DNA from: Kribbella soli
GTDB lineage: Bacteria; Actinomycetota; Actinomycetes; Propionibacteriales; Kribbellaceae
Direction of reading: 5' to 3'
NCBI RefSeq assembly: GCF_004331345.1
Contig: NZ_SJJZ01000004.1
Location: forward strand, 248,001-312,000
DNA: 64,000 nt
Both the position numbers and the translations under genes were made by a program. The notes below the pieces were generated by a model. It worked only from the letters and a program-made list of their open reading frames with translations, had not been told where the DNA came from and did no database searches. This document shows, piece by piece, positions 1-64,000 of this stretch (within the stretch, counting starts at the first letter, position 1; each line of letters begins with the position of its first letter).

Positions 1-17
1 ATGACTACTCTATGCAG

Positions 18-1028
18 TCATCGACCAAAGAGGAACCATCCGCCGGCACCTGCAGCTACGAACACCACGGGCAGGGCCAGCAGGAACCACGCGCGCCGTC
101 GGCGTCGTCGCCGTACCGGCGGATCGGTCGCGACGGTCGTGTCCAGGTCGTCGTCGGTGATCGCGGTGCGCTCGGCCGCCCGCAGCGGGGCCTCCTGCTC
201 CAGCCGGTACGCCTCCGCCTCCAGGCGTTCGGCCAGCGTGTCCGCGCGCTCCCAGCGATCGGTGACGCGGTACGCCAACGCCCGCGCGAAGACGTCGTCG
301 AGCTGCCCGACCGAGTCGTGCAGCACCGAGCGCAGGCTCGGCGGCGCAAGGTCCGGATCCCGATTCAGTACGTCGCCGATCGAGCCCGCGGAGTACGGCG
401 GATGCCCGGTGACGAGCGCATACGTCACCGCGCCGACCGCGTAGATGTCCGCCCGCTCGTCGAACCCTCCGTCGCCGCGACCCTGCTCGGGCGCCATGTA
501 CGACGGCGTACCGACGGCCTGCGTGAGCCCGGACGCCTCCGCGGCACGCTTCGCCAGGCCGAGGTCGGCGAGCACGATCCGGTGGGTTCCGCCGCCGACC
601 TCGTCGCCCTGTCGCAGCAGCAGGTTCGCCGGGGTGACGTCGCGGTGCACGACGCCCTCGCTGTGCAGGGCGGCCACCGCACGCGCCAGGTCCGCGCCCC
701 ACCAGAGCGCGTCCACCGGGTCGAGCGGCCCTTGCCGCAGTACGTCGCCCAGCGTGCCGCCGCCGACGTAGTCCATTACGAAGTACGGCCGCCCGTCCGG
801 GAGCTTGCCCAGGTCGAACACCCGGACCACGCGGTCGCTGGAGATCCGCCGCATCAACCGCGCCTCCGACAGGAAGCGCTCGCGTACGTCGGCGCGCGAC
901 GCCCAGTTGTCCGCGAGAACCTTGACGGCCACGTCGACGTCCAGGTCGTCGTCGTACCCCCGCCATACAGTCGCGAACGCGCCCGCGCCGATCTTGTCCC
1001 GTAACCGGTACCGCCCGATGACATCCAT
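18..1028 (-). CDS. Membrane-anchored Ser/Thr protein kinase, short, with altered catalytic loop
   Basis: This is a Hanks-type protein kinase of about 336 residues. Visible landmarks are the glycine-rich loop IGAGAFATVW (13-22), the ATP lysine in VAVK (K36), HRD at 128-130, DLG in place of DFG (155-157) and MAPEQ. The catalytic-loop lysine of HRDxKxxN is threonine here (HRDVTPAN, T132). A basic run followed by one membrane segment (about 314-333) ends the protein, so there is no PASTA or other extracellular sensor. I chose the ATG giving MDVIGRYRL; an in-frame TTG lies 21 bases upstream. It is transcribed divergently from the sigma factor gene. Its substrate is unknown. The family call is firm; activity is less certain because of T132. 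Confidence 0.9.
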   Translation of the reverse strand: MDVIGRYRLRDKIGAGAFATVWRGYDDDLDVDVAVKVLADNWASRADVRERFLSEARLMRRISSDRVVRVFDLGKLPDGRPYFVMDYVGGGTLGDVLRQGPLDPVDALWWGADLARAVAALHSEGVVHRDVTPANLLLRQGDEVGGGTHRIVLADLGLAKRAAEASGLTQAVGTPSYMAPEQGRGDGGFDERADIYAVGAVTYALVTGHPPYSAGSIGDVLNRDPDLAPPSLRSVLHDSVGQLDDVFARALAYRVTDRWERADTLAERLEAEAYRLEQEAPLRAAERTAITDDDLDTTVATDPPVRRRRRRRAWFLLALPVVFVAAGAGGWFLFGR

Positions 1029-1069
1029 CCCGGCTATTGTCGACCACAACCAAGCTCAAAAGGGGGAGC

Positions 1070-1111
1070 ATGACGGTATTAATGCCACGCCTCGGGCGCG
1101 GGACCTCATGA
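1070..1111 (+). other. Candidate 13-codon leader ORF overlapping the sigma factor start
   Basis: An ATG follows the purine run AAGGGGGAG (1060-1068) and opens a 13-codon frame. Its TGA overlaps the ATG of the downstream sigma factor as ATGA (1108-1111). The sigma ATG has only a weak ribosome site of its own, so translation may be coupled through this short frame. This is seen in sequence only. The spacing from the purine run to the ATG is short, and the frame could be chance. Confidence 0.4.
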
Positions 1112-1647
1112 CCGAGGAGTTGGAAGAACTCGGGGCCCGGGCGGCGTCGGGGGACAAGACAGTGCTTCCACAACTTCTTCAGGCTATCCGGCCGCAGGTG
1201 CAGCGTCGGGTGGCCAAGTTCCTGCCGTACCGGGAGGACGCCGAGGAGGCGGTCCAGGACACCCTGCTGCAGGTGGCGAACAAGGTGCACACCTTCAAGG
1301 GCACCGGCAGCTTCGCGGGCTGGGTGACGATCGTGGCCACCAACCAGGCCCGGCAGACCTACCGGACGCTGAAGCGCCGCGCGGTCGAGCAGTCCGCCGA
1401 GGTGCTGCCGGAGTCCGTCGACCCGCGCACCACCTCGGTCATCGCCGGCTCGCGCCTCGACCTCCTCGAGGCCCTCGAAGCACTCGAGTCCAGCCACCCG
1501 CAGCTCGTCCAGCCGCTCGTCCTGCGCGACCTCGGCGCGATGACGTACGCCGAGATCGCCGACGAACTGGACGTCCCGCTCGGCACCGTCAAGGCCCGCA
1601 TTCACCAGGCCCGCAAGGCCGTCGCGGAGCGGCTGACCGTGCGCTGA
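1108..1647 (+). CDS. ECF-like RNA polymerase sigma factor
   Basis: A sigma-70 family protein of 179 residues. Region 2 is seen in the segment from PQVQRRVAKFLPYREDAEEAVQ to the FAGW motif, with an arginine-rich region after it. Region 4 is the C-terminal helix-turn-helix containing MTYAEIADELDVPLGTVKARIHQARK. No anti-sigma gene or C-terminal extension is present nearby. The divergent neighbour is a Ser/Thr kinase, so phosphorylation-based control is possible but unproven. No in-frame start with a good ribosome site lies upstream; the ATG used overlaps the stop of a 13-codon leader frame. Probably directs a small stress or envelope regulon; its targets cannot be read from this window. Confidence 0.85.
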   Translation: MTEELEELGARAASGDKTVLPQLLQAIRPQVQRRVAKFLPYREDAEEAVQDTLLQVANKVHTFKGTGSFAGWVTIVATNQARQTYRTLKRRAVEQSAEVLPESVDPRTTSVIAGSRLDLLEALEALESSHPQLVQPLVLRDLGAMTYAEIADELDVPLGTVKARIHQARKAVAERLTVR

Positions 1648-1654
1648 ATCTCCG

Positions 1655-1713
1655 CGCAGGCAGAACCCCCGAATTCCGGCCGAATCGGGGCGAAATCGGG
1701 GGTTGTGCCTGCG
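1655..1713. terminator. Bidirectional hairpin between sigma factor and pepN
   Basis: Arms 1655-1675 and 1693-1713 pair over about 20 positions (CGCAGGCA, one mismatch, then AACCCCCGA) around a 17-base loop. It sits between two convergent stop codons and has no T-run, as is common for actinobacterial terminators. Confidence 0.75.
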
Positions 1714-1722
1714 TGGCGGTCC

Positions 1723-4164
1723 TCAGCCGAAGGTGCTACGGATCGCGAGCGCGCGGCGCAGGTCGTCGAGGAAGTTGGCCGTCTTCCGCCGGATCCCCGA
1801 GTTCACGGACTCATCCGCGACCAGCGCCTCGGCCGGGGCGACGAGGTCCGCGTCGACGGCGTACCGCGGTGCGATCCGCGCCGTGGTCAGGCCGACCACC
1901 ATGCCGGCCCGGATGTCAGCGGTCGGCGGGATGTCGGTGAAGAACCGCTGGACGTACGGCGCGGTGATCGCCGCCTGCCCCGGGTGCCAGAAGCCGTCGG
2001 CCGCGGCCAGCAGTTCCTGTACGCCGATCGACGGGTCCGTCATGATCCGGGTCCACGCCGCTTCCTTGCCGTCCGGCAGCGCGGCCCGGCACCGGGATGC
2101 CTGGACCACGCCCTCGGTCGACTTGTCCCGGTCCAGCTCGGCGTCGATCTCGGTCGCGCCGAACTCCCCGAGCCGGACGAGCCGCAGCACCAGCGCCCAC
2201 CGCAGGTCCGCGTCGATCTCGAGACCGTCGGGTGCCGCAGAACCGTCGAGCCACGACTGCAGCAACGCGACGTCGTTCGTGGTCGAGATCAGGCCGCGAG
2301 CAGTGACCAGTTGGAGGCTGCTGCCCGGCGCGGTGATGGCCAGCTTGTTGCCCAGCGCGTCGGCGACCTGTCCGCGCGCCTCGTCGTACTCCAGGTAGCC
2401 GCCGAGGACGCGCTCCTCGAGCCAGCGGACCAGTGAGCCGACAGCGACGTCACTGTCCTCGTGCGGGAGCGCCGCCGTGAAGAGTTCCAGTGCCTGCCGC
2501 GGGTCCAGTTCGGCGTCCGCGACCGCGTCCCGGATCGAGTTCCAGATCACCGCGCGCGTGGTGCCGTCCTTGATCGCGGGCAGCACCGTCGGCAGGTTGG
2601 CGAGACTCGTCGGGTCCAGCCGGATCTTCGCCCAGGTGTCGTCGCCCGCATCCGGCACCACCACGCCGGCATCGTTGCCCAGCACAACTTCTGCCGAGTC
2701 GTCGGCAAGCACCACGTCCGCCACCGCGACCGATCCGTCGGCGTCGTACGCGCCGACGCTCAGCTTGTGCAGGCGGCGGGACTCGTCCGGGCTGCTCCGG
2801 TGCAGCACGACCCCGGCACCGGTCCGTTCGGCAGTGATCGTGTCCACTCCCGACGTCCGCAACCATTGGTCCGACCAAGTGTCGAGGTCCCGTGCACCCG
2901 CCTCGGTGAGCTTGGCGATGAACTCGTGCAGGTCCGCGTTCCCGTACTCGTGCGCCTCCAGGTGCGCGTTGACGCCCTTCAGGAAGACGTCGTCACCGAG
3001 GTACTTCGCCAGCTGCTTGAGGACCGCCGCGCCCTTCGCGTACGAGATCCCGTCGAAGTCGTCGAGCGACTGCCGCGCGTCCTTCAGGCTGTCCGGCGCA
3101 ACCGGGTGCGTCGAGCTGCTCTGATCGGTCTGCAGCCCCCACCACTTGCGGACGAACGCGAAGTCGACCCAGTTGCCGCGGTAGCTGGTCGCGTCCTCGG
3201 CCACGCGGTGCGCCATGTATTCGGCGAACGACTCGTTCAGCCACATGTCGTTCCACCACTTCATCGTGACCAGGTCACCGAACCACATGTGCGCCATCTC
3301 GTGCACCAGGATCCGCGAGCGGGTACTGCGTTCGGCGTCGGTCACCGGTCCGCGGAACACGAGATCGTCGGAGACCGTGACGCAGCCCGGGTTCTCCATC
3401 GCGCCGAGGTTGAAGTCCGGCGTGAAGACCTGCCAGTACTCGCCGAACGGGTACCGCTGGCGGAACATCCGGTGGTACGCGTCGAACGCGTCCCGGGTGG
3501 TCCGGAACAGGTCCTCGGCGTCGCGCTCCAGGTGCTCCTTCAGCGACTGCCGGCAGGCGAGTCCCAGCGGAATCCCGTCGTACTCGCTGCGGAGCTGGTG
3601 GTACGGGCCGGCGACGAGCGTGACGAAGTACGTCGACAGCGGCTTGGTCTCGGCGAGCGTCCACTCCCCCGGCGCGGTCCGGGTGGCCGCACCGTTGCCA
3701 AGGACGACCCAGTCCTCGGGACACTTCACTGTGATCGTGTACGGCGCCTTGAGGTCAGGCTGATCGAAGCACGGGAAGTACCGCGGCGCGGACTCCAGGG
3801 ACGACATGCCGTACGTGTAGACGCGACCGTCCGCGGCGTCGACGGATCGCTGCAGGCCTTCGCCGTCGGCGGCGTACTTCAGCTCCGCGGTCACAACGAG
3901 GTCGTTCTCGCCCTGCAGGCCGGTCAGCGGGAAGCGGCCGCCGTCGAGCGCGCTGGCGTCGAGAGCCTGGCCGTTCAGTGCGACGCTGATCAGTCGCTCG
4001 GGTTTCACGTCCACCCAGCTCGTACTGCTGGTGGCCCCGAACCGGATCCGGCTGGTCGTGACGAACGTGTCCCCGTCACCGGTCAGGTCGAACGCGACCT
4101 CGTACGACCGCAGGGTCAGATCCGCCACCCGCTGCCGGGCCTCTTCAACTGTCAACGCGCGCAT
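1723..4164 (-). CDS. pepN: Aminopeptidase N (M1 zinc metallopeptidase)
   Basis: Cytoplasmic M1-family aminopeptidase of 813 residues that removes N-terminal residues from peptides. The substrate-binding exopeptidase motif GAMEN is at 254-258. The zinc site is HEMAH (288-292) with the third ligand E311 in WLNESFAEY. The C-terminal ERAP1-like helical domain follows. The length is near the usual for actinobacterial PepN (about 850). I chose the ATG at MRALTVEEAR because upstream in-frame sequence is low-complexity and arginine-rich. The start lies 16 bases after the stop of a small upstream gene, so the two probably share a transcript. Confidence 0.95.
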   Translation of the reverse strand: MRALTVEEARQRVADLTLRSYEVAFDLTGDGDTFVTTSRIRFGATSSTSWVDVKPERLISVALNGQALDASALDGGRFPLTGLQGENDLVVTAELKYAADGEGLQRSVDAADGRVYTYGMSSLESAPRYFPCFDQPDLKAPYTITVKCPEDWVVLGNGAATRTAPGEWTLAETKPLSTYFVTLVAGPYHQLRSEYDGIPLGLACRQSLKEHLERDAEDLFRTTRDAFDAYHRMFRQRYPFGEYWQVFTPDFNLGAMENPGCVTVSDDLVFRGPVTDAERSTRSRILVHEMAHMWFGDLVTMKWWNDMWLNESFAEYMAHRVAEDATSYRGNWVDFAFVRKWWGLQTDQSSSTHPVAPDSLKDARQSLDDFDGISYAKGAAVLKQLAKYLGDDVFLKGVNAHLEAHEYGNADLHEFIAKLTEAGARDLDTWSDQWLRTSGVDTITAERTGAGVVLHRSSPDESRRLHKLSVGAYDADGSVAVADVVLADDSAEVVLGNDAGVVVPDAGDDTWAKIRLDPTSLANLPTVLPAIKDGTTRAVIWNSIRDAVADAELDPRQALELFTAALPHEDSDVAVGSLVRWLEERVLGGYLEYDEARGQVADALGNKLAITAPGSSLQLVTARGLISTTNDVALLQSWLDGSAAPDGLEIDADLRWALVLRLVRLGEFGATEIDAELDRDKSTEGVVQASRCRAALPDGKEAAWTRIMTDPSIGVQELLAAADGFWHPGQAAITAPYVQRFFTDIPPTADIRAGMVVGLTTARIAPRYAVDADLVAPAEALVADESVNSGIRRKTANFLDDLRRALAIRSTFG

Positions 4165-4180
4165 GGGTGCAACGCTATCT

Positions 4181-4564
4181 CTACGCCCCGGTCGCCTTCC
4201 GGCGCGCGGTGTCTGCTGCCAGCGAAGCAACGGCGCGGGTCTGGTCGTCCACCGCCCGCTCGAGCACTCCGGTGAGCAGGTCGAGGTCGTCCGGCTCGGC
4301 CAGGACGGTCAGCACGTTCAGTGCGCTGACGTGGTCGAAGCCGGCCGGGACGTCCGCGGCCGCCTCGACGGGCGGCCGGGTCAAGATCCCCACCGCGACC
4401 TGCCGTACCTCGTCGGCCATCGGTTCGAGCGGGTTTCCGCCACTCACCTGCGTGTACGCCGCAGCCACCTGGTACATGTTCAACGCCCGGCACACCATGC
4501 CGATGTTCTGACTGTGCAGCAACGCACCGAACGCCTGCAGGGGAATCGCCTCGTCCGGGTTCAT
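4181..4564 (-). CDS. Small protein of unknown function upstream of pepN
   Basis: A 127-residue soluble, acidic, mostly helical protein starting MNPDEAIPLQAF. It has no signal peptide, membrane segment or cysteine motif. I do not recognise the family. It lies between the FAD monooxygenase stop (10 bases away) and pepN (16 bases away), all on the same strand, so co-transcription with pepN is likely. The codon pattern, with GC-rich third positions throughout, supports a real gene. Confidence 0.7.
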   Translation of the reverse strand: MNPDEAIPLQAFGALLHSQNIGMVCRALNMYQVAAAYTQVSGGNPLEPMADEVRQVAVGILTRPPVEAAADVPAGFDHVSALNVLTVLAEPDDLDLLTGVLERAVDDQTRAVASLAADTARRKATGA

Positions 4565-4574
4565 ACCCGAAACG

Positions 4575-5675
4575 CTAGTCGACGGGGTCGGGCTGGAAGA
4601 ACCGCAGTACCTTCTGCGCGGCGTCCGGTCCGGAGATCATCTCCAACGCCATCGCGGAGAGCTTCGCGGCCTCGGTGCTGCGGGCCAGCATCACCGGCTC
4701 GTAGGCCGCCACTGCGGCGTCCAGATCGTCCGGATGAGCTGCGATCGCGAGGGCGAGCTCGGCTGCGTCCAGCATGGCCGCGTTCGCTCCTTCACCCACC
4801 GGCGGCATCAGATGCGCGGCATCGCCGAGCAGGGTGATCCCGGACCGGCGCGGCCAGGTCAGGCCGATCGGCAGTACGGCGATCTTGCGCACCACGAACG
4901 GCTCGTCGCAGGCACGCACCAGCCGCCCGAACCGGGGGTCCCAGCCGTCGACCAGCCGGGCAGCGTCCGTGCGCTCGTCGACCAGGTCCTCCGGGCCCTG
5001 CTGCGACAGGCTGACTCCGATGCTGCCGTCGCCGTGGCGCTGGGCGGACAGCCGCAGGTCGGGGCCGAAGACCCAGAAGTTGCCGCGGCCAACCATCTCG
5101 GCGAGCTCGGGTTGGGTGCGATCCGCGTCGTGAATGGAGCTGTGCAGCGCGATGGTCCCGGCGTACTCGGGCTCGGCGTCGGTCAGCAGCCGGCGTACCC
5201 GGGAGTTCGCGCCGTCGGCACCGACGAGCAGGTCGGCCTCCACCGGACTGCCGTCGGCGAAATGTACGACGTACCCGCCGGCGGACCGTGGCTCGGCGTG
5301 ACTGAAGGCGCGACCCCAGCTGATCGTCCCGGCCGGGAGTGAGTCGACGAGCAGGTCGCGCAGGTCGGCACGGTCGATCTCCGGACGGGCCATCGGCGCA
5401 TCGTCCGGGGTGTCCTGCTGGAACAGCAGCTTGCCGGTGTGATCCAGCATCCGATGGTCCTGCCCCTCGCGCCGCGCCGCGGCGAGGAACTCGCTCTCGA
5501 GCCCGGCCGCACGCAGGGCGAGCTGACCGGTGTCGGCGTGCAGGTCGAGCATGCCGCCCTGGGTCCGGGCCCGGCGGGAGGCATCCCGCTCGTAGACGAC
5601 GGCATCAATGCCGTGGACCTGCAGCACCCGCGCGAGCGTCAGCCCGCCTGGACCGCCGCCGATGATCGCGATCAT
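4575..5675 (-). CDS. TetX-like FAD-dependent monooxygenase
   Basis: Flavoprotein monooxygenase of 366 residues. FAD-binding landmarks are GGGPGGLTLA near residue 6, the segment ARTQGGMLDLH, RPEIDRADLR, the DG motif in VGADGANSRVR and GDAAHLMPP. This arrangement matches the TetX / aromatic hydroxylase group, which hydroxylates planar aromatic compounds using NAD(P)H and oxygen. The ATG is preceded by AGGAGTT. A divergent TetR regulator and operator-like repeats share its 62-base promoter region, pointing to induction by a small molecule, perhaps an antibiotic or plant or fungal aromatic. Tetracycline as substrate is not implied by the sequence alone. Confidence 0.85.
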   Translation of the reverse strand: MIAIIGGGPGGLTLARVLQVHGIDAVVYERDASRRARTQGGMLDLHADTGQLALRAAGLESEFLAAARREGQDHRMLDHTGKLLFQQDTPDDAPMARPEIDRADLRDLLVDSLPAGTISWGRAFSHAEPRSAGGYVVHFADGSPVEADLLVGADGANSRVRRLLTDAEPEYAGTIALHSSIHDADRTQPELAEMVGRGNFWVFGPDLRLSAQRHGDGSIGVSLSQQGPEDLVDERTDAARLVDGWDPRFGRLVRACDEPFVVRKIAVLPIGLTWPRRSGITLLGDAAHLMPPVGEGANAAMLDAAELALAIAAHPDDLDAAVAAYEPVMLARSTEAAKLSAMALEMISGPDAAQKVLRFFQPDPVD

Positions 5676-5688
5676 GACCAACTCCTTT

Positions 5689-5721
5689 CGATACACTGTA
5701 TCGGCAATATACACCGTATCG
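5689..5721. promoter_or_regulatory. Paired TetR-type operators between monooxygenase and regulator
   Basis: A perfect inverted repeat CGATACACTGTATCG (5689-5703) is followed by a second, nearly matching site ATATACACCGTATCG (5707-5721). The two share ATACACYGTATCG, with centres 18 bases apart. A third half-site TGTATCG (5732-5738) runs into the GTG of the regulator. The layout suits cooperative TetR dimers repressing both divergent genes. Confidence 0.75.
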
Positions 5722-5737
5722 AACGAGGCAATGTATC

Positions 5738-6451
5738 GTGCGACAGGTGGCAGACACTCCGTCGATCTGGGAGCGGCCCGAGCCGCCCGAGCGGCGGGCT
5801 CCCAGCCCGTTGAGCCGGGAGCGGATCGTCCGCGCCGCCGTGACGCTGGCCGACGCCGAGGGCCTCGAGGCCGTGTCGCTCCGCAAGGTCGCGGCGGAGC
5901 TCGATGCCGGCCCGATGCGGCTGTACCGCTACATCGGCACCAAGGACGAACTGCTCGACCTGATGGTGGACGCGGTGTACGCCGAGATTCCGCCACCGAC
6001 CGGATCCGGCTGGCGCGAGGTGGCCCGGTCGTACGCGCACGGGATCCGGGCGGCCGGCTTGCGGCACGAGTGGCTCGCCGACCTGCTCGACGGCCGGCCG
6101 CGCTTCGGCCCGGCGGCCGTCACGCACGCCGAGGCGACGCTCACTGCGCTCCGGGCGGCCGGACTGCAGGAGATCGACACGATCATGAGCACGGTCGAGG
6201 TGCTCAGCACGTATCTTCGCGGGGCGCTTCGGACCGAGGTCGGCGAGCGACGCGCCGAACGCACCTCCGGTCTCGACGAGCGCGAATGGCAGCACGCGAT
6301 GGCGCCACACCTGCTCGCGATGTTCGCCACCGGCGACTATCCGCTGATGTCCGAGGCAATGCACGACGCCGAGCACCGCAGCGCCACCGAGCGGTTCGAT
6401 CAGGGACTGGGCTATCTCCTGGACGGCATCGAGCAGAGCCTCTCGGGCTAG
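5738..6451 (+). CDS. TetR-family transcriptional regulator
   Basis: A 237-residue regulator. The N-terminal helix-turn-helix lies at about 30-75 (ERIVRAAVTLADAEG to PMRLYRYIGTKDELLDLM), followed by a TetR_C-like ligand domain. The start is GTG, preceded by GAGG at a spacing of 9. It is divergent from the TetX-like monooxygenase, and CGATACA-type operators lie between them, so it most likely represses that gene and itself. Its stop overlaps the convergent LysR gene by four bases. The ligand is unknown. Confidence 0.88.
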   Translation: MRQVADTPSIWERPEPPERRAPSPLSRERIVRAAVTLADAEGLEAVSLRKVAAELDAGPMRLYRYIGTKDELLDLMVDAVYAEIPPPTGSGWREVARSYAHGIRAAGLRHEWLADLLDGRPRFGPAAVTHAEATLTALRAAGLQEIDTIMSTVEVLSTYLRGALRTEVGERRAERTSGLDEREWQHAMAPHLLAMFATGDYPLMSEAMHDAEHRSATERFDQGLGYLLDGIEQSLSG

Positions 6452-7323
6452 CCAGTGGCGACCGCGTGCAGGTGGGTCGCGAGGAGGTGGGCGGGCTCGG
6501 GGGCGTTCGCGGCGTAGCAGAGCAGGTGCTGGCGAGTGGACCAGGAGTCCTGGAGCGGGCAGATCTCGACGGCGGTGCTGGCGTCGACGGCTCGACGGGG
6601 CACGATCGCGAGACCCGCGCCTGCGGTGGCGAGGGTGATCAGGGCGTGCAGGGTGGGTACGACGGTGCGGTAGCGCGGCGCCGGCGCGTGCGGTCCGAGG
6701 CGATCGTCCATCCACTGGCTGAGGGGCGAGTTCGGGACGAGGCCGACGAGCGGATGCTCGGCAACCTCGGCGTACGCGATCGAGGGTCGGCCGGAGAGGG
6801 TGCCGCCGGCCTGGCCGATCACGACCAGTGAGTCGTCGGCCAGCGGTTCGGTCCGCAACTGGGTCGGCTCGTCGTCGAGGATCACGCCGAGATCCGCCTC
6901 ACCGGCCGCGAGCAGGCGGACGCTGCGGATCGTCCGGCGCTCGCTCACGTTCACGTCGTACTCCGGATGGTCGCGGAGGAACGTGGCGAGGGCGGCCGGG
7001 ACGAGTTGGTGCATCGCGGACCCGCCGGCAACCAGGCGGATCGGTGCTGATCGCGACACGGCGTACGACGCGACCGCGCTGTCCAACCGGGTGGTCTCGG
7101 CGAGCACCTCGCGGGCGTGCCGGGCCAGGGTCGCGCCGGCCGGGGTCAGCCGGACACCACGGCGCTCGCGCACCAGCAGGGGTACGCCGGCCTGCGCTTC
7201 GAGCGCTCTGACCCGCGCACTCGCCGAAGGCAGACTGAGGTGCATCAGGCGCGCGCCGCCGGTGATCGAGCCTTCTGCAGCGACGTGGGTGAAGAGCCGG
7301 AGATCGTCGAGGTCGTACCGCAT
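6448..7323 (-). CDS. LysR-family transcriptional regulator
   Basis: A 291-residue LysR-type regulator. The N-terminal winged helix is MRYDLDDLRLFTHVAAEGSITGGARLM and what follows, with the usual recognition segment LPSASARVRALEAQAGVPLLVRERRGVRLTPAG. The C-terminal periplasmic-binding-like effector domain starts near residue 90. It is divergent from a TSUP-family transporter with an inverted repeat between, so it probably controls that exporter in response to a small organic or sulfonated compound. The effector is not evident. Confidence 0.9.
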   Translation of the reverse strand: MRYDLDDLRLFTHVAAEGSITGGARLMHLSLPSASARVRALEAQAGVPLLVRERRGVRLTPAGATLARHAREVLAETTRLDSAVASYAVSRSAPIRLVAGGSAMHQLVPAALATFLRDHPEYDVNVSERRTIRSVRLLAAGEADLGVILDDEPTQLRTEPLADDSLVVIGQAGGTLSGRPSIAYAEVAEHPLVGLVPNSPLSQWMDDRLGPHAPAPRYRTVVPTLHALITLATAGAGLAIVPRRAVDASTAVEICPLQDSWSTRQHLLCYAANAPEPAHLLATHLHAVATG

Positions 7324-7327
7324 GGAA

Positions 7328-7354
7328 CCAGCCTACGTCTCAGGCTAAGGCTGG
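7328..7354. promoter_or_regulatory. Inverted repeat in the LysR/TSUP divergent promoter
   Basis: Seven-base arms CCAGCCT (7328-7334) and AGGCTGG (7348-7354) lie directly upstream of the LysR ATG and 18 bases before the transporter GTG. A nested AGCCT/AGGCT pair (7330-7346) gives the spacing expected of a LysR box. Candidate autoregulatory and target operator. Confidence 0.55.
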
Positions 7355-7372
7355 CTACGGGGATCGCGCATT

Positions 7373-8149
7373 GTGGAGTGCGCGCCGAACCCGGATCCTC
7401 GAAGGGTGCTGCTGATCCTCCTGGCCGGTGTCGCGGCCGGCGCGCTGAACGCCGTCGGCGGTGGCGGGAGCTTCGTGGCCCTCGCCGCCCTGGTCGCCGC
7501 CGGGATGCCGCCGGTCACCGCGAACGCGACCACGACCGTCGCCCTGCTCCCCGGGAACGCGACCAGTGCCTGGGTCTACCGCCGCGAGATCGAGGGCCTG
7601 GCGGAGCCGTCGATCGGCTCGGTGACGCTGGCCAGCGTGCTCGGCGGGGCGATCGGCGCGGGGCTGCTGCTGTTGTTGCCGTCAGCATCCTTCGACGCGG
7701 CGGTGCCGTGGCTGCTGGCGTTCGCGACGGTCGTCCTGGTGTTCGGCCGACGGCTGACCGCGGCGCTGCGGCTCGGCCGGCCGGGGCCGGCGGTGATCCT
7801 GGCGGGGCAGTTCCTGCTGGCGATCTACGGCGGGTACTTCGGTGGCGCGGTCGGGTTGATGATGCTCGCGTTCTGGACCGCGACGACCACCCTCGACCCG
7901 GCGCGCGGGAACCCGCTGCGGGTCATCCAGGTCGCGGCCGTCTACCTGACCGCGGCGGTGATCTTCGTGTTCGCGGCCGACGTACTCTCACAGCCGTTGC
8001 ACCTGGTCGCCTTGCTCGCGGGTGCGGTGATCGGCGGGTACGCCGGGGCGCATCTCGTCCGGCGACTGCCGCCGACGATGCTCCGCGGGCTGGTCCTCAC
8101 CACGGCCGTCCTGATGACCGGGCTGTTCTTCGTGCGGGCGTTCGGATGA
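7373..8149 (+). CDS. TSUP (TauE/SafE) family membrane transporter
   Basis: A 258-residue integral membrane protein with about seven to eight hydrophobic segments. The first repeat carries the glycine-rich GVAAGALNAVGGGGSF motif typical of TauE/SafE proteins, and the second has GGYFGGAVGLMMLAF. The family moves sulfite, sulfonates and other small organic anions, usually outward. It is divergent from a LysR regulator. The GTG start has no clear ribosome site and could lie close to the transcript 5' end. The next gene overlaps its stop as ATGA, so the two are translationally coupled. Confidence 0.85.
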   Translation: MECAPNPDPRRVLLILLAGVAAGALNAVGGGGSFVALAALVAAGMPPVTANATTTVALLPGNATSAWVYRREIEGLAEPSIGSVTLASVLGGAIGAGLLLLLPSASFDAAVPWLLAFATVVLVFGRRLTAALRLGRPGPAVILAGQFLLAIYGGYFGGAVGLMMLAFWTATTTLDPARGNPLRVIQVAAVYLTAAVIFVFAADVLSQPLHLVALLAGAVIGGYAGAHLVRRLPPTMLRGLVLTTAVLMTGLFFVRAFG

Positions 8150-8403
8150 AGCCCGCACAGCTTGCGATGGCCTACCAGGCCTGCGAGGTCGCGGAGCTGG
8201 CGGCCGCGGCGGTCGAGCTGGACGATCCCGCGGAGGCCGCGGCGCAAGCGGCCCGGGTGCTCGCGGCGGCCCAGCAACTGGTTGCCGCCGCCAACCGTCT
8301 CGGCTCACGCGAGGTGCCTGGAGATCCTCTCCAGTTGTTCGCCTACGAACATCCCGAGGAAGCGGCCGAGGACGTGGCCGACTGGGTCAGCCGCCGTCCG
8401 TAG
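8146..8403 (+). CDS. Small alanine-rich protein coupled to the TSUP transporter
   Basis: An 85-residue soluble helical protein, very rich in alanine (MKPAQLAMAYQACEVAELAA), ending in an acidic segment. The ATG overlaps the transporter stop (ATGA), which is the best evidence that it is expressed. I do not recognise a family. Its last 17 bases overlap the convergent DUF1232 gene. Confidence 0.6.
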   Translation: MKPAQLAMAYQACEVAELAAAAVELDDPAEAAAQAARVLAAAQQLVAAANRLGSREVPGDPLQLFAYEHPEEAAEDVADWVSRRP

Positions 8404-8884
8404 CGCGTCGGCCGCTCGGCGGCCGGCGCGGGAGCTGCTCGCGTTCCTTCCGCAGATAAAGACCGGCCGCGGTCGACACGCTCGTGAGCAGCCAGACCGC
8501 GACTCCCGCGTCGTCGGTGACACCGATGACCGGCAGCAGGTCCGGGAGGATGTCGATCGGCGAGACCAGGTAGACCATCGCCAGCAGCCAGAGGAACGTC
8601 CGGCTCTTCGGCAGGTCGGCGTACGTGCCCTGGCGGACGTCCCGGAGCAGCCGCGGCAGCGCCTTCGCGCGCTCGATCACGTTCCCGACCGGTACCGGCT
8701 CGCCGTTGGCGATCTTCCGCCGCCGGGCCCCCCGCCGGCGCACCACACCCAGCGCTCCGACTCCGGCGCCGATCAAGAGCAACCCGATCCCGACGGCAAC
8801 GGCAGGTAGCCCGACAACGTCACCGTCCCGGAACAGCAACGTCAGTAGCCCGATCAGCCCGAGCAACCCACCGAAGTACACCAT
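8387..8884 (-). CDS. DUF1232 (YkvA-like) membrane protein
   Basis: A 165-residue membrane protein. Two N-terminal transmembrane segments (about 1-50) precede a basic patch RRRGARRRK. The DUF1232 signature YLVSPIDILPDLLPVIGVTDD is near residue 105, in the third hydrophobic region. Family members are small membrane proteins of unknown role. Its 3' end overlaps the facing 85-residue gene by 17 bases. Confidence 0.85.
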   Translation of the reverse strand: MVYFGGLLGLIGLLTLLFRDGDVVGLPAVAVGIGLLLIGAGVGALGVVRRRGARRRKIANGEPVPVGNVIERAKALPRLLRDVRQGTYADLPKSRTFLWLLAMVYLVSPIDILPDLLPVIGVTDDAGVAVWLLTSVSTAAGLYLRKEREQLPRRPPSGRRATDGG

Positions 8885-8905
8885 CTACCCACTGTAGAGG
8901 GCGGT

Positions 8906-9739
8906 TCAGCCGACCGGACTCAACGCAGCCAGGCGGGCGAGGTGGTCCGAAGTCAGTTCGAGCCCGGCGGCCGCGACGTTCTCCTCGAGATGCCCGATCG
9001 AGCTGGTCCCCGGGATCGGCACCACCACGGGCGACCGCTGCAGGAGCCAGGCCAGCGACAGTTGCGCGGCTGTCGCTCCGAGCTCGGCGGCGATCATCCC
9101 GAGGAGCTGCGAACCGGCGTGCTCACCGTGCGCGATCGGGACCCACGGGATGAACGCGATCCCCTCCGCCGTGCAGTAGTCGAGGACGTCCTCGTGCCGG
9201 CGATCGGTGAGGTTGTACCGGTTCTGCACGCTGACCACGTCGACGTACTGCCTGGCCTCGCGCAACTGCTGCACGGACACCTCGGACAGCCCTACATGCC
9301 TGACCTTGCCCTCGGCAACCAGCCGCGCCAGAGCACCGAGCTGGTCGGCGAACGGTACGGCGGGATCGACCCGATGCAGCTGCAGGAGATCGATGCGCTC
9401 GACCTGTAGCCGCCGCAGGCACTGCTCCGCGGCCTGCCGTAGGTACTCCGGCCGCCCGCACGGCGTCCATTCAGCGGGTGACGGGCGGGTGTGGCCGACC
9501 TTGGTGGCGATCAGCACGTTGTCGTAAGGATGCAGGGCCTGGGCGAGCAGCTCCTCGTTGGCGCCGATGCCGTACGCGTCGGCGGTGTCGATGAAGTCGA
9601 CGCCGAGCTCGACGACGCGGCGGGCAACCTGGATCGCCTCGGTACGGTCGGCCGCCGGGCGGTACCCGGTCAGCCGCATCGCCCCGAAGCCCAACCGGTG
9701 CACGTCCAGCTCGCCGATCTTCAGTCGTGTGTTGTTCAT
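8906..9739 (-). CDS. Aldo/keto reductase
   Basis: A 277-residue NADPH-dependent aldo/keto reductase. Catalytic Asp and Tyr are in DTADAYG, Lys in LIATKVGHT and His in LLQLHRVD. The C-terminal cofactor loop is PVVVPIPGTSS. It is likely to reduce small aldehydes or ketones; the substrate is unknown. It is divergent from an ArsR-type regulator only 56 bases away, which may control it. Confidence 0.9.
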   Translation of the reverse strand: MNNTRLKIGELDVHRLGFGAMRLTGYRPAADRTEAIQVARRVVELGVDFIDTADAYGIGANEELLAQALHPYDNVLIATKVGHTRPSPAEWTPCGRPEYLRQAAEQCLRRLQVERIDLLQLHRVDPAVPFADQLGALARLVAEGKVRHVGLSEVSVQQLREARQYVDVVSVQNRYNLTDRRHEDVLDYCTAEGIAFIPWVPIAHGEHAGSQLLGMIAAELGATAAQLSLAWLLQRSPVVVPIPGTSSIGHLEENVAAAGLELTSDHLARLAALSPVG

Positions 9740-9780
9740 GCGGCCAAGGGTCCGGCCGGCGTACGGCGCGCCTGAACTGA

Positions 9781-9796
9781 TTTAGACTGAACTAAA
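9781..9796. promoter_or_regulatory. Inverted repeat and -10 box at the ArsR-like gene start
   Basis: TTTAG (9781-9785) and CTAAA (9792-9796) form an inverted repeat ending on the A of the ATG. TAGACT (9783-9788) is a good -10 hexamer whose expected start point is the ATG itself, so a leaderless, autorepressed transcript is plausible. A direct repeat CTGAACT (9772-9778 and 9787-9793) overlaps it. Confidence 0.5.
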
Positions 9797-10842
9797 TGCT
9801 GACGCTCACCTTCACTGTCGCGGACCTGGCCCGGACACGGCTCGCGATGTCCCCGCTCTGGGAGGTCGTGGCGAGCATCCGACTGCTCAAGTCGCCCAGG
9901 CCGCACCCGTTCCACAGCAGGTGGGCGCGAGCAACCAGGGAGCGGCTTGCCGGGTCCGAACTCGACCTGCTGTTCGACCTGGTCGACCCGGCTGTCTGGT
10001 ACCTGGCCGACTTCCTCACGCCGCCGCCGAACAGCCCGCTCCCCGATCTCGAGAGCGATCTCGGCGCACTCCGGCGGGTGTCGCCCGAGCAGGTCCGCGC
10101 CGATCTCGACGTCCTCGCGTACGCGCGCCGGCGTCCCTTCGGCTCGCTCGCCGAGGCACAGGTGCCGCGCCGGCTCCGCCGACCGAAGCCGGGAGAACTG
10201 CCGTCCCGACGAGTCGCCGAGTTGTACGCCGACCCGGCCGAGGGCATCGCGCGGCTGGTGGATCAGGTCACGACGTACTGGGAGCTCGCGATCGCACCGT
10301 ACTGGGGGCGGATCCGCACCCTGCTCGACGGCGATCTGCTCTACCGCGGGCGACGGCTCGGACAGGCCGGACCAGCGGGCCTCTTCGAGGATCTCGCCGA
10401 CGGTGTGCGGTGGCGTGACGGCACCCTCTCCATCCGGCACCGTCGCTTCCACGGCGAGCGGAACCTCACCGGCGAAGGACTCCTGCTCACCCCGTCAGCC
10501 TTCGTCTGGCCGACGGTCTACTCGAGCACGATCCCACCCTGGCAACCGACCCTCACGTACCCCGCCCGCGGCATCGCCACCCTCTGGGACGACTCGGCAC
10601 GCCCCACACCGTCAGGCCTCGCCGCCGTACTCGGAAGCTCACGTGCCGGCCTTCTCGAGCAGCTCGACACACCCCGGTCGACCACGGAACTGGCCACCCG
10701 CACCCGCCTCACGCCGGGCGGCGTCTCCCAGCACCTGACCGCACTACGCGCCGCCGGCCTGGTCACTCGACACCGGTCCGGCCGCACGGTCTTGTATGCC
10801 CGCAGCAACGTCGCCGACGCGCTCCTCGACGCCAGCACCTGA
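9796..10842 (+). CDS. ArsR-type winged-helix regulator with long N-terminal domain
   Basis: A 348-residue protein. The C-terminal ~85 residues form an ArsR-like winged helix (SSRAGLLEQLDTPRSTTELA ... LTPGGVSQHLTALRAAGLV). The N-terminal 230 residues match the pattern of DUF5937-type proteins (FTVADLARTRLAMSPLWEVVASIRLL), often found with ArsR helices in actinobacteria. No metal-binding cysteine pair is visible, so metal sensing is unlikely. It is divergent from the aldo/keto reductase. The start appears leaderless. Confidence 0.8.
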   Translation: MLTLTFTVADLARTRLAMSPLWEVVASIRLLKSPRPHPFHSRWARATRERLAGSELDLLFDLVDPAVWYLADFLTPPPNSPLPDLESDLGALRRVSPEQVRADLDVLAYARRRPFGSLAEAQVPRRLRRPKPGELPSRRVAELYADPAEGIARLVDQVTTYWELAIAPYWGRIRTLLDGDLLYRGRRLGQAGPAGLFEDLADGVRWRDGTLSIRHRRFHGERNLTGEGLLLTPSAFVWPTVYSSTIPPWQPTLTYPARGIATLWDDSARPTPSGLAAVLGSSRAGLLEQLDTPRSTTELATRTRLTPGGVSQHLTALRAAGLVTRHRSGRTVLYARSNVADALLDAST

Positions 10843-10851
10843 AGTACACAT

Positions 10852-11148
10852 TCACCAAGGGCGGGACGAGACCTCTGGCGGCACCTGATTCGACGGGCCG
10901 CCGCGCCACACCGCGAGAACCAGAGCCACGAAACTGACCGTGATCCGCGCCCGCTTCCCGGTCTTTACGTCATCAAGAGTCGCTTCGACGACCTCGCCGC
11001 GATGCTCGAGCACGTAGACCTTGTGCGACTCGACGAAGCCGAGCACGAAGAACACCACGGCCCCGACCAACGCCAAGGCCGCGTGGAGCTTCCGGTCCGG
11101 TCGGCGCGCACGCTCGGGCTGGTAGGGCTGGTACGGCTGGGTCGACAT
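10852..11148 (-). CDS. Truncated relative of the upstream DUF3592-like membrane protein
   Basis: A 98-residue protein with a proline/tyrosine-rich N-terminus (QPYQPYQPERARRP) and one membrane segment (about 22-42). The part EHRGEVVEATLDDVKTGKRA followed by ITVSFV resembles KQRGEVATATVLDKTTDEHG and its following strand in the adjacent gene at 11190. After residue 75 the resemblance ends and the tail is short, so the second half of the domain and the last membrane helix are missing. I tried the other two frames past this point and found no continuation. It may be a decayed tandem copy or a shortened functional protein. Confidence 0.55.
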   Translation of the reverse strand: MSTQPYQPYQPERARRPDRKLHAALALVGAVVFFVLGFVESHKVYVLEHRGEVVEATLDDVKTGKRARITVSFVALVLAVWRGGPSNQVPPEVSSRPW

Positions 11149-11189
11149 CGAGGCATGACGCTACCTGTTGTCAGGGTCGGCGAGCAGGC

Positions 11190-11621
11190 TCAGCTGGATC
11201 GGCGGCGCCGGAATTTGAAGGCGGCGGCGATGAGTAGACCGAGGACGCCGGCGCCGAACACCACGGCACTCTTCCAGTAGTCGAGGCTCCAGTCGGCGGC
11301 CTGCATCCGCTGGGGGTGCAGTGGATCGTAGACGACCTCGATCGGCTCACCCTTCTGGGCGTGCTTGTAGTTCTCGGTCCTGGCCCGCACCGTCGCGCCG
11401 TCCCTCGTCACGAACCGGACCGCGATGCGCGTGGTTCCGTGCTCATCGGTCGTCTTGTCCAGCACGGTCGCGGTGGCTACCTCGCCACGCTGCTTCAGCA
11501 AGTAGCTGTCCTTGACGTCGACCCAGCCCGCGACCGCGACCACGAGCGCAATGAACAGCAAGACCGCACTAACAGGCTCGAACCTCCAGCGCCGCTTCGC
11601 CGGCTCCTGAACCTCTTCCAC
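11190..11621 (-). CDS. DUF3592-like membrane protein
   Basis: A 143-residue protein with a transmembrane helix at about 17-35, an extracytoplasmic beta domain (RGEVATATVLDKT ... RIAVRFVTRDG ... GEPIEVVYDPLHPQRMQ), a second helix at about 117-135 and a basic tail. This is the DUF3592 layout; the function is unknown. It sits 33 bases downstream of xylB and 41 bases upstream of its truncated relative, all on the minus strand. Confidence 0.75.
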   Translation of the reverse strand: MEEVQEPAKRRWRFEPVSAVLLFIALVVAVAGWVDVKDSYLLKQRGEVATATVLDKTTDEHGTTRIAVRFVTRDGATVRARTENYKHAQKGEPIEVVYDPLHPQRMQAADWSLDYWKSAVVFGAGVLGLLIAAAFKFRRRRSS

Positions 11622-11654
11622 TGTCGTACGACGTCTCCTCGGTCCGACCGGCTC

Positions 11655-13073
11655 CTAGCGGTTGTACGGCGTGGACAGGAGAGGGCGGGTGTTGGTGAGG
11701 ACCTGCGCGTAGTTGGCGCGGATGGTGGTGGCGTCGACGGTGAGGGCGGGCTCGGGTTTGCCGACGGGGATCTGCCAGGTCGGCGGGGTGGCCGCGCCGG
11801 AGAGAGCCCAGGCGGCTTGGCGGGCGGCGCCCAGGGCGACGTACTCGGCCGGCTCGGGGAGGACGACCTCGGCGCCGAGGAGGGCCGGGGCGAGGGCCTG
11901 TACGGCGCGGGAGCGGGCGCCACCGCCGAGGAGCAGGACGCGGTGGACCGGCAGGCCCTGGTCGCGGAGCGCGTCGACAGCGTCGGCGAGGCCGCAGAGC
12001 AGGCCCTCGACCGCGGCGCGGGCCATCGTCGCAGGCTGCATGGTCGCGCGGGTGAGGCCGTAGATCAGGCCGGTCGAGTGCGGGAGGTCCGGCGTACGTT
12101 CGCCGTCCAGGAACGGCAGCAGGACCAGGCCGTCGCTGCCCGGTGAGGTGATCGCGGCCTCGTCGAAGGCGGACAGTTCCAGGCCGAGCATCTGCGCGGT
12201 CGCGGACATCACGCGGGCCGCGTTCAGCGTGCAGACGAGCGGCAGATACTCGCCGGTGGCGTCCGCGAAGCCGGCCACCAGGCCGGTCGGGTCGGCGGTC
12301 GGGTGCGTGGACCGTGCGAACGCCGTACCGCTGGTGCCGAGGGAGACGGCGACGTCGCCCGGCTGGAGGTCGAGGCCGAGCGCCGCCGCGGCGTTGTCAC
12401 CGGTGCCGGCCGCGATCGCCGCGCCGAAGGAAGTCTGGCCGACGATCTCGGTCGGTCCCGCGACGCGCGGCAGCGCGAGTTGACGACCGAAGGCGAGCTC
12501 GACGAGGTCGGGCCGGTAGCTGTTCGTCGTCGGCGACCACCACCCGGTCCCGGACGCGTCCCCGCGATCGGTGGTGATCCCCTCGATCCCGTGCCGATCG
12601 GCGGCCAGCCGGTGCGTCATCCAGTCGTGCGGCAGTACGACGGCAGCCGCCCGCTGTGCCGCCTCTTTGTCGCGTACCCAGCGGAGCTTCGTGACGGTGA
12701 AGGACGGTACGGGGACAGAGCCGACCGCTTCGGCCCAGGCTTCCGGTCCGCCCAACTCCGCGATCAGGTCGGTGGTGGCGTCGGCGGAACTGGTGTCGTT
12801 CCAGAGGACGGCCGGGTGGACGACCTCACCGGAGTCGTCCAGCAGCACCATCCCGTGCTGCTGACCGCCGATCGCGACCGCCTCGACGCCGTCGAGCAGA
12901 CCGGCGGAGGCGGTCTCCCACGCCTGCCACCACGCCTGCGGGTCGACCTGCGTCCCGTCCGGGTGCGGTGCCCGGCCCTCCCGCAGTACCGCTCCGGTCT
13001 CCGCGTCGCATACGACCACCTTGGTCGCCTGGGTGGAGCAGTCCACTCCGGCGACCAGCCTCAGCTCAGTCAT
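11655..13073 (-). CDS. xylB: Xylulokinase (FGGY sugar kinase)
   Basis: A 472-residue FGGY carbohydrate kinase that phosphorylates D-xylulose to xylulose 5-phosphate. The N-terminal ATPase fold starts GVDCSTQATKVVV, the substrate region has GGQQHGMVLLD, and the C-terminal domain has LLLGGGARSRAVQALAPALLGAEV. It is last in the polyol operon, ten bases after the mannitol-type dehydrogenase. In such operons the dehydrogenase makes a ketose from arabitol, mannitol or sorbitol, and the kinase takes xylulose or fructose onward. The exact substrate is inferred from context. Confidence 0.9.
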   Translation of the reverse strand: MTELRLVAGVDCSTQATKVVVCDAETGAVLREGRAPHPDGTQVDPQAWWQAWETASAGLLDGVEAVAIGGQQHGMVLLDDSGEVVHPAVLWNDTSSADATTDLIAELGGPEAWAEAVGSVPVPSFTVTKLRWVRDKEAAQRAAAVVLPHDWMTHRLAADRHGIEGITTDRGDASGTGWWSPTTNSYRPDLVELAFGRQLALPRVAGPTEIVGQTSFGAAIAAGTGDNAAAALGLDLQPGDVAVSLGTSGTAFARSTHPTADPTGLVAGFADATGEYLPLVCTLNAARVMSATAQMLGLELSAFDEAAITSPGSDGLVLLPFLDGERTPDLPHSTGLIYGLTRATMQPATMARAAVEGLLCGLADAVDALRDQGLPVHRVLLLGGGARSRAVQALAPALLGAEVVLPEPAEYVALGAARQAAWALSGAATPPTWQIPVGKPEPALTVDATTIRANYAQVLTNTRPLLSTPYNR

Positions 13074-13083
13074 GACCCCAACA

Positions 13084-14547
13084 CTAGAGCGCTTCGAGGG
13101 TGGCGCGGGCGCCGATCTCGTGGAGCGACTTCAGAGCGGCCTTGTACGGCGTGACGAAGTGCTCGTCCGACGCCAGGTCCCCGAACAGGTCCGGATCCGA
13201 GATGAACACCAGCGGGTCCTCGCGGTTGTGCTGCGCCCGCTCGACGAGCTTGTCGCGCAGCCGGTCCACGACCTCGATCGGCTGCCCCTGCTCGTCGACG
13301 CCCTCGGCGTACCGCGCCCAGGACGCGACCACGAGCACCGACCGCTTGATCTCCCGCCCGGCCGCGAGCTGCTCGCGCACCACCGGCAGCAACCACTTCG
13401 GGATCCGGTCCGAGCTCTCCGCGCACAGCCGCGCCAGCGTGTCGCGTACTTCGGGATTCGCGAACCGCTCGATCAGTTGGTGCTTGTAGCGGTCCAGGTC
13501 GACCCCGGGCACCGGCGGCAACGTCGGCGTACCTTCGTGGTCCATGTAGCCGAGCAGGAAGTCGACGTACAACTTGTCCTGGCAGACCTCGTGCGCGTAC
13601 CGGTACCCGTCCAGGTACCCGAGGTAGCACAACGCCTGATGCGAGGCGTTCAGCAGTCGCAGCTTCATGAACTCGTACGGCTCGACGTCCTCGACGATCT
13701 GGACGCCGACCTCCTCGTACGGCGGCCGCTCGCCGCCGAAGTCGTCCTCGAGCACCCACTGCGTGAACGGCTCGCACACCACCGGCCAGCCGTCCTCGAC
13801 CCCGAACCGCTCGGCCAGCGCCTCCCGGTCGGCGTCCGCGGTGACCGGCGTGATCCGGTCGACCATGCAGTTCGGGAACCGCACCTCGTTCTCCAGGAAC
13901 TCGGCCAGCTCCAGATCCTTCAGGCGCGCGAACGACGCCAGCATCTTCCGCGCCACGTGCCCGTTGCCCGGGATGTTGTCGCACGACATCACGGTGAACG
14001 GCGGTACGCCGGCCTCGCGCCGCCGGCGCAGCGCCTCGACGATGAACCCGAACGCGCTCCCAGGTGTCGCGCCCGGCGCGAGGTCCGCGGCCAGCGCCGG
14101 ATCCGAGGCGTCGAGCTCGCCCGTCACCTGGTTCACGTGGTACCCGCCCTCGGTGATCGTCAGCGAGACGATCCGGGTCGCCGGATCGACCATCCGGTCC
14201 AGGACCGCGGACGGGTCGTCCGGCGCGAACAGGTAGCCGACGATCGACCCGATCACCCGCGGCTCGAGCGTCCCGTCCGGATGTTTGATCACGAGCGTGT
14301 ACAGCGAGTCCTGGGCGGCCAGTACGTCGGCCATCCGCCGATCGTGCGGCAGCACGCCGACGCCGACGATCCCCCAGTCCAGGGCCTTCCCGTCGTTCAT
14401 CAGCCGGTCCAGGTACATCGCCTGGTGCGCCCGGTGGAACCCGCCGACGCCGAAGTGCACGATCCCCGGCGTCACCGCCGTACGGTCGTAGCAAGGCACG
14501 TCGACGTCATTGCGCAGAGCATCGAGTGCGGCAGCTGCCAGCCTCAC
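13084..14547 (-). CDS. Mannitol 2-dehydrogenase / polyol dehydrogenase
   Basis: A 487-residue member of the long-chain polyol dehydrogenase family (mannitol, arabinitol, fructuronate or altronate oxidoreductases). The N-terminal domain starts with HFGVGGFHRAHQAMYLD, and the catalytic Lys, Asn and His are in MKLRLLNASHQALCYLG. The family oxidises a sugar alcohol to a ketose with NAD. The start is GTG overlapping the stop of the upstream permease (GTGA), so it is coupled to the transporter genes. With xylB next, arabitol or mannitol are the best guesses. Confidence 0.9.
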   Translation of the reverse strand: MRLAAAALDALRNDVDVPCYDRTAVTPGIVHFGVGGFHRAHQAMYLDRLMNDGKALDWGIVGVGVLPHDRRMADVLAAQDSLYTLVIKHPDGTLEPRVIGSIVGYLFAPDDPSAVLDRMVDPATRIVSLTITEGGYHVNQVTGELDASDPALAADLAPGATPGSAFGFIVEALRRRREAGVPPFTVMSCDNIPGNGHVARKMLASFARLKDLELAEFLENEVRFPNCMVDRITPVTADADREALAERFGVEDGWPVVCEPFTQWVLEDDFGGERPPYEEVGVQIVEDVEPYEFMKLRLLNASHQALCYLGYLDGYRYAHEVCQDKLYVDFLLGYMDHEGTPTLPPVPGVDLDRYKHQLIERFANPEVRDTLARLCAESSDRIPKWLLPVVREQLAAGREIKRSVLVVASWARYAEGVDEQGQPIEVVDRLRDKLVERAQHNREDPLVFISDPDLFGDLASDEHFVTPYKAALKSLHEIGARATLEAL

Positions 14548-15389
14548 TTGACCGCCCCCAGCGACAGACCCTGGACGAGCTTGTCCTGGGCCGCGAACCC
14601 GGCGATCAGCACCGGCAACGACACCACGATGGACGCGGCACAGACTTTGGCGAGGAACAATCCTTGACTGGTCACGAACCCAGTCAAGAACACCGGAGCC
14701 GTCTGCGCCACCGTGCCGGTCAGCACCCGGGCGAACAGCAGCTCGTTCCAGCTGAAGATGAAGCAGATCAGCGCGGCCGAGGCAATCCCCGGCGTGACGA
14801 TCGGCGCCACCACGGAGCGCAGCGTACGGATCAGGTTCGCCCCGTCGACCGAGGCCGCCTCGAGGATCTCCACCGGCACCTCGGACAGGAAGCTGCGCAG
14901 CATCCAGACCGCGATCGGCAGGTTCATCGAGGTGTACAGGATGATCAGCAGCCAGATGTTGTCCAGGAACCCGACCGACTGCGCGAACAGGTAGATCGGC
15001 AGCAGGCCGGCGACCACCGGCAGCATCTTCGTGGACAGGAAGAAGAACAGCACGTCCGTCCACTTCTTCACCGGCCGGATCGACAGCGCGTACGCCGCCG
15101 GGAACGCGAGCAGGATGACGAGCACCGTGGACAGGATGCTCGCGGTCAGCGAGTTCGCGATCGACGGCCATGGCCCGGTGTCGAAGAACGACTTGTACCC
15201 GGCCAGGGTCAGCGGCGCGCCCAGGTCGGGCGGGTTCTTCGCCGCGTCCTCCTCGGTGTGGAACGAGGTCAGCAACATCCACACCACTGGCAGCACGAAC
15301 AGGATCCCGACGATCCACGCCAGCCCGCCCAGGAAGAACCCACCACCACGACTCTTCTTCCCGGTAACGATCGTGACCTGACCGCTCAT
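14544..15389 (-). CDS. Sugar/polyol ABC transporter permease (MalG-type)
   Basis: An inner-membrane subunit of 281 residues with six predicted helices. The EAA loop, EILEAASVDGANLIRTLRSVVAPIV, lies about 80 residues from the C-terminus and docks with the ATPase. The C-terminal VQGLSLGAVK is typical of CUT1 second permeases. It overlaps its upstream partner as ATGA and the downstream dehydrogenase as GTGA. No ATPase gene is in the operon, so a shared MsiK-like ATPase encoded elsewhere is probably used. Confidence 0.92.
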   Translation of the reverse strand: MSGQVTIVTGKKSRGGGFFLGGLAWIVGILFVLPVVWMLLTSFHTEEDAAKNPPDLGAPLTLAGYKSFFDTGPWPSIANSLTASILSTVLVILLAFPAAYALSIRPVKKWTDVLFFFLSTKMLPVVAGLLPIYLFAQSVGFLDNIWLLIILYTSMNLPIAVWMLRSFLSEVPVEILEAASVDGANLIRTLRSVVAPIVTPGIASAALICFIFSWNELLFARVLTGTVAQTAPVFLTGFVTSQGLFLAKVCAASIVVSLPVLIAGFAAQDKLVQGLSLGAVK

Positions 15390-16345
15390 CGTCCGGTCTC
15401 CTCTCGGAACAGCGTGGACACCGAGCGCAGCGCGAGGGTGGCGATGGCGATCGTGCCGATCACCACGATCACACCGGCCGCGGAAGCCCGGCCGTAGTCG
15501 TGCGCGGTGTAGAAGGTCTGGTAGATCGTGTACGGGAGGTTCGCCGTACCGAGACCGCCGGACGTGATCGTGAAGACCGCGTCGAAGTTCTGTACGACGT
15601 AGATCGACCCGAGCAGCGCGGACAGCTCCAAGTACTGGCGCAGGTGCGGCAGCGTCATGTAGCGGAAGATCTCCCACTGGTTCGCGCCGTCGATCCCGGC
15701 CGCCTCGATGACGTCCAGCGGACGGCTCTGCAGACCGGCCAGCAGGATCAGCATCATGAACGGCGTCCACTGCCAGACCAGCGCGAAGATGATCGACCAC
15801 AACGGCTGGTTGCTGATCCAGTCCGGCTGCGGCGCGTTGTCGCCGAACAACCACTTCAGCACGCCGTTGAACAGACCGTACGTCGGGTTGTAGAGCGCGT
15901 GCTTCCACAACAGGGCAGCGGCCACCGGGACGACCAGGAACGGCGTGATCATCATCGTCCGGACCGCGCCCCGGCCGCGGAACTTGCGGTCCAGCAGCAG
16001 CGCGATCAGCAGCCCGAACACCAGGCTGAGCAGGACGACGCCCGCGGTCAGCACGACCGTCACCCAGATCGCGTGCCGGGTGTTCGCGTCGGTGAGCACC
16101 CGGCGGAAGTTGTCGATCCCGGCGAAGCCGCGCTCGTCGGGGTAGTACGCGTTCCAGTCCATGAAGGACACGACGATCGTGACCACGAACGGCAGCTGGG
16201 TCACGATGATCATGAACACCAGCGCGGGCAGCAACGGACCCCGCCGGGCCCAGTCGCCGGTCCTGCGCATCAGCGTGCCTTCGGAGCCCGGCGGCGGCGT
16301 TGCCCGCCGGGACGCCTTGGTGTCAGGTTTCGCTTCGACAGACAT
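15386..16345 (-). CDS. Sugar/polyol ABC transporter permease (MalF-type)
   Basis: A 319-residue CUT1 permease. A charged cytoplasmic N-terminus precedes the first helix (PLLPALVFMIIVTQLPFVVT), then the family's usual further helices. The EAA loop is DVIEAAGIDGANQWEIFRYMTLPHL. It lies 11 bases after the binding protein gene and overlaps the second permease by ATGA. Together they import the polyol that the downstream dehydrogenase and kinase use. Confidence 0.92.
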   Translation of the reverse strand: MSVEAKPDTKASRRATPPPGSEGTLMRRTGDWARRGPLLPALVFMIIVTQLPFVVTIVVSFMDWNAYYPDERGFAGIDNFRRVLTDANTRHAIWVTVVLTAGVVLLSLVFGLLIALLLDRKFRGRGAVRTMMITPFLVVPVAAALLWKHALYNPTYGLFNGVLKWLFGDNAPQPDWISNQPLWSIIFALVWQWTPFMMLILLAGLQSRPLDVIEAAGIDGANQWEIFRYMTLPHLRQYLELSALLGSIYVVQNFDAVFTITSGGLGTANLPYTIYQTFYTAHDYGRASAAGVIVVIGTIAIATLALRSVSTLFREETGR

Positions 16346-16356
16346 GACCCGGCCCC

Positions 16357-17721
16357 TTACTTCGCTTGCCGCGAGCGGTACCGCTCAGCGACGTCGTCGG
16401 CGAGCACCTGCCCGCGTTTGAGTGCCTCGTCGACGCTCATCCGTCCCGCGATCGCCGAACTCACGTCCTGACTGACCTGGGTCCCGAGGTCCGGGAACTC
16501 CGGGATGTCGATGAACTGGATGCCCGGCGCCGGCCGCGGCTGGGTGCCCGGGTCCTTCGGATCCGCGTTCTCGATCGCGCTCTTGGTCGGCTCCGCGAAC
16601 GCCGACGCCTCCTTGACGTACTCCGGGATCTCGTACGTCGACGCGCGTTTGCCGGCCGGAACGTTGGACCAGCCAACCTTCTCGCCGACGAGCTTCTCGT
16701 AGTCCTTGCCGGACGCCCAGGAGATGAACTTCCAGGCGTTGTCCTTCTTCTTCGAGGCTTCCTGGATGCCCCACGCCCACGCGTACAGCCAGCCGGAGCT
16801 GTCGGTCTTCACGACCGGTGCGGGCGCGTAGCCCATCTTGCCCTTGACCGGCGAGTTCGGCGCCTCGAGCGAACCGGCCGCCGACGTGGCGTCGTACCAC
16901 ATCGCGACGTTGCCCTGGATGGTGTTGTTCAGGCACTCGGTGAAGCCCGCCTGCGGCGCGCCCGCCTCACCGTGCGCGCGGACCAGGTCGACGTAGAACT
17001 TGGTCGCCTCGGTGAACTCCGGCGAGTTGACCTGCGCCTGCCAGTCCTGCGTGAACCAGGTGCCGCCGAAGGTGTTCACCACCGTCGTGAGCGGCGCGAA
17101 CAGCTGACCCCAGCCGGGCTGGCCGCGCAGACAGATACCGCGCATCCCCGGCTGCGCGTTGTCGACCTTGGCCGCGATGTCCGCGACCTCCTGCCAGGTC
17201 GGCTTCGCCGGCATCGTCACGCCCTTGGCCGCCAGGATGTCCTTGCGGTACATGAGGAACGACGACTCGCCGTAGAACGGTTCGCCGTAGATCTTGCCGT
17301 CGTCCGCGCTCATCGACTCTGTCATCGGCTTCAGTACGTCGTCCTGGTCGAACGACGAATCCTTGTCGATGTAGTCCGACAGCGGCGCGATCCACTTGCT
17401 CTTGGCATAGATCGGGATCTCGAAGTTGCTCACCGACGCCACGTCGTACTGACCGGCCTGGCTGGAGAACTCCTGGCTGATCTTGTCCCGGACGTCGTTC
17501 TCCGGCAGCACGGTGAAGTTCACCTTGATGCCGGTCTGCTTGGTGAAGTTGTCGGCGGTGAGTTTCTGCAGATCGACCATCTGCGGGTTGTTCACCATCA
17601 GCACGTTGATGCTGTCCTCACCACCGCCGCCTGCTCCGCCTCCCCAGCCCGCACAGCCGGTGGTCACGCTCACCAGGAACGCGACGCCGACCGCTCCGAT
17701 GCGTTTGCGCCTACTCAGCAC
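16357..17721 (-). CDS. Polyol/sugar-binding lipoprotein of ABC transporter
   Basis: A 454-residue extracellular solute-binding protein, family 1. A signal peptide ends in a lipobox at VTTGCAG, so the protein is lipid-anchored after Cys 23, followed by a glycine-rich linker. The mature fold starts SINVLMVNNPQMVDLQKL. It leads the polyol operon. The promoter (TTGACA N18 TCTACT) and a 12-bp palindrome lie upstream, and the divergent SorC-type gene is the probable regulator. Confidence 0.92.
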   Translation of the reverse strand: MLSRRKRIGAVGVAFLVSVTTGCAGWGGGAGGGGEDSINVLMVNNPQMVDLQKLTADNFTKQTGIKVNFTVLPENDVRDKISQEFSSQAGQYDVASVSNFEIPIYAKSKWIAPLSDYIDKDSSFDQDDVLKPMTESMSADDGKIYGEPFYGESSFLMYRKDILAAKGVTMPAKPTWQEVADIAAKVDNAQPGMRGICLRGQPGWGQLFAPLTTVVNTFGGTWFTQDWQAQVNSPEFTEATKFYVDLVRAHGEAGAPQAGFTECLNNTIQGNVAMWYDATSAAGSLEAPNSPVKGKMGYAPAPVVKTDSSGWLYAWAWGIQEASKKKDNAWKFISWASGKDYEKLVGEKVGWSNVPAGKRASTYEIPEYVKEASAFAEPTKSAIENADPKDPGTQPRPAPGIQFIDIPEFPDLGTQVSQDVSSAIAGRMSVDEALKRGQVLADDVAERYRSRQAK

Positions 17722-17741
17722 GGTTTCTCCCTTGCTGGTCC

Positions 17742-17753
17742 GCTCATTTGAGC
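17742..17753. promoter_or_regulatory. Operator palindrome GCTCATTTGAGC (operon side)
   Basis: Five-base arms GCTCA/TGAGC around TT. It lies 20 bases before the binding protein ATG and just downstream of the predicted transcription start, where a bound repressor would block elongation. It matches the site at 17833 at 11 of 12 positions. Confidence 0.8.
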
Positions 17754-17773
17754 ACGCCTCTGCTCACAGCACG

Positions 17774-17803
17774 AGTAGACCGGGAAGGGGCTTGACCTGT
17801 CAA
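17774..17803 (-). promoter_or_regulatory. Sigma-A-type promoter of the polyol operon
   Basis: On the minus strand the -35 is TTGACA (17798-17803) and the -10 is TCTACT (17774-17779), spaced 18 bases. The -35 lies inside the palindrome CTTGACCTGTCAAG (17791-17804), which puts TTGAC on both strands, so the same element could also serve the divergent regulator. Confidence 0.65.
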
Positions 17804-17832
17804 GACTCTGTGCAACACTTGGGTCCGTTGAT

Positions 17833-17844
17833 GCTCATATGAGC
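17833..17844. promoter_or_regulatory. Operator palindrome GCTCATATGAGC (regulator side)
   Basis: A perfect 12-bp palindrome that differs from the site at 17742 by one central base. It ends 12 bases before the regulator ATG and covers its likely leader, suggesting autoregulation. The two site centres are 91 bases apart. Confidence 0.8.
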
Positions 17845-17856
17845 GGGGAGGCGTTG

Positions 17857-18804
17857 ATGGAATCCTTCGGGCCGGCACAGCTGGTGCTGACGGCGTCGAT
17901 CGCGCGGCGGTACTACGTCGACGGCCGGTCGAAGGTGGAGATCGCGGACGAGTTCCGGCTCAGCCGGTTCAAAGTCGCGCGATTGCTCGACCAGGCGCGC
18001 AGCAGCGGGCTGGTGCGGATCGAGATCAGCCACCCCGGCGCCATCGATCTCGACCTGTCCGCCCGCCTGCAGGAGGCCTTCGGTCTGCGCCGGGCGATCG
18101 TGGTGGACACCCCCGAGGTCGACGAGCCCGCGTTGCGCACGCAGCTCGGCAAGGCCGCGGCGGATCTGCTGTCGGAGATCGTCACGCCCGAGGACGTGCT
18201 CGGGCTCGCGTGGGCGCGTGCGGTGACCGCGATGACCGAGCAGCTGACCTCACTCGCCCCGGTGCCGGTCGTCCAGTTGACAGGCGCGCTGACCCGCCCG
18301 GACGTCGAGGCGAACTCGGTCGAGCTCGTCCGTCACACCGCGCGCCTGTCGGGCGGTCCGGCGTACCTGTTCTATGCGCCGCTCGTCGTGCCGGATGCCG
18401 CCACGGCGCGCGCGTTGCGGCAGCAGCCGGAGGTCGCGGAGGCGATCAGCCACTTCGACTCGGTGACGAAGGCGGTCGTCGGGCTCGGGTCGTGGTCGGC
18501 CGGCCAGTCGACGCTGTACGACGCGATGGACGAGAAGGCCTGTGAACAGTTGCTGCGCCGCGGGGTCGTGGCGGACATCTCGGGTGTTTTCGTGGACGCG
18601 GACGGCGTACCGGTGCAGAGCCGGGTCACCGAGCGGGTGATCGCGATCAACGCCGAGCAGATGGGCAAGATCGACGAGGTGATCGCGATCCCGTACGGGC
18701 TCGCGAAGGTCGCCGCGGTGCGGGCCGCCGTACGCAGCGGGCTGGTGAACGCGATCGTTACCCACGCACCCCTGGCGAAGGCCCTGCTGCAACAGTCAGA
18801 CTGA
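17857..18804 (+). CDS. SorC/DeoR-type sugar-binding transcriptional regulator
   Basis: A 315-residue regulator. An N-terminal helix-turn-helix (IARRYYVDGRSKVEIADEFR ... SRFKVARLLDQAR) is followed by the SorC sugar-phosphate-binding domain (LRTQLGKAAADLLSEIVTPEDVLGLAW ... IAIPYGLAKVAAVRAAVRSGLVNAIVT). The ATG at MESFGPAQL was chosen because GGGGAGG precedes it at a spacing of 5-6; an ATG 18 bases upstream overlaps the operator. It is divergent from the polyol operon and flanked by two GCTCATWTGAGC palindromes. Its effector is probably a phosphorylated intermediate such as xylulose 5-phosphate. Confidence 0.9.
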   Translation: MESFGPAQLVLTASIARRYYVDGRSKVEIADEFRLSRFKVARLLDQARSSGLVRIEISHPGAIDLDLSARLQEAFGLRRAIVVDTPEVDEPALRTQLGKAAADLLSEIVTPEDVLGLAWARAVTAMTEQLTSLAPVPVVQLTGALTRPDVEANSVELVRHTARLSGGPAYLFYAPLVVPDAATARALRQQPEVAEAISHFDSVTKAVVGLGSWSAGQSTLYDAMDEKACEQLLRRGVVADISGVFVDADGVPVQSRVTERVIAINAEQMGKIDEVIAIPYGLAKVAAVRAAVRSGLVNAIVTHAPLAKALLQQSD

Positions 18805-18810
18805 CCGGCG

Positions 18811-19599
18811 ATGCCTGCTGCTGAGGTCGAGCTGGTCGGAGGTACGGCGAACCGCGGGTTGGTGGTGCGGGTCGGAGATACCGTCCGGCGGCCGCTGCGC
18901 GCCAGTAGTACGGCGACGCATGCGCTGCTGCAGCACCTGGAAAGCGTCGGATTCAAGGGCGCGCCGGCGTTCCTCGGCGTGGACTCACAGGGGCGCGAGG
19001 TGCTCTCGTACCTGTCCGGGGAGACCGTGACAGCGCCGTACCCCTCCTGGTCGATGACGGACGAGGCGCTCGACAGCGTGGCGGTACTGCTGCGGTCGTA
19101 CCACCAGGCAGTCGCGGACTTCCGGCCCGCCGGGCTCAAGTGGGCCGAGCCGGTGCCTGCCGGCTACGTGACCGGTTTGATCAGCCACAACGACCCGAAC
19201 CTCGACAACGTGGTGTTCCGGGACGGTGTCGCAGTCGCACTCATCGACTTCGACCTGGCCGGACCGGGATCGGCCCTGTGGGACGTCGCAACCGCCGTAC
19301 GGCTGTGGGCTCCCTTGCGCCCGGATGCGGACATCCACGACGTACGGCGCGGGCAGTCGCTCGCCCGTCTCCGCCGCTTCGCGAACGCCTACGGCCTGAC
19401 CGACACCGACCGCCTCCGCCTGGTCGACGCCGCCGCCGACAACCACATCTGGTGCATGGACTACGTCCGCCGAGGCTCCGAAGCCGGCCACCCCTGGTTC
19501 CACCAACGCTGGACCACCGGCGAGGCCGAACTCACCGACCGCACCAACCGCTGGTTCACCCAGTCGGAGGCCACACTCCGTCAGGCTCTTCTGGGTTGA
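18811..19599 (+). CDS. Aminoglycoside-phosphotransferase-fold kinase
   Basis: A 262-residue APH/choline-kinase-fold protein. The catalytic loop is LISHNDPNLDNVVF (HxDxxxxN) and the metal-binding segment is ALIDFDLAG. It lacks the usual N-terminal nucleotide lysine landmark in an obvious form. It starts six bases after the SorC gene stop, so it is probably co-transcribed with it. Substrates in this fold vary (aminoglycosides, choline, fructosamine, homoserine), and none is indicated here. Its last 44 bases overlap the facing membrane gene. Confidence 0.8.
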   Translation: MPAAEVELVGGTANRGLVVRVGDTVRRPLRASSTATHALLQHLESVGFKGAPAFLGVDSQGREVLSYLSGETVTAPYPSWSMTDEALDSVAVLLRSYHQAVADFRPAGLKWAEPVPAGYVTGLISHNDPNLDNVVFRDGVAVALIDFDLAGPGSALWDVATAVRLWAPLRPDADIHDVRRGQSLARLRRFANAYGLTDTDRLRLVDAAADNHIWCMDYVRRGSEAGHPWFHQRWTTGEAELTDRTNRWFTQSEATLRQALLG

Positions 19600-19990
19600 G
19601 CTCCCGCTCCGCCTCTTCCCTGCCCTCGTAGTACTTCTCCTGCAGCCGCTTGACGAACGGCGGGATGAAGATCGACACGATGCTCGGAAAGTTGCCCCAA
19701 CCGTCGTCGCCCAGCGCGTACACCACCAACTCAGCACAGACCAGGGCGATCACCACGATCCAGCCGCTCCGGCAGATTCGTGGCCCTTCGTCGGACCTCA
19801 GCCCGCGCCGCGTGACTGCTCCGATGCCGAACATGACCCCGATGAGCAGGAACACAGTCCCCCGCGCGATCAGGTACCACTGGTCGGCACCGGAATAACT
19901 GCCGTACCCGCGAAAGACGAGCACCGCGGACACGACCGCGCCTGCCGCCATCACAGCGTAGAACGCGGCACCCAGCTTCATTTTCGGCAC
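19556..19990 (-). CDS. Four-helix membrane protein of unknown function
   Basis: A 144-residue protein with hydrophobic segments at about 8-26, 38-60, 75-92 and 101-112 and an acidic C-terminal tail (EGREEAERELNPEEPDGV). I do not recognise the family. The 3' end overlaps the convergent phosphotransferase gene by 44 bases, unusually long, so one of the two 3' ends is constrained by both frames. Confidence 0.6.
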   Translation of the reverse strand: MPKMKLGAAFYAVMAAGAVVSAVLVFRGYGSYSGADQWYLIARGTVFLLIGVMFGIGAVTRRGLRSDEGPRICRSGWIVVIALVCAELVVYALGDDGWGNFPSIVSIFIPPFVKRLQEKYYEGREEAERELNPEEPDGVWPPTG

Positions 19991-20031
19991 AACTGGTTAT
20001 CGCGGGTGGGGATTGGCCGTTACTGCACGAA

Positions 20032-20649
20032 GTGGAAGAGAATGTGCCGGTGCGTTCACGGGTGGTGTTGCTGGCGGGGCCTTCGGGGGCGGGGAAGTCG
20101 CGTCTGGCGGAGCACGTCGGGCTGCCCGTCGTACGGCTGGACGACTTCTACCGGGACGGCGACGACGAGGCGATGCCGCGGTCGCCGCTCGGGATCGTCG
20201 ATTGGGACGACCCACGCTCCTGGGACGGGGACCGTGCGGTCGCGGCTCTGGAGCAGTTGTGTACGACGGGAACCGCCGAGCTCCCGATCTACGACATCGC
20301 GGCCGACGGCGCTGTCGGTCACCGACCGGTCACCACCGGCGATTCGCCGCTGATCGTTGCTGAAGGCATCTTCGCCGACCAGATCACCGGCGCGCTCCGC
20401 GACCGCGACCTGCTGGCGACCGCGATCTGCGTGTACCACCACCGCGTCGTCACGTTCGTCCGGCGGTTCCAGCGGGATCTCCGCGAGCACCGCAAACCCC
20501 CGCTGACGCTGCTCCGCCGCGGCCTGCTGCTGCTCCGCGACGACCCGCAGGTGGTCCGCCGCTGCGTCGCCGCGGGCTGCGAACCCATGCATCCGAAGGC
20601 CGCCCGCGCCCGGATCGAGACGCTTCTCACGCAGGCGACGTCTCAGTAA
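20032..20649 (+). CDS. Uridine-kinase-like P-loop NTPase
   Basis: A 205-residue kinase of the uridine/pantothenate-kinase fold. Walker A is GPSGAGKSRLAEH, the acceptor-binding segment is VVRLDDFYRDGDD, and IVAEGIFADQ matches the family's third motif. An arginine-rich lid follows (RRFQRDLREHRKPP). In-frame GTG codons at 20032, 20044 and 20050 are all possible starts; GGAAGAG at 20034-20040 fits the latter two. Nucleoside phosphorylation would suit the nearby nucleoside salvage operon, but the link is only positional. Confidence 0.8.
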   Translation: MEENVPVRSRVVLLAGPSGAGKSRLAEHVGLPVVRLDDFYRDGDDEAMPRSPLGIVDWDDPRSWDGDRAVAALEQLCTTGTAELPIYDIAADGAVGHRPVTTGDSPLIVAEGIFADQITGALRDRDLLATAICVYHHRVVTFVRRFQRDLREHRKPPLTLLRRGLLLLRDDPQVVRRCVAAGCEPMHPKAARARIETLLTQATSQ

Positions 20650-20744
20650 TACAAGGTTGTTCGCCTGAAGTTCACCAACTTCTGTTGGTATCGGGGCCAC
20701 CATCGGATGCACTCGGGGGCGAGTGGCCGAACGGAGAGGGACCC

Positions 20745-21407
20745 GTGAGACGGAATGCGTCAGGCGTTGCCGTTGTAGTGAGCGCAGTACTGCTGGGTGT
20801 GACCGCCTGTGGGAGTGAGGACGGCGCGTCGGCGAGTGCTGCCCAGACCCCGGCGGCCAAACACTCCGCGCTGTCCGGCATGGCGGACAAGTCGCCGAAG
20901 AGCGTCCTCGCCGGACTCGCCGCGCTCCCCCGCGGGTACGTCGCGGATCCGCGCAACGTCACCGGCCCGTTCACCGCGTCGTCGTACCTGAACACCTGGT
21001 CCGCCGATCCGGCGCTGGACCGCGCCCTGCTGCTGAACGCGAGCTTCGTCGAGGGGTACCGGGCGACCCGGCTCAGCCCCGACAAGAAGAAGCGCTACAC
21101 CGTGCAGCTCTTCAAGACCGGCTCGCCCGCCAAGGCGCAGGCCCTCCAGAAGGGCCTGTGGAGCCAGGACGTCCACGACCACCCGTTCACGATCCCGAAC
21201 GCGCTTTCCGACGCCAGCGTCGAGTACGACGGCAGCACCGACCAGTCGGTCGCCATCGCCGAAGCCAGCCTCGCCGTAGGCCCGATCGTCGTAGAACTCA
21301 CCGTCCGCGAAACCAGTGCCCTCGGCAGCGAACTGACGCCCGACACCACCCTCATCACCGCACTGGCCAAAGAACAACACACCCGCCTGCCCACAACCTC
21401 CAGCTGA
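20745..21407 (+). CDS. Secreted lipoprotein of unknown function
   Basis: A 220-residue protein with a lipoprotein signal. Basic MRRNASG, hydrophobic VAVVVSAVLLG and lipobox VTACG place the lipid on Cys 20. The GTG start is preceded by GGAGAGGG. The mature part (YVADPRNVTGPFTASSYLNT and beyond) is a compact globular domain that I cannot assign. Transcription runs toward the repeat-containing gene-free stretch that follows. Confidence 0.75.
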   Translation: MRRNASGVAVVVSAVLLGVTACGSEDGASASAAQTPAAKHSALSGMADKSPKSVLAGLAALPRGYVADPRNVTGPFTASSYLNTWSADPALDRALLLNASFVEGYRATRLSPDKKKRYTVQLFKTGSPAKAQALQKGLWSQDVHDHPFTIPNALSDASVEYDGSTDQSVAIAEASLAVGPIVVELTVRETSALGSELTPDTTLITALAKEQHTRLPTTSS

Positions 21408-21503
21408 CCCTCAGGACGGCGACACAGAGCGGGACAACCGGCTCTTGTGACCGACGCATGGGTGGTCGACAGGCCCCAGGGCGGCGCCGGCCTTGCTGTG
21501 ATC

Positions 21504-21604
21504 TGCAGCTCGACAGGACGTGTCGGATGGCCGGGTAGTGCACCTGAGCGTGAACGCGCCCGTGCGTACAGCGTCTCACCGGTGCACTACCTGTCGAGCT
21601 TGCA
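21504..21604 (+). repeat. Intergenic repeat module A, copy 1
   Basis: An imperfect nested palindrome. Outer arms are TGCAGCTCGACAGG (21504-21517) and CCTGTCGAGCTTGCA (21590-21604). Inner arms are GTAGTGCACC (21535-21544) and GGTGCACTAC (21581-21590), bounding a 56-base core element. The core matches the reverse complement of 44027-44082 at 51 of 56 positions. The left spacer between outer and inner arms is less conserved. It could act as RNA hairpin, protein site or a miniature element; nothing here says which. Confidence 0.8.
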
Positions 21605-21804
21605 CATCACCCCGCCGCGAGCAGCCGAGCCGCCACCAACCCGATCACCCAGCCGGCCACCCGGTGCGGAGAGCCGGATATCCCCTCGTGGGCAAGGCTC
21701 TCGTCGTGCCCGGTCAGGCCGGCCGGTGGGACGGACCGGGCGGTGCATGCCGCGTGCGGTGCGGTGCGGGCGGTGGTGTGGTGGCTGTCACGTCGGCCTG
21801 CGGC

Positions 21805-21857
21805 AGCTGTCGTGGCGGGGAGTGAAGTCGTCGCTATATGCAACTTTATTTCCCCGC
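21805..21857 (+). repeat. Intergenic repeat module B, copy 1
   Basis: 53 bases that match 30546-30598 at 44 of 53 positions without gaps. The first 17 bases, AGCTGTCGTGGCGGGGA, are identical, as are TCGTCGCT and TGCAAC inside. GCGGGGA near the left pairs with TTTCCCCGC at the right, and here the stem can extend to about 14 pairs with one bulge. Confidence 0.75.
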
Positions 21858-21865
21858 GCCCACAA

Positions 21866-21888
21866 CCTGTCCACCAAAAGTGGACAGG
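21866..21888 (-). terminator. Hairpin after deoA
   Basis: A perfect nine-base stem CCTGTCCAC/GTGGACAGG around a five-base loop (CAAAA on the plus strand), 25 bases beyond the deoA stop. Likely the 3' end of the nucleoside operon transcript. Confidence 0.65.
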
Positions 21889-21912
21889 CCCCGGGGCGGA
21901 AGAACGGTGAGG

Positions 21913-23190
21913 TCAGGCGGTGATGCGGTCGATGACCAGTGGGCCTGGCTGGTGGGAGTCGGCGACGGCGACTGCGTCTGTGAGGGACTCCAAGGCCCGC
22001 TCGATGCGGCTCGGGTCGTCGGTGTGCAGGGTGAGGAGTGGCTGGCCCTCCTGGATGCGGTCGCCCGGCTTGGCGTGCATCTCCACGCCGGCGACCGGCG
22101 ACACCGGGTCCTCCTTGCGTGCGCGGCCTGCGCCGAGGCGCCACGCCGCGACACCCACCGCGAGGGCGTCGAGCTTGGACAGTACGCCGGACGACGGGGC
22201 CGGTACGACGTGCTGCTCGGGAGCGACCGGGGGCTCGGCGGACGGGTCTCCGCCCTGGGCCGAGATCATCGCCCGCCAGGCGTCCATCGCCGTACCGTCG
22301 CGAAGCTTCTCGGCCGGGTCGACGCCGGTGACCCCGGCCGCGGCGAGCATCTCGTTGGCCAGGGCAACGGTCAGCTCGACGACGTCGGCAGGTCCGCCAC
22401 CGGCCAGTACCTCGACCGATTCGCGAACCTCCAAGGCGTTTCCGGCCGTCAGCCCCAGTGGGACGGACATGTCGGTGAGCAGGGCAACGGTCTTCACGCC
22501 CGCATCGGTGCCCAGGGCAACCATGGTCTCGGCGAGCTCGCGGGCGTCCGTCAGGTCCTTCATGAACGCGCCGGATCCGACCTTCACGTCCAGCACCAGC
22601 GCGCCGGTGCCTTCGGCGATCTTCTTGCTCATGATCGAACTGGCGATCAACGGGATCGCCTCGACCGTACCGGTCACGTCGCGCAGCGCGTACAGCTTCT
22701 TGTCCGCCGGCGCCAGACCGTCACCGGCCGCACAGATCACCGCGCCGACGTCCTCGAGCTGTTGCATCAGCTCGTCGTTCGACAGCGACGCCCGCCAGCC
22801 CGGGATCGACTCCAGCTTGTCCAGTGTGCCGCCGGTGTGGCCGAGCCCCCGGCCGGACAGTTGCGGTACGGCGACCCCGCAGGCCGCCACCAACGGGGCC
22901 AACGGCAACGTGATCTTGTCGCCGACGCCACCGGTCGAGTGCTTGTCGGCGGTCGGCCGGGACAGCTTGCCGAAGTCCATCCGCTCGCCGGACGCGATCA
23001 TCGCCGCGGTCCAGCGGGCGATCTCGCGCCGGTTCATCCCGTTCAGCAGGATCGCCATCGCCAGCGCGGACATCTGCTCGTCGGCGACGTCGCCCTTGGT
23101 GTAGGCGTCGATCACCCAGTCGATCTGCCCGTCGCTCAGCTCGCCCTTGTCCCGCTTGGCCCGGATGACATCCACCGCGTCGAAACTCAT
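21913..23190 (-). CDS. deoA: Thymidine phosphorylase
   Basis: A 425-residue pyrimidine-nucleoside phosphorylase that splits thymidine or deoxyuridine with phosphate. The phosphate and substrate segments are visible as DKHSTGGVGDK, SGRGLGHTGGTLDKLE, and the SSIMSKKIAEG and DVKVGSGAFMK motifs. The ATG overlaps the cytidine deaminase stop by one base (TGATG) with GGAGG just upstream; an ATG one codon earlier is also possible. It is last in the nucleoside uptake operon, so imported nucleosides are degraded to bases and ribose phosphates. Confidence 0.95.
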   Translation of the reverse strand: MSFDAVDVIRAKRDKGELSDGQIDWVIDAYTKGDVADEQMSALAMAILLNGMNRREIARWTAAMIASGERMDFGKLSRPTADKHSTGGVGDKITLPLAPLVAACGVAVPQLSGRGLGHTGGTLDKLESIPGWRASLSNDELMQQLEDVGAVICAAGDGLAPADKKLYALRDVTGTVEAIPLIASSIMSKKIAEGTGALVLDVKVGSGAFMKDLTDARELAETMVALGTDAGVKTVALLTDMSVPLGLTAGNALEVRESVEVLAGGGPADVVELTVALANEMLAAAGVTGVDPAEKLRDGTAMDAWRAMISAQGGDPSAEPPVAPEQHVVPAPSSGVLSKLDALAVGVAAWRLGAGRARKEDPVSPVAGVEMHAKPGDRIQEGQPLLTLHTDDPSRIERALESLTDAVAVADSHQPGPLVIDRITA

Positions 23191-23597
23191 CATTCCTCCA
23201 GAAACTCGGGCCCGAACGCGTCCGGCAGCAGTTCGCGCAGCGGCCGGATCCCGGTCGCGGTCTCGATCAGCAGCCCCGGGCCGCCGTTCTCGTGCAGCAA
23301 CTGCCGGCACCGTCCGCACGGCGTCAGCAGGTGCTCGTGCTGATCCACACAGGTGAACGCGACCAGCCGGCCACCTCCGGTCCGGTGCAGGTCCGACACC
23401 AGCCCGCACTCGGCGCACAGCGTCAAGCCGTACGACGCGTTCTCCACGTTGCACCCGGCAACGATCCGTCCGTCGTCGACGTACGCCGCGGCGCCCACCG
23501 GGAAGTGCGAGTACGGCGCGTACGCGCGGTGCATCATGTCGACGGCAACCGCGCGCAACGCCGGCCAGTCGACCTCACTCGGTGACGTAGGGCTCAC
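23190..23597 (-). CDS. cdd: Cytidine deaminase
   Basis: A 135-residue zinc hydrolase converting cytidine and deoxycytidine to uridines. The catalytic glutamate and zinc ligands are in LTLCAECGLVS and PCGRCRQLL, and the substrate motif GCNVENASYG is present. The length is standard for the tetrameric type. The GTG start lies inside the last codons of the upstream permease, a 23-base overlap in a different frame, showing tight coupling. Confidence 0.95.
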   Translation of the reverse strand: MSPTSPSEVDWPALRAVAVDMMHRAYAPYSHFPVGAAAYVDDGRIVAGCNVENASYGLTLCAECGLVSDLHRTGGGRLVAFTCVDQHEHLLTPCGRCRQLLHENGGPGLLIETATGIRPLRELLPDAFGPEFLEE

Positions 23598-24858
23598 CGT
23601 CCGCCTTAGGTGCTCTGACCCGGCCGACCAGGCCCGCGACCGCGATGATGGTGGCCAGGTACGGCGCCATCAGCAGCAGCTCGCCCGGGATCGGGGTCTG
23701 GATGATCTGCAGCTGGGACTGCAACTGCGTCGCGAACCCGAAGAACAGCGCCGCGACCATCGCACCGATCGGGTGCCAGCGGCCCATGATGAGCGCCGCC
23801 AGCGCGATGAACCCGTTGCCGGCGGTCATCTCCTTGCTGAACGAACCGGCATACCCGACCGTGAAGAAGGCGCCACCGAGCCCGGCCAGCACGCCTGCCC
23901 AGAGGACCGCGGAGTACCGGACCCGCTTCACCTTGATGCCGACCGTGTCGGCCGCCTTCGGGTGCTCGCCGACCGCGCGGACCCGCAGGCCCCACCGGGT
24001 CTGGAACAGCACGAACGTGACGACCGCGACCGCGAGGTAGGTCAGGTAGACCAGGACCGTCTGGTTGAACAGGATCGGCCCGATGAACGGGATGTCGGCC
24101 AGGCCCGGGATCTTCACCGCGGACAGCACGTTCGGCGTATTCAGTTTGTCCGCATCCTCCTGCAGGAACTGGTCGAACAGGTACCCGGTGATACCGGACG
24201 CGAACACCACCAGTACGACGCCCAGGACGACCTGGTTGACCAGGTACTTGATCGAGAACACGGCCAGCAGCCAGGCCATCACTACGCCGCTCACGGCGGC
24301 CGCGATCAACGCCGCCGCCGCGCTGTTCGTCGTACTCGAGACCACCGCGGCCGTGAACGCGCCGACCAGGAACTGGCCCTCGATCGCGATGTTGATGACC
24401 CCGGCCCGCTCGCACAGCACACCGGCGAGCGCGCCAAGGATCAGCGGGGTGGCGAAGTTCAGCGTGCCCTGGAACTGGTTGGCCAGCGGGAAGGTCTTGC
24501 CCGCGGCCGCCCAGCACAGGAACGAGCCGATGAAGCAGATCCCGAGCAGGGCAGCCAGGTAGCCGGAGTACGACTGCGGGACCCGGCGCAGCAGATACGC
24601 CCCCGCGGCGATCACACCGAGGATGCCGAGCACCAGCGCGGTGAACTGCGCGGGGACGCCGAGCAGGTTGTTCTGCAGGTCGCCGGAGACCAGCTGGAAC
24701 GTCGCCTTGCCACCGTTGGTGAAGATCGCCAGGCCGAAGCCGATCAGGGCGAACACCAGCATCACCCCGCCGACCCGCAACCGGCGGGTCCGGTCGGCCG
24801 GAGCCTCGATCGCCGCCGGCGCGGGCGGACGAACCGTGTCCGCAGTCGTCTCGCTCAT
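23575..24858 (-). CDS. Nucleoside ABC transporter permease, second subunit
   Basis: A 427-residue BPD_transp_2 family permease with about ten hydrophobic segments. The N-terminus (1-35) is charged, and the core contains ERAGVINIAIEGQFLVGAFTAA and the segment MTAGNGFIALAALIMGRWHP typical of NupQ/YufQ-type permeases. It overlaps the first permease by ATGA and cytidine deaminase by 23 bases. The BMP lipoprotein and double ATPase upstream complete the transporter. Confidence 0.92.
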   Translation of the reverse strand: MSETTADTVRPPAPAAIEAPADRTRRLRVGGVMLVFALIGFGLAIFTNGGKATFQLVSGDLQNNLLGVPAQFTALVLGILGVIAAGAYLLRRVPQSYSGYLAALLGICFIGSFLCWAAAGKTFPLANQFQGTLNFATPLILGALAGVLCERAGVINIAIEGQFLVGAFTAAVVSSTTNSAAAALIAAAVSGVVMAWLLAVFSIKYLVNQVVLGVVLVVFASGITGYLFDQFLQEDADKLNTPNVLSAVKIPGLADIPFIGPILFNQTVLVYLTYLAVAVVTFVLFQTRWGLRVRAVGEHPKAADTVGIKVKRVRYSAVLWAGVLAGLGGAFFTVGYAGSFSKEMTAGNGFIALAALIMGRWHPIGAMVAALFFGFATQLQSQLQIIQTPIPGELLLMAPYLATIIAVAGLVGRVRAPKADGEPYVTE

Positions 24859-26060
24859 CCGTTCCAGCCTTTCGCGAGGACCGCACCCACTCCGCGTTCC
24901 TTCGGCAGGAACGGGAAGATCGAACGCACCAGCGCCGGAGCCGCGACGAACAGCACGATCACGGCCTGCAGGACGGTGGTCAGGGTCAGCGGGGTCTGGG
25001 TGATCAGCTGCATCTGCAGACCGCCCGCGTTCAGCGCGCCGAACAGCAATCCGGCCAGCACGGTGCCGAGCGGCGTACCGCGTCCGAGCAGAGCGACCGT
25101 GATCGCGTCGAACCCGACCGAGGCAGCGACGCCGTCGGTCAGCGGCAGGTCGGTGCCCAGCACCTGCTGGGTCCCGGCCAGACCGGCCAGCGCTCCGGCC
25201 ACCACCATGGCAATGATGTACGCGCGGCCGACCGACATCCCCGCGGTCCGGGAGGCGTCCGCGTTCGCACCGACCGCGCGGAGCTCGAAGCCGATGGTCG
25301 ATCGGTTGAGCAACCACCAGACGAAGACCGCGGCCAGCAACGCCACAAGGAAGCCGAGGTGCAGCCGGGTGTCGCCGAACTGCGGGTACTGCGCGTTGGA
25401 GTTGACGACCGGCGAGATCGGGTCGGTCCGCCCGGGCCGCCGGAAAGCACTTGTCGTGAGCAACCACTGGAGCAGGTAGATCGCCACGTAGTTCAGCATG
25501 ATCGTCACGATCACCTCGTGGGCACCGGTTCGCGCCTTCAGCACGCCGACCACGCCACCCCACAGCGCGCCACCGATCAGGCCGGCGATCACCGCGAGAA
25601 CGAGGTGCAGAACAGGCGGCAGGTCCCACGCGAATCCGACGTACGCGGCCAGGATGGCGCCGACGATCAGCTGACCCTGGGCACCGATGTTGAACAACCC
25701 GGTGCGGAAGGCGAGCGAGACCGCGAGACCGCCACAGATCAGCGGCGTTGCCTGGGTCAACGATTCGGTGATCGGGGTGACCCCACCCAGTGCGCCGACG
25801 GCCAGCGCCTTGTAGGCCTCGCCGACCGCGCTCACGGCCGCGGAGACGGTGTCCATCGGCGCGGCGCCGAAGTACCCGACGGCCGTCTTCACCTGGTCGT
25901 CGCCGACGATGATCAGGATCGCGCCGACCAGCAGGGCCAGCACGATCGCGCTCAGCGAGACCAAACCCTGGATCGCCCACGACGGCAGGCCGGACCGCTG
26001 CGGTTCCCGCTGCGGCGCGGGCGCGGCCGGCGCCGGCTCGACGGTTGTGTCTGTGCTCAT
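24855..26060 (-). CDS. Nucleoside ABC transporter permease, first subunit
   Basis: A 401-residue BPD_transp_2 permease (NupP/YufP type). It has a proline/alanine-rich cytoplasmic N-terminus, then hydrophobic helices from WAIQGLVSLSAIVLALLVGA on. AFRTGLFNIGAQGQLIVGAILAAY is the family's signature segment. The ATG is immediately after the ATPase stop codon (TAGATG). Confidence 0.92.
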   Translation of the reverse strand: MSTDTTVEPAPAAPAPQREPQRSGLPSWAIQGLVSLSAIVLALLVGAILIIVGDDQVKTAVGYFGAAPMDTVSAAVSAVGEAYKALAVGALGGVTPITESLTQATPLICGGLAVSLAFRTGLFNIGAQGQLIVGAILAAYVGFAWDLPPVLHLVLAVIAGLIGGALWGGVVGVLKARTGAHEVIVTIMLNYVAIYLLQWLLTTSAFRRPGRTDPISPVVNSNAQYPQFGDTRLHLGFLVALLAAVFVWWLLNRSTIGFELRAVGANADASRTAGMSVGRAYIIAMVVAGALAGLAGTQQVLGTDLPLTDGVAASVGFDAITVALLGRGTPLGTVLAGLLFGALNAGGLQMQLITQTPLTLTTVLQAVIVLFVAAPALVRSIFPFLPKERGVGAVLAKGWNG

Positions 26061-27611
26061 CTAGATGGTTCCCAACGTGGTCGGGTTCTCGATCGCGACT
26101 TCGTGCGCCTCGGACTTGGAGGCACCGGCCATCATCAGGCCCAGCTCGTCGCGCGGGGTGTCGGCCGGGACGACGCCGACCACCTTGCCGCGGTACATCA
26201 CCGCGACCCGGTCGGTCAGCGCCGCGATCTCGTCCAGCTCGGTGGACACGATCAGTACCGCGGTGCCGTTGTCGCGTTCCTCGACGATCCGGGCATGCAG
26301 GAACTCGATCGAGCCGACGTCCACGCCGCGGGTCGGCTGGGACGCGACCAGCAGCTTCAGCGGGCGGGACAGCTCGCGGGCCAGCACCACCTTCTGCTGG
26401 TTGCCACCGGACAGCGACGACACCGGCTGGTCGATCCCCTGGGTGCGGATGTCGAACTCCTCCACCCGGGCCTGCGCGTTCTTCTCGATCTCGTCGGTCC
26501 GCAGTGCCAGCCCGTTGCCGAACGGCGCCTGGCGGAACAGGTCGAGGACCAGGTTCTCGGCGACCGTGAACGGGCCGACGAAGCCGTCGTGGGCACGGTC
26601 CTCGGGGACGTAGCCGATGCCGGCGTCCAGCCGCTGTCGCGTCGAACGTCCGGTCAGGTCGTCGCCGTCCAGCGAGATCTTGCCGGCCGCGATCGGAGTG
26701 AGCCCGAGCAGCGCCTCGGCCAGCTCGGTCTGGCCGTTGCCCTGGACACCGGCCACCGCGAGGATCTCGCCGGCCCGCACCTCGAGGTCCACACTGTCGA
26801 CAGCGGTGAACCCACGCTCGTCGATCACGGTCAGCCCCTCGACCCGCAGTACGACGTCCTTCGGCTGGGCCGGCTCCTTGTCGACGACCAGGTCGACGGC
26901 GCGGCCGACCATCAGCTCGGCCAGCTCTTCCTCGGACGCGGACGGCTCGGCGTCGCCGACGACCTTGCCGCGGCGGATCACGGTGATCTTGTCCGCGATC
27001 GCCTTGACCTCTTTGAGCTTGTGGGTGATGAAGACGATCGACGTGCCGTTCTCCTTGAGCTGGCGCATCACGCCGATCAGCTCGTCGATCTCGGCCGGGG
27101 TGAGCACCGCGGTCGGCTCGTCCAGGATCAGCACGCTGGCGTCGTTGGTGAGCGCCTTGATGATCTCCACCCGCTGCTGCACGCCCACCGGGATGTTCTC
27201 CACCAGCGCCTCGGGGTCGACCTCGAAGCCGTACCGGTCGGACAGCTCGGTGACCAGCGCGTGCGCCTTCTTCCGGTCCAGTACGCCGCCGGCCCGGGTG
27301 TTCTCCCGGCCGAGCATGATGTTCTCGGCGACCGTGAACACCGGGACCAGCATGAAGTGCTGGTGGACCATGCCGATACCGTGCTTGATCGCGTCGCTCG
27401 GCGAGGTGATCTGCACCTTCTCGCCGTCGATCACGATCTCGCCCGAGTCGGGCTGCAGCAGCCCGTAGAGCATGTTCATCAACGTGCTCTTGCCGGCCCC
27501 GTTCTCACCGAGCAGGCAGTGGATCTCACCCGGCTCGATGACCAGGTCGATGTGGTCGTTGGCGACCAGCGAGCCGAAGCTCTTGGTCAGGCCGGACAGC
27601 TCGAGATGCAT
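26061..27611 (-). CDS. Nucleoside ABC transporter ATP-binding protein, double domain
   Basis: A 516-residue protein with two ABC domains. The first has Walker A GENGAGKSTLMNMLYG and Walker B VLILDEPTAVL. Its signature loop is degenerate (PVGVQQRVEIIKAL), as usual in this type. The second has a degenerate Walker A (GVQGNGQTELAEAL), signature LSGGNQQKVVLARELS and a Walker B region changed to LLVASQPTRGVDV. This asymmetry is normal for ribose- and nucleoside-type ATPases. It is 87 bases after the binding protein, with a hairpin between them. Confidence 0.95.
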   Translation of the reverse strand: MHLELSGLTKSFGSLVANDHIDLVIEPGEIHCLLGENGAGKSTLMNMLYGLLQPDSGEIVIDGEKVQITSPSDAIKHGIGMVHQHFMLVPVFTVAENIMLGRENTRAGGVLDRKKAHALVTELSDRYGFEVDPEALVENIPVGVQQRVEIIKALTNDASVLILDEPTAVLTPAEIDELIGVMRQLKENGTSIVFITHKLKEVKAIADKITVIRRGKVVGDAEPSASEEELAELMVGRAVDLVVDKEPAQPKDVVLRVEGLTVIDERGFTAVDSVDLEVRAGEILAVAGVQGNGQTELAEALLGLTPIAAGKISLDGDDLTGRSTRQRLDAGIGYVPEDRAHDGFVGPFTVAENLVLDLFRQAPFGNGLALRTDEIEKNAQARVEEFDIRTQGIDQPVSSLSGGNQQKVVLARELSRPLKLLVASQPTRGVDVGSIEFLHARIVEERDNGTAVLIVSTELDEIAALTDRVAVMYRGKVVGVVPADTPRDELGLMMAGASKSEAHEVAIENPTTLGTI

Positions 27612-27637
27612 GCGGGCAGCCTTCCCTCTCAGACGGA

Positions 27638-27678
27638 GAGCCAGGAAGGCGTGACCTGTAGGTCTGCCTTCCTGGCTC
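27638..27678 (-). terminator. Intercistronic hairpin between BMP lipoprotein and ATPase genes
   Basis: A perfect 13-base stem GAGCCAGGAAGGC/GCCTTCCTGGCTC with a 15-base loop that itself contains ACCT/AGGT. It lies 20 bases after the BMP stop and 26 before the ATPase start. It probably acts as a partial terminator or mRNA stabiliser, giving more binding protein than transporter. Confidence 0.75.
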
Positions 27679-27698
27679 GCACCGTACTACGCGGTGTG

Positions 27699-28787
27699 TC
27701 AGGACGCCTTCGGCTGCGCCTTCGACGCGACGGTGATCTTGCCGCTGACGATGTCAGCCTTGATCTGGTCCAGCTCGGTCTTCACGTCCGCCGGGACCTT
27801 GCTGTCGAACTCGTGGAACGGCGCCAGCGACGTACCGCCGTTCTCCAGCGTGCCGGTGAACTGGGTGTTGTCGAACTTGTTGTCGACAACGGACTCGATC
27901 GCGTCCTGGACGGCGACGTCCATACCCTTCTGGACGCTGGAGATCAGCACCGAGCAGTACTCCGCCGCGCTCACGCAGCCGTCGGTGTCGACCCAGATCG
28001 CGTTCACCTTGCCGCTGCTGGCCTTGGCCGCCTGCAGACCGCCCAGACCGGCCGGGCCGGCCACCGGGAAGATGATGTCGGCGCCCTGGGTGATCAGGTT
28101 CTGCGCGTTGGTCTGGCCCTTGGCCTTGTCCTCGAAGTCGTTGGTGAACAGGCCGGTCTGCTTCGCGTCGTCCCAGCCGAGCACCTGGACGTTCTTCGAC
28201 TTCTGCGTGTTGTAGTACTTCACGCCTTCGGCGAAGCCGTCCATGAAGATGGTCACCGTCGGGATCTTGATACCGCCGAAGGTGCCGACCTTGCCGGTCT
28301 TGCTCATCGCCGCGGCCAGGTAACCGGCCTGGAAGCTGGTCTGGGCGGTGTTGAAGAGCAGCGGCTTCAGGTTCGGGATCTCGCCGACCTTGGCGGTATC
28401 CGGAGCCGAGTCGACGATGGCGAACTTGATGCCCGTGTTGGCCTTGGCCGCCTTCTCGGTGGCGTCCTCGAGCTTGAAGCCGACGGCGACGATGACGTTG
28501 CACTTGGCGTTGACCATCGCGGTCATGTTGGTCGGATAGTCGTTGTCCGACTTGGACTCCGCCTTGACCTCGGTCAGGCCCTTGGCCTTGACGGCGTCCT
28601 GCAGACCTTTGTACGAGGTCTGGTTGAACGACTTGTCGTCGAACCCGCCCGAGTCGGAGACCATGCAGGCCTTGAAGTCCTTGTTGGCGCTGCCGCCTGC
28701 GTTCTCTTCGGTCGGCTTGCTGCCACACGCGGCGACGGCGAGCGTCAGCACGCCCACGATCGCCGTTCCCCGCACGTACTTCTTCAC
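27699..28787 (-). CDS. BMP-family nucleoside-binding lipoprotein
   Basis: A 362-residue basic-membrane-protein family lipoprotein. The signal peptide is KKYVRGTAIVGVLTLAVAACGS, with the lipid on Cys 22. The mature fold begins ACMVSDSGGFDDKSFNQTSYKG, with the aromatic/Asp landmarks of nucleoside-binding PnrA/BMP proteins, and continues to FPVAGPAGLGGLQAAK. The GTG start follows GGAGAC. It leads the nucleoside import and salvage operon, so purine or pyrimidine nucleosides are the probable ligand. Confidence 0.93.
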   Translation of the reverse strand: MKKYVRGTAIVGVLTLAVAACGSKPTEENAGGSANKDFKACMVSDSGGFDDKSFNQTSYKGLQDAVKAKGLTEVKAESKSDNDYPTNMTAMVNAKCNVIVAVGFKLEDATEKAAKANTGIKFAIVDSAPDTAKVGEIPNLKPLLFNTAQTSFQAGYLAAAMSKTGKVGTFGGIKIPTVTIFMDGFAEGVKYYNTQKSKNVQVLGWDDAKQTGLFTNDFEDKAKGQTNAQNLITQGADIIFPVAGPAGLGGLQAAKASSGKVNAIWVDTDGCVSAAEYCSVLISSVQKGMDVAVQDAIESVVDNKFDNTQFTGTLENGGTSLAPFHEFDSKVPADVKTELDQIKADIVSGKITVASKAQPKAS

Positions 28788-29086
28788 CGGAAGTCTCCTT
28801 CGTCGACCAGATACGTTTGCACGCCGCACGCCTGCCCCCACGTGCCGCATCCGCAGACTATAGGGGCGGTCAGTGTTTCTTTGAACGTCAAGCAGGCCTC
28901 GATACCGGAAAGTGACCGGCATCCGCGTCACATTTCGACAACTTCTCCGGTGTGGTCACCGACCGCGCTCCCCACATCACAGCGTGCACGCTCCGTGGTC
29001 GCCCTCACCGTGCGTGGCGGTCACGGCCGGTGAACGGCGGCGGGGCTCGGTGCGTCCCGGCGTACTCCTGGTGTCACAATCTCGGG
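28788..29086. promoter_or_regulatory. Divergent promoter region between BMP operon and M20 hydrolase
   Basis: These 299 bases lie between two divergent starts. On the minus strand TATAGT (28857-28862) is a good -10 for the BMP operon, leaving a leader of about 60 bases. A TTGACG (28886-28891) is 23 bases from it, too far for a standard promoter. I see no clear operator palindrome and no gene. Confidence 0.45.
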
Positions 29087-30268
29087 ATGAGTCATCAGTT
29101 GCTGGTCGCGGACGTGCTGGCGCGGGTCGAGGCGGTCCGTGAGGACATGGTCGACGTACGGCGCGATCTGCACACGCACCCGGAACTCGGGTGGCACGAG
29201 GTGCGGACGACCGAGCTGCTCGAGAAGCGGCTCGTCGAGGCCGGGCTGTCGCCTCGGGTGCTGCCGACCGGGACCGGGCTGATCTGCGACATCGGATCCG
29301 GCGACACGTGTGTCGCGCTGCGGGCCGACATCGACGCGCTGCCGGTACCGGACGGCGTCGAGGCGCCGTGGCGGTCGACCCTCGACGGGGTGGCTCACGC
29401 GTGCGGTCACGACGTACACACGTCGGCGCTGCTCGGTGCGGCGCTGGTGCTGGCCGGGATGGCGCGCGACGGACAGCTGGACCGGCGGGTCCGGGTGATC
29501 TTCCAGCCGGCCGAGGAAGTGATGCCGGGCGGGGCACTCGGCGTCATCGCGGCCGGCGGGCTCGACGGGGTCCGCCGTATTTATGGTGTGCACTGCGATC
29601 CGCGACTGCAGGTCGGGCAGGTCGGACTGCGGGTGGGCGCGCTGACGGCGGCGGCGGACCGGATCCTGGTCCGGCTGACCGGTCCGGGTGGTCACACCTC
29701 GCGGCCCCATCTGACCGCCGATCTCGTGTACGCGCTCGCGACGCTCGTCTCCGAGCTCCCGGCCGCTCTCTCCCGCCGGGTCGACCCCCGCGCGGGCATG
29801 TCCCTCGTCTGGGGCCGCATCACCTCCGGCTCGGCGGCCAACGCGATCCCGTCCCGCGGCGAGGCCGAAGGCACCCTGCGCTGCCTCGACGCCAACGCGT
29901 GGCGCCTCGCGGAGGAGCTCATCCCGTCGCTGGCCGCGCAGATCGTCCGCCCGTACGGCGTGGCGGTCGACACGGAGGTCACGCACGGCGTACCCCCCGT
30001 CGTGAACGACGCGACCGCGATCAGCGTCCTGCAGAACGCCGTACAGCAGACCCTCGGCGCCAGCGCCCTCGCCCCGACCGACCAGAGCCTCGGCGGCGAA
30101 GACTTCGCCTGGTACCTCGAAGACGTCCCCGGCGCCATGGCCCGCCTCGGCGTCCGCCCACCCACCCAAGAAAACGCGGCGGACCTCCACACCCCCGGCT
30201 TCGACCCCTCCGAAGAAGCCATCACCGTAGGCACCACCCTCCTCACCACCACCGCCCTCCTCGACTAA
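29087..30268 (+). CDS. M20-family amidohydrolase
   Basis: A 393-residue metal-dependent amidohydrolase (aminoacylase, hippurate or carboxypeptidase group). Landmarks are DLHTHPELGWHE, the metal-binding ACGHDVHTSALLGAAL, FQPAEEVMPGGA and the C-terminal GGEDFAWYL. A dimerisation domain inserts at about 180-290 (GPGGHTSRPH). No signal peptide is present, so it is cytoplasmic. It is divergent from the nucleoside operon; the substrate is probably an N-acylated amino acid, but this cannot be fixed from sequence. Confidence 0.9.
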   Translation: MSHQLLVADVLARVEAVREDMVDVRRDLHTHPELGWHEVRTTELLEKRLVEAGLSPRVLPTGTGLICDIGSGDTCVALRADIDALPVPDGVEAPWRSTLDGVAHACGHDVHTSALLGAALVLAGMARDGQLDRRVRVIFQPAEEVMPGGALGVIAAGGLDGVRRIYGVHCDPRLQVGQVGLRVGALTAAADRILVRLTGPGGHTSRPHLTADLVYALATLVSELPAALSRRVDPRAGMSLVWGRITSGSAANAIPSRGEAEGTLRCLDANAWRLAEELIPSLAAQIVRPYGVAVDTEVTHGVPPVVNDATAISVLQNAVQQTLGASALAPTDQSLGGEDFAWYLEDVPGAMARLGVRPPTQENAADLHTPGFDPSEEAITVGTTLLTTTALLD

Positions 30269-30470
30269 GGAAACGCACAGCTGCGCAAAGGGCACCGCTT
30301 CGCAGCGACAGTCTTCCGCCGCCTCCGGCGGGAGCGCATCAGGTGCAGCTGGACGGAGGGACTGGCGCCAGGGGCACCACCGACTCCCACCGCAAGGCAC
30401 GGCACGCGCCCGCAGCAGGTCCGTCGGTGGGACCGGGTCGTCGAGTCGTGGGTTTTGGCGGTCACCTGCA

Positions 30471-30526
30471 GCCTCGATCCACGACTCGCGGTTTCGAGGG
30501 GCAACCAAACGCCACGACTCGGCGTG
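30471..30526 (+). repeat. Intergenic repeat module C, copy 1
   Basis: 56 bases closely matching 43853-43907. It holds CCACGACTCG twice in direct orientation (30479-30488 and 30512-30521) and ends with the small hairpin ACGCC/GGCGT. Both ends of the module are nearly identical between copies; the middle (30490-30505) varies. Confidence 0.75.
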
Positions 30527-30545
30527 AGGCCGCATGTGCGGCGGG

Positions 30546-30598
30546 AGCTGTCGTGGCGGGGAAAGAAATCGTCGCTCTGTGCAACAGAGTTTCCCCGC
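30546..30598 (+). repeat. Intergenic repeat module B, copy 2
   Basis: 53 bases matching 21805-21857 at 44 positions without gaps. It folds as two nested stems: outer GCGGGGAAA/TTTCCCCGC and inner CTCTG/CAGAG around TGCAA. GAAATCGTCG lies unpaired on the 5' side. Confidence 0.75.
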
Positions 30599-30714
30599 TC
30601 TTGAGGTTTGGCTCCGATCGGGCAGGAGTCTCCCACCAACCTCCGTCAGGTACCTGCCGCGCACGCCGCCGGAGGCGGCCGACAGGGAGGCGCCGTCTTT
30701 TGGGGTGGTGGTGG

Positions 30715-32289
30715 TTAGAAGGTGTCGGCTGGGACGTAGACGCCCCAGACGTCTCTGAGGGTGTTGGAGACTTCGCCGACGGTGGCTCGGGCCTTTAGGG
30801 CGTCTTTCATCGGGTAGAGGCAGTTGTCGTTGCCTTCGGCAGCTTTTTTGAGGGCGGCCAGGGCCTCGTCGACGGCGGTCTGGTCGCGGGTGCTGCGGAG
30901 GGTGGCCAGGCGGGCTACCTGCTGGGCCTCGATGGTGGGGTCCACGCGGAGGGGTTCGTACGGCTCCTCGTCGGTGATCTTGAACTTGTTCATGCCGACG
31001 ACGACGCGTTCGACGGCGTCGATCTCCTGGGCGATCTGGTACGCCGAGCGCTCGATCTCCTGTTTCTGGTAGCCCTTCTCGATCGCGGCGACCGCACCGC
31101 CGTACTCCTCGACCTGGTCCATGAGCTCGACCGCGGCAGCCTCGACCTCGTCGGTGAGCGACTCGACGACGTACGAGCCGGCGAACGGGTCGACCGTCGC
31201 GGTGATGTCGGTCTCGTAGGCGAGGACCTGCTGCGTGCGCAGCGCGAGGCGGGCCGCCTTCTCGGTCGGGAGCGCGATCGCTTCGTCGTACGAGTTGGTG
31301 TGCAACGACTGGGTTCCACCGAGTACGGCGGCCAGGCCCTGGATCGCGACCCGCACCAGGTTCACCTCGGGCTGCTGCGCGGTGAGCTGCACGCCCGCGG
31401 TCTGCGTGTGGAAGCGGAGCATCAACGACTTCGGGTTGCGAGCGCCGAAGGAGTCCCGCATCACCCGCGCCCAGATCCGCCGCGCCGCACGGAACTTCGC
31501 GACCTCCTCGAGCAACGTCGTCCGGGCGACGAAGAAGAACGACAGCCGCGGCGCGAACTCGTCCACGTCCAGCCCGGACGCGATCGCGGCCCGCACGTAC
31601 TCGATCCCGTTCGCGAGCGTGAACGCGATCTCCTGCGCGGGCGTCGCCCCGGCCTCGGCCATGTGGTAGCCGGAGATCGAGATCGTGTTCCAGCGCGGCA
31701 GCTCCGCCTGGCAGTACGCGAAGATGTCGCTGATCAGCCGCAGCGACTCCTTCGGCGGGTAGATGTAGGTGCCGCGGGCGATGTACTCCTTCAGTACGTC
31801 GTTCTGGATCGTGCCGGTGAGCTTGTCACCGGAGACCCCCTGCTCCTCGGCCACCAACTGGTACAGCAGGAGCAGCACCGACCCGGGCGCGTTGATCGTC
31901 ATCGAGGTCGACACCTGGTCCAGTGGGATCTTGTCGAACAGCACCCGCATGTCGTCGATCGAGTCGATCGCCACCCCGACCTTGCCGACCTCGCCGTGCG
32001 CGATCGGTGCGTCGGAGTCGTACCCCATCTGGGTCGGCAGGTCGAACGCGACCGACAATCCCATGGTCCCGTGGTCGATCAGCTGGTGGTACCGCTGGTT
32101 CGACTCGGCCGCCGTGCCGAACCCGGCGTACTGCCGCATCGTCCACGGCCGCTGGGTGTACATCGTCGGGTACACGCCCCGGGTGTACGGGAACTGCCCC
32201 GGCTCCCCCAGCTTCGCCTCGGCGTCGAACCCGTCGAGCGGTCCGTAGACCGGCGCGAACTCGAACCCCGACTCGCTCCGATGACTCAT
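30715..32289 (-). CDS. Acyl-CoA mutase large subunit (methylmalonyl-CoA mutase type), stand-alone
   Basis: A 524-residue B12-dependent mutase catalytic domain. The N-terminal TIM barrel region shows [21 protein letters not shown], and [13 protein letters not shown] is the barrel's family signature. The tyrosine in PTMY and the arginine in KESLRLI agree with the methylmalonyl-CoA type rather than isobutyryl-CoA mutase, as I recall those positions. There is no C-terminal B12-binding domain, so a separate small B12 subunit is required; none is in the window. The ATG abuts GGGAGG with almost no spacing. Confidence 0.88.
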
Positions 32290-32443
32290 CCTCCCACCGT
32301 AGGCCGAACCACACTCCCACTGGTATGCACAGCCTGGGTGAGATCGAGCACGCCAGGTGATCACAGACCACGGGCTGTTGACTTGTGACCTGGGTCACAG
32401 GAGGCTGCGACAGAGTATGCACCGTCGACCGGGGAGGGGCGAC

Positions 32444-35400
32444 ATGCGTAGATCTCCTGTTCTCATCGCAGTACTGGCCGTCGTAGCGGGGGCATTGGCC
32501 GCGGGACCGGCAGCGACCGCGGCACCAGGGCCGGGGGGTGACGGCCTGGAGGTCTACGTCGGCGAACTGGATCCGCAACAGCTGCAGAAGCTGGCGGACA
32601 TCGGCGTGGATCGCGAGGGCCTGACCACCGGCCGGACGGCCGACGGCAAGGCCAAGGTCGAGGTCGTCATCACGGACCGGCAGGCCGACAAGCTCCGCTC
32701 CGACGGCGTCGACCTGAAGGTCAAGAAGGTGAAGGGCCGGGACGCCTCCGACGAGGCCGCCCGGCTCGCCGCGGCCGGCACCGTGTTCCGCCCGTACAGC
32801 GGGTCCGGCGGCCTCGCTGAGGAGCTGAGCACGACAGCCGCCGCCAATCCGGCCTTGGCCAAGTTGGTCCGGATCGGTACGACGGTGCAGGGCAAGCCGA
32901 TGTACGCCGTCAAGGTGACCAAGGACGCCCGCTCGTTGACGGACGGCGCGCGCCGGTCGGTGCTGTACATGGGCGCCCAGCACGCGCGCGAGTGGATCAC
33001 CCCCGAGATGGTCCGCCGGCTGCTGCACCACGTCCTCGACAACTACGGCAGCAACGCCGAGATCACCAAGCTGGTCAACACCACCGAGCTGTGGTTCATG
33101 CCGGTGGCCAACCCGGACGGCTACGACTACACGTTCACCGGGGACCGGCTGTGGCGGAAGAACCTGCGCGACAACAACGGTGACGGGGTCATCGCGCCCG
33201 GCGACGGGATCGACCTGAACCGCAACCTCGCGACCAAGTGGGGTTACGACAACGAGGGCTCGTCTCCCGACCCGAACAGTGACACCTACCGCGGCACCGG
33301 CCCGAACTCCGAGCCGGAGACCAAGGCCCTCGACGGGCTGTTCAGCCGGGTCCGCTTCACCGAGCTGATCAACTACCACTCGGCCGCACAGCTCCTGCTG
33401 TACGGCGTCGGCTGGCAGGTCAACACGCCCTCGCCGGACGACATCGTCTCCGCGGCGATGACCGGTGACGACGCGAACCCGGCCGTCCCCGGCTACGACC
33501 CGGACGTCTCCGCCGAGCTCTACACCACCAACGGCGAGACCGACGGACACGCCACAAACAAGTACGGCACCCTGGCGTTCACGCCGGAGATGTCGACCTG
33601 CCAGACCGCGTCGGCCGTCGATCCCAACGACGAATGGCTGCCGGCGGACTGCGTCAGCGTCTTCACGTTCCCCGACGACGAGGGCCTGATCCAGGCCGAG
33701 TTCGCCAAGAACATCCCGTTCGCGCTGTCGGTCGCGAAGTCCGCCCAGGACCCCGACGACCCGGTCTCCGTGGTCGGCCAGAAGGCCGCCGACCTGGTCG
33801 CCGACCCGTTCACGGTCTCGTACGGCACCACCCAGCCGGTCGCGGTCACGGCCAAGCGGGCGTTGAAGAACCTTCGGATCAACTACCGGATCAACGGCGG
33901 CGACGCCATCGACGACAAGGTGTCGGAGTGGCAGGGCGGCGAGCGGTACGGCGACTCCGACGACCACTACTACGCCGAGTTCCGCGGGACTGTCCGCCGT
34001 ACCAAGCCTGGTGACTCCGTCGAGGTGTGGTTCACCGGCAGCAAGGTGGGGACCGGAGCGGTCAGCAGTGATCACTTCACCTACAAGGTCGCCACCGACA
34101 TCGGTGGGCAGGTCCTCATCCTGGCCGCTGAGGACGTCACCGGCCTCAGCCCGGCCCAGGGCGTCGCCACCGCCAAGTACGCCGACGAGTACGCCGCGGC
34201 ACTCGCCGCGAACGGGATCTCTTCGGACGTGTACGACGTGGACGCCAACAACCGGACCGCGCCGCACCATCTCGGCGTTCTCTCGCACTACAAGGCGATC
34301 GTGTGGGAGACCGGCGACGACATCATCCCGCGGGAAGTCGGCCAAGTCGGAGGTACGGCGGCCGAACTGGCGCTCGATCTCGAGCTGTCCGTCCGCGATT
34401 ACCTCAACGAGGGCGGAAAGCTCCTGCACACAGGGAAGTACGCCAGCTACGCGAGCAGTCAGGACGGCGCGTACTGGTACAACCCGTTCGAGGAGCAGCA
34501 GGGCGAGTGCACCACGCCAACGGTGTACCCGTGTATCCAGCTGCTGAACGACTTCGAGCAGTACTGGCTCGGTGCCTACAGCTACGTCGACAACAGCGGT
34601 AGCGACGCCAACGGGGACCCGTTCCCCATCCGCGGAGTGTCCGGCGCGTTCAACGGGTACGCCGGAACTCTCAACGGCGGCGACTCCGCGAACAACCAGA
34701 ACCACACAGCGGCGTTCGTCCTGACGTCAAGTGTGTTGCCGGCGGCACAGTTCCCGCAGTTCGCCAGCTCGGCGCCACTGAAGTGGGATCGGCCCGGCGC
34801 CGCGCCGTTCGAGCCGGTCACAGGTTCGCAGTACGTGTACAGCCAGCGAGGCGACATCAGCTACAAACGGCTGACCCGCACAGTGGATCTGGCCGACGTG
34901 ACGGCGAGTTCCTTGCCGTCGCTGTCGTTCAAGACCTCCTACGACACCGAAGCCGACTGGGACTACGTGTTCGTCGAGGCCCACACCGTGGGTCAGGACG
35001 ACTGGACGACACTGCCGGACCTGAACGGTCACACGTCGCAGGACACGGGCCAGAGTTGTCCGGCCGGTTGGGCAGTTCTGCATCCGCAGCTCCTGCACTA
35101 CCAGGGCGCGGACTGTTCACCGGGCGGCACCACCGGAGGCTGGTATGCGGCAACGGGTTCCAGCGCGGGCTGGCAGGACTGGAAGGTCGATCTCGCGCCG
35201 TACGCCGGGAAGCAGGTCGAACTCTCGATCAGCTACGTCAGTGACTGGAGCACCCAGGGTCTCGGTGTCTTCGTCGACGACACCACGGTCACGGCCGGCA
35301 CGACCGTGCAGACGTCGTTCGAGACCGACCTCGGCGGCTGGACGGTGGCCGGTCCACCACCTGGCTCCGCGGCGAACCCGAACGACTGGATCCGCACCAC

Positions 35401-35539
35401 GACCGCCTTCATCGAAGGAGCCGGCGTCACGACCAGAGACACCGTGTACGTCGGGTTCGGCGCCGAGGGTCTCACCACGCAGGCGATGCGCAACGACCTG
35501 GTCCGCAGGTCGATGATTCACCTGTTCAGCTCGCCGTAG
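32444..35539 (+). CDS. Secreted M14 zinc carboxypeptidase with large C-terminal region
   Basis: A 1031-residue exported protease. The signal peptide (1-27) ends at ATAAPG. An N-terminal prodomain-like part is followed by the M14 domain. Zinc ligands are H180 and E183 in QHAREW and H312 in NYHSAAQ; the catalytic glutamate is in AFTPEMSTC. About 550 residues follow, including a DJ-1/ThuA-like segment and a region resembling the immune inhibitor A C-terminus (DWDYVFVEAHT). ATG follows GGGGAGGGG. Probably digests extracellular peptides. Confidence 0.9.
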   Translation: MRRSPVLIAVLAVVAGALAAGPAATAAPGPGGDGLEVYVGELDPQQLQKLADIGVDREGLTTGRTADGKAKVEVVITDRQADKLRSDGVDLKVKKVKGRDASDEAARLAAAGTVFRPYSGSGGLAEELSTTAAANPALAKLVRIGTTVQGKPMYAVKVTKDARSLTDGARRSVLYMGAQHAREWITPEMVRRLLHHVLDNYGSNAEITKLVNTTELWFMPVANPDGYDYTFTGDRLWRKNLRDNNGDGVIAPGDGIDLNRNLATKWGYDNEGSSPDPNSDTYRGTGPNSEPETKALDGLFSRVRFTELINYHSAAQLLLYGVGWQVNTPSPDDIVSAAMTGDDANPAVPGYDPDVSAELYTTNGETDGHATNKYGTLAFTPEMSTCQTASAVDPNDEWLPADCVSVFTFPDDEGLIQAEFAKNIPFALSVAKSAQDPDDPVSVVGQKAADLVADPFTVSYGTTQPVAVTAKRALKNLRINYRINGGDAIDDKVSEWQGGERYGDSDDHYYAEFRGTVRRTKPGDSVEVWFTGSKVGTGAVSSDHFTYKVATDIGGQVLILAAEDVTGLSPAQGVATAKYADEYAAALAANGISSDVYDVDANNRTAPHHLGVLSHYKAIVWETGDDIIPREVGQVGGTAAELALDLELSVRDYLNEGGKLLHTGKYASYASSQDGAYWYNPFEEQQGECTTPTVYPCIQLLNDFEQYWLGAYSYVDNSGSDANGDPFPIRGVSGAFNGYAGTLNGGDSANNQNHTAAFVLTSSVLPAAQFPQFASSAPLKWDRPGAAPFEPVTGSQYVYSQRGDISYKRLTRTVDLADVTASSLPSLSFKTSYDTEADWDYVFVEAHTVGQDDWTTLPDLNGHTSQDTGQSCPAGWAVLHPQLLHYQGADCSPGGTTGGWYAATGSSAGWQDWKVDLAPYAGKQVELSISYVSDWSTQGLGVFVDDTTVTAGTTVQTSFETDLGGWTVAGPPPGSAANPNDWIRTTTAFIEGAGVTTRDTVYVGFGAEGLTTQAMRNDLVRRSMIHLFSSP

Positions 35540-35542
35540 CCG

Positions 35543-35579
35543 ACCGGCCGCCCTGGTCCACGCGACCAGGGCGGCCGGT
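35543..35579. terminator. Bidirectional terminator after the M14 gene
   Basis: A perfect 16-base stem ACCGGCCGCCCTGGTC/GACCAGGGCGGCCGGT with a five-base loop, three bases after the M14 stop and two bases before the end of the facing small gene. A strong factor-independent-type hairpin serving both strands. Confidence 0.9.
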
Positions 35580-35581
35580 TC

Positions 35582-35790
35582 CTACCAGCGGAAAGTGAGC
35601 GTTTCCGCCGGCAACCGCTCACGCACGTCGCACACCAGATCGGTCAGCAGGTCGGCCAGTTCCTGGTCGGTGTGCCCCACCAGCTGATCGAGCTCTTGCT
35701 CTGGTCCCGGTCGACCGCCCGTCCGGCCCACCACCAAACCAGCGCGGCGAGTACGACGACCACCGCGACGACGATCCCCAGAGTTCGCAT
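35582..35790 (-). pseudogene. Small membrane protein gene split by a one-base frameshift
   Basis: The ATG at 35790 opens MRTLGIVVAVVVVLAALVWW and a charged AGRAVDRDQ, a clean single-helix N-terminus, but the frame stops at 35644. Shifting frame near 35695-35702 gives EQELDQLVGHTDQELADLL, then TDLVCDVRERLPAETLTFRW and a stop at 35582 next to the terminator. Both halves look protein-like and fit one another as a membrane anchor plus amphipathic tail. A one-base loss, either natural or a sequencing error, would join them. I do not recognise the family. Confidence 0.55.
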
Positions 35791-35902
35791 GGGACTAACC
35801 AAGCACAGCCCGGTGGCAACCTGAAGGACACTTCAAGGCCCCGCACCTGTCGACAGGGCATCGACGCCGTGTCACGAGAGTGTCGCCCAGGGTTCATGGT
35901 CG

Positions 35903-37045
35903 GTGAGGAACCTTCGAGATGTGCGAATCGTGATGGTGGCCGAGACCTTCCTGCCGCAGATCAATGGCGTGGCGAACACGGCTCGCCACGTCGCCGACCG
36001 GCTGCGTGCCCGCGGGCACGAGCTGCTGATCATCGCCCCCGGTCCGGGTCCCGACAGCTACGGTGACGTCCCGGTGCTCCGGGCGCGGAGTTTCCGTACG
36101 CCGGGCTACAAGGAGTACCCGGTCGGCCTGCCGGATCCGTCGATCGAGCGGGCGATGGCCGAGTTCCGGCCCGACCTGGTGCATCTCGCCTCGCCGTTCA
36201 TCATCGGCGCGTACGGGCTGCGGGCGGCCCGCAAGCTCGGCGTACCGACGGTCGCGATCTTCCAGACCGACATCGCCGGCTTCGCCCGCCAGTACCCCTG
36301 GTACGCCGCCGCGGACCGCGGGATCTGGCGCTGGGTGAGCCGCACGCACTCGCGCGCCGACCGCACCCTCGCGCCCTCGACCTCGGCCGTTGACGCGCTG
36401 GTGCAGCGCGGCGTACCGCGGGTGTACCGGTGGGGGCGCGGTGTGAACCTCGACCTGTTCGATCCGTCGAACCGGGACGAGCACTGGCGCCGGGAGATCT
36501 CCCCGGACGGCAAGCCGATCGTCGGGTACGTCGGCCGGTTGGCGGCCGAGAAGAAGGTCCGGCGGCTCGCGGAGCTGACCGACCTGGACTGCCGGATCGT
36601 GATCGTCGGCGACGGGCCGGACCGCGCGTCCCTGGAACACGCGTTGCCGACGGCAACGTTCCTCGGGATGCGCCGGGGCGCCGACCTGGCGTCGATCTTC
36701 GCCGGGCTGGACGTGTTCGTGCACACCGGCGAGCACGAGACGTTCTGCCAGACGATCCAGGAGGCGCAGGCCTCCGGCGTCGCGACCGTCGGCCCGGCCG
36801 CGGGCGGCCCGCTCGACCTGATCCACCCGGGCGAGAACGGTCTGCTGTTCGAGCCCGGCAAAACCGGGTCGCTGCGGGACGCGGTGAAGACGTTGCTGGA
36901 CCACCCCACGGCTCGCGGGCGGATGGCCGCGAGCGGCCTGCAGCGCGTGCAGTCGCGCACCTGGCCGGCCGTCGTCGACGACCTCGTCGACCGCCACTAC
37001 GCCGAAGTACTCCGCGACGCTGCCGCGGTACGGCGAGTCGCATGA
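35903..37045 (+). CDS. GT4 glycosyltransferase, MgtA-like
   Basis: A 380-residue GT-B fold glycosyltransferase. The N-terminal nucleotide-independent domain begins IVMVAETFLPQINGVANTA, and the C-terminal donor domain has VGYVGRLAAEKKVRRL and the E(x7)E-type segment HTGEHETFCQTIQEAQASG. This closely resembles actinobacterial MgtA-type mannosyltransferases that add mannose from GDP-mannose to a glycolipid at the membrane face. Starts at GTG 35903 or GTG 35921 are possible. The leader contains the palindrome CCTGTCGACAGG (35846-35857). The next gene overlaps it by ATGA. Confidence 0.85.
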   Translation: MRNLRDVRIVMVAETFLPQINGVANTARHVADRLRARGHELLIIAPGPGPDSYGDVPVLRARSFRTPGYKEYPVGLPDPSIERAMAEFRPDLVHLASPFIIGAYGLRAARKLGVPTVAIFQTDIAGFARQYPWYAAADRGIWRWVSRTHSRADRTLAPSTSAVDALVQRGVPRVYRWGRGVNLDLFDPSNRDEHWRREISPDGKPIVGYVGRLAAEKKVRRLAELTDLDCRIVIVGDGPDRASLEHALPTATFLGMRRGADLASIFAGLDVFVHTGEHETFCQTIQEAQASGVATVGPAAGGPLDLIHPGENGLLFEPGKTGSLRDAVKTLLDHPTARGRMAASGLQRVQSRTWPAVVDDLVDRHYAEVLRDAAAVRRVA

Positions 37046-38241
37046 GTGGACTGAGGATCGCTCAGCTGGCCAACTTCGTCGGGCCGACGTCCGGTGGGAT
37101 GCGGACCGCGATCGAGCACATCGGCCAGGGGTACGTCGAGGCCGGCGCCGAGCGGATCGTGATCACGCCGGGCGAGAAGGACTCCGTCGTCGAGACCGAA
37201 CTGGGCACGATCGTCCGGGTCAAGGCGCCGAAGGTGAGCGGCGGCTACCGGCTGATCACGACGCCGTGGACTGTGATCGACGTACTGAAGAGGTTCCGGC
37301 CGACCACGGTCGAGATCTCCGACAAGTCGACCCTGCTCCCGGTGGCACGCTGGGCCCGCAAGAACGACATCGGCACCGTGTTGTTCAGCCACGAGCGGCT
37401 GGACGCGATGCTGGCGCTCGGCGCGGCCCGCCCGGGCCAACTCGGCGGCAACGACGTACTGCGGCCCGGCCGGATGCTCGGCGAGCGCCCGGTGAAGTGG
37501 GGCGCCGACGGGGTCAAGTACAGCCAGCTCGGCATGGTCGCGACCGTCGCCGCGCTGTACAAGATCCTCGGCCGCACGTACGACGCCGTGGTGGTCACCT
37601 CGCGCTACGCGGCGGCCGAGTTCGACGAGGTGACGACGCCGCTGGTGCGGATCCCGCTCGGGGTCGACCTCGACACGTTCCACCCGTCGCTGGGTGCACC
37701 GGCCGATGACGGCGTACTCAAGCTGGTGCACGCCGGCCGCCTCTCCCGCGAGAAGAGCCCGCATCTCGCGGTCGCCACCGCCGCCGAACTGCACCGCCGC
37801 GGCGTGAACGTGCGGATGGACGTGTACGGCACCGGCCCGCATCTCGACGAGCTGATCGAGATCGCCGGGGACGCGCCGGTCACCTTCCACGGGTACGTCG
37901 ACGGCCGCCGTACCCTCGCCAAGCACCTCGCCGAGGCCGACGTCGCCCTGTCCGTCTGCCCCGGCGAAACCTTCGGCCTGGCCGTCCTCGAAGCCCTCGC
38001 CGCCGGCACCCCGGTAGTCACCGCGAACACCGGCGGCGCCCGCGAACTCGTCGACGAAACCTGCGGCCGCTGGGCCCCCGCCAACCCCGCAGCCCTCGCC
38101 GACGCCACCCTCGCCCTGGCCAACCTCCCCAACCGCCGCCCCGCCGCCCGCGACCGCGCCGAGCTCTACAACTGGAACACTTGTGTCCAGCACATGCTCG
38201 CCCTCCACACCCGCCTCACCCAGGCGCGGATGGCCGCTTAG
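37042..38241 (+). CDS. GT4 glycosyltransferase, second of pair
   Basis: A 399-residue GT-B glycosyltransferase. The acceptor domain starts LRIAQLANFVGPTSGGMRTAIEH. The donor domain has LVHAGRLSREKSPHLAVATA, the segment DVYGTGPHLDELIEIAGDAP, and CPGETFGLAVLEALAAGTPVV with the conserved glutamates. The ATG overlaps the stop of the preceding transferase (ATGA), so the two make a coupled pair, probably sequential steps in one glycolipid or phosphatidylinositol mannoside-like product. It ends overlapping the facing gene by four bases. Confidence 0.85.
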   Translation: MSGLRIAQLANFVGPTSGGMRTAIEHIGQGYVEAGAERIVITPGEKDSVVETELGTIVRVKAPKVSGGYRLITTPWTVIDVLKRFRPTTVEISDKSTLLPVARWARKNDIGTVLFSHERLDAMLALGAARPGQLGGNDVLRPGRMLGERPVKWGADGVKYSQLGMVATVAALYKILGRTYDAVVVTSRYAAAEFDEVTTPLVRIPLGVDLDTFHPSLGAPADDGVLKLVHAGRLSREKSPHLAVATAAELHRRGVNVRMDVYGTGPHLDELIEIAGDAPVTFHGYVDGRRTLAKHLAEADVALSVCPGETFGLAVLEALAAGTPVVTANTGGARELVDETCGRWAPANPAALADATLALANLPNRRPAARDRAELYNWNTCVQHMLALHTRLTQARMAA

Positions 38242-39053
38242 GTCAGGTGGTCGTAGTCGCCTCGGGTCCAGGCTGCGTGGCGGTCGGCGGAGCGGCGTAC
38301 GACGGCCTTGGCGTCGACCGGGATCACCGAACCGAAGTTGTTGTAGAGGCGGTCGTACTCGAAGGGGTCGAGGGAGCGGGCCACCCGGTCGACGACCGCG
38401 CCGGACAGCGGGATGCGGTTGGGGTAGCTGCGCATGAAGCTGACCGAGGTGCGGTCGGGGTTCGCGAAGATGGTGTCGCCGGACAGGATCACTCCCTTGC
38501 CCTCGGCACCGTTCGCCCAGTGCACGACCGCGCTGCCGGGGAAGTGACCGCCGGGCTGGAGGACGGTCACTCCGGGTAGCGGCGTGAGCTGCCCGGACCA
38601 GGTCTCGATCACCGCGTCCGGACGCGCGACCCACTCCTTGTCGGCCTCCGAGACATACACCGGTACGTTGCCCAGGCGGTGGCTCCACTCGACCTGGACG
38701 CCGTACATGTGCGGGTGGCTGGCGACGATCGCGACTACGTCGCCGAGCTCCCGGATCCGGCGTACGGCGTCGTCGTCCAGGTACCCGATCGGGTCCCAGA
38801 GCAGGTTGCCCTCGGACGTTGTCACCAGCATCGACTGCTGCCCGATCCCCACCGGCGGCTTCGAGCGGACGCCGTACAGGCCGGGCTCGACCTCGTCGAG
38901 GGTGACCTCGGTGCCGGCCGCGGCCAGCTCCTCCAGCGTGGTCCAGTGCTGCCCGTCGGCGGGCACCCACTGCCGCTCGTCGGCGCAGATCGCGCACACC
39001 TCGACCTGCTCCGAGTGCTCGACCGCACAGGTCGCACAGATCCAGAAACTCAC
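38238..39053 (-). CDS. Metallo-beta-lactamase-fold protein with N-terminal zinc ribbon
   Basis: A 271-residue protein. An N-terminal ribbon carries two CxxC pairs, CATC and CAIC, near residues 6-23, like a rubredoxin-type zinc finger. The rest has the MBL fold: IVASHPHMYG at the first metal site, QPGGHFPGSAVVHW and LSGDTIF. The usual HxHxDH is HPHMYG here, so two ligands are missing. The GTG is chosen because GGGGAG lies seven bases upstream. The function is unknown. It is divergent from the sdh operon. Confidence 0.75.
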   Translation of the reverse strand: MSFWICATCAVEHSEQVEVCAICADERQWVPADGQHWTTLEELAAAGTEVTLDEVEPGLYGVRSKPPVGIGQQSMLVTTSEGNLLWDPIGYLDDDAVRRIRELGDVVAIVASHPHMYGVQVEWSHRLGNVPVYVSEADKEWVARPDAVIETWSGQLTPLPGVTVLQPGGHFPGSAVVHWANGAEGKGVILSGDTIFANPDRTSVSFMRSYPNRIPLSGAVVDRVARSLDPFEYDRLYNNFGSVIPVDAKAVVRRSADRHAAWTRGDYDHLT

Positions 39054-39279
39054 TGTAGTTCTCCCCTTCGATTCCGATGTGCCGTCAGCCAAAGCGTTCA
39101 AGCGCAGTTGAAGTCAAGTGCATCGGAGGCTCACCGTCGAGGGCCACTGCGGGGCCTGCTCGATGGGCCACTACGCGACCGATCTCACATCTGTCAGGCC
39201 AATTCGGGGCTGATCGCGGGACTAGCATCGAACCGGCTTGGTTTTCTCCGGGCCGAGAGACGTTCGATCGGAGGACGGT

Positions 39280-39657
39280 TTGCCCAGCAAACCAGCCGGC
39301 ACGCTCTACCGCGGCCGGGAGGGCATGTGGTCATGGGTCGCGCACCGGATCACCGGTGTCGGGATCTTCTTCTTCCTGCTGGTGCACGTGCTGGACACCG
39401 CACTGGTGCGGGTCTCGCCGGAGGCCTACAACGAGGTCATCGGCACCTACAAGAACCCGATCGTCGGTTTGCTCGAGGTCGGCCTGGTGGCGGCGATCCT
39501 GTTCCACGCGTTCAACGGCGTCCGGCTGATCCTGGTGGACTTCTGGGCCAAGGGCCCGCGCTACCAGCGGCAGCTGATGATCGGCGTCGGCGTGCTCTGG
39601 GTGGTGCTGTTCGTGCCGTTCGTCATCCGGCATCTGACCCACGTGTTCGGAGGCTGA
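39280..39657 (+). CDS. sdhC: Succinate dehydrogenase cytochrome b556 subunit
   Basis: A 125-residue membrane anchor of complex II with three helices. The family segment is AGTLYRGREGMWSWVAHRIT, and a haem histidine is likely in FHAFNGVRLIL. The TTG start is preceded by GGAGG (39270-39274) at a spacing of 5. It heads sdhCDAB. TAGCAT (39223-39228) is a possible -10; the upstream 226 bases up to the divergent MBL gene hold no gene. Confidence 0.9.
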   Translation: MPSKPAGTLYRGREGMWSWVAHRITGVGIFFFLLVHVLDTALVRVSPEAYNEVIGTYKNPIVGLLEVGLVAAILFHAFNGVRLILVDFWAKGPRYQRQLMIGVGVLWVVLFVPFVIRHLTHVFGG

Positions 39658-39658
39658 G

Positions 39659-40114
39659 ATGAGCGAGATCGCTGCCCCGAGGTCCAGTTCCCGCGCCCGC
39701 AAGCTGAAGGGCGGCGGCCGGAACCGTTCCGGGCAGACCAACTTCGAGCTCTACAGCTGGCTGTTCATGCGGCTGTCCGGGCTCGCCCTCGTCATCCTGG
39801 TGCTCGGGCACCTGTTCGTGAACCTGATGCTCGGCGGCGGGATCACCGCGCTGGACTTCGGCTTCGTGGCCGGCAAGTGGGCCAACCCGCTGTGGCAGGT
39901 CTGGGACCTGCTGATGCTGTGGCTGGCGATGCTGCACGGCACCAACGGGCTGCGCACGATCATCAACGACTACGCCGAGAAGGACCAGACCCGGTTCTGG
40001 CTCAAGGCCTTGCTGATCACGGCGGCGATCGTGATCGTCGTCCTCGGCACCCTGGTGATCTTCACGTTCGACCCCTGCCTCGACCCCAACAGCACGTTGA
40101 CGGTCTGCAAGTAA
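39659..40114 (+). CDS. sdhD: Succinate dehydrogenase hydrophobic anchor subunit
   Basis: A 151-residue subunit with a basic N-terminus (SSSRARKLKGGGRNRSGQ) and three membrane helices. LVILVLGHLFVNLML and LAMLHGTNGLRTII contain the haem and quinone-site histidines. It starts one base after sdhC ends. Confidence 0.9.
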   Translation: MSEIAAPRSSSRARKLKGGGRNRSGQTNFELYSWLFMRLSGLALVILVLGHLFVNLMLGGGITALDFGFVAGKWANPLWQVWDLLMLWLAMLHGTNGLRTIINDYAEKDQTRFWLKALLITAAIVIVVLGTLVIFTFDPCLDPNSTLTVCK

Positions 40115-40138
40115 GACTGTGCACATTTAAGGACTGGA

Positions 40139-41881
40139 ATGCAGCAGCATCAGTACGACGTCATCATCGTCGGCGCGGGCGGGGCCGGAATGCGGGCCGC
40201 CCTCGAGTCGAGCACGCGGACCCGTACCGCCGTACTCACCAAGCTCTACCCGACCCGTTCGCACACCGGCGCTGCCCAGGGCGGTATGTGCGCCGCGCTG
40301 GCGAACGTCGAGGAGGACAACTGGGAGTGGCACACCTTCGACACGGTCAAGGGCGGCGACTTCCTGGTCGACCAGGACGCGGCCGAGGTGATGTGCCGCG
40401 AGGCCGTCGACGCGGTTCTCGACCTGGAGAAGATGGGCCTGCCGTTCAACCGGACCGCCGAGGGCAAGATCGACCAGCGGTTCTTCGGCGGCCACACCCG
40501 CAACCACGGTGAGGCCGTCGTACGCCGGTCCTGCTTCGCGGCCGACCGTACCGGTCACATGATCCTGCAGACGCTGTACCAGCAGTGCATCAAGCAGAAC
40601 GTCGAGTTCTTCAACGAGTACTACGTTCTCGACCTGCTCATGACCGACGGCAAGGCGAGCGGCGTGGTCGCGTACGAGCTGGCGACCGGCGAGCTGCACG
40701 TGTTCTCCGCCAAGTCCGTGATCTTCGCGTCGGGCGGTTTCGGCAAGGTCTTCCGTACGACGTCCAACGCGCACACCCTGACCGGTGACGGGATGGGCAT
40801 CGTGTGGCGCAAGGGCCTGCCGCTGGAGGACATGGAGTTCTTCCAGTTCCACCCGACCGGCCTGGCGGGTCTCGGCGTACTGCTGTCGGAGGCGGCCCGT
40901 GGTGAGGGCGGCATCCTGCGGAACGCCGACAACGAACGCTTCATGGAACGGTATGCCCCGACCGTGAAGGACCTCGCGCCCCGCGACATGGTCGCGCGGG
41001 CGATGGCGAACGAAGTACGGGAAGGTCGTGGCTGCGGGCCCGACAAGGCCTACGTGATGCTCGACCTGACGCACCTGGAGCCCGCGCACATCGACGCGAA
41101 GCTGCCGGACATCACCGAGTTCGCCCGGACCTACCTGGGTGTGGAGCCGTACACCGAGCAGATCCCGGTGTTCCCGACCGCGCACTACGCGATGGGCGGC
41201 ATCCCGACCAACATCAAGGGCGAGGCGCTGGCCAACAACGAGGACGTGATCCCGGGCCTGTACGCCGCCGGTGAGGTCGCCTGCGTCTCGGTGCACGGTG
41301 CGAACCGGCTGGGTACCAACTCGCTGCTCGACATCAACGTGTTCGGCCGCCGGGCCGGGATCGCCGCCGCGGAGTACGCCGCGACGGCCGAGTTCGAGGA
41401 GCTGCCGGCGGACCCGTCGGCGTACGTCGTGGAGCTTGTCGAGGGCCTGCGTAACTCGACCGGCGAGGAGCGGATCGCCGCGATCCGGTCCGACCTGCAG
41501 GCAACGATGGACCTGAACGCCCAGGTGTACCGCACCGAAGGCTCGCTGAAGCAGGCGCTCATCGACATCGAGGCGCTGAAGCTCCGGTTCGCCAATGTCG
41601 CCGTCCAGGACAAGGGCAAGCGGTTCAACACCGATCTGCTGGAGGCCGTCGAGCTCGGGTTCCTGCTCGACCTGGCCGAGGTGCTGGTGGTGTCCGCGCT
41701 GGAGCGCAAGGAGTCCCGCGGCGGGCACTTCCGCGAGGACTACGACAAGCGCGACGACGTCAACTTCATGCGGCACACGATGGCGTACCGCGAGGTCGAT
41801 GCTGACGGCAACGAGACGATCCGGCTCGACTACAAGCCGGTCGTGCAGACCCGCTACAAGCCGATGGAGCGCAAGTACTGA
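40139..41881 (+). CDS. sdhA: Succinate dehydrogenase flavoprotein subunit
   Basis: A 580-residue FAD subunit of complex II that oxidises succinate to fumarate. The dinucleotide motif is DVIIVGAGGAGMRAALE, and the covalent FAD histidine is in RSHTGAAQGGMCAAL. The capping domain and the active-site segment MGGIPTNIKGEAL follow, then HGANRLGTNSLLDINVFGRRAG. It is 24 bases after sdhD. The length and motifs are normal. Confidence 0.97.
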   Translation: MQQHQYDVIIVGAGGAGMRAALESSTRTRTAVLTKLYPTRSHTGAAQGGMCAALANVEEDNWEWHTFDTVKGGDFLVDQDAAEVMCREAVDAVLDLEKMGLPFNRTAEGKIDQRFFGGHTRNHGEAVVRRSCFAADRTGHMILQTLYQQCIKQNVEFFNEYYVLDLLMTDGKASGVVAYELATGELHVFSAKSVIFASGGFGKVFRTTSNAHTLTGDGMGIVWRKGLPLEDMEFFQFHPTGLAGLGVLLSEAARGEGGILRNADNERFMERYAPTVKDLAPRDMVARAMANEVREGRGCGPDKAYVMLDLTHLEPAHIDAKLPDITEFARTYLGVEPYTEQIPVFPTAHYAMGGIPTNIKGEALANNEDVIPGLYAAGEVACVSVHGANRLGTNSLLDINVFGRRAGIAAAEYAATAEFEELPADPSAYVVELVEGLRNSTGEERIAAIRSDLQATMDLNAQVYRTEGSLKQALIDIEALKLRFANVAVQDKGKRFNTDLLEAVELGFLLDLAEVLVVSALERKESRGGHFREDYDKRDDVNFMRHTMAYREVDADGNETIRLDYKPVVQTRYKPMERKY

Positions 41882-42585
41882 TGGACGTCAAGGTCAAGAT
41901 CCTCCGGTACAACCCCGAGGTCGTCGACGAGGCCGAGTGGAAGACGTACGCCGTCACGCTGCAGCCCACCGACCGGGTCCTGGACGCGCTGCACAAGATC
42001 AAGTGGGAGCAGGACGGCACGCTGACGTTCCGGCGGTCCTGCGCGCACGGTGTCTGCGGCTCGGACGCGATGCGGATCAACGGCCGCAACCGGCTGGCCT
42101 GCAAGACGCTGATCAAGGACCTGAGCCCGGACAAGGAGATCACGGTCGAGCCCATCAAGGGCCTGCCGGTGCTCAAGGACCTGGTCGTCGACATGGAGCC
42201 GTTCTTCGACGCGTACCGCTCGGTGATGCCGTTCCTGGTCACCAGCGGCCACGAGCCGACCCGGGAGCGGATCCAGTCGCAGGCCGACCGGGACCGGTTC
42301 GACGACACCACCAAGTGCATCCTGTGCGCGGCCTGTACGACGTCCTGCCCGGTGTTCTGGTCCGACGGCCAGTACTTCGGCCCGCAGGCGATCGTCGGCG
42401 CGCACCGGTTCATCTTCGACAGCCGTGACGAGGGCACCGAGCAGCGGCTGGAGATCCTGAACGACAAGGAAGGCGTCTGGCGCTGCCGGACCACCTTCAA
42501 CTGCACCGACGCCTGCCCGCGCGGCATCGAGGTCACCAAGGCGATCCAGGAAGTGAAGCGGGCACTCATCTTCCGTCGGGTGTGA
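41881..42585 (+). CDS. sdhB: Succinate dehydrogenase iron-sulfur subunit
   Basis: A 234-residue subunit. The [2Fe-2S] cysteines lie in CAHGVCGSDAMRINGRNRLAC; the [4Fe-4S] and [3Fe-4S] cysteines in CILCAACTTSCPVFW and CRTTFNCTDACPRGI. It shares one base with the sdhA stop (TGATG), ensuring equal synthesis. Confidence 0.97.
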   Translation: MDVKVKILRYNPEVVDEAEWKTYAVTLQPTDRVLDALHKIKWEQDGTLTFRRSCAHGVCGSDAMRINGRNRLACKTLIKDLSPDKEITVEPIKGLPVLKDLVVDMEPFFDAYRSVMPFLVTSGHEPTRERIQSQADRDRFDDTTKCILCAACTTSCPVFWSDGQYFGPQAIVGAHRFIFDSRDEGTEQRLEILNDKEGVWRCRTTFNCTDACPRGIEVTKAIQEVKRALIFRRV

Positions 42586-42664
42586 GCCTGCGCCTTTCTT
42601 CGCATAAGATTCCACCGCCGACCTGACCCCCATCGCGGGGACACCTGCGCCTTGGGGGGTGACT

Positions 42665-43825
42665 GTGGAGCCGCGCCTGCGCGAGTTGTCCGACCGCTAC
42701 TACCGTCGCCTGGTGGAGCTGTTGGAGCGCTGTGGCCTACCCCGCAGCATGCCGCCGTTCCTCGTCCTCGGGGTGCTCGCGGCCACGACGTCCATCGTGC
42801 TCGCGGTGGTGCACCTGACCTCCCACCGGTCGCACACCGAGTCGCCGATCGCCATCGAGCCGGCCGTCGCGGGGCGGTCCGGCAGCGCCGTGGTGACTTC
42901 CGCACGCGCGCAGGTGCAGTCGATCACGATGGTGACCCGGAACCGCTGGGCGGCCGGCTGGTCCGACTGCACCAGCGGCCCGAACTGCAAGTTCGCCGCG
43001 GTCATCGACCGTGACGGCTCCCGCGCCACCGCCCCCGAGTGGCCGGTCCCGTACGCGACCCTGCAGGCGGGCAAGGAGGCGATCGCGGTCGCCCCGCCGC
43101 TCGAGGGCACGCTGACCGGCGACGCGACGATGATGTTCCGGCTGACGTACGACGGCCCGGTGCTCACCAAGCTCCAGTACCGGCTGCCCACCTCGACGTT
43201 CCAGAAGAACGAGATCCTCACCGACCGGATCGTGCCGGGCTCGATCGTCGTGGTGAACCCGGAGGAGTCGACGGTCCGGATGCTCAGGACCCGCGGCACC
43301 CGCTCCCCGGTCTGTGACGAGTCCGGCCGCTGCTGGATGCTGACCGGGATCGGCCGCACCGACGTCGTCTGGACCGACGACGGCGGCCGCACCTGGGGCT
43401 CGCGGTCGCTGGACAGCCACAACCAGCTCGGCCGGCTCGCGGTCAGCCCGGACGGCCGCACGCTGCTGTCGACCGCGATCACCATCGGCGCCGCCGGTCA
43501 GACCGTCTCGAAGATGCAGATCTCCACCGACCGCGGCGCGAACTGGACCCTGGTCCAGAACCCGCCGCCGAGCCTGAGCGCCTCGCCGCTCGCCTTCGAC
43601 GACGGCACCGCGCTGATCCTCGGCGGCCGCCGCGGCGACCGCCCACGCCTGTACCGGGTCCGCGACGGCGCCGCCAAGCTGGACCGCGGCTACCCCGGCG
43701 ACCTCGCCGACCTGTCCGGCGACACCCAGCTCATGTACGGCTTCGAGGTCCCGAAGCGTCGCACCACCGAGGTAGTCCTCAGCACCGACCAGGGCGCCAC
43801 CTGGACCAAGTTCGCCCCTCGCTAG
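42665..43825 (+). CDS. Membrane-anchored BNR/sialidase-like beta-propeller protein
   Basis: About 387 residues. A basic N-terminus and one membrane helix (about 34-52, FLVLGVLAATTSIVLAVVHL) precede an extracellular propeller. Repeats of the Asp-box type are visible: VWTDDGGRTWGSR, ISTDRGANWTLVQ, LSTDQGATWTKF. Cysteine pairs (DCTSGPNC, CDESGRCW) suggest disulfides. I used GTG 42665 because the G-run at 42654-42659 is a ribosome site five bases before it; GTG 42659 lies within that run. There is no catalytic evidence; it may be a binding protein. Confidence 0.75.
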   Translation: MEPRLRELSDRYYRRLVELLERCGLPRSMPPFLVLGVLAATTSIVLAVVHLTSHRSHTESPIAIEPAVAGRSGSAVVTSARAQVQSITMVTRNRWAAGWSDCTSGPNCKFAAVIDRDGSRATAPEWPVPYATLQAGKEAIAVAPPLEGTLTGDATMMFRLTYDGPVLTKLQYRLPTSTFQKNEILTDRIVPGSIVVVNPEESTVRMLRTRGTRSPVCDESGRCWMLTGIGRTDVVWTDDGGRTWGSRSLDSHNQLGRLAVSPDGRTLLSTAITIGAAGQTVSKMQISTDRGANWTLVQNPPPSLSASPLAFDDGTALILGGRRGDRPRLYRVRDGAAKLDRGYPGDLADLSGDTQLMYGFEVPKRRTTEVVLSTDQGATWTKFAPR

Positions 43826-43852
43826 CGCCGCACCTCGTCAGATCCGCGAAGC

Positions 43853-43907
43853 GCCTCGATCCACGACTCGCGTTTCGGCGACCAACTAAACGCCACGACT
43901 CGGCGTG
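43853..43907 (+). repeat. Intergenic repeat module C, copy 2
   Basis: 55 bases aligned with 30471-30526 with one gap. The first 20 and last ~18 bases are identical, including both CCACGACTCG repeats. The middle (TTTCGGCGACCAACT) differs. Confidence 0.75.
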
Positions 43908-44013
43908 CTACCGGTCGAGCAGGGGCTGCAGCGGCAGCCGGGCCCTCTGCCGCGCGTGGTTGGTCGGGCGAGTCGGCACGGTGGCAGTGCCGGGCGCGCA
44001 ACGACGGATCGTG

Positions 44014-44113
44014 TGCAGCTGGACAGGTAGTGCACCTCTGAGACGCTGTACGCGCGGGCGTGATCACGCTCAGGTGCACTACCCCGACGGCTGACACCAT
44101 CTGTCCAGCTGCA
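44014..44113 (-). repeat. Intergenic repeat module A, copy 2 (inverted)
   Basis: The reverse complement aligns with 21504-21604. Outer arms TGCAGCTGGACAG (44014-44026) and CTGTCCAGCTGCA (44101-44113) are perfect inverted repeats, and inner arms GTAGTGCACC (44027-44036) and GGTGCACTAC (44073-44082) are perfect. In the outer arm the change from CTCGAC to CTGGAC is matched on the opposite arm, which suggests that pairing is preserved. Confidence 0.8.
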
Positions 44114-44172
44114 CACCGACCCGACCCGCACCTCGTCGGGACTGCGACCGTCCGCGTCCGAGCGGTTCCTGC

Positions 44173-44601
44173 TCAGTGGTGCTTGGTGGCGCCCTTGAGG
44201 GTTTTGTCGACGGCGTTCTTCGGACCGTAGAAGGCGATGCCGACCAGGTCGAGTTCAGCGGTGCGGACGGCCTTCACGGCGGCACGGTTGTCGTGGTCGT
44301 TGCCGGTGGCAAAGAGATCCTGGGTGAACACAGAGTGCTCGATCTCCCGGCCCAGCGCGCGTTCGTGGGCGGTCGTCATGAACTCCTTGGACCCCTCGAA
44401 CACCATCACCGGCTGCCGGAACATCGGCAGATACCGGACGTCGTCCGCGTCCTCGTACGGCTCCCCGACCACCTCAGGATGCGTCCCGGCGATCCCACTG
44501 ACCAGAAACGCAGTCACATTCAACCGCTGCCACACAGCCAGATCGTCCCGCAACAACACAGCAATCTTCGTATCGAACTTTTCCACATCCACAATGCTCA
44601 C
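44173..44601 (-). CDS. DUF2000 family protein
   Basis: A 142-residue protein beginning KFDTKIAVLLRDDLAVWQRL after a short leader, with FLVSGIAGTHPEVVGEPYEDADD, typical of DUF2000. Structures in this family resemble peptidyl-tRNA hydrolase-like folds; the role is unknown. The GTG start has no strong ribosome site. It lies 38 bases after the M55 gene on the same strand and may be co-transcribed with it. Confidence 0.75.
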   Translation of the reverse strand: MSIVDVEKFDTKIAVLLRDDLAVWQRLNVTAFLVSGIAGTHPEVVGEPYEDADDVRYLPMFRQPVMVFEGSKEFMTTAHERALGREIEHSVFTQDLFATGNDHDNRAAVKAVRTAELDLVGIAFYGPKNAVDKTLKGATKHH

Positions 44602-44639
44602 GCCCGGGCTCGCCCCGGTCTTGTACGTTCTTAACCGGC

Positions 44640-45467
44640 TCAGCAGTACGGCGGGTTCGAGGTGACTGCTGTGCAGACCCGGAGGAACAGGTTGAACATC
44701 CGGTAGAGCTGGAGCATGTCGCCGTCGATGGTGACGGTGCGGTCGTCGCGGCGGGTGACGCCGGGGATCGCGGTGAGGTGGGACGCGACCGAGGCGGACT
44801 GCCAGCGGACGGCCAGGGTTCGGGGGCCGGCTGGGGCGTCCGGCTTGGAGAGACTGCGCAGCGCCTGTGCGGTGGTCTCTTCGATCGACTCGCGGGCCTC
44901 CGCGACCGGGACGAGCTGCGCGGCGAAGCGGTCCTTGGCGAACTTGACCGGTACGGTCGCGACCGCGGGATCCCAGGCCTTCATCTCGTCGCAGGCCGTG
45001 TCGTCCCCGGTCAGGACCGCGAGCGGTACGCCGTACGCCGCGGAGGCCGCGTGGAACAGGCCGATCTCGCCGGTCGGCTGGTCGTCCAGCCAGATGTCCT
45101 CGATCTCGTGGCCCATGAAGCTGTGGCTCAGGACGCCGAGCACGCCGGCGCGGGCGTGGTACCCGACGCAGAGTACGGCGTCGTACTCCGGGGTCAGGCC
45201 CTCCATCATGCCCATCGGCTTCGGGCGGCCCTTGATCAGGCCGGCCCGCGGGTCGAGGAGGTCGGGCAGCAGGTTGCGCATCGGGCCGTGGGCGTCGTTC
45301 ACCAGGACCTCGGTCGCGCCGGCGGCGTACGCACCGCGAACGGCGGCGTTCACGTCCTCGGTCATCAGCACCCGGCCGCGCTCGTAGTCCCGCCCCGCCG
45401 GCTGCACGTCCTGCGCGTCGACGACTCCGGTGACGCCTTCCATGTCCGCACTCACGTAGACCTTCAC
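44640..45467 (-). CDS. M55-family D-aminopeptidase (DppA-like)
   Basis: A 275-residue zinc D-aminopeptidase of the DppA type. The metal and catalytic segments are YVSADMEGVTGVVD near the N-terminus, VLVNDAHGPMRNL, CVGYHARAG and FMGHEIEDIWLDD. The family removes D-alanine and similar residues from D-peptides, as in peptidoglycan recycling. It is divergent from an AraC-type gene 23 bases away, which may control it. The GTG start overlaps the presumed promoter region of that gene. Confidence 0.88.
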   Translation of the reverse strand: MKVYVSADMEGVTGVVDAQDVQPAGRDYERGRVLMTEDVNAAVRGAYAAGATEVLVNDAHGPMRNLLPDLLDPRAGLIKGRPKPMGMMEGLTPEYDAVLCVGYHARAGVLGVLSHSFMGHEIEDIWLDDQPTGEIGLFHAASAAYGVPLAVLTGDDTACDEMKAWDPAVATVPVKFAKDRFAAQLVPVAEARESIEETTAQALRSLSKPDAPAGPRTLAVRWQSASVASHLTAIPGVTRRDDRTVTIDGDMLQLYRMFNLFLRVCTAVTSNPPYC

Positions 45468-45478
45468 ACGCAGAAGCG

Positions 45479-45484
45479 TATGTT
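45479..45484 (+). promoter_or_regulatory. -10 box of leaderless AraC-type gene
   Basis: TATGTT is followed by six bases and then the ATG at 45491, so transcription would start on the ATG. There is no ribosome-binding site before the ATG, consistent with leaderless translation. Confidence 0.45.
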
Positions 45485-45490
45485 CTAACC

Positions 45491-46285
45491 ATGGGCAGCG
45501 GCGCGACGGTCCGGGCATGGCGGCCCCGGGTGGCCGGGGTCGTCGAGGTGCTGCATGCGCACTTCCCGTCGCACGCGTACCCGAGCCACACGCACGACGC
45601 GTGGACGGTGCTGATCGTCGACGAGGGCGCCGTCCGCTACGACCTGGACCGCCACGAGCACGGTCTCGCGCAGGCGCAGGTCTCGCTCCTCCCGCCGCAT
45701 GTCCCCCACGACGGCCGCTCGGTGCTGCCACAGGGCTTCCGCAAGCGGGTCCTCTACCTCGAACCCGACCGGCTCGGCGGCACGAACCTGATCGGCGCGG
45801 CGGTCGACCAGCCGGAGTACGTCGACCCGCTGCTGCGGCACCGGATCCACCAGCTGCACGGCGTACTCGAGGACGGCGTGGAGGACCTGGAGGCCCAGAG
45901 CCGCTTGACGCTGATCGAGGAGCGCCTCGGGCAGCATCTGCGGCGGCAGGTGATCGATCCGCCGGACCGGTCGGACGCGGGCGTGGCCGCGCAGCTACGC
46001 GATCTGCTGGACGCGCATGTGCCGGACGGGATCACGCTCGAGGATGCGTCGAAGCTGGTCCATGCGCATCCGGCGCATCTCGTGCGGGCGTTCAGCCGGG
46101 AGTACGGGATGCCGCCGCACCGGTACCTGACCGGGCGACGGGTCGATCTGGCCCGGCGGTACCTGCTCGACGGGCGTCCGACCGCGGAGGTGGCGACGCT
46201 GGCCGGGTTCTACGACCAGTCGCACCTCAACCGGCACTTCCGGAAACTGCTCGGGGTCACACCGGCGAGTTTTGTGCGGTCTTAG
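45491..46285 (+). CDS. AraC-family transcriptional regulator
   Basis: A 264-residue regulator. An N-terminal cupin (HAYPSHTHDAWTVLIVDEGAVRY with metal-type histidines) senses the ligand. The C-terminal double helix-turn-helix spans about 165-264 (GITLEDASKLVHAHPAHLVRAF ... FYDQSHLNRHFRKLLGVTP). It is divergent from the M55 D-aminopeptidase, which is the likely target. The start looks leaderless. Its 3' end overlaps the convergent small membrane gene by 29 bases. Confidence 0.88.
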   Translation: MGSGATVRAWRPRVAGVVEVLHAHFPSHAYPSHTHDAWTVLIVDEGAVRYDLDRHEHGLAQAQVSLLPPHVPHDGRSVLPQGFRKRVLYLEPDRLGGTNLIGAAVDQPEYVDPLLRHRIHQLHGVLEDGVEDLEAQSRLTLIEERLGQHLRRQVIDPPDRSDAGVAAQLRDLLDAHVPDGITLEDASKLVHAHPAHLVRAFSREYGMPPHRYLTGRRVDLARRYLLDGRPTAEVATLAGFYDQSHLNRHFRKLLGVTPASFVRS

Positions 46286-46487
46286 AGGCCTTGTACGCGC
46301 GGACGCCCCACGTGCCGAGCAGCGCCGCGATCAGCAGGTTCACGATGATCAGGACGGTGTGGGCTACGTAGTACCCGGTCGGGCGGTCCTCGGTGTCCAC
46401 GAGCGCCTTGATGAAGCGCAGGTAGGTGATGACGTTCCACGCGGCGATGGCCAGCAGGACGAATGCGTGCTTGCGTTCGAGCTTCAC
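46257..46487 (-). CDS. SCO4848-type small membrane protein
   Basis: A 76-residue protein with two membrane helices (about 8-26 and 41-62) and a basic tail. KLERKHAFVLLAIAAWNVIT and the spacing before YYVAHTVLIIVNLLIA match the small SCO4848-like membrane family as I remember it. Genes of that type lie near sdh and DD-carboxypeptidase genes in streptomycetes, which fits the local gene content. Function unknown. Confidence 0.7.
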   Translation of the reverse strand: MKLERKHAFVLLAIAAWNVITYLRFIKALVDTEDRPTGYYVAHTVLIIVNLLIAALLGTWGVRAYKASKTAQNSPV

Positions 46488-46507
46488 TCAGCCATTCTGA
46501 CCCAGCC

Positions 46508-49264
46508 TCAGGAATTGGGCCGGTCGACCATGCGGAGCAGCTGGGTGCGGTTGGCCACTCCGAAGCGGCGGTACAGGCGGGTCAGCTGCGACTCCACGGC
46601 CTTCACCGACAGGTACAGGGCCGCGGCGATCTCGCGGTTCGTGGAGCCGTCGCGGACCATCGAGACGATCTGCTGCTCGTTGTCGGTCAGCTCCGACGGC
46701 AGCCGGCTCCGGCTCGGTACGTCGAGGCGCGCGAGTTCCATCTCCGCGACCTCACGCCAGGCGGGCGCGCCGTACGCCTCGAACTGGTCGATCGCGTCCA
46801 GGAACGCGGTCCGGGCGACCGACCGGCGACGGGCCTGCCGGGCGATCCGGCCGCGGGTCAGCTCGCAGCGCGCGAGATCGAGCGGGTAGACCCGGTCCCC
46901 CGCCGTACCGACCGTCTTCTCCAGCAACTCCAGGGCAGCGGCCGGGTCACCCTGCTTGGCGACCAGCAGCGCCTCGGCGCGATCCAGGCCGAGCTTCACC
47001 ACGCGCCGGTCCAGGTTCTCGGCGCGGGCGCGGATCTCGGCGATCAGGGCGGCCGCGTCGTCCAGCCGGCCTGCTGCGATCAGGGCCTCGGCGTAGTCCG
47101 CGTGCCACGGGATCACGGCCGGGTCGTACGGCATCGCGGCCTCGCCCGACCCCGCGATCGCGTCGAACGCCTCGACCGCCCGCTGCGGGTCACCGGTCAG
47201 TACGCCGATCAGCCCGAGGCTGACCAGCGCCGGGCCGGTCCATTCGTCGTTCCCGACCAGGTGGACGGCATCCAGCGCGGCCTCGGCGAGCTGCCGGCCC
47301 ATAGCCGCCGAACCGCCGACCCACTCCGCGCGACTGGCGATGATCATGCCGACCTCGGCCTCGTCACCGATGTCCTGCATCAGCTGGTAGCACTCGTGCC
47401 CGGCGGCCAGCGCGTCGGCGCCGCGGCCGCTGCGCTCGTAGATCGCCGTCGCGGAGATCAGCACGGACGCCAGCCAGCGCATCGCGCCGTGGTCGCGGAC
47501 CTCGTCGGCCAGCGTGGTGATCGCGGTGATCGCCTCGTCGGTCCGGCCGCGGAACAGCTCGCGCATCGCGGCCATCTGGCGGGCGTTCACCACGGTCCTG
47601 GTGAGCGGCAGGCCCTTGGCCAGCTCGGCAGCCTGCTCCAGCACGGCGTCCGAGGTCTCCTCGGCGTCGCGGGCCATCAGCACCGAACTCGCCGCGCTCA
47701 AGGCGTCGACAACCGCCTCGGTGTCGCCGGCCTCGCGCGCCAGCGCCTCGGCGATCCGCGCGTCCTCCTGCGCGTCGTCCAGGCTGCGATCGAAGTAGTG
47801 GCTGTGGCTGCGCTCGATCCGCACCCGCGCCTCGAACCGCTTGTTGCCCTTGGCCGCCGCGAACGCCTCCGCGAGCAACTCGACCCGGCGATCGCGCTCG
47901 GGCCAGACCGCGTCGGCACACAGCAACAGCGCGGGCACCTTGGTCTCGGGCGTGGTCGCTACCTGTACGGCGAGCCGCGCCATGTCGGCCGACTCCGCCA
48001 GGTGACCAGCGGCCGCGGCGTCGTCGGCGGCCCTGGTGAGGCGGCGGGCACGTTCGTCCGGCTGGGTGCTCGGTGTCCGGTCCGCGCTCAGCCGCCACAG
48101 GTTCGCGGCGGCGCCAGGGGCTCCACGTCCGGCGGCGACCGTGGCGGCCTCCTCGATCGTCGCGGCCAGCTCCGGATCGGCCTCCTGGGTGGCGAGGGCG
48201 CGGTGAGTCGCGTTCTCGACCGGTTCGTCAACCACGGCGGCCAGTTTGGCGTGGGCCTGACGGCGGGCGGCCGACGTCGCTTCGGCGTACACGAACTCCC
48301 TCAGCAGCGGGTGCGTGAAGCGGAGCCGCTCGGCGGAAACGTCGATCAGGCCGAGAGTTTCCGCCTCGGCGAGGCAGACGTCGATCGGGCGGTCGAGGGA
48401 CCGGGCGAGCTGCGTGGTGGTCGGGCGCGGCGAGGACGCGGCGTGCAGGAGCAGCTCGTGGGTTTCGGTGGACAGGTCGCCGAGCCGCTCACCGAGCAGC
48501 GTCTTGAGGCGGCTGGAGACCGGGAGCGGGTCGTTGGGCGAGACGCTCTTCGGATGCCGCAGTACGGCGCGCCCGAGCTCGAGGGCCATGAACGGGTTGC
48601 CGGCGCTCGCGGTGAAGATGCGGCGCGCCGTCCGGACCGGGAGCGGGCTGGACAGGCGCTGCCGCAGCAGACCGAGCACGTCGGGCTCGGTGAGCGGCGG
48701 GACCTCGAGCTGCAGGACGGGCTCGGGGCACGCCTCGGCCATCACCGGCAGGTCGCCGTCGGCCACCTGCTCGGTGGCCAGCAGGTGCACGCCCTCGGAG
48801 AGCCGACGAGCACAGAACGTGAGCACCTCGAGGCTGGACGGGTCCACCCATTGGATGTCGTCGACAACGATCAGCACCGGGCCGGTCGTGGCCAGGCGGC
48901 GGAGGACGTGCAGTACGGCGAGGCGCACGGCCAGCTCGTCACGCACCGTATCCGGGGCGCTCGCCTTCAGCAGCGCGACCTCGAGCGGCTGCCGGAGGTG
49001 GTCCGGAAGCACCTGCCAGGCGAATTCGAGCTGGTTGGAGAGCAGGTCGAGGAGCGTGACGTACGGCAGACCGGCCTCGGAGTTGGACGGGGCGGCGCTG
49101 AGGATCCGGCAGCCTTTCCGGCCACGCTCCGCGACGAGCGCCCGGCCGAGAGCCGACTTGCCGATGCCGGTCGGGCCGTAGAGCAGCACGCTGCCGCTGG
49201 TCTCGAGCTGCTTGGTAGCACGCTCGACCAGTCCGGCACGCCCGACCAGCTCGTCGTCAGTCAT
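46508..49264 (-). CDS. LAL-type (large ATP-binding LuxR) transcriptional regulator
   Basis: A 918-residue regulator. Walker A is GPTGIGKSALG near residue 33 and Walker B is VLIVVDDIQWVD. The middle holds a long TPR-like helical region rich in alanine. The C-terminal LuxR helix-turn-helix is LTDNEQQIVSMVRDGSTNRE and following. ATG follows GGAG at a spacing of 4. LAL proteins activate catabolic or antibiotic operons after binding a signal and ATP. A -10-like GATAAT (49293-49298) and a 16-bp palindrome at 49395 lie upstream. Confidence 0.9.
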   Translation of the reverse strand: MTDDELVGRAGLVERATKQLETSGSVLLYGPTGIGKSALGRALVAERGRKGCRILSAAPSNSEAGLPYVTLLDLLSNQLEFAWQVLPDHLRQPLEVALLKASAPDTVRDELAVRLAVLHVLRRLATTGPVLIVVDDIQWVDPSSLEVLTFCARRLSEGVHLLATEQVADGDLPVMAEACPEPVLQLEVPPLTEPDVLGLLRQRLSSPLPVRTARRIFTASAGNPFMALELGRAVLRHPKSVSPNDPLPVSSRLKTLLGERLGDLSTETHELLLHAASSPRPTTTQLARSLDRPIDVCLAEAETLGLIDVSAERLRFTHPLLREFVYAEATSAARRQAHAKLAAVVDEPVENATHRALATQEADPELAATIEEAATVAAGRGAPGAAANLWRLSADRTPSTQPDERARRLTRAADDAAAAGHLAESADMARLAVQVATTPETKVPALLLCADAVWPERDRRVELLAEAFAAAKGNKRFEARVRIERSHSHYFDRSLDDAQEDARIAEALAREAGDTEAVVDALSAASSVLMARDAEETSDAVLEQAAELAKGLPLTRTVVNARQMAAMRELFRGRTDEAITAITTLADEVRDHGAMRWLASVLISATAIYERSGRGADALAAGHECYQLMQDIGDEAEVGMIIASRAEWVGGSAAMGRQLAEAALDAVHLVGNDEWTGPALVSLGLIGVLTGDPQRAVEAFDAIAGSGEAAMPYDPAVIPWHADYAEALIAAGRLDDAAALIAEIRARAENLDRRVVKLGLDRAEALLVAKQGDPAAALELLEKTVGTAGDRVYPLDLARCELTRGRIARQARRRSVARTAFLDAIDQFEAYGAPAWREVAEMELARLDVPSRSRLPSELTDNEQQIVSMVRDGSTNREIAAALYLSVKAVESQLTRLYRRFGVANRTQLLRMVDRPNS

Positions 49265-49292
49265 CCAACTCCTCGAAGGATTACCCTCGCCG

Positions 49293-49298
49293 ATTATC
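49293..49298 (-). promoter_or_regulatory. Extended -10 box upstream of the LAL gene
   Basis: On the minus strand TGTGATAAT gives an extended -10, 29 bases before the ATG. No matching -35 is obvious at 17 bases. CGCCG and CGGCG flank it as weak inverted arms. Confidence 0.4.
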
Positions 49299-49394
49299 AC
49301 AGCGATTGACCGTTCGACACGGCGAGTGTCACATGAGGAAATTTGCTGGCCACCATCCTGTCACCCACTACTGCCCAGATCCGAGCAGTCGCGA

Positions 49395-49410
49395 CGGCAC
49401 GATCGTGCCG
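49395..49410. promoter_or_regulatory. Perfect 16-bp palindrome CGGCACGATCGTGCCG
   Basis: An uninterrupted palindrome 131 bases upstream of the LAL ATG and 25 bases beyond the permease terminator. Candidate activator or repressor site; only one copy was seen in the window. Confidence 0.5.
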
Positions 49411-49434
49411 GGGCACCGGATGGTCTTTCGACGA

Positions 49435-49491
49435 CTTTGGGCCCCCACCAACCGTTTCGCGGCGGCGAAAACGGTTGGTGGGGGCCCAAAG
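49435..49491 (-). terminator. Very strong terminator after the amino acid permease
   Basis: Perfect 23-base arms (49435-49457 and 49469-49491) enclose an 11-base loop; pairing can continue through TTTCGC/GCGAAA with a bulge. The stem begins five bases after the permease stop codon. There is no U-run. Confidence 0.9.
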
Positions 49492-49496
49492 AGGGG

Positions 49497-51026
49497 TCAG
49501 ATCGATTCGAGGTCGCGCTCGATCGCGGCCAGTTCCTCCTCGGTGCCTTGGACCTTGGGGCCGGTGAACCAGTGGCGGGCGGAGAGGAACCAGTACGCCG
49601 CTGCGAAGCCGAGCACGACCAGTACGGCGATCGGCGTGTAGTTGAAGGTGCTACCAGTGACCGGGCTGACCTGCGGCAGCATGAACAGGATCGTGATGAA
49701 GGCGACCCAGACGATCGCGATGATGCCGATCGGGCGGCTCCAGCGGCCGAGGTGCCACGGGCCGGGCTGGAAGTCCTTGCCCTGCAGCAACCGCAGCAGG
49801 GTGGGTAGCACGTAGGCGATGTACAGGCCGATCACCGCGATCGACGTGACAGCGGCGTACGCCGTCGCGTTCCACAGGTACGGCAGACCGAGGAGGAACG
49901 CCCCGCCGGCGGCGAGCCAGATCGCGTTCGTCGGCGTCCTGGTCTTGCCGTTGATCTTGTGCCAGAACTTCGACCCCGGCAACGCTCCGTCCCGCGAGAA
50001 CGCGTAGATCATCCGCGAGTTCGCGGTCACCGACGACATCCCGCAGAACAGTTGCGCGCCGATCACCACCAGCAGCAGGACCTTGGCCAACCCCGCACCG
50101 ACCGCATCGATGAAGATCTGGGCCGGCGGTACGCCGATCTCGCCCTCGAGGGCGCCGTCATAACTCTGGATCGCGAAGGTCAGACCGATCAGCAGCACCC
50201 ACCCGGCCGCCAGCGAGACCAGGATCGACATCACGATTCCGCGCGGACCCGACCTGGCCGCGTCATGCGTCTCCTCGGTCATGTGCGCGGAAGCGTCGTA
50301 CCCGGTGAAGGTGTACTGCGCGAGCAGCAGGCCGAGCATCGCGACGTAGAAGGTGGAGCCCCAGCCGGTGTTGTTGACGAAGTGGCCGAACACGAAGCCT
50401 GCCGACTGGTGCTTGTCCGGCACGATCACGAGCGCGCCGACGATGAAGACGACGCCGACGATGTGCCACCACACACTGATGTCGTTGAGCCTGGCAACCA
50501 GCTTCACGCCGAACGAGTTCAGCAAACCGTGCACCAGCAGGATGATCCCGAACAGCAGGATCGTGTGGCCGGGCGTCGTACTGAAGCCGAACTGCAGGTC
50601 CAGGAACGCGTTCAGGAAGAACGCGGCGCCGAAGTCGATGCCGGCGGTCACCGCGACCTGGCCGAGGAAGTTGAACCACCCGGTGAACCAGGACCAGGCC
50701 GCGCCGTTGGACGGTGCGAGTTTGGCGGACCAGTAGTACAGCCCGCCGGCGGTCGGGAAGCTCGAGCAGACCTCCGCCATCGCGAGGCCGACGAACAACG
50801 TCATCAGGCCGACGAACGGCCAGCCCCAGACGATCATCACCGGGCCGCCGGTGTTCATCCCGAACCCGTACAGGGTCAGGCAGCCGGACAGGATCGAGAT
50901 GATCGTGAAGGACACCGCGAAGTTCGAGAACCCGGACATCGTCCGGGACAGCTCCTGGGCATAACCCAACTGATGCAGGCGTTTCTCGTCGTCGGTCATC
51001 GGGGCGGCGGACTCGTCATTGCTCAT
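49497..51026 (-). CDS. APC-family amino acid/amine permease
   Basis: A 509-residue transporter with about 12 membrane helices. The N-terminal RLHQLGYAQELSRTMSGFSNFAVSF and WGWPFVGLMTLFVGLAMAEVCSSFPTAGGLYYWSA are typical of the GABA/choline/polyamine branch of the APC family. ATG follows AGGAGG. It is divergent from the gamma-glutamylation operon, sharing its control region, so it probably imports that pathway's amine or GABA. Confidence 0.9.
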   Translation of the reverse strand: MSNDESAAPMTDDEKRLHQLGYAQELSRTMSGFSNFAVSFTIISILSGCLTLYGFGMNTGGPVMIVWGWPFVGLMTLFVGLAMAEVCSSFPTAGGLYYWSAKLAPSNGAAWSWFTGWFNFLGQVAVTAGIDFGAAFFLNAFLDLQFGFSTTPGHTILLFGIILLVHGLLNSFGVKLVARLNDISVWWHIVGVVFIVGALVIVPDKHQSAGFVFGHFVNNTGWGSTFYVAMLGLLLAQYTFTGYDASAHMTEETHDAARSGPRGIVMSILVSLAAGWVLLIGLTFAIQSYDGALEGEIGVPPAQIFIDAVGAGLAKVLLLVVIGAQLFCGMSSVTANSRMIYAFSRDGALPGSKFWHKINGKTRTPTNAIWLAAGGAFLLGLPYLWNATAYAAVTSIAVIGLYIAYVLPTLLRLLQGKDFQPGPWHLGRWSRPIGIIAIVWVAFITILFMLPQVSPVTGSTFNYTPIAVLVVLGFAAAYWFLSARHWFTGPKVQGTEEELAAIERDLESI

Positions 51027-51048
51027 TGCGGGGCCTCCTAGACACAGC

Positions 51049-51153
51049 GCCTCAATGGTCTCCCCCCAGACCTTTAGGTAATTGAGGCACCCCGGTCAGG
51101 CACTGTCAAGGGAAACTGCACGCGTTGACATCCCGACCCAGACTTGAGTCAAT
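51049..51153. promoter_or_regulatory. Divergent promoters and inverted repeats of the amine operon
   Basis: GCCTCAAT (51049-51056) and ATTGAGGC (51081-51088) form an eight-base inverted repeat around a second one, GGTCT/AGACC (51057-51072). Plus-strand TTGACA (51125-51130) has GTCAAT 17 bases on (51148-51153). Minus-strand TTGACA (51104-51109) has CTCAAT 17 bases on (51081-51086), inside the right arm of the repeat. A repressor bound there would cover the permease promoter. The FadR-type gene at 55355 is the candidate. Confidence 0.55.
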
Positions 51154-51190
51154 GGACTGGAAACAGACCAATAGAGCTCCGGGAGTGGCC

Positions 51191-52537
51191 GTGTTGGGTG
51201 TTGAGGAGTTGCGCAGGCTGGTCGAGGCCGGCGAGGTCGACACGGTGCTGGTGGCGATCACCGATATGCAGGGACGCTTGCAGGGGAAGCGGTGCGGTGC
51301 GCGGTACTTCCTGGAGGAGGTGCTGAAGCACGGGACCGAGGGCTGCAACTACCTGCTGGCGGTCGACGTCGACATGAACACCGTCGACGGCTACGCGATG
51401 TCCTCCTGGGAGCGCGGGTACGGCGACATGGTGATGGCGCCCGACCTGGACACACTCCGTCTGGTGCCGTGGCTCGAGGGCACGGCGCTCGTGCTGTGCG
51501 ACGTACAGTGGCTGGACGGTACGCCGGTGGTCGCGTCGCCGCGGCAGGTGTTGCGGGCCCAGCTGGACCGCCTCGCGGAGCGCGGACTCAAGGCGTACGT
51601 CGGGACCGAGCTCGAGTTCATCGTGTTCGACGACACCTACGAAACCGCGTGGGACAAGCGATACCTCGGCCTGACCCCGTCGAACCAGTACAACGTCGAC
51701 TACTCCCTCGTCGGCACCTCCCGGATCGAGCCGCTGCTGCGCGACATCCGCAACGGCATGACCGGCGCCGGCCTGTACGTCGAGTCCGCGAAGGGCGAGT
51801 GCAACTTCGGCCAGCACGAGATCGCGTTCCGGTACGACGAGGCGCTCGCGACGTGCGACAACCACTCGATCTACAAGACCGGCGCCAAGGAGATCGCCTC
51901 CAAACACGGCAAGAGCCTGACGTTCATGGCGAAGTACGACGAACGTGAGGGCAACTCGTGCCACATCCATCTGAGCTTCCGCGCCGACGACGGCGACCCG
52001 GTGCTCGCGGGTGACGAGGACCACGGCTTCTCCCGGCTGATGGAACACTTCATCGCCGGCCAGCTCGCCTGCCTGTCCGAGTTCACGTACCTGCTGGCCC
52101 CGAACATCAACTCCTACAAGCGTTTCGTCCCCGGCAGCTTCGCGCCGACCGCGATCGCCTGGGGTCTCGACAACCGCACCTGCTCGCTGCGCGTGGTCGG
52201 CCACGGCGACTCGCTGCGCGTCGAGAACCGCCTCCCCGGCGGCGACGTGAACCCGTATCTCGCGGTCTCCGCGATCATCGCCTCCGGCCTGCACGGCATC
52301 GAGAACGAACTGGAGCTCGAGCCGCTGCTGGAGGGCAACGCGTACGAGTCCGACAAGGAGCACGTCCCGACCACGCTCCGCGAAGCCGCCGCGCTCTTCA
52401 CCGGTTCGAAGCTCGCCCGTACGGCGTTCGGCGACGAGATGGTCGACCACTACAGCAACGCCGCACGCGTCGAGCTGGACGCGTACGACGCCGCCGTCAC
52501 CGACTGGGAGCGGGTCCGTGGGTTCGAACGCCTCTAG
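51191..52537 (+). CDS. Glutamine-synthetase-like gamma-glutamylamine synthetase
   Basis: A 448-residue glutamine-synthetase fold enzyme. The beta-grasp part has ITDMQGRLQGKR. The catalytic domain has GTELEFIVF, ESAKGECNFGQHEIAFRYDE, GNSCHIHLSF, NSYKRFVPGSFAP and the segment LRVENRLPGGDVNPYLA. This matches GlnA3/PuuA-type enzymes that gamma-glutamylate polyamines or monoamines, not ammonium. The GTG with GGGAG upstream was chosen; the TTG at 51125 coincides with a -35 box. The next gene overlaps it by 20 bases. Confidence 0.88.
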   Translation: MLGVEELRRLVEAGEVDTVLVAITDMQGRLQGKRCGARYFLEEVLKHGTEGCNYLLAVDVDMNTVDGYAMSSWERGYGDMVMAPDLDTLRLVPWLEGTALVLCDVQWLDGTPVVASPRQVLRAQLDRLAERGLKAYVGTELEFIVFDDTYETAWDKRYLGLTPSNQYNVDYSLVGTSRIEPLLRDIRNGMTGAGLYVESAKGECNFGQHEIAFRYDEALATCDNHSIYKTGAKEIASKHGKSLTFMAKYDEREGNSCHIHLSFRADDGDPVLAGDEDHGFSRLMEHFIAGQLACLSEFTYLLAPNINSYKRFVPGSFAPTAIAWGLDNRTCSLRVVGHGDSLRVENRLPGGDVNPYLAVSAIIASGLHGIENELELEPLLEGNAYESDKEHVPTTLREAAALFTGSKLARTAFGDEMVDHYSNAARVELDAYDAAVTDWERVRGFERL

Positions 52538-53225
52538 ACGCCCGCGCATCGGCATCACGACGTACCTGGAGCCGGCGGCCTGGGGTATCTGGAAGCGGGA
52601 GGCCGCTCTGGTTCCCCAGGTGTACCTGGATGCGGTGGTGGCGGCCGGAGGGGTGCCGCTGCTGCTGCCGCCGGTCGGTACGGATCCGTCCGTCCTGGAG
52701 ATCCTCGACGGACTGGTGATCGCCGGTGGGTGTGACGTCGATCCCGGGTCCTACCAGGCGACTCCGCATCCGGAGACCGTCGACACCCGGCCGGGACGCG
52801 ACGACCACGAGGCCATCCTGATCCGCGCCGCGCTGGATTCTGACGTTCCGTTGCTCGCGATCTGCCGTGGTCTGCAGATGCTGAACGTGACGCTCGGCGG
52901 CACCCTGCACCAGCACCTGCCGGACGTTGTCGCCCACGACGCACACCGCCCGGAGCCGGCGACCTTCGGCACGGTCGAGGTGAAGACCGAGCCCGGCACC
53001 CTCACTGCGCGGATCCTCGGCGAACGCGCCGACGGCAGTTGCTACCACCACCAGGCCCTCGACGTCGTCGCACCGGGGTTGAAGGTCACCGCCCGCGCGG
53101 ACGACGGGACGGTCGAGGCGGCCGAGGTGGAAGGCCACGACTTCGCGCTCGGGGTGCAGTGGCATCCGGAGGAGAACCCCGAGGACCTGCGGTTGTTCAC
53201 CGCACTGATCAGGAGCACTTCATGA
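52518..53225 (+). CDS. Gamma-glutamyl-GABA hydrolase (PuuD-like class I amidotransferase)
   Basis: A 235-residue glutamine-amidotransferase-fold hydrolase. The nucleophile is Cys in LLAICRGLQMLNV, with His and Glu in GVQWHPEENPED. The family cleaves gamma-glutamyl-GABA to glutamate and GABA. The GTG lies inside the synthetase gene and the aldehyde dehydrogenase overlaps its stop by ATGA, so three successive steps are translationally coupled. Confidence 0.9.
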   Translation: MGSNASRRPRIGITTYLEPAAWGIWKREAALVPQVYLDAVVAAGGVPLLLPPVGTDPSVLEILDGLVIAGGCDVDPGSYQATPHPETVDTRPGRDDHEAILIRAALDSDVPLLAICRGLQMLNVTLGGTLHQHLPDVVAHDAHRPEPATFGTVEVKTEPGTLTARILGERADGSCYHHQALDVVAPGLKVTARADDGTVEAAEVEGHDFALGVQWHPEENPEDLRLFTALIRSTS

Positions 53226-54568
53226 CGTATGACGTGATCAATCCGGCCACCGAAAAGGTGATCCGGACGATCTCACTTGCCACGCAGGACGATGCGGACG
53301 CTGCGATCGCCCGGGCCGCGAAGGCCTTCGAGACCTGGCGGGACGTGACGCCGGCCGATCGCGGGCGGCTGCTGCGGCGGTTCGCCGACGCGGTCGACGC
53401 CGACCTGGAGAACCTGGCCGCGCTGGAGGTCGAGAACGCCGGCCACACGATCGGCAACGCGCGCTGGGAGGCGGGCAACGTCCGGGACGTGCTCACCTAT
53501 TACTCGGCCGCCCCGGAACGCCTTTTCGGAAAACAGATTCCGGTTGCCGGCGGCATCGATGTCACGTTCCAGGAACCGCTCGGCGTGGTCGGCGTGATCG
53601 TTCCGTGGAACTTTCCGATGCCGATCGCCGGATGGGGTTTCGCGCCTGCACTGGCGGCCGGAAACACCGTTGTCCTGAAGCCCGCCGAGCTGACCCCGTT
53701 GACGGCGATCCGGCTCGGTGAGCTCGCACTGGAGGCTGGTCTCCCGCCCGGCGTCTTCGAGGTCGTACCCGGTAAGGGAACCGTTGTCGGAAACCGTTTC
53801 GTCACGCATTCCGCGGTCCGCAAGATCGTTTTCACCGGCTCGACCACAGTCGGCAAGCAGATCATGGCCGGCTGCGCGGACCAGGTGAAACGGGTGACGC
53901 TCGAGCTGGGCGGCAAGTCGGCGAACATCGTCTTCGCCGACGCGGATCTCGAGAAGGCTGCCGCGCAGGCGCCGTACGGCGTGTTCGACAACGCCGGGCA
54001 GGACTGCTGCGCGCGTTCCAGGATCCTCGTCGAGCGTTCGGCGTACGACCGGTTCCTGGAGCTGCTGGAGCCGGCGGTGAAGAACTTCAAGGTCGGCGAT
54101 CCGAGTGATCCGGCGACCGAGATGGGGCCGTTGATCTCCGCGGGGCAGCGCGAGCAGGTCGCGTCGTACGTCGAGAACCCCGCGTTCCAAGGGACTGCGC
54201 CGAGCGGGCCCGGGTTCTGGTTCCCGCCGACAGTGCTGGCTCCTCCGAGCGAGCGGGCGGTGCGGGAGGAGATCTTCGGGCCGGTGGTCGCGGTGATCCC
54301 GTTCGCGGACGAGGCCGACGCGCTGCGGATCGCGAACGACAGCGAGTACGGGCTGTCCGGCTCGATCTGGACCTGCGACGTCGGCCGCGCGCTGAGGGTC
54401 AGTCGTGGTGTCGAGGCCGGGAACCTCTCGGTGAACTCGAACTCGTCGGTGCGGTACTCGACGCCGTTCGGCGGTTACAAGCAGTCCGGCCTCGGCCGGG
54501 AGCTCGGCCCGGACGCGCTGGCCGCGTTCACCGAGACCAAGAACATCTTCATCAGCACGGAGGACTGA
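53222..54568 (+). CDS. Aldehyde dehydrogenase of the gamma-glutamylamine pathway
   Basis: A 448-residue NAD(P)-dependent aldehyde dehydrogenase. The base E228 is in LELGGKSAN and the catalytic Cys 262 in GQDCCARSR; PWNFPMPIAGWGFAPALAAGN is the cofactor loop. It is about 40 residues shorter than usual, the loss falling between VASYVENPAF and FWFPPTVL. It should oxidise the gamma-glutamyl aldehyde made after amine oxidation; the oxidase itself is not seen, unless the SDR downstream serves an alcohol-amine route. Confidence 0.88.
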   Translation: MTYDVINPATEKVIRTISLATQDDADAAIARAAKAFETWRDVTPADRGRLLRRFADAVDADLENLAALEVENAGHTIGNARWEAGNVRDVLTYYSAAPERLFGKQIPVAGGIDVTFQEPLGVVGVIVPWNFPMPIAGWGFAPALAAGNTVVLKPAELTPLTAIRLGELALEAGLPPGVFEVVPGKGTVVGNRFVTHSAVRKIVFTGSTTVGKQIMAGCADQVKRVTLELGGKSANIVFADADLEKAAAQAPYGVFDNAGQDCCARSRILVERSAYDRFLELLEPAVKNFKVGDPSDPATEMGPLISAGQREQVASYVENPAFQGTAPSGPGFWFPPTVLAPPSERAVREEIFGPVVAVIPFADEADALRIANDSEYGLSGSIWTCDVGRALRVSRGVEAGNLSVNSNSSVRYSTPFGGYKQSGLGRELGPDALAAFTETKNIFISTED

Positions 54569-55345
54569 ATGGACGTCAAGGCTCATCGGCTCGAAGGCCG
54601 GGTCGCGATGGTGACCGGCGGTGCGAGCGGGATCGGTCTGGCCACGGTACGGCGGCTCGCTGCAGAGGGAGCGCACGTCGTGATCGGCGACCTCGATCCC
54701 GCCGCGGGCAAGGACGCCGCGGACGAGGTCGGCGGGCTGTACGTGCCGACCGACGTCACCGACCCGGCCGCGGTCGAGAACCTGTTCAAGCAGGCCTTCG
54801 ACACGTACGGCGCCGTGGACATCGCGTTCAACAACGCCGGCATCTCACCGCCCGACGACGCGTCGATCCTGGACACCGGGCTGGACGCGTGGCGCAAGGT
54901 GCAGGAGGTCAACCTGACGTCGGTGTACCTGTGCTGCAAGGCCGCGATCCCTTACATGCAACGGCAAGGCCGCGGGTCGATCATCAACACCGCGTCGTTC
55001 GTCGCCGTGATGGGCGCGGCGACCTCGCAGATCTCGTACTCCGCGTCGAAGGGCGGCGTCCTCGCGATGAGCCGCGAGCTGGGCGTCGAGTTCGCGCGGC
55101 AGGGGATCCGGGTGAACGCGCTCTGCCCGGGGCCGGTGAACACTCCGCTGCTCACCGAGCTCTTCGCGAAGGACCCCGAGCGGGCCGAGCGCCGGCTGGT
55201 CCACGTCCCGATGGGCCGCTTCGGTGAGCCGGAGGAGATCGCCGCCGCGGTCGCGTTCCTGGCCAGCGACGACTCCTCCTTCATCACCGCCAACACGTTC
55301 CTCGTCGACGGGGGAATCTCGGGCGCCTATGTGACACCGATCTAG
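54569..55345 (+). CDS. Short-chain dehydrogenase/reductase
   Basis: A 258-residue classical SDR. The cofactor motif is VTGGASGIGLATVRR; aspartates in IGDLDPA favour NAD. NNAG, then YSASKGG with the catalytic Tyr and Lys, and PGPVNTPL follow. It starts directly after the aldehyde dehydrogenase stop. In this operon it may oxidise an alcohol intermediate (as from an amino alcohol) or a semialdehyde product. Confidence 0.88.
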   Translation: MDVKAHRLEGRVAMVTGGASGIGLATVRRLAAEGAHVVIGDLDPAAGKDAADEVGGLYVPTDVTDPAAVENLFKQAFDTYGAVDIAFNNAGISPPDDASILDTGLDAWRKVQEVNLTSVYLCCKAAIPYMQRQGRGSIINTASFVAVMGAATSQISYSASKGGVLAMSRELGVEFARQGIRVNALCPGPVNTPLLTELFAKDPERAERRLVHVPMGRFGEPEEIAAAVAFLASDDSSFITANTFLVDGGISGAYVTPI

Positions 55346-55354
55346 TGTTGGGCC

Positions 55355-56074
55355 ATGGTCGTTCAGGCAGATGACGCGGTGTTCCGGCCGGTACGGGCCG
55401 GGAACCCGTTCGAGGAGACGGTCGAGCGATTGCTGCAGGCAATCAAGCTCGGCGTCGTCGTGCCCGGCGACCGGCTGCCGCCCGAGCGCGAGCTCGCGAC
55501 CCGGCTGAACGTCAGCCGGGTCACGCTCCGCGAGGCGATCCACGCCCTCACCGAGGCCGGCTACGTCGAGTCCCGCCGCGGCCGGTACGGCGGCACGTTC
55601 GTGAACGAGAACCTCCCGAAACCCCGCCGTACGCCGGCCAAACGCCTGGCCCGCGACCTCGCCGGCGGCCTCGACGACGCCCTCACCCTCCGCTTCGTCC
55701 TGGAAACCGGCGCCGCAGAAGCCGCCGCGTCCCGCACCCTGACCCCCGCCGAACGCGACCACCTCGAACGCTGCCTGGCGGAAACGTCCGCGGCCCGCCT
55801 GGCCGACTACCGCCGCCTGGACTCCCGCCTCCACCTGGCCATCGCCGAAGTCACCGGCTCCCCCTCCCTGACCTCCGCCATGGCCGACGTCCGCATGCGC
55901 CTCAACGAACTCCTGGACGCCATCCCCCTCCTAGAACGCAACATCCAACACTCCAACGAACAGCACCGAGCCGTCGTCGACGCGATCCTCGCCGACGACC
56001 CCGACGCCGCCCGCCGCACCATGCAAGAACACCTGGCCGGCACCGAAGCCCTACTCCGAGCCTTCCTCGAATAG
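55355..56074 (+). CDS. FadR/GntR-family transcriptional regulator
   Basis: A 239-residue regulator. The N-terminal winged helix contains GDRLPPERELATRLNVSRVT and EAIHALTEAGYVESRRG. The C-terminal FCD domain has the helical metal/effector-binding pattern (DSRLHLAIAEVTGSPSL ... EQHRAVVDAILADDP). It lies nine bases after the SDR and is last in the amine operon; it probably represses both divergent promoters at 51.05-51.15 kb. Confidence 0.9.
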   Translation: MVVQADDAVFRPVRAGNPFEETVERLLQAIKLGVVVPGDRLPPERELATRLNVSRVTLREAIHALTEAGYVESRRGRYGGTFVNENLPKPRRTPAKRLARDLAGGLDDALTLRFVLETGAAEAAASRTLTPAERDHLERCLAETSAARLADYRRLDSRLHLAIAEVTGSPSLTSAMADVRMRLNELLDAIPLLERNIQHSNEQHRAVVDAILADDPDAARRTMQEHLAGTEALLRAFLE

Positions 56075-56198
56075 CGCTCGGCGTGGTGGTGCCGTGGCAC
56101 TGGGGAGTCAGGGAATCGGTTGGCAGGTGCCGGGATGGTGGGGAAAATCGCCGGATTCGGCCGCACCGCCCAAAGCGGCCCGATTCTGGAGGACCGCT

Positions 56199-57143
56199 AT
56201 GCGATCTTTCGTTACCCGTCCCCGCGCCCTGGCCGTTCTGCTGGCCGGTACGGCGCTCGCGTTCTGTCCGCTCGCTGGACAGGCGACTGCCCAGTTGCCC
56301 GTCGACGCGACCGGCAACCCGGCCTGTTTCACGCCGGAGCAAGGTGCCGCCGCGCGTGGCGGCTTCGGTGCCGACCACCGGGAACTGTCGGCGGCCGAGC
56401 AGAAGGCCATCGACGCCAAGACAGCGCAGATCCTGAAGGCCAAGGCAGCCCGCGGGCTCGCTCCGCAGGCCGGCACGCTGGCCGCGGCGAGTGTCCCGGT
56501 CTACATCAACGTGATGCGGAGCAGCAGCGGTGCCGGTGATGTCACCGACGCACAGATCTCGCAGCAGATCGCCGAGCTGAACCAGGACTTCGCCGGTCAG
56601 GAGTCGTCGCAGGCCGCGAACACCGGCTTCACCTTCTACCTGGCCGGGACCTACCGGTACAACAACAACCAGTGGCACAACGACCGGCAGAGCACCCAGT
56701 ACCGGTCACAAACGCGCAAGGGTGGCAAGAACGCCCTGAACATCTGGCTGGTCGACTTCTCGTACCTCGGCATCGCGACGTTCCCGTGGGACTACGCGAG
56801 CAACCCGTCGATCGACGGCATCCGGGTGCAGTACACGTCCCTGCCCGGCGGTTCGGCGACCAACTACAACCTCGGCAAGACCGCGTCCCACGAGGCCGGC
56901 CACTGGTTCGGGCTGTACCACACGTTCCAGGGTGGCTGCACGAGCACGAACGACTCCGTGGCCGACACCCCGGCGCAGAGCAGCTCGTCCAGCGGCTGCC
57001 CGGAAGGCCGGGACTCCTGCTCGTTGTCGGGTCTGGACCCCATCCACAACTACATGGACTACTCGTACGACTCCTGCTACAACCAGTTCACGCCCGGCCA
57101 GTCAACCCGGATCAGCAACATGTGGACCGCCTACCGGGCATGA
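56199..57143 (+). CDS. Secreted M43-type zinc metalloprotease
   Basis: A 314-residue exported protease. The signal peptide is about 1-31, ending near GQATAQ. The zinc motif is HEAGHWFGLYH (231-241), and the Met-turn region is NYMDYSYDSC, as in pappalysin/cytophagalysin-like enzymes. Cysteines near the active site probably form disulfides. ATG follows GGAGG at a spacing of 6. It digests extracellular protein; specificity is unknown. Confidence 0.9.
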   Translation: MRSFVTRPRALAVLLAGTALAFCPLAGQATAQLPVDATGNPACFTPEQGAAARGGFGADHRELSAAEQKAIDAKTAQILKAKAARGLAPQAGTLAAASVPVYINVMRSSSGAGDVTDAQISQQIAELNQDFAGQESSQAANTGFTFYLAGTYRYNNNQWHNDRQSTQYRSQTRKGGKNALNIWLVDFSYLGIATFPWDYASNPSIDGIRVQYTSLPGGSATNYNLGKTASHEAGHWFGLYHTFQGGCTSTNDSVADTPAQSSSSSGCPEGRDSCSLSGLDPIHNYMDYSYDSCYNQFTPGQSTRISNMWTAYRA

Positions 57144-57189
57144 GACCCTCCTGTGACATCTGCACCATTCTCCAACTAGAGTTCCCGCG

Positions 57190-58320
57190 ATGCGTTTGCT
57201 TCTGACGGCCTGCGCAACCACCGCACTGGTGGTCGCCGGACCTCTGACAGCGACCGCCGCCGGCCAGGCCCCACAGGGCCCGGTCGGCGGCGACCTGCTG
57301 ACCGCGAAGCCGACGGTGGTCGCCAACGGGGCGGCACCGCCGGCAGTCCAGGCATCGGCGTACGTCGTGGCCGACGTGGACACCGGCCAGGTGCTGGCGG
57401 CCAAGGCGCCGCACGCGCAGCTCCGCCCGGCCAGCACCCTCAAGACGCTGACCGCGCTGGTCCTGCTGCCCCGGTTGAAGAAGACCGATCCGGTGGTCGG
57501 TTCCGACGCCGACGCCGGCATCATCGGCAGCAAGGTCGGCGTGTACCCGGGCCTGCACTACACCGTCGACCAGCTGTTCCAGGGCATGTTCCTGGCCTCC
57601 GGGAACGACGCCGTACACGCACTGTGCGCCCACGACCAGGGCGGCGTACCTGCGACCATCCAGCGGATGAACGCGAAGGCCAAGGATCTCGGCGCGCTCG
57701 ACACCCACGTCACCGACCCGACCGGGCTGGACGCTGACGGGCAGTACTCCAGCGCCTATGACCTGGCCCTGTTCGCGCAGGCCGGGCTGACCCGGCAGGA
57801 CTTCGCCACGTACGCGTCGACGAAGTACACGAACTTCCCGAACGCCGGCAACAAGGGCACGTACCAGGTCGCGAACCAGAACAAGCTGCTCTTCAACTAC
57901 GACGGCGCGCTCGGTGTGAAGACCGGCTACACCACGCTGGCGCGGAACACGTTCATCGGCGCCGCCCGCCGCAACGGGCACACGCTGGTGGTGACGATGA
58001 TGAACGCACCGCACGGCATCACCGAGGACGCGAGCAACCTGCTGACCTGGACGTTCACCAACTACGGCAAGCTCAAGCCGGTCGGCACCCTGGTCAAACC
58101 GGCCGTCGCGCCGCCGAAGACCCAGCCGGAAGGAAAACCGGCCGCCAAGCCGGGTTCGGGTACGGCGGGCCGCCCGCAGGCACGCACCGCACTCAATCCC
58201 GGCCAGGCGGTCCAGTCACTCGCCCTCCGCGTCCCCGGCTGGGCGTACGCCGCACCGCCCGTACTACTCCTCGGCCTCTTCCTGCGCCGCCCCCGAGCCC
58301 TACGCCGCCGCCGTCACTGA
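57190..58320 (+). CDS. D-alanyl-D-alanine carboxypeptidase (S11, PBP5-type)
   Basis: A 376-residue penicillin-binding protein. A signal peptide (about 1-22) precedes the S11 domain with S82-T-L-K85, S137-G-N and K244-T-G. A proline/lysine linker and a C-terminal membrane helix (AYAAPPVLLLGLFL) anchor it outside the membrane. It trims the last D-Ala from peptidoglycan stems. Its last seven bases overlap the facing yihY-like gene. Confidence 0.93.
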   Translation: MRLLLTACATTALVVAGPLTATAAGQAPQGPVGGDLLTAKPTVVANGAAPPAVQASAYVVADVDTGQVLAAKAPHAQLRPASTLKTLTALVLLPRLKKTDPVVGSDADAGIIGSKVGVYPGLHYTVDQLFQGMFLASGNDAVHALCAHDQGGVPATIQRMNAKAKDLGALDTHVTDPTGLDADGQYSSAYDLALFAQAGLTRQDFATYASTKYTNFPNAGNKGTYQVANQNKLLFNYDGALGVKTGYTTLARNTFIGAARRNGHTLVVTMMNAPHGITEDASNLLTWTFTNYGKLKPVGTLVKPAVAPPKTQPEGKPAAKPGSGTAGRPQARTALNPGQAVQSLALRVPGWAYAAPPVLLLGLFLRRPRALRRRRH

Positions 58321-59378
58321 CGCCGGACGGAGCGCACCGCTCGGATGCCCTGTACGGCAAGAGTGGTGAGGGTTACGCCTAGGACCGCGCCCGCCGCGAC
58401 CGCAACGGTGTCTGCCTTGCGCTCCGGGATCGGGACGACCTTGTAGCGCTTGCCGGGCGGCCCGAGCAGCAGCGGCTCGACCTCGGCAGGCCCCGACGGG
58501 AGCTCAGAGGGCTCAGCGGGCTCAGCGGCCTTGGCGTCGAGCGTCGCCTCCTTCGTCCAGGCCGCGACCAGCATGATCACCCGAGTCATCAGGTAGATCC
58601 ACACCAGCAGCGCGAGCGGCAACGCCAACGCGCCGTACGCCGCGTTGGCGCCGATCACGTGGTCCACGTAGAGGTTGCCGAGCCGCTGGGCGAAATAGAA
58701 CACGATGCCGCCGGCGAGCGCGGCGATCAGCGACACCTTGCGGGGCAGGAGGATGCGCGGCAGGGCCGTCTGCAGGTACAGGAACAGCACGGCGCCGGCG
58801 GCGACCCCGATCACCACGCTGATCAGGGCGAGCCCCCAGTGCGCCAGCCAGGTGCCGTCGAGGTCGGCCCAGTTGACGACCCGTTCGGACAGACCGGTCA
58901 GAACCGACGACGCGCCGGTAGCGATCACCCCGATCAGACCGAGACCGACGAGTGCGCCGAGGTCCACGCCCTTCAGCTTGATCGCGTTGCCCGGTTCGTC
59001 GTCCAGCTCGTGCATGGAGCGGATCGAGGCGCGCAGCGAGTCGATCCAGCCGAGGCCGGTGAACAGCAGCGAGATTCCGGAGACCAGACCGATGGTCCCG
59101 GCGTGCGCGATCAGTGCGTCGATGTCGATCCGGTCGCCGATACCGGGCAGGTTCTGCTTCAAGGCGTCCTTCAACGCCTCGATCGCGTCGTCACCCAGCA
59201 GCGACCCGATGATCGCCGCGGCCAGCACGATCAGCGGGAACAGCGACAGGAACCCGAAGAAGCTCGTCGCCCCGGCCAGCCGGTTGCCGCGACGGTCGCC
59301 GTACCGCTTCCACGCCCGCCACAACTGCGTCCGCTGGAACCGCGCCCAGACCGCCTTACCCCGCTGGATGACGCTCAT
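58314..59378 (-). CDS. YihY/virulence-factor BrkB-family membrane protein
   Basis: A 354-residue protein with six membrane helices. The N-terminal RAWKRYGDRRGNRLAGATSFFGFLSLFPLIVL is the family's opening segment. The C-terminal 90 residues are hydrophilic, with EPAEPSELPSGPAEVEP, and end near another hydrophobic stretch. The function is unsettled. It is the last gene of a trpS-ligT-yihY run, 28 bases after the ligase-like gene. Confidence 0.88.
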   Translation of the reverse strand: MSVIQRGKAVWARFQRTQLWRAWKRYGDRRGNRLAGATSFFGFLSLFPLIVLAAAIIGSLLGDDAIEALKDALKQNLPGIGDRIDIDALIAHAGTIGLVSGISLLFTGLGWIDSLRASIRSMHELDDEPGNAIKLKGVDLGALVGLGLIGVIATGASSVLTGLSERVVNWADLDGTWLAHWGLALISVVIGVAAGAVLFLYLQTALPRILLPRKVSLIAALAGGIVFYFAQRLGNLYVDHVIGANAAYGALALPLALLVWIYLMTRVIMLVAAWTKEATLDAKAAEPAEPSELPSGPAEVEPLLLGPPGKRYKVVPIPERKADTVAVAAGAVLGVTLTTLAVQGIRAVRSVRRQ

Positions 59379-59406
59379 TTATCTCCTGTACCCCGAGGAC
59401 CGAGGC

Positions 59407-59919
59407 TCAGCCTGCCAGCGGGAAGGAGCGCTGGGGGCGCCACACGCCGTCGGCGCCGTGTTCGTAGCGGCTGAAGTGCTCCACGTCGAACGCGCAGTCG
59501 TACTCCGACAGGGCGTCGTACGCGCGGTCGAGCGCGTCCTTGTCCAGGTCGTGCGCGACCGTGACGTGCGGGTGGTACGGGAACTTCAGGTCGACCTTCA
59601 GCGGGCCGGAGCGGACCTGCGACTGCAGCACCTCGCACGACGAGATGCCCTCGGCCAGCGGCACGAACACCACCGGCGAGATCGGCCGGAAGGTCGCCGT
59701 ACCGCGCAGCCTTATCCGGAACCGCGGGAACCGGGCCGCGACCGCGAGCAGGTGCTCGTCGATCTTCGCCAGGTCGTCGGCCTCGATCTCGGTCGGGGGC
59801 AGCAACGTGACATGGGTCGGGATCGACGCGGCCATCGGATCACCGAAGTCGGCACGGTACTTCTGCAACTCCGTGCCGTACGGCTCCGCGATCGGGATCG
59901 CGACACCGATCGTGGTCAT
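59407..59919 (-). CDS. 2'-5' RNA ligase / 2H phosphoesterase family protein
   Basis: A 170-residue 2H-fold protein with both catalytic motifs: THVTLLPP near residue 35 and HPHVTVAHD near 116. Members act on cyclic phosphates or 2'-5' RNA links. It is eight bases after trpS, so it is co-transcribed, but the biological link is unknown. Confidence 0.85.
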   Translation of the reverse strand: MTTIGVAIPIAEPYGTELQKYRADFGDPMAASIPTHVTLLPPTEIEADDLAKIDEHLLAVAARFPRFRIRLRGTATFRPISPVVFVPLAEGISSCEVLQSQVRSGPLKVDLKFPYHPHVTVAHDLDKDALDRAYDALSEYDCAFDVEHFSRYEHGADGVWRPQRSFPLAG

Positions 59920-59927
59920 CGGCGGCC

Positions 59928-61043
<1,116 letters not shown>

Positions 61044-61064
61044 TCATATCTCAAAGACTATGTG

Positions 61065-61478
61065 TCACCAGGACCAGCCTCGGGCGGCCAGTTCCTGCTC
61101 CTCCTGCCAGCGTTTCTCCTCCGAGCGTTTCTGCTCGGCCTCCCCCGGGCAGCCGGCCAGCCGGCAGGCCTCGTCGAGGAGGTCGTCGTACGCCGCCTCG
61201 AGGGCCATCAGGCGATGCGCGCGAGCGTAGACGTGGGGCGTGGACTCGATCCGCCGGATCTTGCCGGCCAGATGCCCCAGGCGGGTCTGCAGCCAGAGCG
61301 TGTCGAACGGGTCCGGGTCCGGGACCGGATGCCGGTGCAGCCGGTCCGCCATCCGCGCCGTACGGCTCTGGAGGCCACGCCGCCACCGTGACGGCGGCGG
61401 GTTCGGCAGCAGCAGGCTCAGCAGGACGCACAGCATCAAGAACAGGACCAACGCTGCCAGCCATGCCATCGCTCTCAC
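61065..61478 (-). CDS. Small membrane-anchored protein of unknown function
   Basis: Up to 137 residues: one N-terminal membrane helix (LAALVLFLMLCVLLSLLL), then a basic, helical cytoplasmic part ending in a coiled, charged segment (EAEQKRSEEKRWQEEQELAA). An in-frame ATG three codons in is an alternative start. I do not recognise the family. It is 75 bases upstream of trpS on the same strand. Confidence 0.65.
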   Translation of the reverse strand: MRAMAWLAALVLFLMLCVLLSLLLPNPPPSRWRRGLQSRTARMADRLHRHPVPDPDPFDTLWLQTRLGHLAGKIRRIESTPHVYARAHRLMALEAAYDDLLDEACRLAGCPGEAEQKRSEEKRWQEEQELAARGWSW

Positions 61479-61526
61479 TCCCCACTCAGAGCGTACGGCG
61501 AACCAGCCGCCTCAGGCGATGGTGTT

Positions 61527-62534
61527 TTACCCGTTCGTCGCCGGATTCCCGTCGACCGCGGCCGCCAGCTTCGGGACCAGCTCGTCGAGCACGATCGGCA
61601 GGCTGAGCACGGACACGAAGCTGGTCGCGCCGTACAGCTGGTCGTCGTAGTTCTCCTCGACGAACACGTCCCGCCCCTCGGTCCGCACCTTGAGGTTCTT
61701 GTAGAGCGGGTCCGCCTTCAGCTTCGCCGTACCGCCCTTGGTCGGGAACCAGACCAGCGCCTGCTGATCGAGCAGCGAGATCCGCTCCGCGCTGATGTTC
61801 GCGCCGAACTTGTCGCCGATCGCCTTGTCCAGCCCGGACGGCAGCACGAACCCGAAGTCGGTCAGCAGCCGCGACCGCGGATCCTGCGTGCCGTAGATGA
61901 AGTAGCCCTCGTACGGCGAGGCCATCAACGCCGTCTTGTCCTTGAACCCGGGATGCTGTGCGCGCACCTCGGAGAACCGCGTCTCGATCCCCTTCACGAG
62001 CTCGTCGGCCTGTGCCGGCTTCCCCACCGCCTGCCCGACGGTCCGCGCCACGACTTGCCAGGACACGCCGTAGTCCGGTACGCCGGCCGGCTGCGCGACC
62101 GTCGGCGCGATCGCGGTCAGCTTCTGGTAGTCGTCCGCAGTGATCCCGGCGTACAGCCCGATGATCAGATCCGGCTGCAGCGCCGCGATCTTCTCGAACT
62201 GCAGGCCGTCCTTGTCGCTCAGCACCTGCGGTACGGCGCCGTCGCCGAGTTTCGCCTTCGCCCACGGGAACAACGCGCCCGGCTTCTCCCCGAACCACTC
62301 GGTCGTCGCCACCGGTACGACGCCGAGCGCGAGCAGCGCGTCCTGCTCGACCAGACCGACCGTCACGACCCGCTGAGGGGCCTGCTTGACGACAGTGTCG
62401 CCGTACTTGTTCTTGATCGTCACCGGGAAGGCGCCGCCCTGCTCACTCGCTGCCTGGGGGGCTTCGTCGTTCCCGCCTCCGCACCCGGTCAGGGCGAGCA
62501 GGAGTACGGCCAGGAACACCAGCAGGCGGCGCAT
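61527..62534 (-). CDS. Fe-siderophore-binding lipoprotein
   Basis: A 335-residue periplasmic-type binding protein of the FepB/FecB class. The lipobox is LALTGCGG, with the lipid on Cys 18. The fold has PQRVVTVGLVEQDALLALGVVPVATTEW and LQPDLIIGLYAGITADDY, typical of the class III SBP. An IdeR/DtxR box lies just upstream, so it is induced in low iron. No permease or ATPase gene is adjacent, so it must use a transporter encoded elsewhere. Confidence 0.92.
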   Translation of the reverse strand: MRRLLVFLAVLLLALTGCGGGNDEAPQAASEQGGAFPVTIKNKYGDTVVKQAPQRVVTVGLVEQDALLALGVVPVATTEWFGEKPGALFPWAKAKLGDGAVPQVLSDKDGLQFEKIAALQPDLIIGLYAGITADDYQKLTAIAPTVAQPAGVPDYGVSWQVVARTVGQAVGKPAQADELVKGIETRFSEVRAQHPGFKDKTALMASPYEGYFIYGTQDPRSRLLTDFGFVLPSGLDKAIGDKFGANISAERISLLDQQALVWFPTKGGTAKLKADPLYKNLKVRTEGRDVFVEENYDDQLYGATSFVSVLSLPIVLDELVPKLAAAVDGNPATNG

Positions 62535-62555
62535 GGAGACCTCACAGGGACTAGG

Positions 62556-62574
62556 TTAGGTTGCCCTAACCTAA
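62556..62574. promoter_or_regulatory. IdeR/DtxR iron box
   Basis: TTAGGTTGCCCTAACCTAA, an 8+3+8 inverted repeat that matches the known IdeR/DtxR consensus (TTAGGTTAGSCTAACCTAA) except near the centre. It lies 22 bases before the siderophore-binding lipoprotein ATG. An extra TAGG copy on the left (62552-62555) extends the repeat. Confidence 0.9.
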
Positions 62575-62582
62575 CCCAGTCC

Positions 62583-63929
62583 TCAGTCCCGGTGGTACTT
62601 CGTGACCGCGTTGTCCTGTTTGAGCTTGTCGGCCGCGGCCTGGATCCGCGCGGTCCACTCGGACTGCTGCAAACCACCGGCCATGAACTGCCCGGTGGCC
62701 GCTGCGGCCGCGATCGCGAACTCGGGGTACCAGTCGTCGAAGTACCACGTGATGAGCTGATCGCCGGCCGAGGCGAGCAGGTCGCGGGCCGAGCTGAGCG
62801 CAGTACTCATCTCCAGCCCATCGGCCGCCCCGCGGACGATGGTGAGCTGACTCGACTCCGACGTGACCTGCGCCGCGACGTCCGCCGACAGCATCGCCCG
62901 CAGGTACTCGAGCCCGCCGGCCTTGTTCTTCGCCTTGTCCGGCACGAGGACCGGCGCGGTCGCCGCGACATGGAGCCCACTGGCGAGCGCGGGCGACGTG
63001 TCCAGCGGCGGTACGGCGAACATCGTCAGCGCGAAGTCCTGCGGGACCAGGCCCTTCATCTCGTTCTCGAGCCAGTTGCCGCACGGCAGCATCCCGACCT
63101 TGGCGGCGAGGAGGCGTTTCTGCGACCCGATGTGGTCGTAGTCCGCGGTCCCCGCGGCGAGCAGCCCGCGCTTGGTCAGCTCACCGACCGCGTTGATCGC
63201 CTTGGTGACGCTCTCGTCCTTCCAGGCGCCGTCGTCGAGGTTGTCGATCCGCTTCACCACGTCCGGGCCGCCGGTCTTGGCGGCGAGCGTCAGCACCAGT
63301 TCCAGCAGGTAGTACGGATGCGTGCCGGCGTACATGAACGGGCCGAGACCGGCCGCCTTCATATCGGTGCCGAGGGCAAGCAGATCGGTCCAGGTGCGCG
63401 GCACCTCCCAGCCGTTGCGCTGGAACAGGCTGGCCGAGTACCAGATCCCGTAGACGCTCGCGATGTAGTTGACGGTGCGCTGCGCCCCGTCGTACCGGCC
63501 GAAGTTCAGCATGTCGGGCAGGAGCTGGTCCTTGACCGTCGCGGACTGGTTGTCCCAGGACGGTGCGTCCAGCAACTGCTGCAGGTCGGTCAGCTGATCT
63601 TCCTTGACCAGCCGGCCGAGCTTCAGCGCGTCGTCGCCGGTGCTGAGCACCAGGTCGGGCGGGTTGCCCGCGGCGAACCGGGGCAGCAACTGGTCGGACA
63701 GTTGCGGTGTCACCTTCGGCGTGACGACGGCGGCCGCATACTTCTTCCGGTACGCCGCCGCCGCGAATCCGCCGTACTCGTCACTGATGACCAGGTCGAC
63801 CGGAGCGGTCCCGTCCACGGTGAACGGGTTCTCCTTCGACACCGGCGGGGCGACCGGGTCGCCGGTGCAGCCACTCAGGACCGCACCGGCCAACGCGCCC
63901 TGCAACAAAGTCCGCCGTCTCAGCATCAC
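62583..63929 (-). CDS. ngcE: NgcE-like amino-sugar-binding lipoprotein
   Basis: A 448-residue solute-binding protein. RRRTLLQGALAGAVLSGCTG is a Tat-like lipoprotein signal, with the lipid on Cys near 21. Segments such as RFAAGNPPDLVLS, LLDAPSWDNQ, YGIWYSASLFQRNGW and KAGGLEYLRAMLSA recall NgcE, the N-acetylglucosamine/chitobiose-binding protein of streptomycetes (from memory). GTG 63929 or ATG 63926 starts it. A permease gene ends ten bases upstream. The ligand is inferred. Confidence 0.85.
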   Translation of the reverse strand: MMLRRRTLLQGALAGAVLSGCTGDPVAPPVSKENPFTVDGTAPVDLVISDEYGGFAAAAYRKKYAAAVVTPKVTPQLSDQLLPRFAAGNPPDLVLSTGDDALKLGRLVKEDQLTDLQQLLDAPSWDNQSATVKDQLLPDMLNFGRYDGAQRTVNYIASVYGIWYSASLFQRNGWEVPRTWTDLLALGTDMKAAGLGPFMYAGTHPYYLLELVLTLAAKTGGPDVVKRIDNLDDGAWKDESVTKAINAVGELTKRGLLAAGTADYDHIGSQKRLLAAKVGMLPCGNWLENEMKGLVPQDFALTMFAVPPLDTSPALASGLHVAATAPVLVPDKAKNKAGGLEYLRAMLSADVAAQVTSESSQLTIVRGAADGLEMSTALSSARDLLASAGDQLITWYFDDWYPEFAIAAAAATGQFMAGGLQQSEWTARIQAAADKLKQDNAVTKYHRD

Positions 63930-63938
63930 CGCAGGCTA

Positions 63939-64000
63939 TTACTTCACGCCTCCGGCGGTCACGGAGACCTGCAGCTGACGCTGGAAGATGATGTAGACGA
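63939..64000 (-). CDS. ABC sugar permease, C-terminus only (cut by window edge)
   Basis: The last ~19 codons read VYIIFQRQLQVSVTAGGVK then TAA. This ending is the standard C-terminus of a CUT1 second permease (YxxxQRQ...GAVK-like). It runs off the right edge; the order (permease before the binding protein on the minus strand) means the binding protein is last in the operon, the reverse of the polyol operon. Confidence 0.8.
   Translation of the reverse strand, partial: VYIIFQRQLQVSVTAGGVK

Follow-up and report, generated by a model that had tools for sequence, protein, structure and literature searches.

Gene-free junctions of Kribbella soli as probable mosaics of non-autonomous palindromic elements

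Results

The three gene-free gaps between convergent genes described here, stretches I, II and III of a Kribbella soli contig (Table 1), are probably BIME-like mosaics of non-autonomous elements. The core of one of their modules, A, may be selected in place, and the functional role that we discuss for it is a proposal. All three stretches lie in a window of 64,000 nucleotides (NZ_SJJZ01000004.1, positions 248,001 to 312,000), and a codon-usage gene caller found the flanking gene pairs, bearing out the first-pass annotation in its description of the gaps as convergent and gene-free. That annotation also described three repeat modules, A, B and C, and placed each of them at two of these junctions. 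Pairwise alignments and further genomic copies show that these are genuine repeats. The two A copies (21504-21600 and 44017-44113) are inverted and share 85% identity over 97 nt, and the B copies (21800-21857 and 30541-30598) share 83% over 58 nt. A 111-nt C query (30430-30540) aligns in stretch III over 55-56 nt (43853-43907, 89%); C is therefore represented there by approximately half a module. The full-length C is also found at the orthologous junction of genome G012 (87/92 aligned nt identical), and the A copy of stretch III is kept at the same junction of a relative, G017. Stretch II does contain, as had been noted, an isolated piece matching A's outer arm, although the coordinates given for it (30341-30352) are replaced by those in Table 1. 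Stretch I additionally carries ISL3-type ends and one half of a further module, D. No other convergent gap in the window exceeds 100 bp. Seven of the other eight convergent junctions overlap or nearly abut, as previously described; the eighth (1647/1723) is a gap of 75 bp.

Table 1. Features of stretches I, II and III (positions in the window)
Feature	Position	Strand	Basis or remark
Stretch I	gap flanked by genes 20778-21407 (+) and 21913-23193 (-)		codon-usage gene caller
Presumed left 8-bp target repeat of ISL3-type element, GGACAACC	21432..21439	.	6/8 match to GGATATCC
ISL3-type miniature element, 236 bp, module A inside	21440..21675	.	ends GGCTCTTGTGACC... / ...AGAGCC
Module A, copy 1	21500..21608	-	repeat comparison; covariance model E 7e-28
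Presumed right target repeat, GGATATCC	21676..21683	.	end of half D module running on rightwards
Module B, copy 1	21800..21860	+	repeat comparison
Stretch II	gap flanked by genes 29087-30268 (+) and 30715-32289 (-)		codon-usage gene caller
12-nt match to outer arm of A, isolated	30343..30354	+	sequence identity, GTGCAGCTGGAC
Module C, full length	30430..30531	+	repeat comparison
Module B, copy 2	30541..30604	+	repeat comparison; ~10 nt past C, same orientation
Stretch III	gap flanked by genes 42665-43825 (+) and 44173- (-)		codon-usage gene caller
Module C, half	43852..43912	+	repeat comparison
Module A, copy 2	44012..44117	+	repeat comparison, covariance model; without ISL3-type ends nearby

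BLAST located 28 dispersed places for A (E<1e-6), 13 for B and 24 for C (both E<1e-3) in this genome, the window's own copies included, and the matches are therefore not due to chance. The C-B order of stretch II (30430-30604) recurs at C5:200135-200291 and C5:721064-721231. Across 800 kb of this genome, 26 A-D modules occupy 18 of 734 junctions, and six junctions hold two or three families (five if adjacent C-B is counted as one unit); two gap-weighted models predict 1.2-1.3 such junctions (p<=0.0006). Moreover, eleven of the 14 largest repeat groups in these 800 kb are other than A, B/C or D. Given this wealth of modules and groups, the pattern of just three pairwise-combined modules appears to be an accident of sampling, and a closed three-module set was rejected.

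Module A was found in 29 of 38 Kribbella genomes, at 0-37 copies per genome, and in none of 158 sampled same-order genomes outside Kribbella; it is restricted to one genus among the searched genomes. A single match to the A pattern, with two mismatches, in the same-order genome G057 was read as chance, reversed-pattern controls having given three such matches. Orthologous junctions of close species differ in module content. Stretch III spans 347 nt in this genome, whereas 15 of the 19 relatives called convergent at that junction have 0-58 nt; the gap at I is 505 nt compared with <100 nt in 17 of 22, and that at II is 446 nt compared with <100 nt in 15 of 23, with the identity of the second neighbour checked in part of these relatives. 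In other species the same junctions are filled by other repeat families (G025 at III, G030 at I). Furthermore, a mosaic of ~540 nt with inverted ends, lying within an 8-9-bp direct repeat, is present in this genome and G012 and missing in G005. Empty-site comparison revealed no clean target repeat around a solitary A copy.

Judged from sequence, part of the mosaic is nesting, with modules lying within putative miniature elements that have the ISL3-like ends of a sister species. ISL3 elements make 8-bp target repeats. The left end of the 236-bp element resembles the ISL3 insertion-sequence end of G012, GGCTCTTGTGACTGAT, and its right end is weak past the first six bases. The 8-mers on either side, GGACAACC and GGATATCC, both fit GGNNNNCC, as do the GGTTATCC repeat at C5:200067 and GGATAACC around the G012 ISL3. 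At C5:200067 a 384-bp element has B, C and D inside and exact GGTTATCC repeats. ISL3-matching inverted ends are carried by this element, a 650-bp element, the 540-nt mosaic and, with its weak right end, the stretch-I element; direct repeats are exact at C5:200067, 8-9 bp at C5:436145 and 6/8 at stretch I and C5:599600. In intergenic gaps (1.6 Mb), three inverted GGCTCT pairs had flanking 8-mers with at most two mismatches compared with none for seven control motifs, and an exact direct repeat occurs in only one of these three. Both ISL3 insertion-sequence copies of G012 adjoin a D-like GGGGATAACC end. A passage of PMC11702846 is loosely consistent with 8-bp ISL3 target repeats. An ISL3-type end lies within 240 nt of A in 13 of 28 copies of this genome and 8 of 43 elsewhere, several of them barely at threshold. 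With 21 of 71 copies near such an end and only two (one per set) having ends on both sides, ISL3-type ends are not part of module A itself.

A search of this genome found no ISL3 transposase. Fifteen of the 38 Kribbella genomes contain an ISL3 match, including a sister species, and its presence does not track A copy number (G025 has 37 copies and no ISL3 match). RAYTs mobilise REPs and are the usual explanation of BIME-like mosaics. A search for the RAYT domain (PF01797) gave no match in 37 of 38 Kribbella genomes, this one among them, one positive, and five positives among 14 control genomes; RAYT mobilisation was rejected. The first-pass suggestion of non-autonomous mobile pieces is supported by sites that are filled in one genome and empty in another, by uneven copy number and by the direct repeats beside ISL3-type ends. 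A point against a mobile reading is that absence in a relative may equal deletion.

Among 110 A copies from 13 Kribbella genomes, 57 sit at convergent, 36 at tandem and 17 at divergent junctions. None lies in a gene body and overlap with a called gene never exceeds 35 nt; 8 of 140 gene ends fall inside the A core (counted for the copies of this genome plus pattern-retrieved copies of other Kribbella). Similarly, none of the 66 A, B and C places of this genome overlaps a called gene. At tandem junctions 31 of 36 copies are closer to the upstream 3′ end, at a median of 55 nt (this genome) or 40 nt (other Kribbella copies) from the upstream stop, and orientation shows no clear preference (12 same, 24 opposite). 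Within the window, the modules had been described as sitting only at tail-to-tail junctions. This does not hold genome-wide, where 13/28 A, 7/13 B and 12/25 C places are convergent (the C set takes in place L085, beyond the 1e-3 cut), and an exclusively convergent location was rejected in view of the tandem and divergent A copies. A scan for convergent placement had been proposed, and convergent junctions are clearly enriched among the hits: outside this genome 44 of 82 A copies are convergent (5 of 47 pattern-retrieved copies from other Kribbella, at locus edges, being left out of this count), compared with 63 of the 424 remaining junctions of those loci (p=5e-13) and 8 of the 96 among these that are at least 150 bp wide. 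Random scatter, hits within genes or a lack of further copies had been named as refuting the idea; A is dispersed yet intergenic in all 110 cases. The description as mosaic 3′-end elements is right in outline, considering this intergenic position, the convergent enrichment and the tandem copies near upstream 3′ ends.

In consensus, the A core comprises two inverted GTAGTGCAC half-sites and a conserved spacer. At six shared junctions, 4 of 134 comparisons at conserved 3′-half columns were changed, compared with 45 of 208 at variable A columns and 441 of 2321 (19%) at flanking fourfold sites (p=2.4e-8). A pattern matched to the 5′ half served to find the copies from other Kribbella and is biased towards intact ones; the count was restricted to 3′-half columns, and constrained copies may remain over-represented all the same. 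The pair L019-L227 is outside the totals because L019 was already paired, and the orthologous pairs of L018 and L021 (short flanking matches) and of L002 and L011 (partial) were unused. The arms drift between orthologous copies, and their whole-core identity (~90%) is intermediate between that of coding sequence (92%) and that of fourfold sites (84%). Since the core is kept while the arms drift, some factor may read it, and its constancy after settling suggests that something is done for the cell.

The A copies have predicted folds of -57 kcal/mol (copy 1, z -4.8) and -60.8 kcal/mol (copy 2, z -6.2, with 0/200 shuffles equally stable; z -5.5 on the other strand). Full-length C is predicted to fold at -52.6 kcal/mol (z -3.5), and half C alone is not unusual (z -0.2). 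Alignment A1 (n=71) holds 25 of 28 A copies of this genome and 46 of 47 pattern matches from other Kribbella, leaving out L022, L026 and L027 (common deletion) and one locus-edge match. The arms covary across copies, with 89 double-change cells compared with 45.5 in shuffles, and the number of pairs showing double change is not in excess (11 against 11.0). Because the structure was derived from the consensus sequence, part of the covariation excess over slid versions follows from its construction. RNAalifold retained only six pairs on A1 and three on a separate trimmed alignment, and the inner stem (columns 23-70) is unpaired in 30 of 71 copies. In orthologous arms, six one-sided changes break and six make a pair, with one pair-keeping double change. 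There is no G-U excess over A-C mismatches in A as a whole (102 and 133 cells); within the small apical hairpin the counts are 47 and 36. No Rfam match reached the gathering score in the window, and an Rfam RNA was rejected, as was a one-strand RNA function in light of the G-U counts and tandem orientations. The proposed processing RNA finds no support, clear orientation preference, G-U excess and Rfam match all being absent. An intrinsic terminator is a GC-rich hairpin followed by a U-tract. Prediction gave no such terminator with a U-tract for I and III, and three weak sites for II against 0.4 expected. A promoter scan found nothing in I or III.

Discussion

REPs and BIMEs are presented, in passages of PMC2817692 and PMC3733652, as mosaic extragenic palindromes, mainly downstream of or between convergent or unidirectional genes, and have been proposed as non-autonomous mobile DNA. 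With this similar placement bias on record in those passages, the first-pass remark that no family of this form is described was too strong; the literature searches brought up no earlier description of the A, B and C families themselves. Kribbella A, B and C are likewise short palindromes, scattered between genes in many copies. However, they differ in the lack of RAYT association in 37 of 38 genomes, in the size of the A unit (~108 nt rather than 20-40), in copy number (tens rather than >100), in the absence of an overall G-U excess in A and in drawing part of the mosaic from ISL3-type elements. A recalls the REPINs described in PMC3116915 in its inverted conserved half-sites, with GTAG bounding the inner stem on the outside, and in its predicted extragenic hairpin. 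The likeness is qualified by the search pattern, which fixed GTAG and supplied 46 of 71 copies, and by the position of the half-sites within a longer element having its own arms. Unlike REPIN, A has no cognate RAYT found, has outer arms beyond the GTAG half-sites, and its GTAG pairs with CTAC in our predicted structure. The 236-, 384- and 650-bp elements resemble ISL3 MITEs in their ISL3-type inverted ends and GGNNNNCC flanks, like the G012 ISL3, but carry other palindromic modules as cargo, abut D, and have their autonomous partner in a sister species, none being found in this genome. Finally, A resembles a bidirectional Rho-independent terminator in that each strand is predicted to fold into a strong hairpin and copies lie at 3′ ends, whereas I and III are without a U-tract and A, instead of being just any GC-rich stem, is a conserved, genus-specific 100-nt sequence of variable presence.

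We propose that short palindromic non-coding elements spread through Kribbella genomes and would survive mainly where harmless, in gene-free gaps at 3′ ends and above all convergent ones. In sequence, B, C, D or A lie nested within elements that have ISL3-type ends and putative 8-bp target repeats. An ISL3-family transposase would move these elements in trans, and some enzyme would move solitary A, B and C copies. Module A would have been recruited, its core kept and its arms drifting.

The elements could instead be purely selfish or inert MITE/REP-like debris, placed by selection against insertion in genes, operons and promoters, and we put the chance of this at somewhat short of even. Debris is consistent with the absence of A from gene bodies (0/110), its patchy copy number (0-37) within the genus, the short gaps at I, II and III in most relatives called convergent, the other families at these junctions elsewhere, and arms that drift in place. 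However, debris should decay evenly and the A columns do not: at six shared junctions the conserved columns are nearly unchanged while the variable columns change at approximately the fourfold rate, which disfavours debris and makes gene conversion unlikely. A structured RNA in the 3′ UTR, serving as a one-strand processing, stability or termination signal, would suit the pronounced fold stability predicted for the two strands of 44012-44117 (z -6.2 and -5.5), the covarying arms and the short distances to the upstream stop in tandem copies; it is improbable against the absence of an overall strand preference in the G-U and A-C counts, the mixed tandem orientations, the inner stem unpaired in 30 of 71 copies and the lack of an Rfam match in the window.

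BIMEs have been proposed as sites of nucleoid or chromosome-organising proteins. By analogy the same might hold in Kribbella, where the A half-sites are inverted and conserved without fixed orientation, the inner part conserves sequence rather than pairing, and copies extend over several contigs. This account is improbable, with 0 to 37 copies among related species arguing against a general architectural role, and we consider it unlikely that A is the site of a DNA-organising protein. If the stretches are BIME-like mosaics with an A core selected in place, the most likely host role, advanced tentatively, is an orientation-independent 3′-end barrier, acting as a bidirectional hairpin terminator or a protein-bound roadblock against convergent transcripts. 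A point against the reading as a whole is that 17 of 110 A copies lie between divergent genes. The chance that most A copies have no host role is only slightly short of even. It is rather unlikely that A is a recruited 3′-end hairpin device for either orientation, partly ISL3-type cargo, whose selected core is read by a protein or polymerase and insulates convergent genes; if it were, mobile palindromes in competition with one another would form the stock from which Kribbella replenishes its transcription boundaries.

The BIME-like mosaic occurs in an actinobacterial genus with a RAYT domain in only one of 38 genomes, and nested ISL3-type miniature elements beside palindromes would be one visible way of building it. 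The A core offers a handle on whether extragenic palindromes are junk or useful: because its conserved columns hold in place while the rest drifts, the usefulness of such palindromes at their sites is testable.

As to 3′-end placement, targeting of TA at stop codons was considered as its general cause; it does not fit A but does fit another repeat family, at C5:347422, where the empty site is consistent with a TA repeat. TA dinucleotides are only slightly less frequent in coding DNA (8553 in 704,743 bp) than in non-coding DNA (1736 in 95,257 bp).

Placement of the modules

Modules A, B and C, which the first-pass annotation had described as repeats of the gene-free junctions I, II and III, are real and lie where they were claimed to lie, with some positions and extents corrected here. 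Each junction is enclosed by a convergent gene pair in a window of 69% GC, taken from a genome of 8.785 Mb. The flanking genes look ordinary (pyrimidine nucleoside phosphorylase, M20 peptidase, methylmalonyl-CoA mutase); one further protein has weak BNR-repeat matches, one frame carries a DUF2000 domain and one protein has no Pfam match. Across 800 kb of this genome the median convergent gap was 9 bp, and 24/145 gaps reached at least 150 bp. Other convergent pairs in the window mostly overlap or nearly abut (6451/6448, 8403/8387, 10842/10852, 19599/19556, 38241/38238, 46285/46257 and 58320/58314).

BLAST located 28 places for A (E<1e-6), 13 for B and 24 for C (both E<1e-3) in the Kribbella soli genome, and none of 66 A, B or C places overlapped a gene as predicted by a codon-usage caller. 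The earlier claim that modules occur only at tail-to-tail junctions holds as a bias, an excess of convergent sites, and fails as a rule: 13/28 A, 7/13 B and 12/25 C places are convergent. In seven other Kribbella genomes, A lay at 24 convergent, 12 tandem and 6 divergent junctions (n=42, leaving out 5 further copies at locus edges), and in five further genomes at 20, 13 and 7 respectively (n=40, the best-scoring among the matches listed). Against the 63/424 other junctions that are convergent in the loci of these two sets, the excess for the 82 copies is significant (p=5e-13). At the tandem junctions of all three sets A was nearer the upstream 3′ end in 31/36 copies, 12 of the 36 having the same orientation and 24 the opposite.

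Counting a further repeat family, D, 26 modules were found within 18 of the 734 junctions in 800 kb of this genome, 9 of these 18 being convergent where about 3 were expected. Two or three families shared a junction in 6 cases, compared with 1.2–1.3 expected under two gap-weighted models. C and B are frequently adjacent and may constitute one composite unit; treating C-B as such leaves 5 multi-family junctions. In the C-B pairs listed below, order and orientation are fixed, with a spacing of ~1–10 nt; B is also found alone.

Positions of junctions and repeat features (C5:n, position on contig C5 of this genome)
Feature	Position	Size	Flanks	Contents
Junction I	window 21408-21912			
Junction II	window 30269-30714			
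Junction III	window 43826-44172			
ISL3-type element		384 bp	exact GGTTATCC direct repeats	B, C, D
ISL3-type element		650 bp	8-mers inexact (<=2 differences)	B
ISL3-type element	window 21440-21675, junction I	236 bp	8-mers inexact (<=2 differences)	A
C-B pairs	C5:200135-200291, 278437-278604, 721064-721231			C, B
GGGGCCTCCCGG... repeat	C5:31274-31392, 167686-167801, 463128-463243	105-113 bp		
GTCCTGTCTGGTGATCC... family	C5:347422, 379475, 589267, 684042			

Structure, distribution and apparent constraint of A

Aligned over 71 copies, A has outer arms (TGTGCAGCTCGACAGG / CCTGTCGAGCTGCACA, idealised) and two half-sites GTAGTGCAC in inverted orientation, and both its spacer and its 3′ strand are conserved; the invariance of the 5′ part is partly a product of the retrieval pattern. 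The outer arms likely covary among copies, although the case is not conclusive. The covariation cell count was 89 (shuffles, 45.5; slid structures, no more than 41), and a covariation score agrees; arm pairs with a double change showed no excess (11 versus 11.0 in shuffles), and RNAalifold alone gave only 6 pairs. Best copies were drawn from 26 genomes by covariance model, a choice hence biased toward pairing, and many of them carry very different yet complementary arms. The inner part is conserved in sequence, with an unpaired position in 30/71 copies. Mismatches comprised 102 G-U and 133 A-C, and this balance therefore favours neither strand as RNA. At three loci (L202, L203, L226) the adjacent gene crosses an arm of A and stops at the TAG of ACAGGTAG, at L351 it stops at a TAG in the opposite arm, and gene ends fall inside the core in 8/140 cases.

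The covariance model detected A in 29/38 Kribbella genomes, at 0–37 copies each (392 matches at E<=0.001; no more than 102 candidates were scored in any genome). Among other genomes sampled from the order, it detected A in 0/158 (E<=1e-5, stricter filters). In a collection of 84,980 species the exact core pattern was confined to Kribbella, at 46 loci.

Six A copies of our genome were taken to have a same-junction partner in another species, as judged by long flanking matches. Within the 3′-half columns, which lie outside the retrieval pattern, conserved columns had changed in 4/134 cases versus 441/2321 at fourfold sites of the flanking genes (p=2.4e-8). The core thus appears to be under selection, and the simplest reading would be that some factor recognises it. 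Variable columns had changed in 45/208 cases; gene conversion is unlikely because they drift at roughly the neutral rate. Between orthologues the arms showed 6 one-sided pair losses, 6 gains and one pair-keeping double change, most simply read as arms that may matter for spread or may be only loosely constrained in place.

Turnover and assembly of the junctions

Proteins beside junctions I–III are 91–98% identical in the four closest relatives, among which junction content differs. At junction I, our genome and the Kribbella genomes G005 and G012 hold distinct mosaics, and G017 and G025 only 4–14 nt. At junction III, G017 has the same A, G005 has overlapping genes, G012 a different right-hand gene and G025 another palindrome family. 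Over 400 kb compared, A recurred at 2/5 of our A junctions in G012 and at 0/5 in G005. The same three-way comparison revealed a ~540-nt mosaic common to our genome and G012 and absent from G005, with inverted ends within an 8–9-bp direct repeat; for another family (C5:347422) the empty site fits a TA repeat. Insertion is the natural reading of such clean cases, while deletion between short repeats would be possible for any single one. Gap differences of at least 80 nt affected 14–15% of conserved convergent pairs, 11–12% of tandem and 11–14% of divergent pairs and are therefore not peculiar to convergent genes; many of the tandem and divergent differences reflect gene starts, not repeats.

The ~540-nt mosaic has ends (GGCTCTTCTGTC.. 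and GGCTCTTGTGAC..) similar to those of an ISL3-family insertion sequence. G012 holds two copies of this sequence inside an identical 1446-nt stretch, each with GGATAACC on either side and D-like sequence adjoining by eye; a relative whose ends are similar occurs in G005. We searched the gaps between genes over 1.6 Mb for inverted pairs of GGCTCT ends, allowing <=2 mismatches between the 8-mers that flank them; this returned three elements, one alone with an exact flanking repeat, and none for seven control motifs. An ISL3-type end lay <=240 nt from A in 13/28 of our copies and 8/43 in other Kribbella genomes, as compared with 1.5% of random windows (two per A copy). With the three elements, these ends imply that nesting and hitch-hiking account for part of the mosaic and not for all of it. 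An ISL3 transposase was not detected in our genome, and the domain of RAYT (PF01797), the mobiliser of REP-type palindromes, was found in only 1/38 Kribbella genomes.

We consider it probable that these junctions are mosaics of palindromic elements resembling BIMEs, built in part by ISL3-type miniature elements and with an apparently selected A core; within the genomes searched, A is specific to the genus. That A is a recruited boundary element, acting independently of orientation, seems to us a rather unlikely reading.

Further repeat families

When repeats from 415 intergenic gaps of at least 40 bp were clustered, A, a merged B/C group, D (GGATATCCCCTC...) and eleven more made up the 14 largest groups, eight of the eleven being palindromic by eye. 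D is the most relevant addition because ISL3-type ends adjoin it. Repeats occupied 18/54 convergent, 26/219 tandem and 6/142 divergent gaps, some tandem groups being other things such as a start-codon repeat. The GGGGCCTCCCGG... repeat lies immediately 5′ of start codons of tandem genes, and also in G012 at the orthologue of C5:307919; relatives lacking it have a common GTCAT where the flanks meet, suggestive of a duplication. On the strand of the gene, the repeat may code for a short leader peptide. The palindromic GTCCTGTCTGGTGATCC... family, present also in G012 at the orthologue of C5:348818, has a single core and outer arms that vary among copies and appear complementary; at C5:347422 both convergent genes retain their stop codon. 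Unrelated repeats occupy orthologous junctions in other species (CCCCAAACTGGTTTGGGGAG units in L154 of G025 at junction III, CCATTTCAGGGGTTCACC units in L136 of G030 at junction I), and the junctions therefore look like recurrent landing places.

Follow-up and report, generated by a model that had tools for sequence, protein, structure and literature searches.

The REP and REPIN sequences mobilised by RAYT enzymes, together with the REPtrons, are the described systems closest to the one reported here. They consist of extragenic palindromes, often in inverted pairs, that show a preference for positions 3' of genes and between convergent ORFs, the enzyme gene is itself flanked by repeats, and the repeat families match their enzyme (PMC3733652, PMC3116915). 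Palindromic repeats without a known mobilising enzyme are an old puzzle: a 2013 survey of REPs described one whole superfamily apparently without a dedicated transposase (PMC3733652), and the CGTC-tagged REPs are palindromic repeats for which, as in the present case, no RAYT-type partner is known (PMC3733652). The MITEs ERIC, Nezha and QMITE form a further group of short, non-coding and mostly intergenic elements with inverted ends and hairpins (PMC10969869). We describe here a palindromic repeat, module A, found in a 64,000-nucleotide stretch of the Kribbella soli genome (the window, meaning the whole stretch of DNA that was analysed). We consider it probable, at roughly 0.7, that module A is the non-autonomous dispersed palindrome of a nuclease-linked repeat system that resembles REPIN/RAYT and employs an unrelated nuclease, a reading that builds on what is shown below, namely how the system is laid out and how far it has spread, its constant length and matching ends, the empty sites and the covarying arms.

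The window contains two copies of module A in opposite orientations (Table 1), each lying between convergent genes; those next to copy 2 end at 43825 (+) and 44173 (-). The original prediction had placed a nested palindrome at copy 1, and the palindrome is there, far beyond chance: copy 2 aligns to copy 1 with E = 5e-25, and copy 1 matches 27 further places in its own genome. We likewise recovered the predicted identity of the 56-base core to the reverse complement of 44027-44082 (51/56), the C-to-G exchange (GCTCGACAG / GCTGGACAG) that is compensated in the opposite arm of copy 2, and the TGAGCG/CGTCTCA pairing, which is present in predicted folds. The outer arms are paired as proposed, but they are longer than had been thought: some 20 bp in copy 1, interrupted by one bulge, and 16 bp in copy 2. 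When the window was scanned without gaps for 80-130 bp spans whose arms are complementary at 16 or more of 20 bases, copy 2 was the best of 8 matches (shuffled windows give 1-6); copy 1 was missed by this ungapped scan because of its 1-nt bulge. A second high-copy intergenic repeat, CGAGTCGTGG...CCACGACTCG, is partly palindromic, occurs in the window at 30439-30524 and 43822-43910, and adjoins several copies of module A.

Table 1. Positions of the two module A copies and of their parts within the 64,000-nucleotide window
Feature	Position	Strand	Remarks
Module A copy 1, whole palindrome, outer arms included	21498..21610	+	1 of 28 copies in the K. soli genome
Copy 1 left outer arm GTGATCTGCAGCTCGACAGG	21498..21517	+	one bulge in pairing with 21591-21610
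Copy 1 right outer arm CTGTCGAGCTTGCACATCAC	21591..21610	+	partner of 21498-21517
Copy 1 core GACAGG...CCTGTC, 84 bp, fixed-length	21512..21595	+	
Copy 1 asymmetric insert ACGTGTCGGATGGCCGG	21518..21534	+	one side only; bears the GTGTC sub-end common to sister families
Copy 1 invariant inner hairpin GTAGTGCACC...GGTGCACTAC	21535..21590	+	TGAGCG / GTAC..CGTCTC motifs; the 56-base core of the original prediction
Module A copy 2, in the opposite orientation to copy 1	44010..44117	-	
Copy 2 outer arm GTGTGCAGCTGGACAG	44011..44026	-	perfect pairing with 44101-44116
Copy 2 outer arm CTGTCCAGCTGCACAC	44101..44116	-	
Copy 2 core, 84 bp, fixed-length	44022..44105	-	

Module A is a repeat of about 110 bases and is dispersed, as a search for its core in related genomes made plain. 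A covariance model detected it in 29 of the 38 genomes of Kribbella, and 257 genomes from the rest of the order gave no hit; an exact-pattern scan of GTDB contigs returned Kribbella only. Plasmid and phage collections gave no match, and viral contigs weak partial relatives at most. None of 100 distinct copies lies inside a predicted gene. Convergent gene pairs hold 53 of the 95 classified copies, as compared to 67 of 380 background pairs (Fisher p 5e-13). The presence of the repeat varies widely from species to species, and orthologous sites in sister Kribbella species lack it at several positions, i.e., they are empty sites. Among copies the inner stem (GTAGTGCACC / GGTGCACTAC) is almost invariant, with internal TGAGCG and GTAC..CGTCTC motifs, and the outer arms vary yet stay paired, as the proposed covariation analysis bore out: 154 double-change cells were counted, where shuffles gave 79.5 +- 10.8 and slid controls no more than 77. 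Part of this covariation could have arisen from arm-to-arm or copy-to-copy conversion instead of selection.

In several Kribbella species two palindrome units of the T type flank a single gene, usually annotated as an antitoxin, whose product carries AbiEi_4, DUF559 and MTES_1575 domains (AbiEi_4 in 28/31 members); a protein search of the genus found relatives in 36 of 38 genomes. This gene lies outside the window and was therefore invisible to the original prediction. Using match-based gene coordinates, a palindrome was found upstream of 61/68 such nuclease genes versus 6/286 controls, downstream of 55/68 versus 17/286, and on both sides of 50/68 versus 2/286; many of the 68 are orthologues, and the independent sample is 12 locations plus five loci from other genera. 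In most cases 46-53 bp separate the end of the upstream palindrome from the start codon, and the downstream palindrome directly adjoins the stop codon or runs into it. Since the positions of the nuclease genes are conserved, the gene looks vertically inherited rather than mobile. RAYT genes are often vertically inherited too.

The motif TGTGGAYRA occurs within 75 bp before the start of 61/68 nuclease genes (58 of them at -48/-49) versus 1/397 controls, and written as TGTGGA[TC][AG]A it resembles, as a candidate, an actinobacterial DnaA box. DnaA boxes lie near only 3 of 116 dispersed module A copies, which indicates that the motif is part of the gene unit and not an insertion target. The start of the nuclease gene is probably leaderless.

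The location of the upstream palindrome bears on the idea, already contained in the original prediction, that module A is a large structured RNA, and on the related one that it serves as a transcription terminator or at mRNA 3' ends and is retained because of its hairpin. The predicted single-strand folds of both window copies are indeed far more stable than shuffled sequences (z -4.8 to -6.7), and the covarying arms and the 3' location of copies would suit such a role. However, some 50 bp lie between the upstream palindrome and the start codon of the nuclease genes, which probably places this palindrome beyond the transcript, the orientation of copies at tandem genes has no significant bias (20 versus 12, p 0.22), an Rfam 15 scan of the window matched no described RNA family, and the repeat belongs to one genus and is absent at orthologous sites in close species. 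We consequently regard a role as RNA as quite improbable.

In the AlphaFold2 model of the partner protein (pLDDT 93) the N-terminal 190 residues are like the antitoxin AbiEi of a type IV toxin-antitoxin system (6y8q) and like Rv2827c, and the C-terminus is like the catalytic domain of the EDxHD homing endonuclease I-Bth0305I (3r3p; TM 0.80 on the target). Residues E185, D216, H234, D243, R246, W255 and R259 are invariant and E227 is near-invariant, such that the modelled domain combines an EDxHD/Vsr-type catalytic fold with conserved acidic and histidine residues (E185, D216, H234, E227), and from fold and residues together we infer that the protein is a putative nuclease. It differs from AbiEi in the fusion to a nuclease domain, and at those loci that were inspected by reading no gene for the AbiEii nucleotidyltransferase toxin came to notice; as compared to I-Bth0305I, the gene is free-standing between palindromes and not intronic, and its product has an AbiEi-type domain at the N-terminus. 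A search of the literature, mostly without subscription-journal papers, found nothing relevant that links DUF559 to palindromes or to AbiEi, and as far as the searched literature goes this enzyme family has not previously been tied to repeats.

The palindromes around a gene are matched both to one another and to the protein. Comparing the upstream with the downstream palindrome of the same gene gives a score of 20.0, as compared to 6.5 for genes less than 60% identical, and palindrome ends track protein similarity (Mantel r 0.85, 0/2000 permutations). Within one genomic position, a change of end type from species to species has affected both flanks at once; the flanking ends evolve in concert.

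AbiEi proteins bind inverted repeats in their own promoters. The palindromes might accordingly be operators of the AbiEi-DUF559 protein, the upstream one serving autoregulation and the scattered ones representing a regulon or chromosome-organising sites; both the clear AbiEi fold match and the tracking of protein by palindrome ends are what such operators would predict. Yet there is a second palindrome directly at the stop codon, the dispersed copies are mostly found between convergent genes, a place where no promoter is expected (divergent pairs hold 10 of the 95 classified copies), the presence of palindromes varies widely by species, and the nuclease domain would be left unexplained, all of which leads us to view operators as unlikely. 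Neither an RNA nor an operator role, though conceivable, would account at once for the palindrome pair around the gene, for the preference for convergent genes and for the presence of a nuclease domain.

Searches with end sequences revealed that module A belongs to a superfamily whose sister families keep the CGACAGG...CCTGTCG frame and differ in their inner ends (GTATAC, GTGTC and others). Measured from GACAGG to CCTGTC, the core spans 81-84 bp, most measured units having 82-84 bp, and the interior is largely free, often with a central CTGAGCG, with the ends specific to each subfamily. At the location beside an XPB-like helicase gene, 24/24 units from 12 species have an 81-82 bp core despite their diverged interiors. 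A constant length combined with a free interior is unlike what is expected of decaying inserts.

A comparable layout is found beyond Kribbella. A homologue on a faecal scaffold (41% identity) has palindromic flanks with shared ends, a unit of about 100 bp, and TGTGGAYRA at -48. In Collinsella aerofaciens (L354 697-999, 2101-2242) a DUF559-like gene is preceded by three palindromes and followed by two, all of one family and 61-63 bp long, and in Tsukamurella a DUF559 gene lies between two palindromes of 60 bp that match each other. Two loci were found in Arthrobacter: at one a palindrome precedes the gene, and at the other palindromic sequence flanks it on either side; the motif lies at about -38 in two Arthrobacter homologues. 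The units of Collinsella, Tsukamurella and Arthrobacter are about 60 bp in size, and the Tsukamurella and Arthrobacter records contain related palindromes at other places as well. No clear palindrome pair was seen at a partial relative in Nonomuraea.

These observations allow the resemblance to a miniature element, which the original prediction had also raised, to be judged. It holds insofar as module A is dispersed, non-coding and of fixed length, with copy-specific complementary arms, empty sites in sister species and a strong restriction to Kribbella. As in MITEs there are terminal inverted repeats, and the length is under about 600 bp. It does not extend to an ordinary MITE, since neither a target-site duplication nor an insertion sequence with the same ends nor a Y1 transposase was found. 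Of the proposed checks of insertion sites, the empty sites came out as expected and the duplications did not: no direct repeat was enriched outside the arms in 89 copies, the top scores being the TGCA motif of the arms themselves, and the empty sites are too diverged for exact junctions. No insertion sequence sharing the module A ends was found in the K. soli genome; the left-end matches inspected outside known copies were mostly palindromic units, and none was the end of an insertion sequence. In contrast to ERIC, Nezha and QMITE, module A is furthermore not AT-rich and has a fixed core length. One could still suppose that module A is an ordinary MITE of some insertion sequence and that the nuclease genes are merely in insertion-prone regions, to which its inverted-repeat ends, empty sites and intergenic bias would conform. 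Against this, 19/19 exact right ends in the K. soli genome sit in full-length copies, different nuclease subfamilies have different palindromes that are mutually matched on both sides at conserved distances, and the palindrome-gene layout recurs in other genera; such a MITE is, in our estimation, very improbable. A normal MITE was rejected with neither a duplication nor a parental insertion sequence found.

A gene flanked by repeats, with repeat families that match their enzyme, is common to this system and to REPIN/RAYT (PMC3733652, PMC3116915), but here that gene is an unrelated one encoding an AbiEi-Vsr-like (AbiEi-DUF559) nuclease, the unit is about 100 bp as compared to 20-40 bp for REPs, a DnaA-box-like site lies upstream of the Kribbella gene, and 37 of 38 Kribbella genomes are without Y1/RAYT. 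The Y1 transposase (PF01797) gave no match in K. soli and was found in 1/38 Kribbella genomes (G008). The GTAG of module A lies in the paired inner stem and is not the unpaired end tag of a 20-40 bp palindrome. A RAYT-type REP was rejected, the Y1 enzyme being absent and tag and size unfit. From the CGTC-tagged REPs the Kribbella system differs in ends, size and phyla, and in having a proposed partner gene. We note that the single Y1 transposase among the 38 Kribbella genomes (L225, G008:C7:51482-51820) is adjoined by a diverging ORF, in a genome without clear module A.

Because the defining features of REP/RAYT systems and MITEs were lacking and the enzyme family has no precedent with repeats in the literature searched, we rate the system as new by descent and, by analogy, as a functional counterpart of REPIN-RAYT, with a mechanism that is offered as a proposal.

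Which nuclease would act on module A can be narrowed down. The candidate cognate gene in K. soli (G000:C2:934042-934899) lies beside the XPB-like helicase gene, and its flanking palindromes share GACAGG...GTGTC and GACAGG...GTATAC ends. The ends of module A best fit the palindromes of this XPB-side group (scores 21 to 14; other groups at most 13), the match within K. soli itself being moderate (14). The inner end GTAGTGCACC has no exact match at any nuclease-gene palindrome seen, and an XPB-side nuclease is missing from three genomes with many module A copies (G002, G023, G025), so that an assignment of the XPB-side nuclease as cognate, which rests on end sequences, is likely and not proven. 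Copies of module A show no association with DUF559 genes in general beyond the XPB-side location.

We infer that the nuclease binds, cleaves and mobilises the palindrome; no new insertion of module A was observed. In the mechanism we propose, the AbiEi-type domain would bind the matched palindrome ends, the palindrome may extrude a hairpin at the replication fork, and the nuclease domain would nick or cut it. The palindrome might then be copied into new intergenic sites via repair or replication, with copies surviving mainly between convergent genes, and the DnaA-box-like site may couple nuclease expression to replication. The chances appear evenly balanced that these features define a new class of mobile or selfish system, widespread in Actinomycetota, in which an AbiEi-fused Vsr/homing-type nuclease, possibly under DnaA control, recognises its own flanking palindromes of fixed length and spreads non-autonomous copies of them through the genome.

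If true, this would be a system that has converged on the organisation of REPIN-RAYT while using another enzyme, and it would provide a function for the many proteins whose present annotation is solitary AbiEi antitoxin or DUF559. In several genera a repeat superfamily is here tied to one gene family, through ends that match, a geometry that is fixed and a conserved motif of the replication type. This link makes the question of the mobiliser accessible to binding, cleavage and mobility assays, and it suggests that many AbiEi antitoxin and DUF559 annotations need revision.

The intergenic regions that harbour module A are often mosaic. A further palindromic repeat, GGGGATATCC...GGATATCCCC, is present in K. 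soli and related species (L007 1380-1460, L055 1633-1720, L100 4382-4475) and often adjoins module A. At L024 1370-1650 (the G000:C5:317806 region) a copy of module A lies inside a palindrome of another subfamily (ACCGAAGAACGGGTAGTGG...CCCGTTCTTCGGTAC), the host palindrome being about 40 bp short of its usual length. In other species the same convergent spots are filled by unrelated palindromic repeats (CCCCAAACCAGTTTGGGG, L168 1228-1464; CATTTCAGGGGTTCACC, L146 2160-2244; TCTCAGGGGTCAACCCC, L155 1283-1372), which suggests that convergent intergenic spots are hot spots for palindromes. Finally, genome G001 contains arrays in which palindromes of two subfamilies alternate (L126 1495-1811, L130 1318-1524), and one of the two types corresponds to the ends found at a nuclease gene (L309) of this genome.
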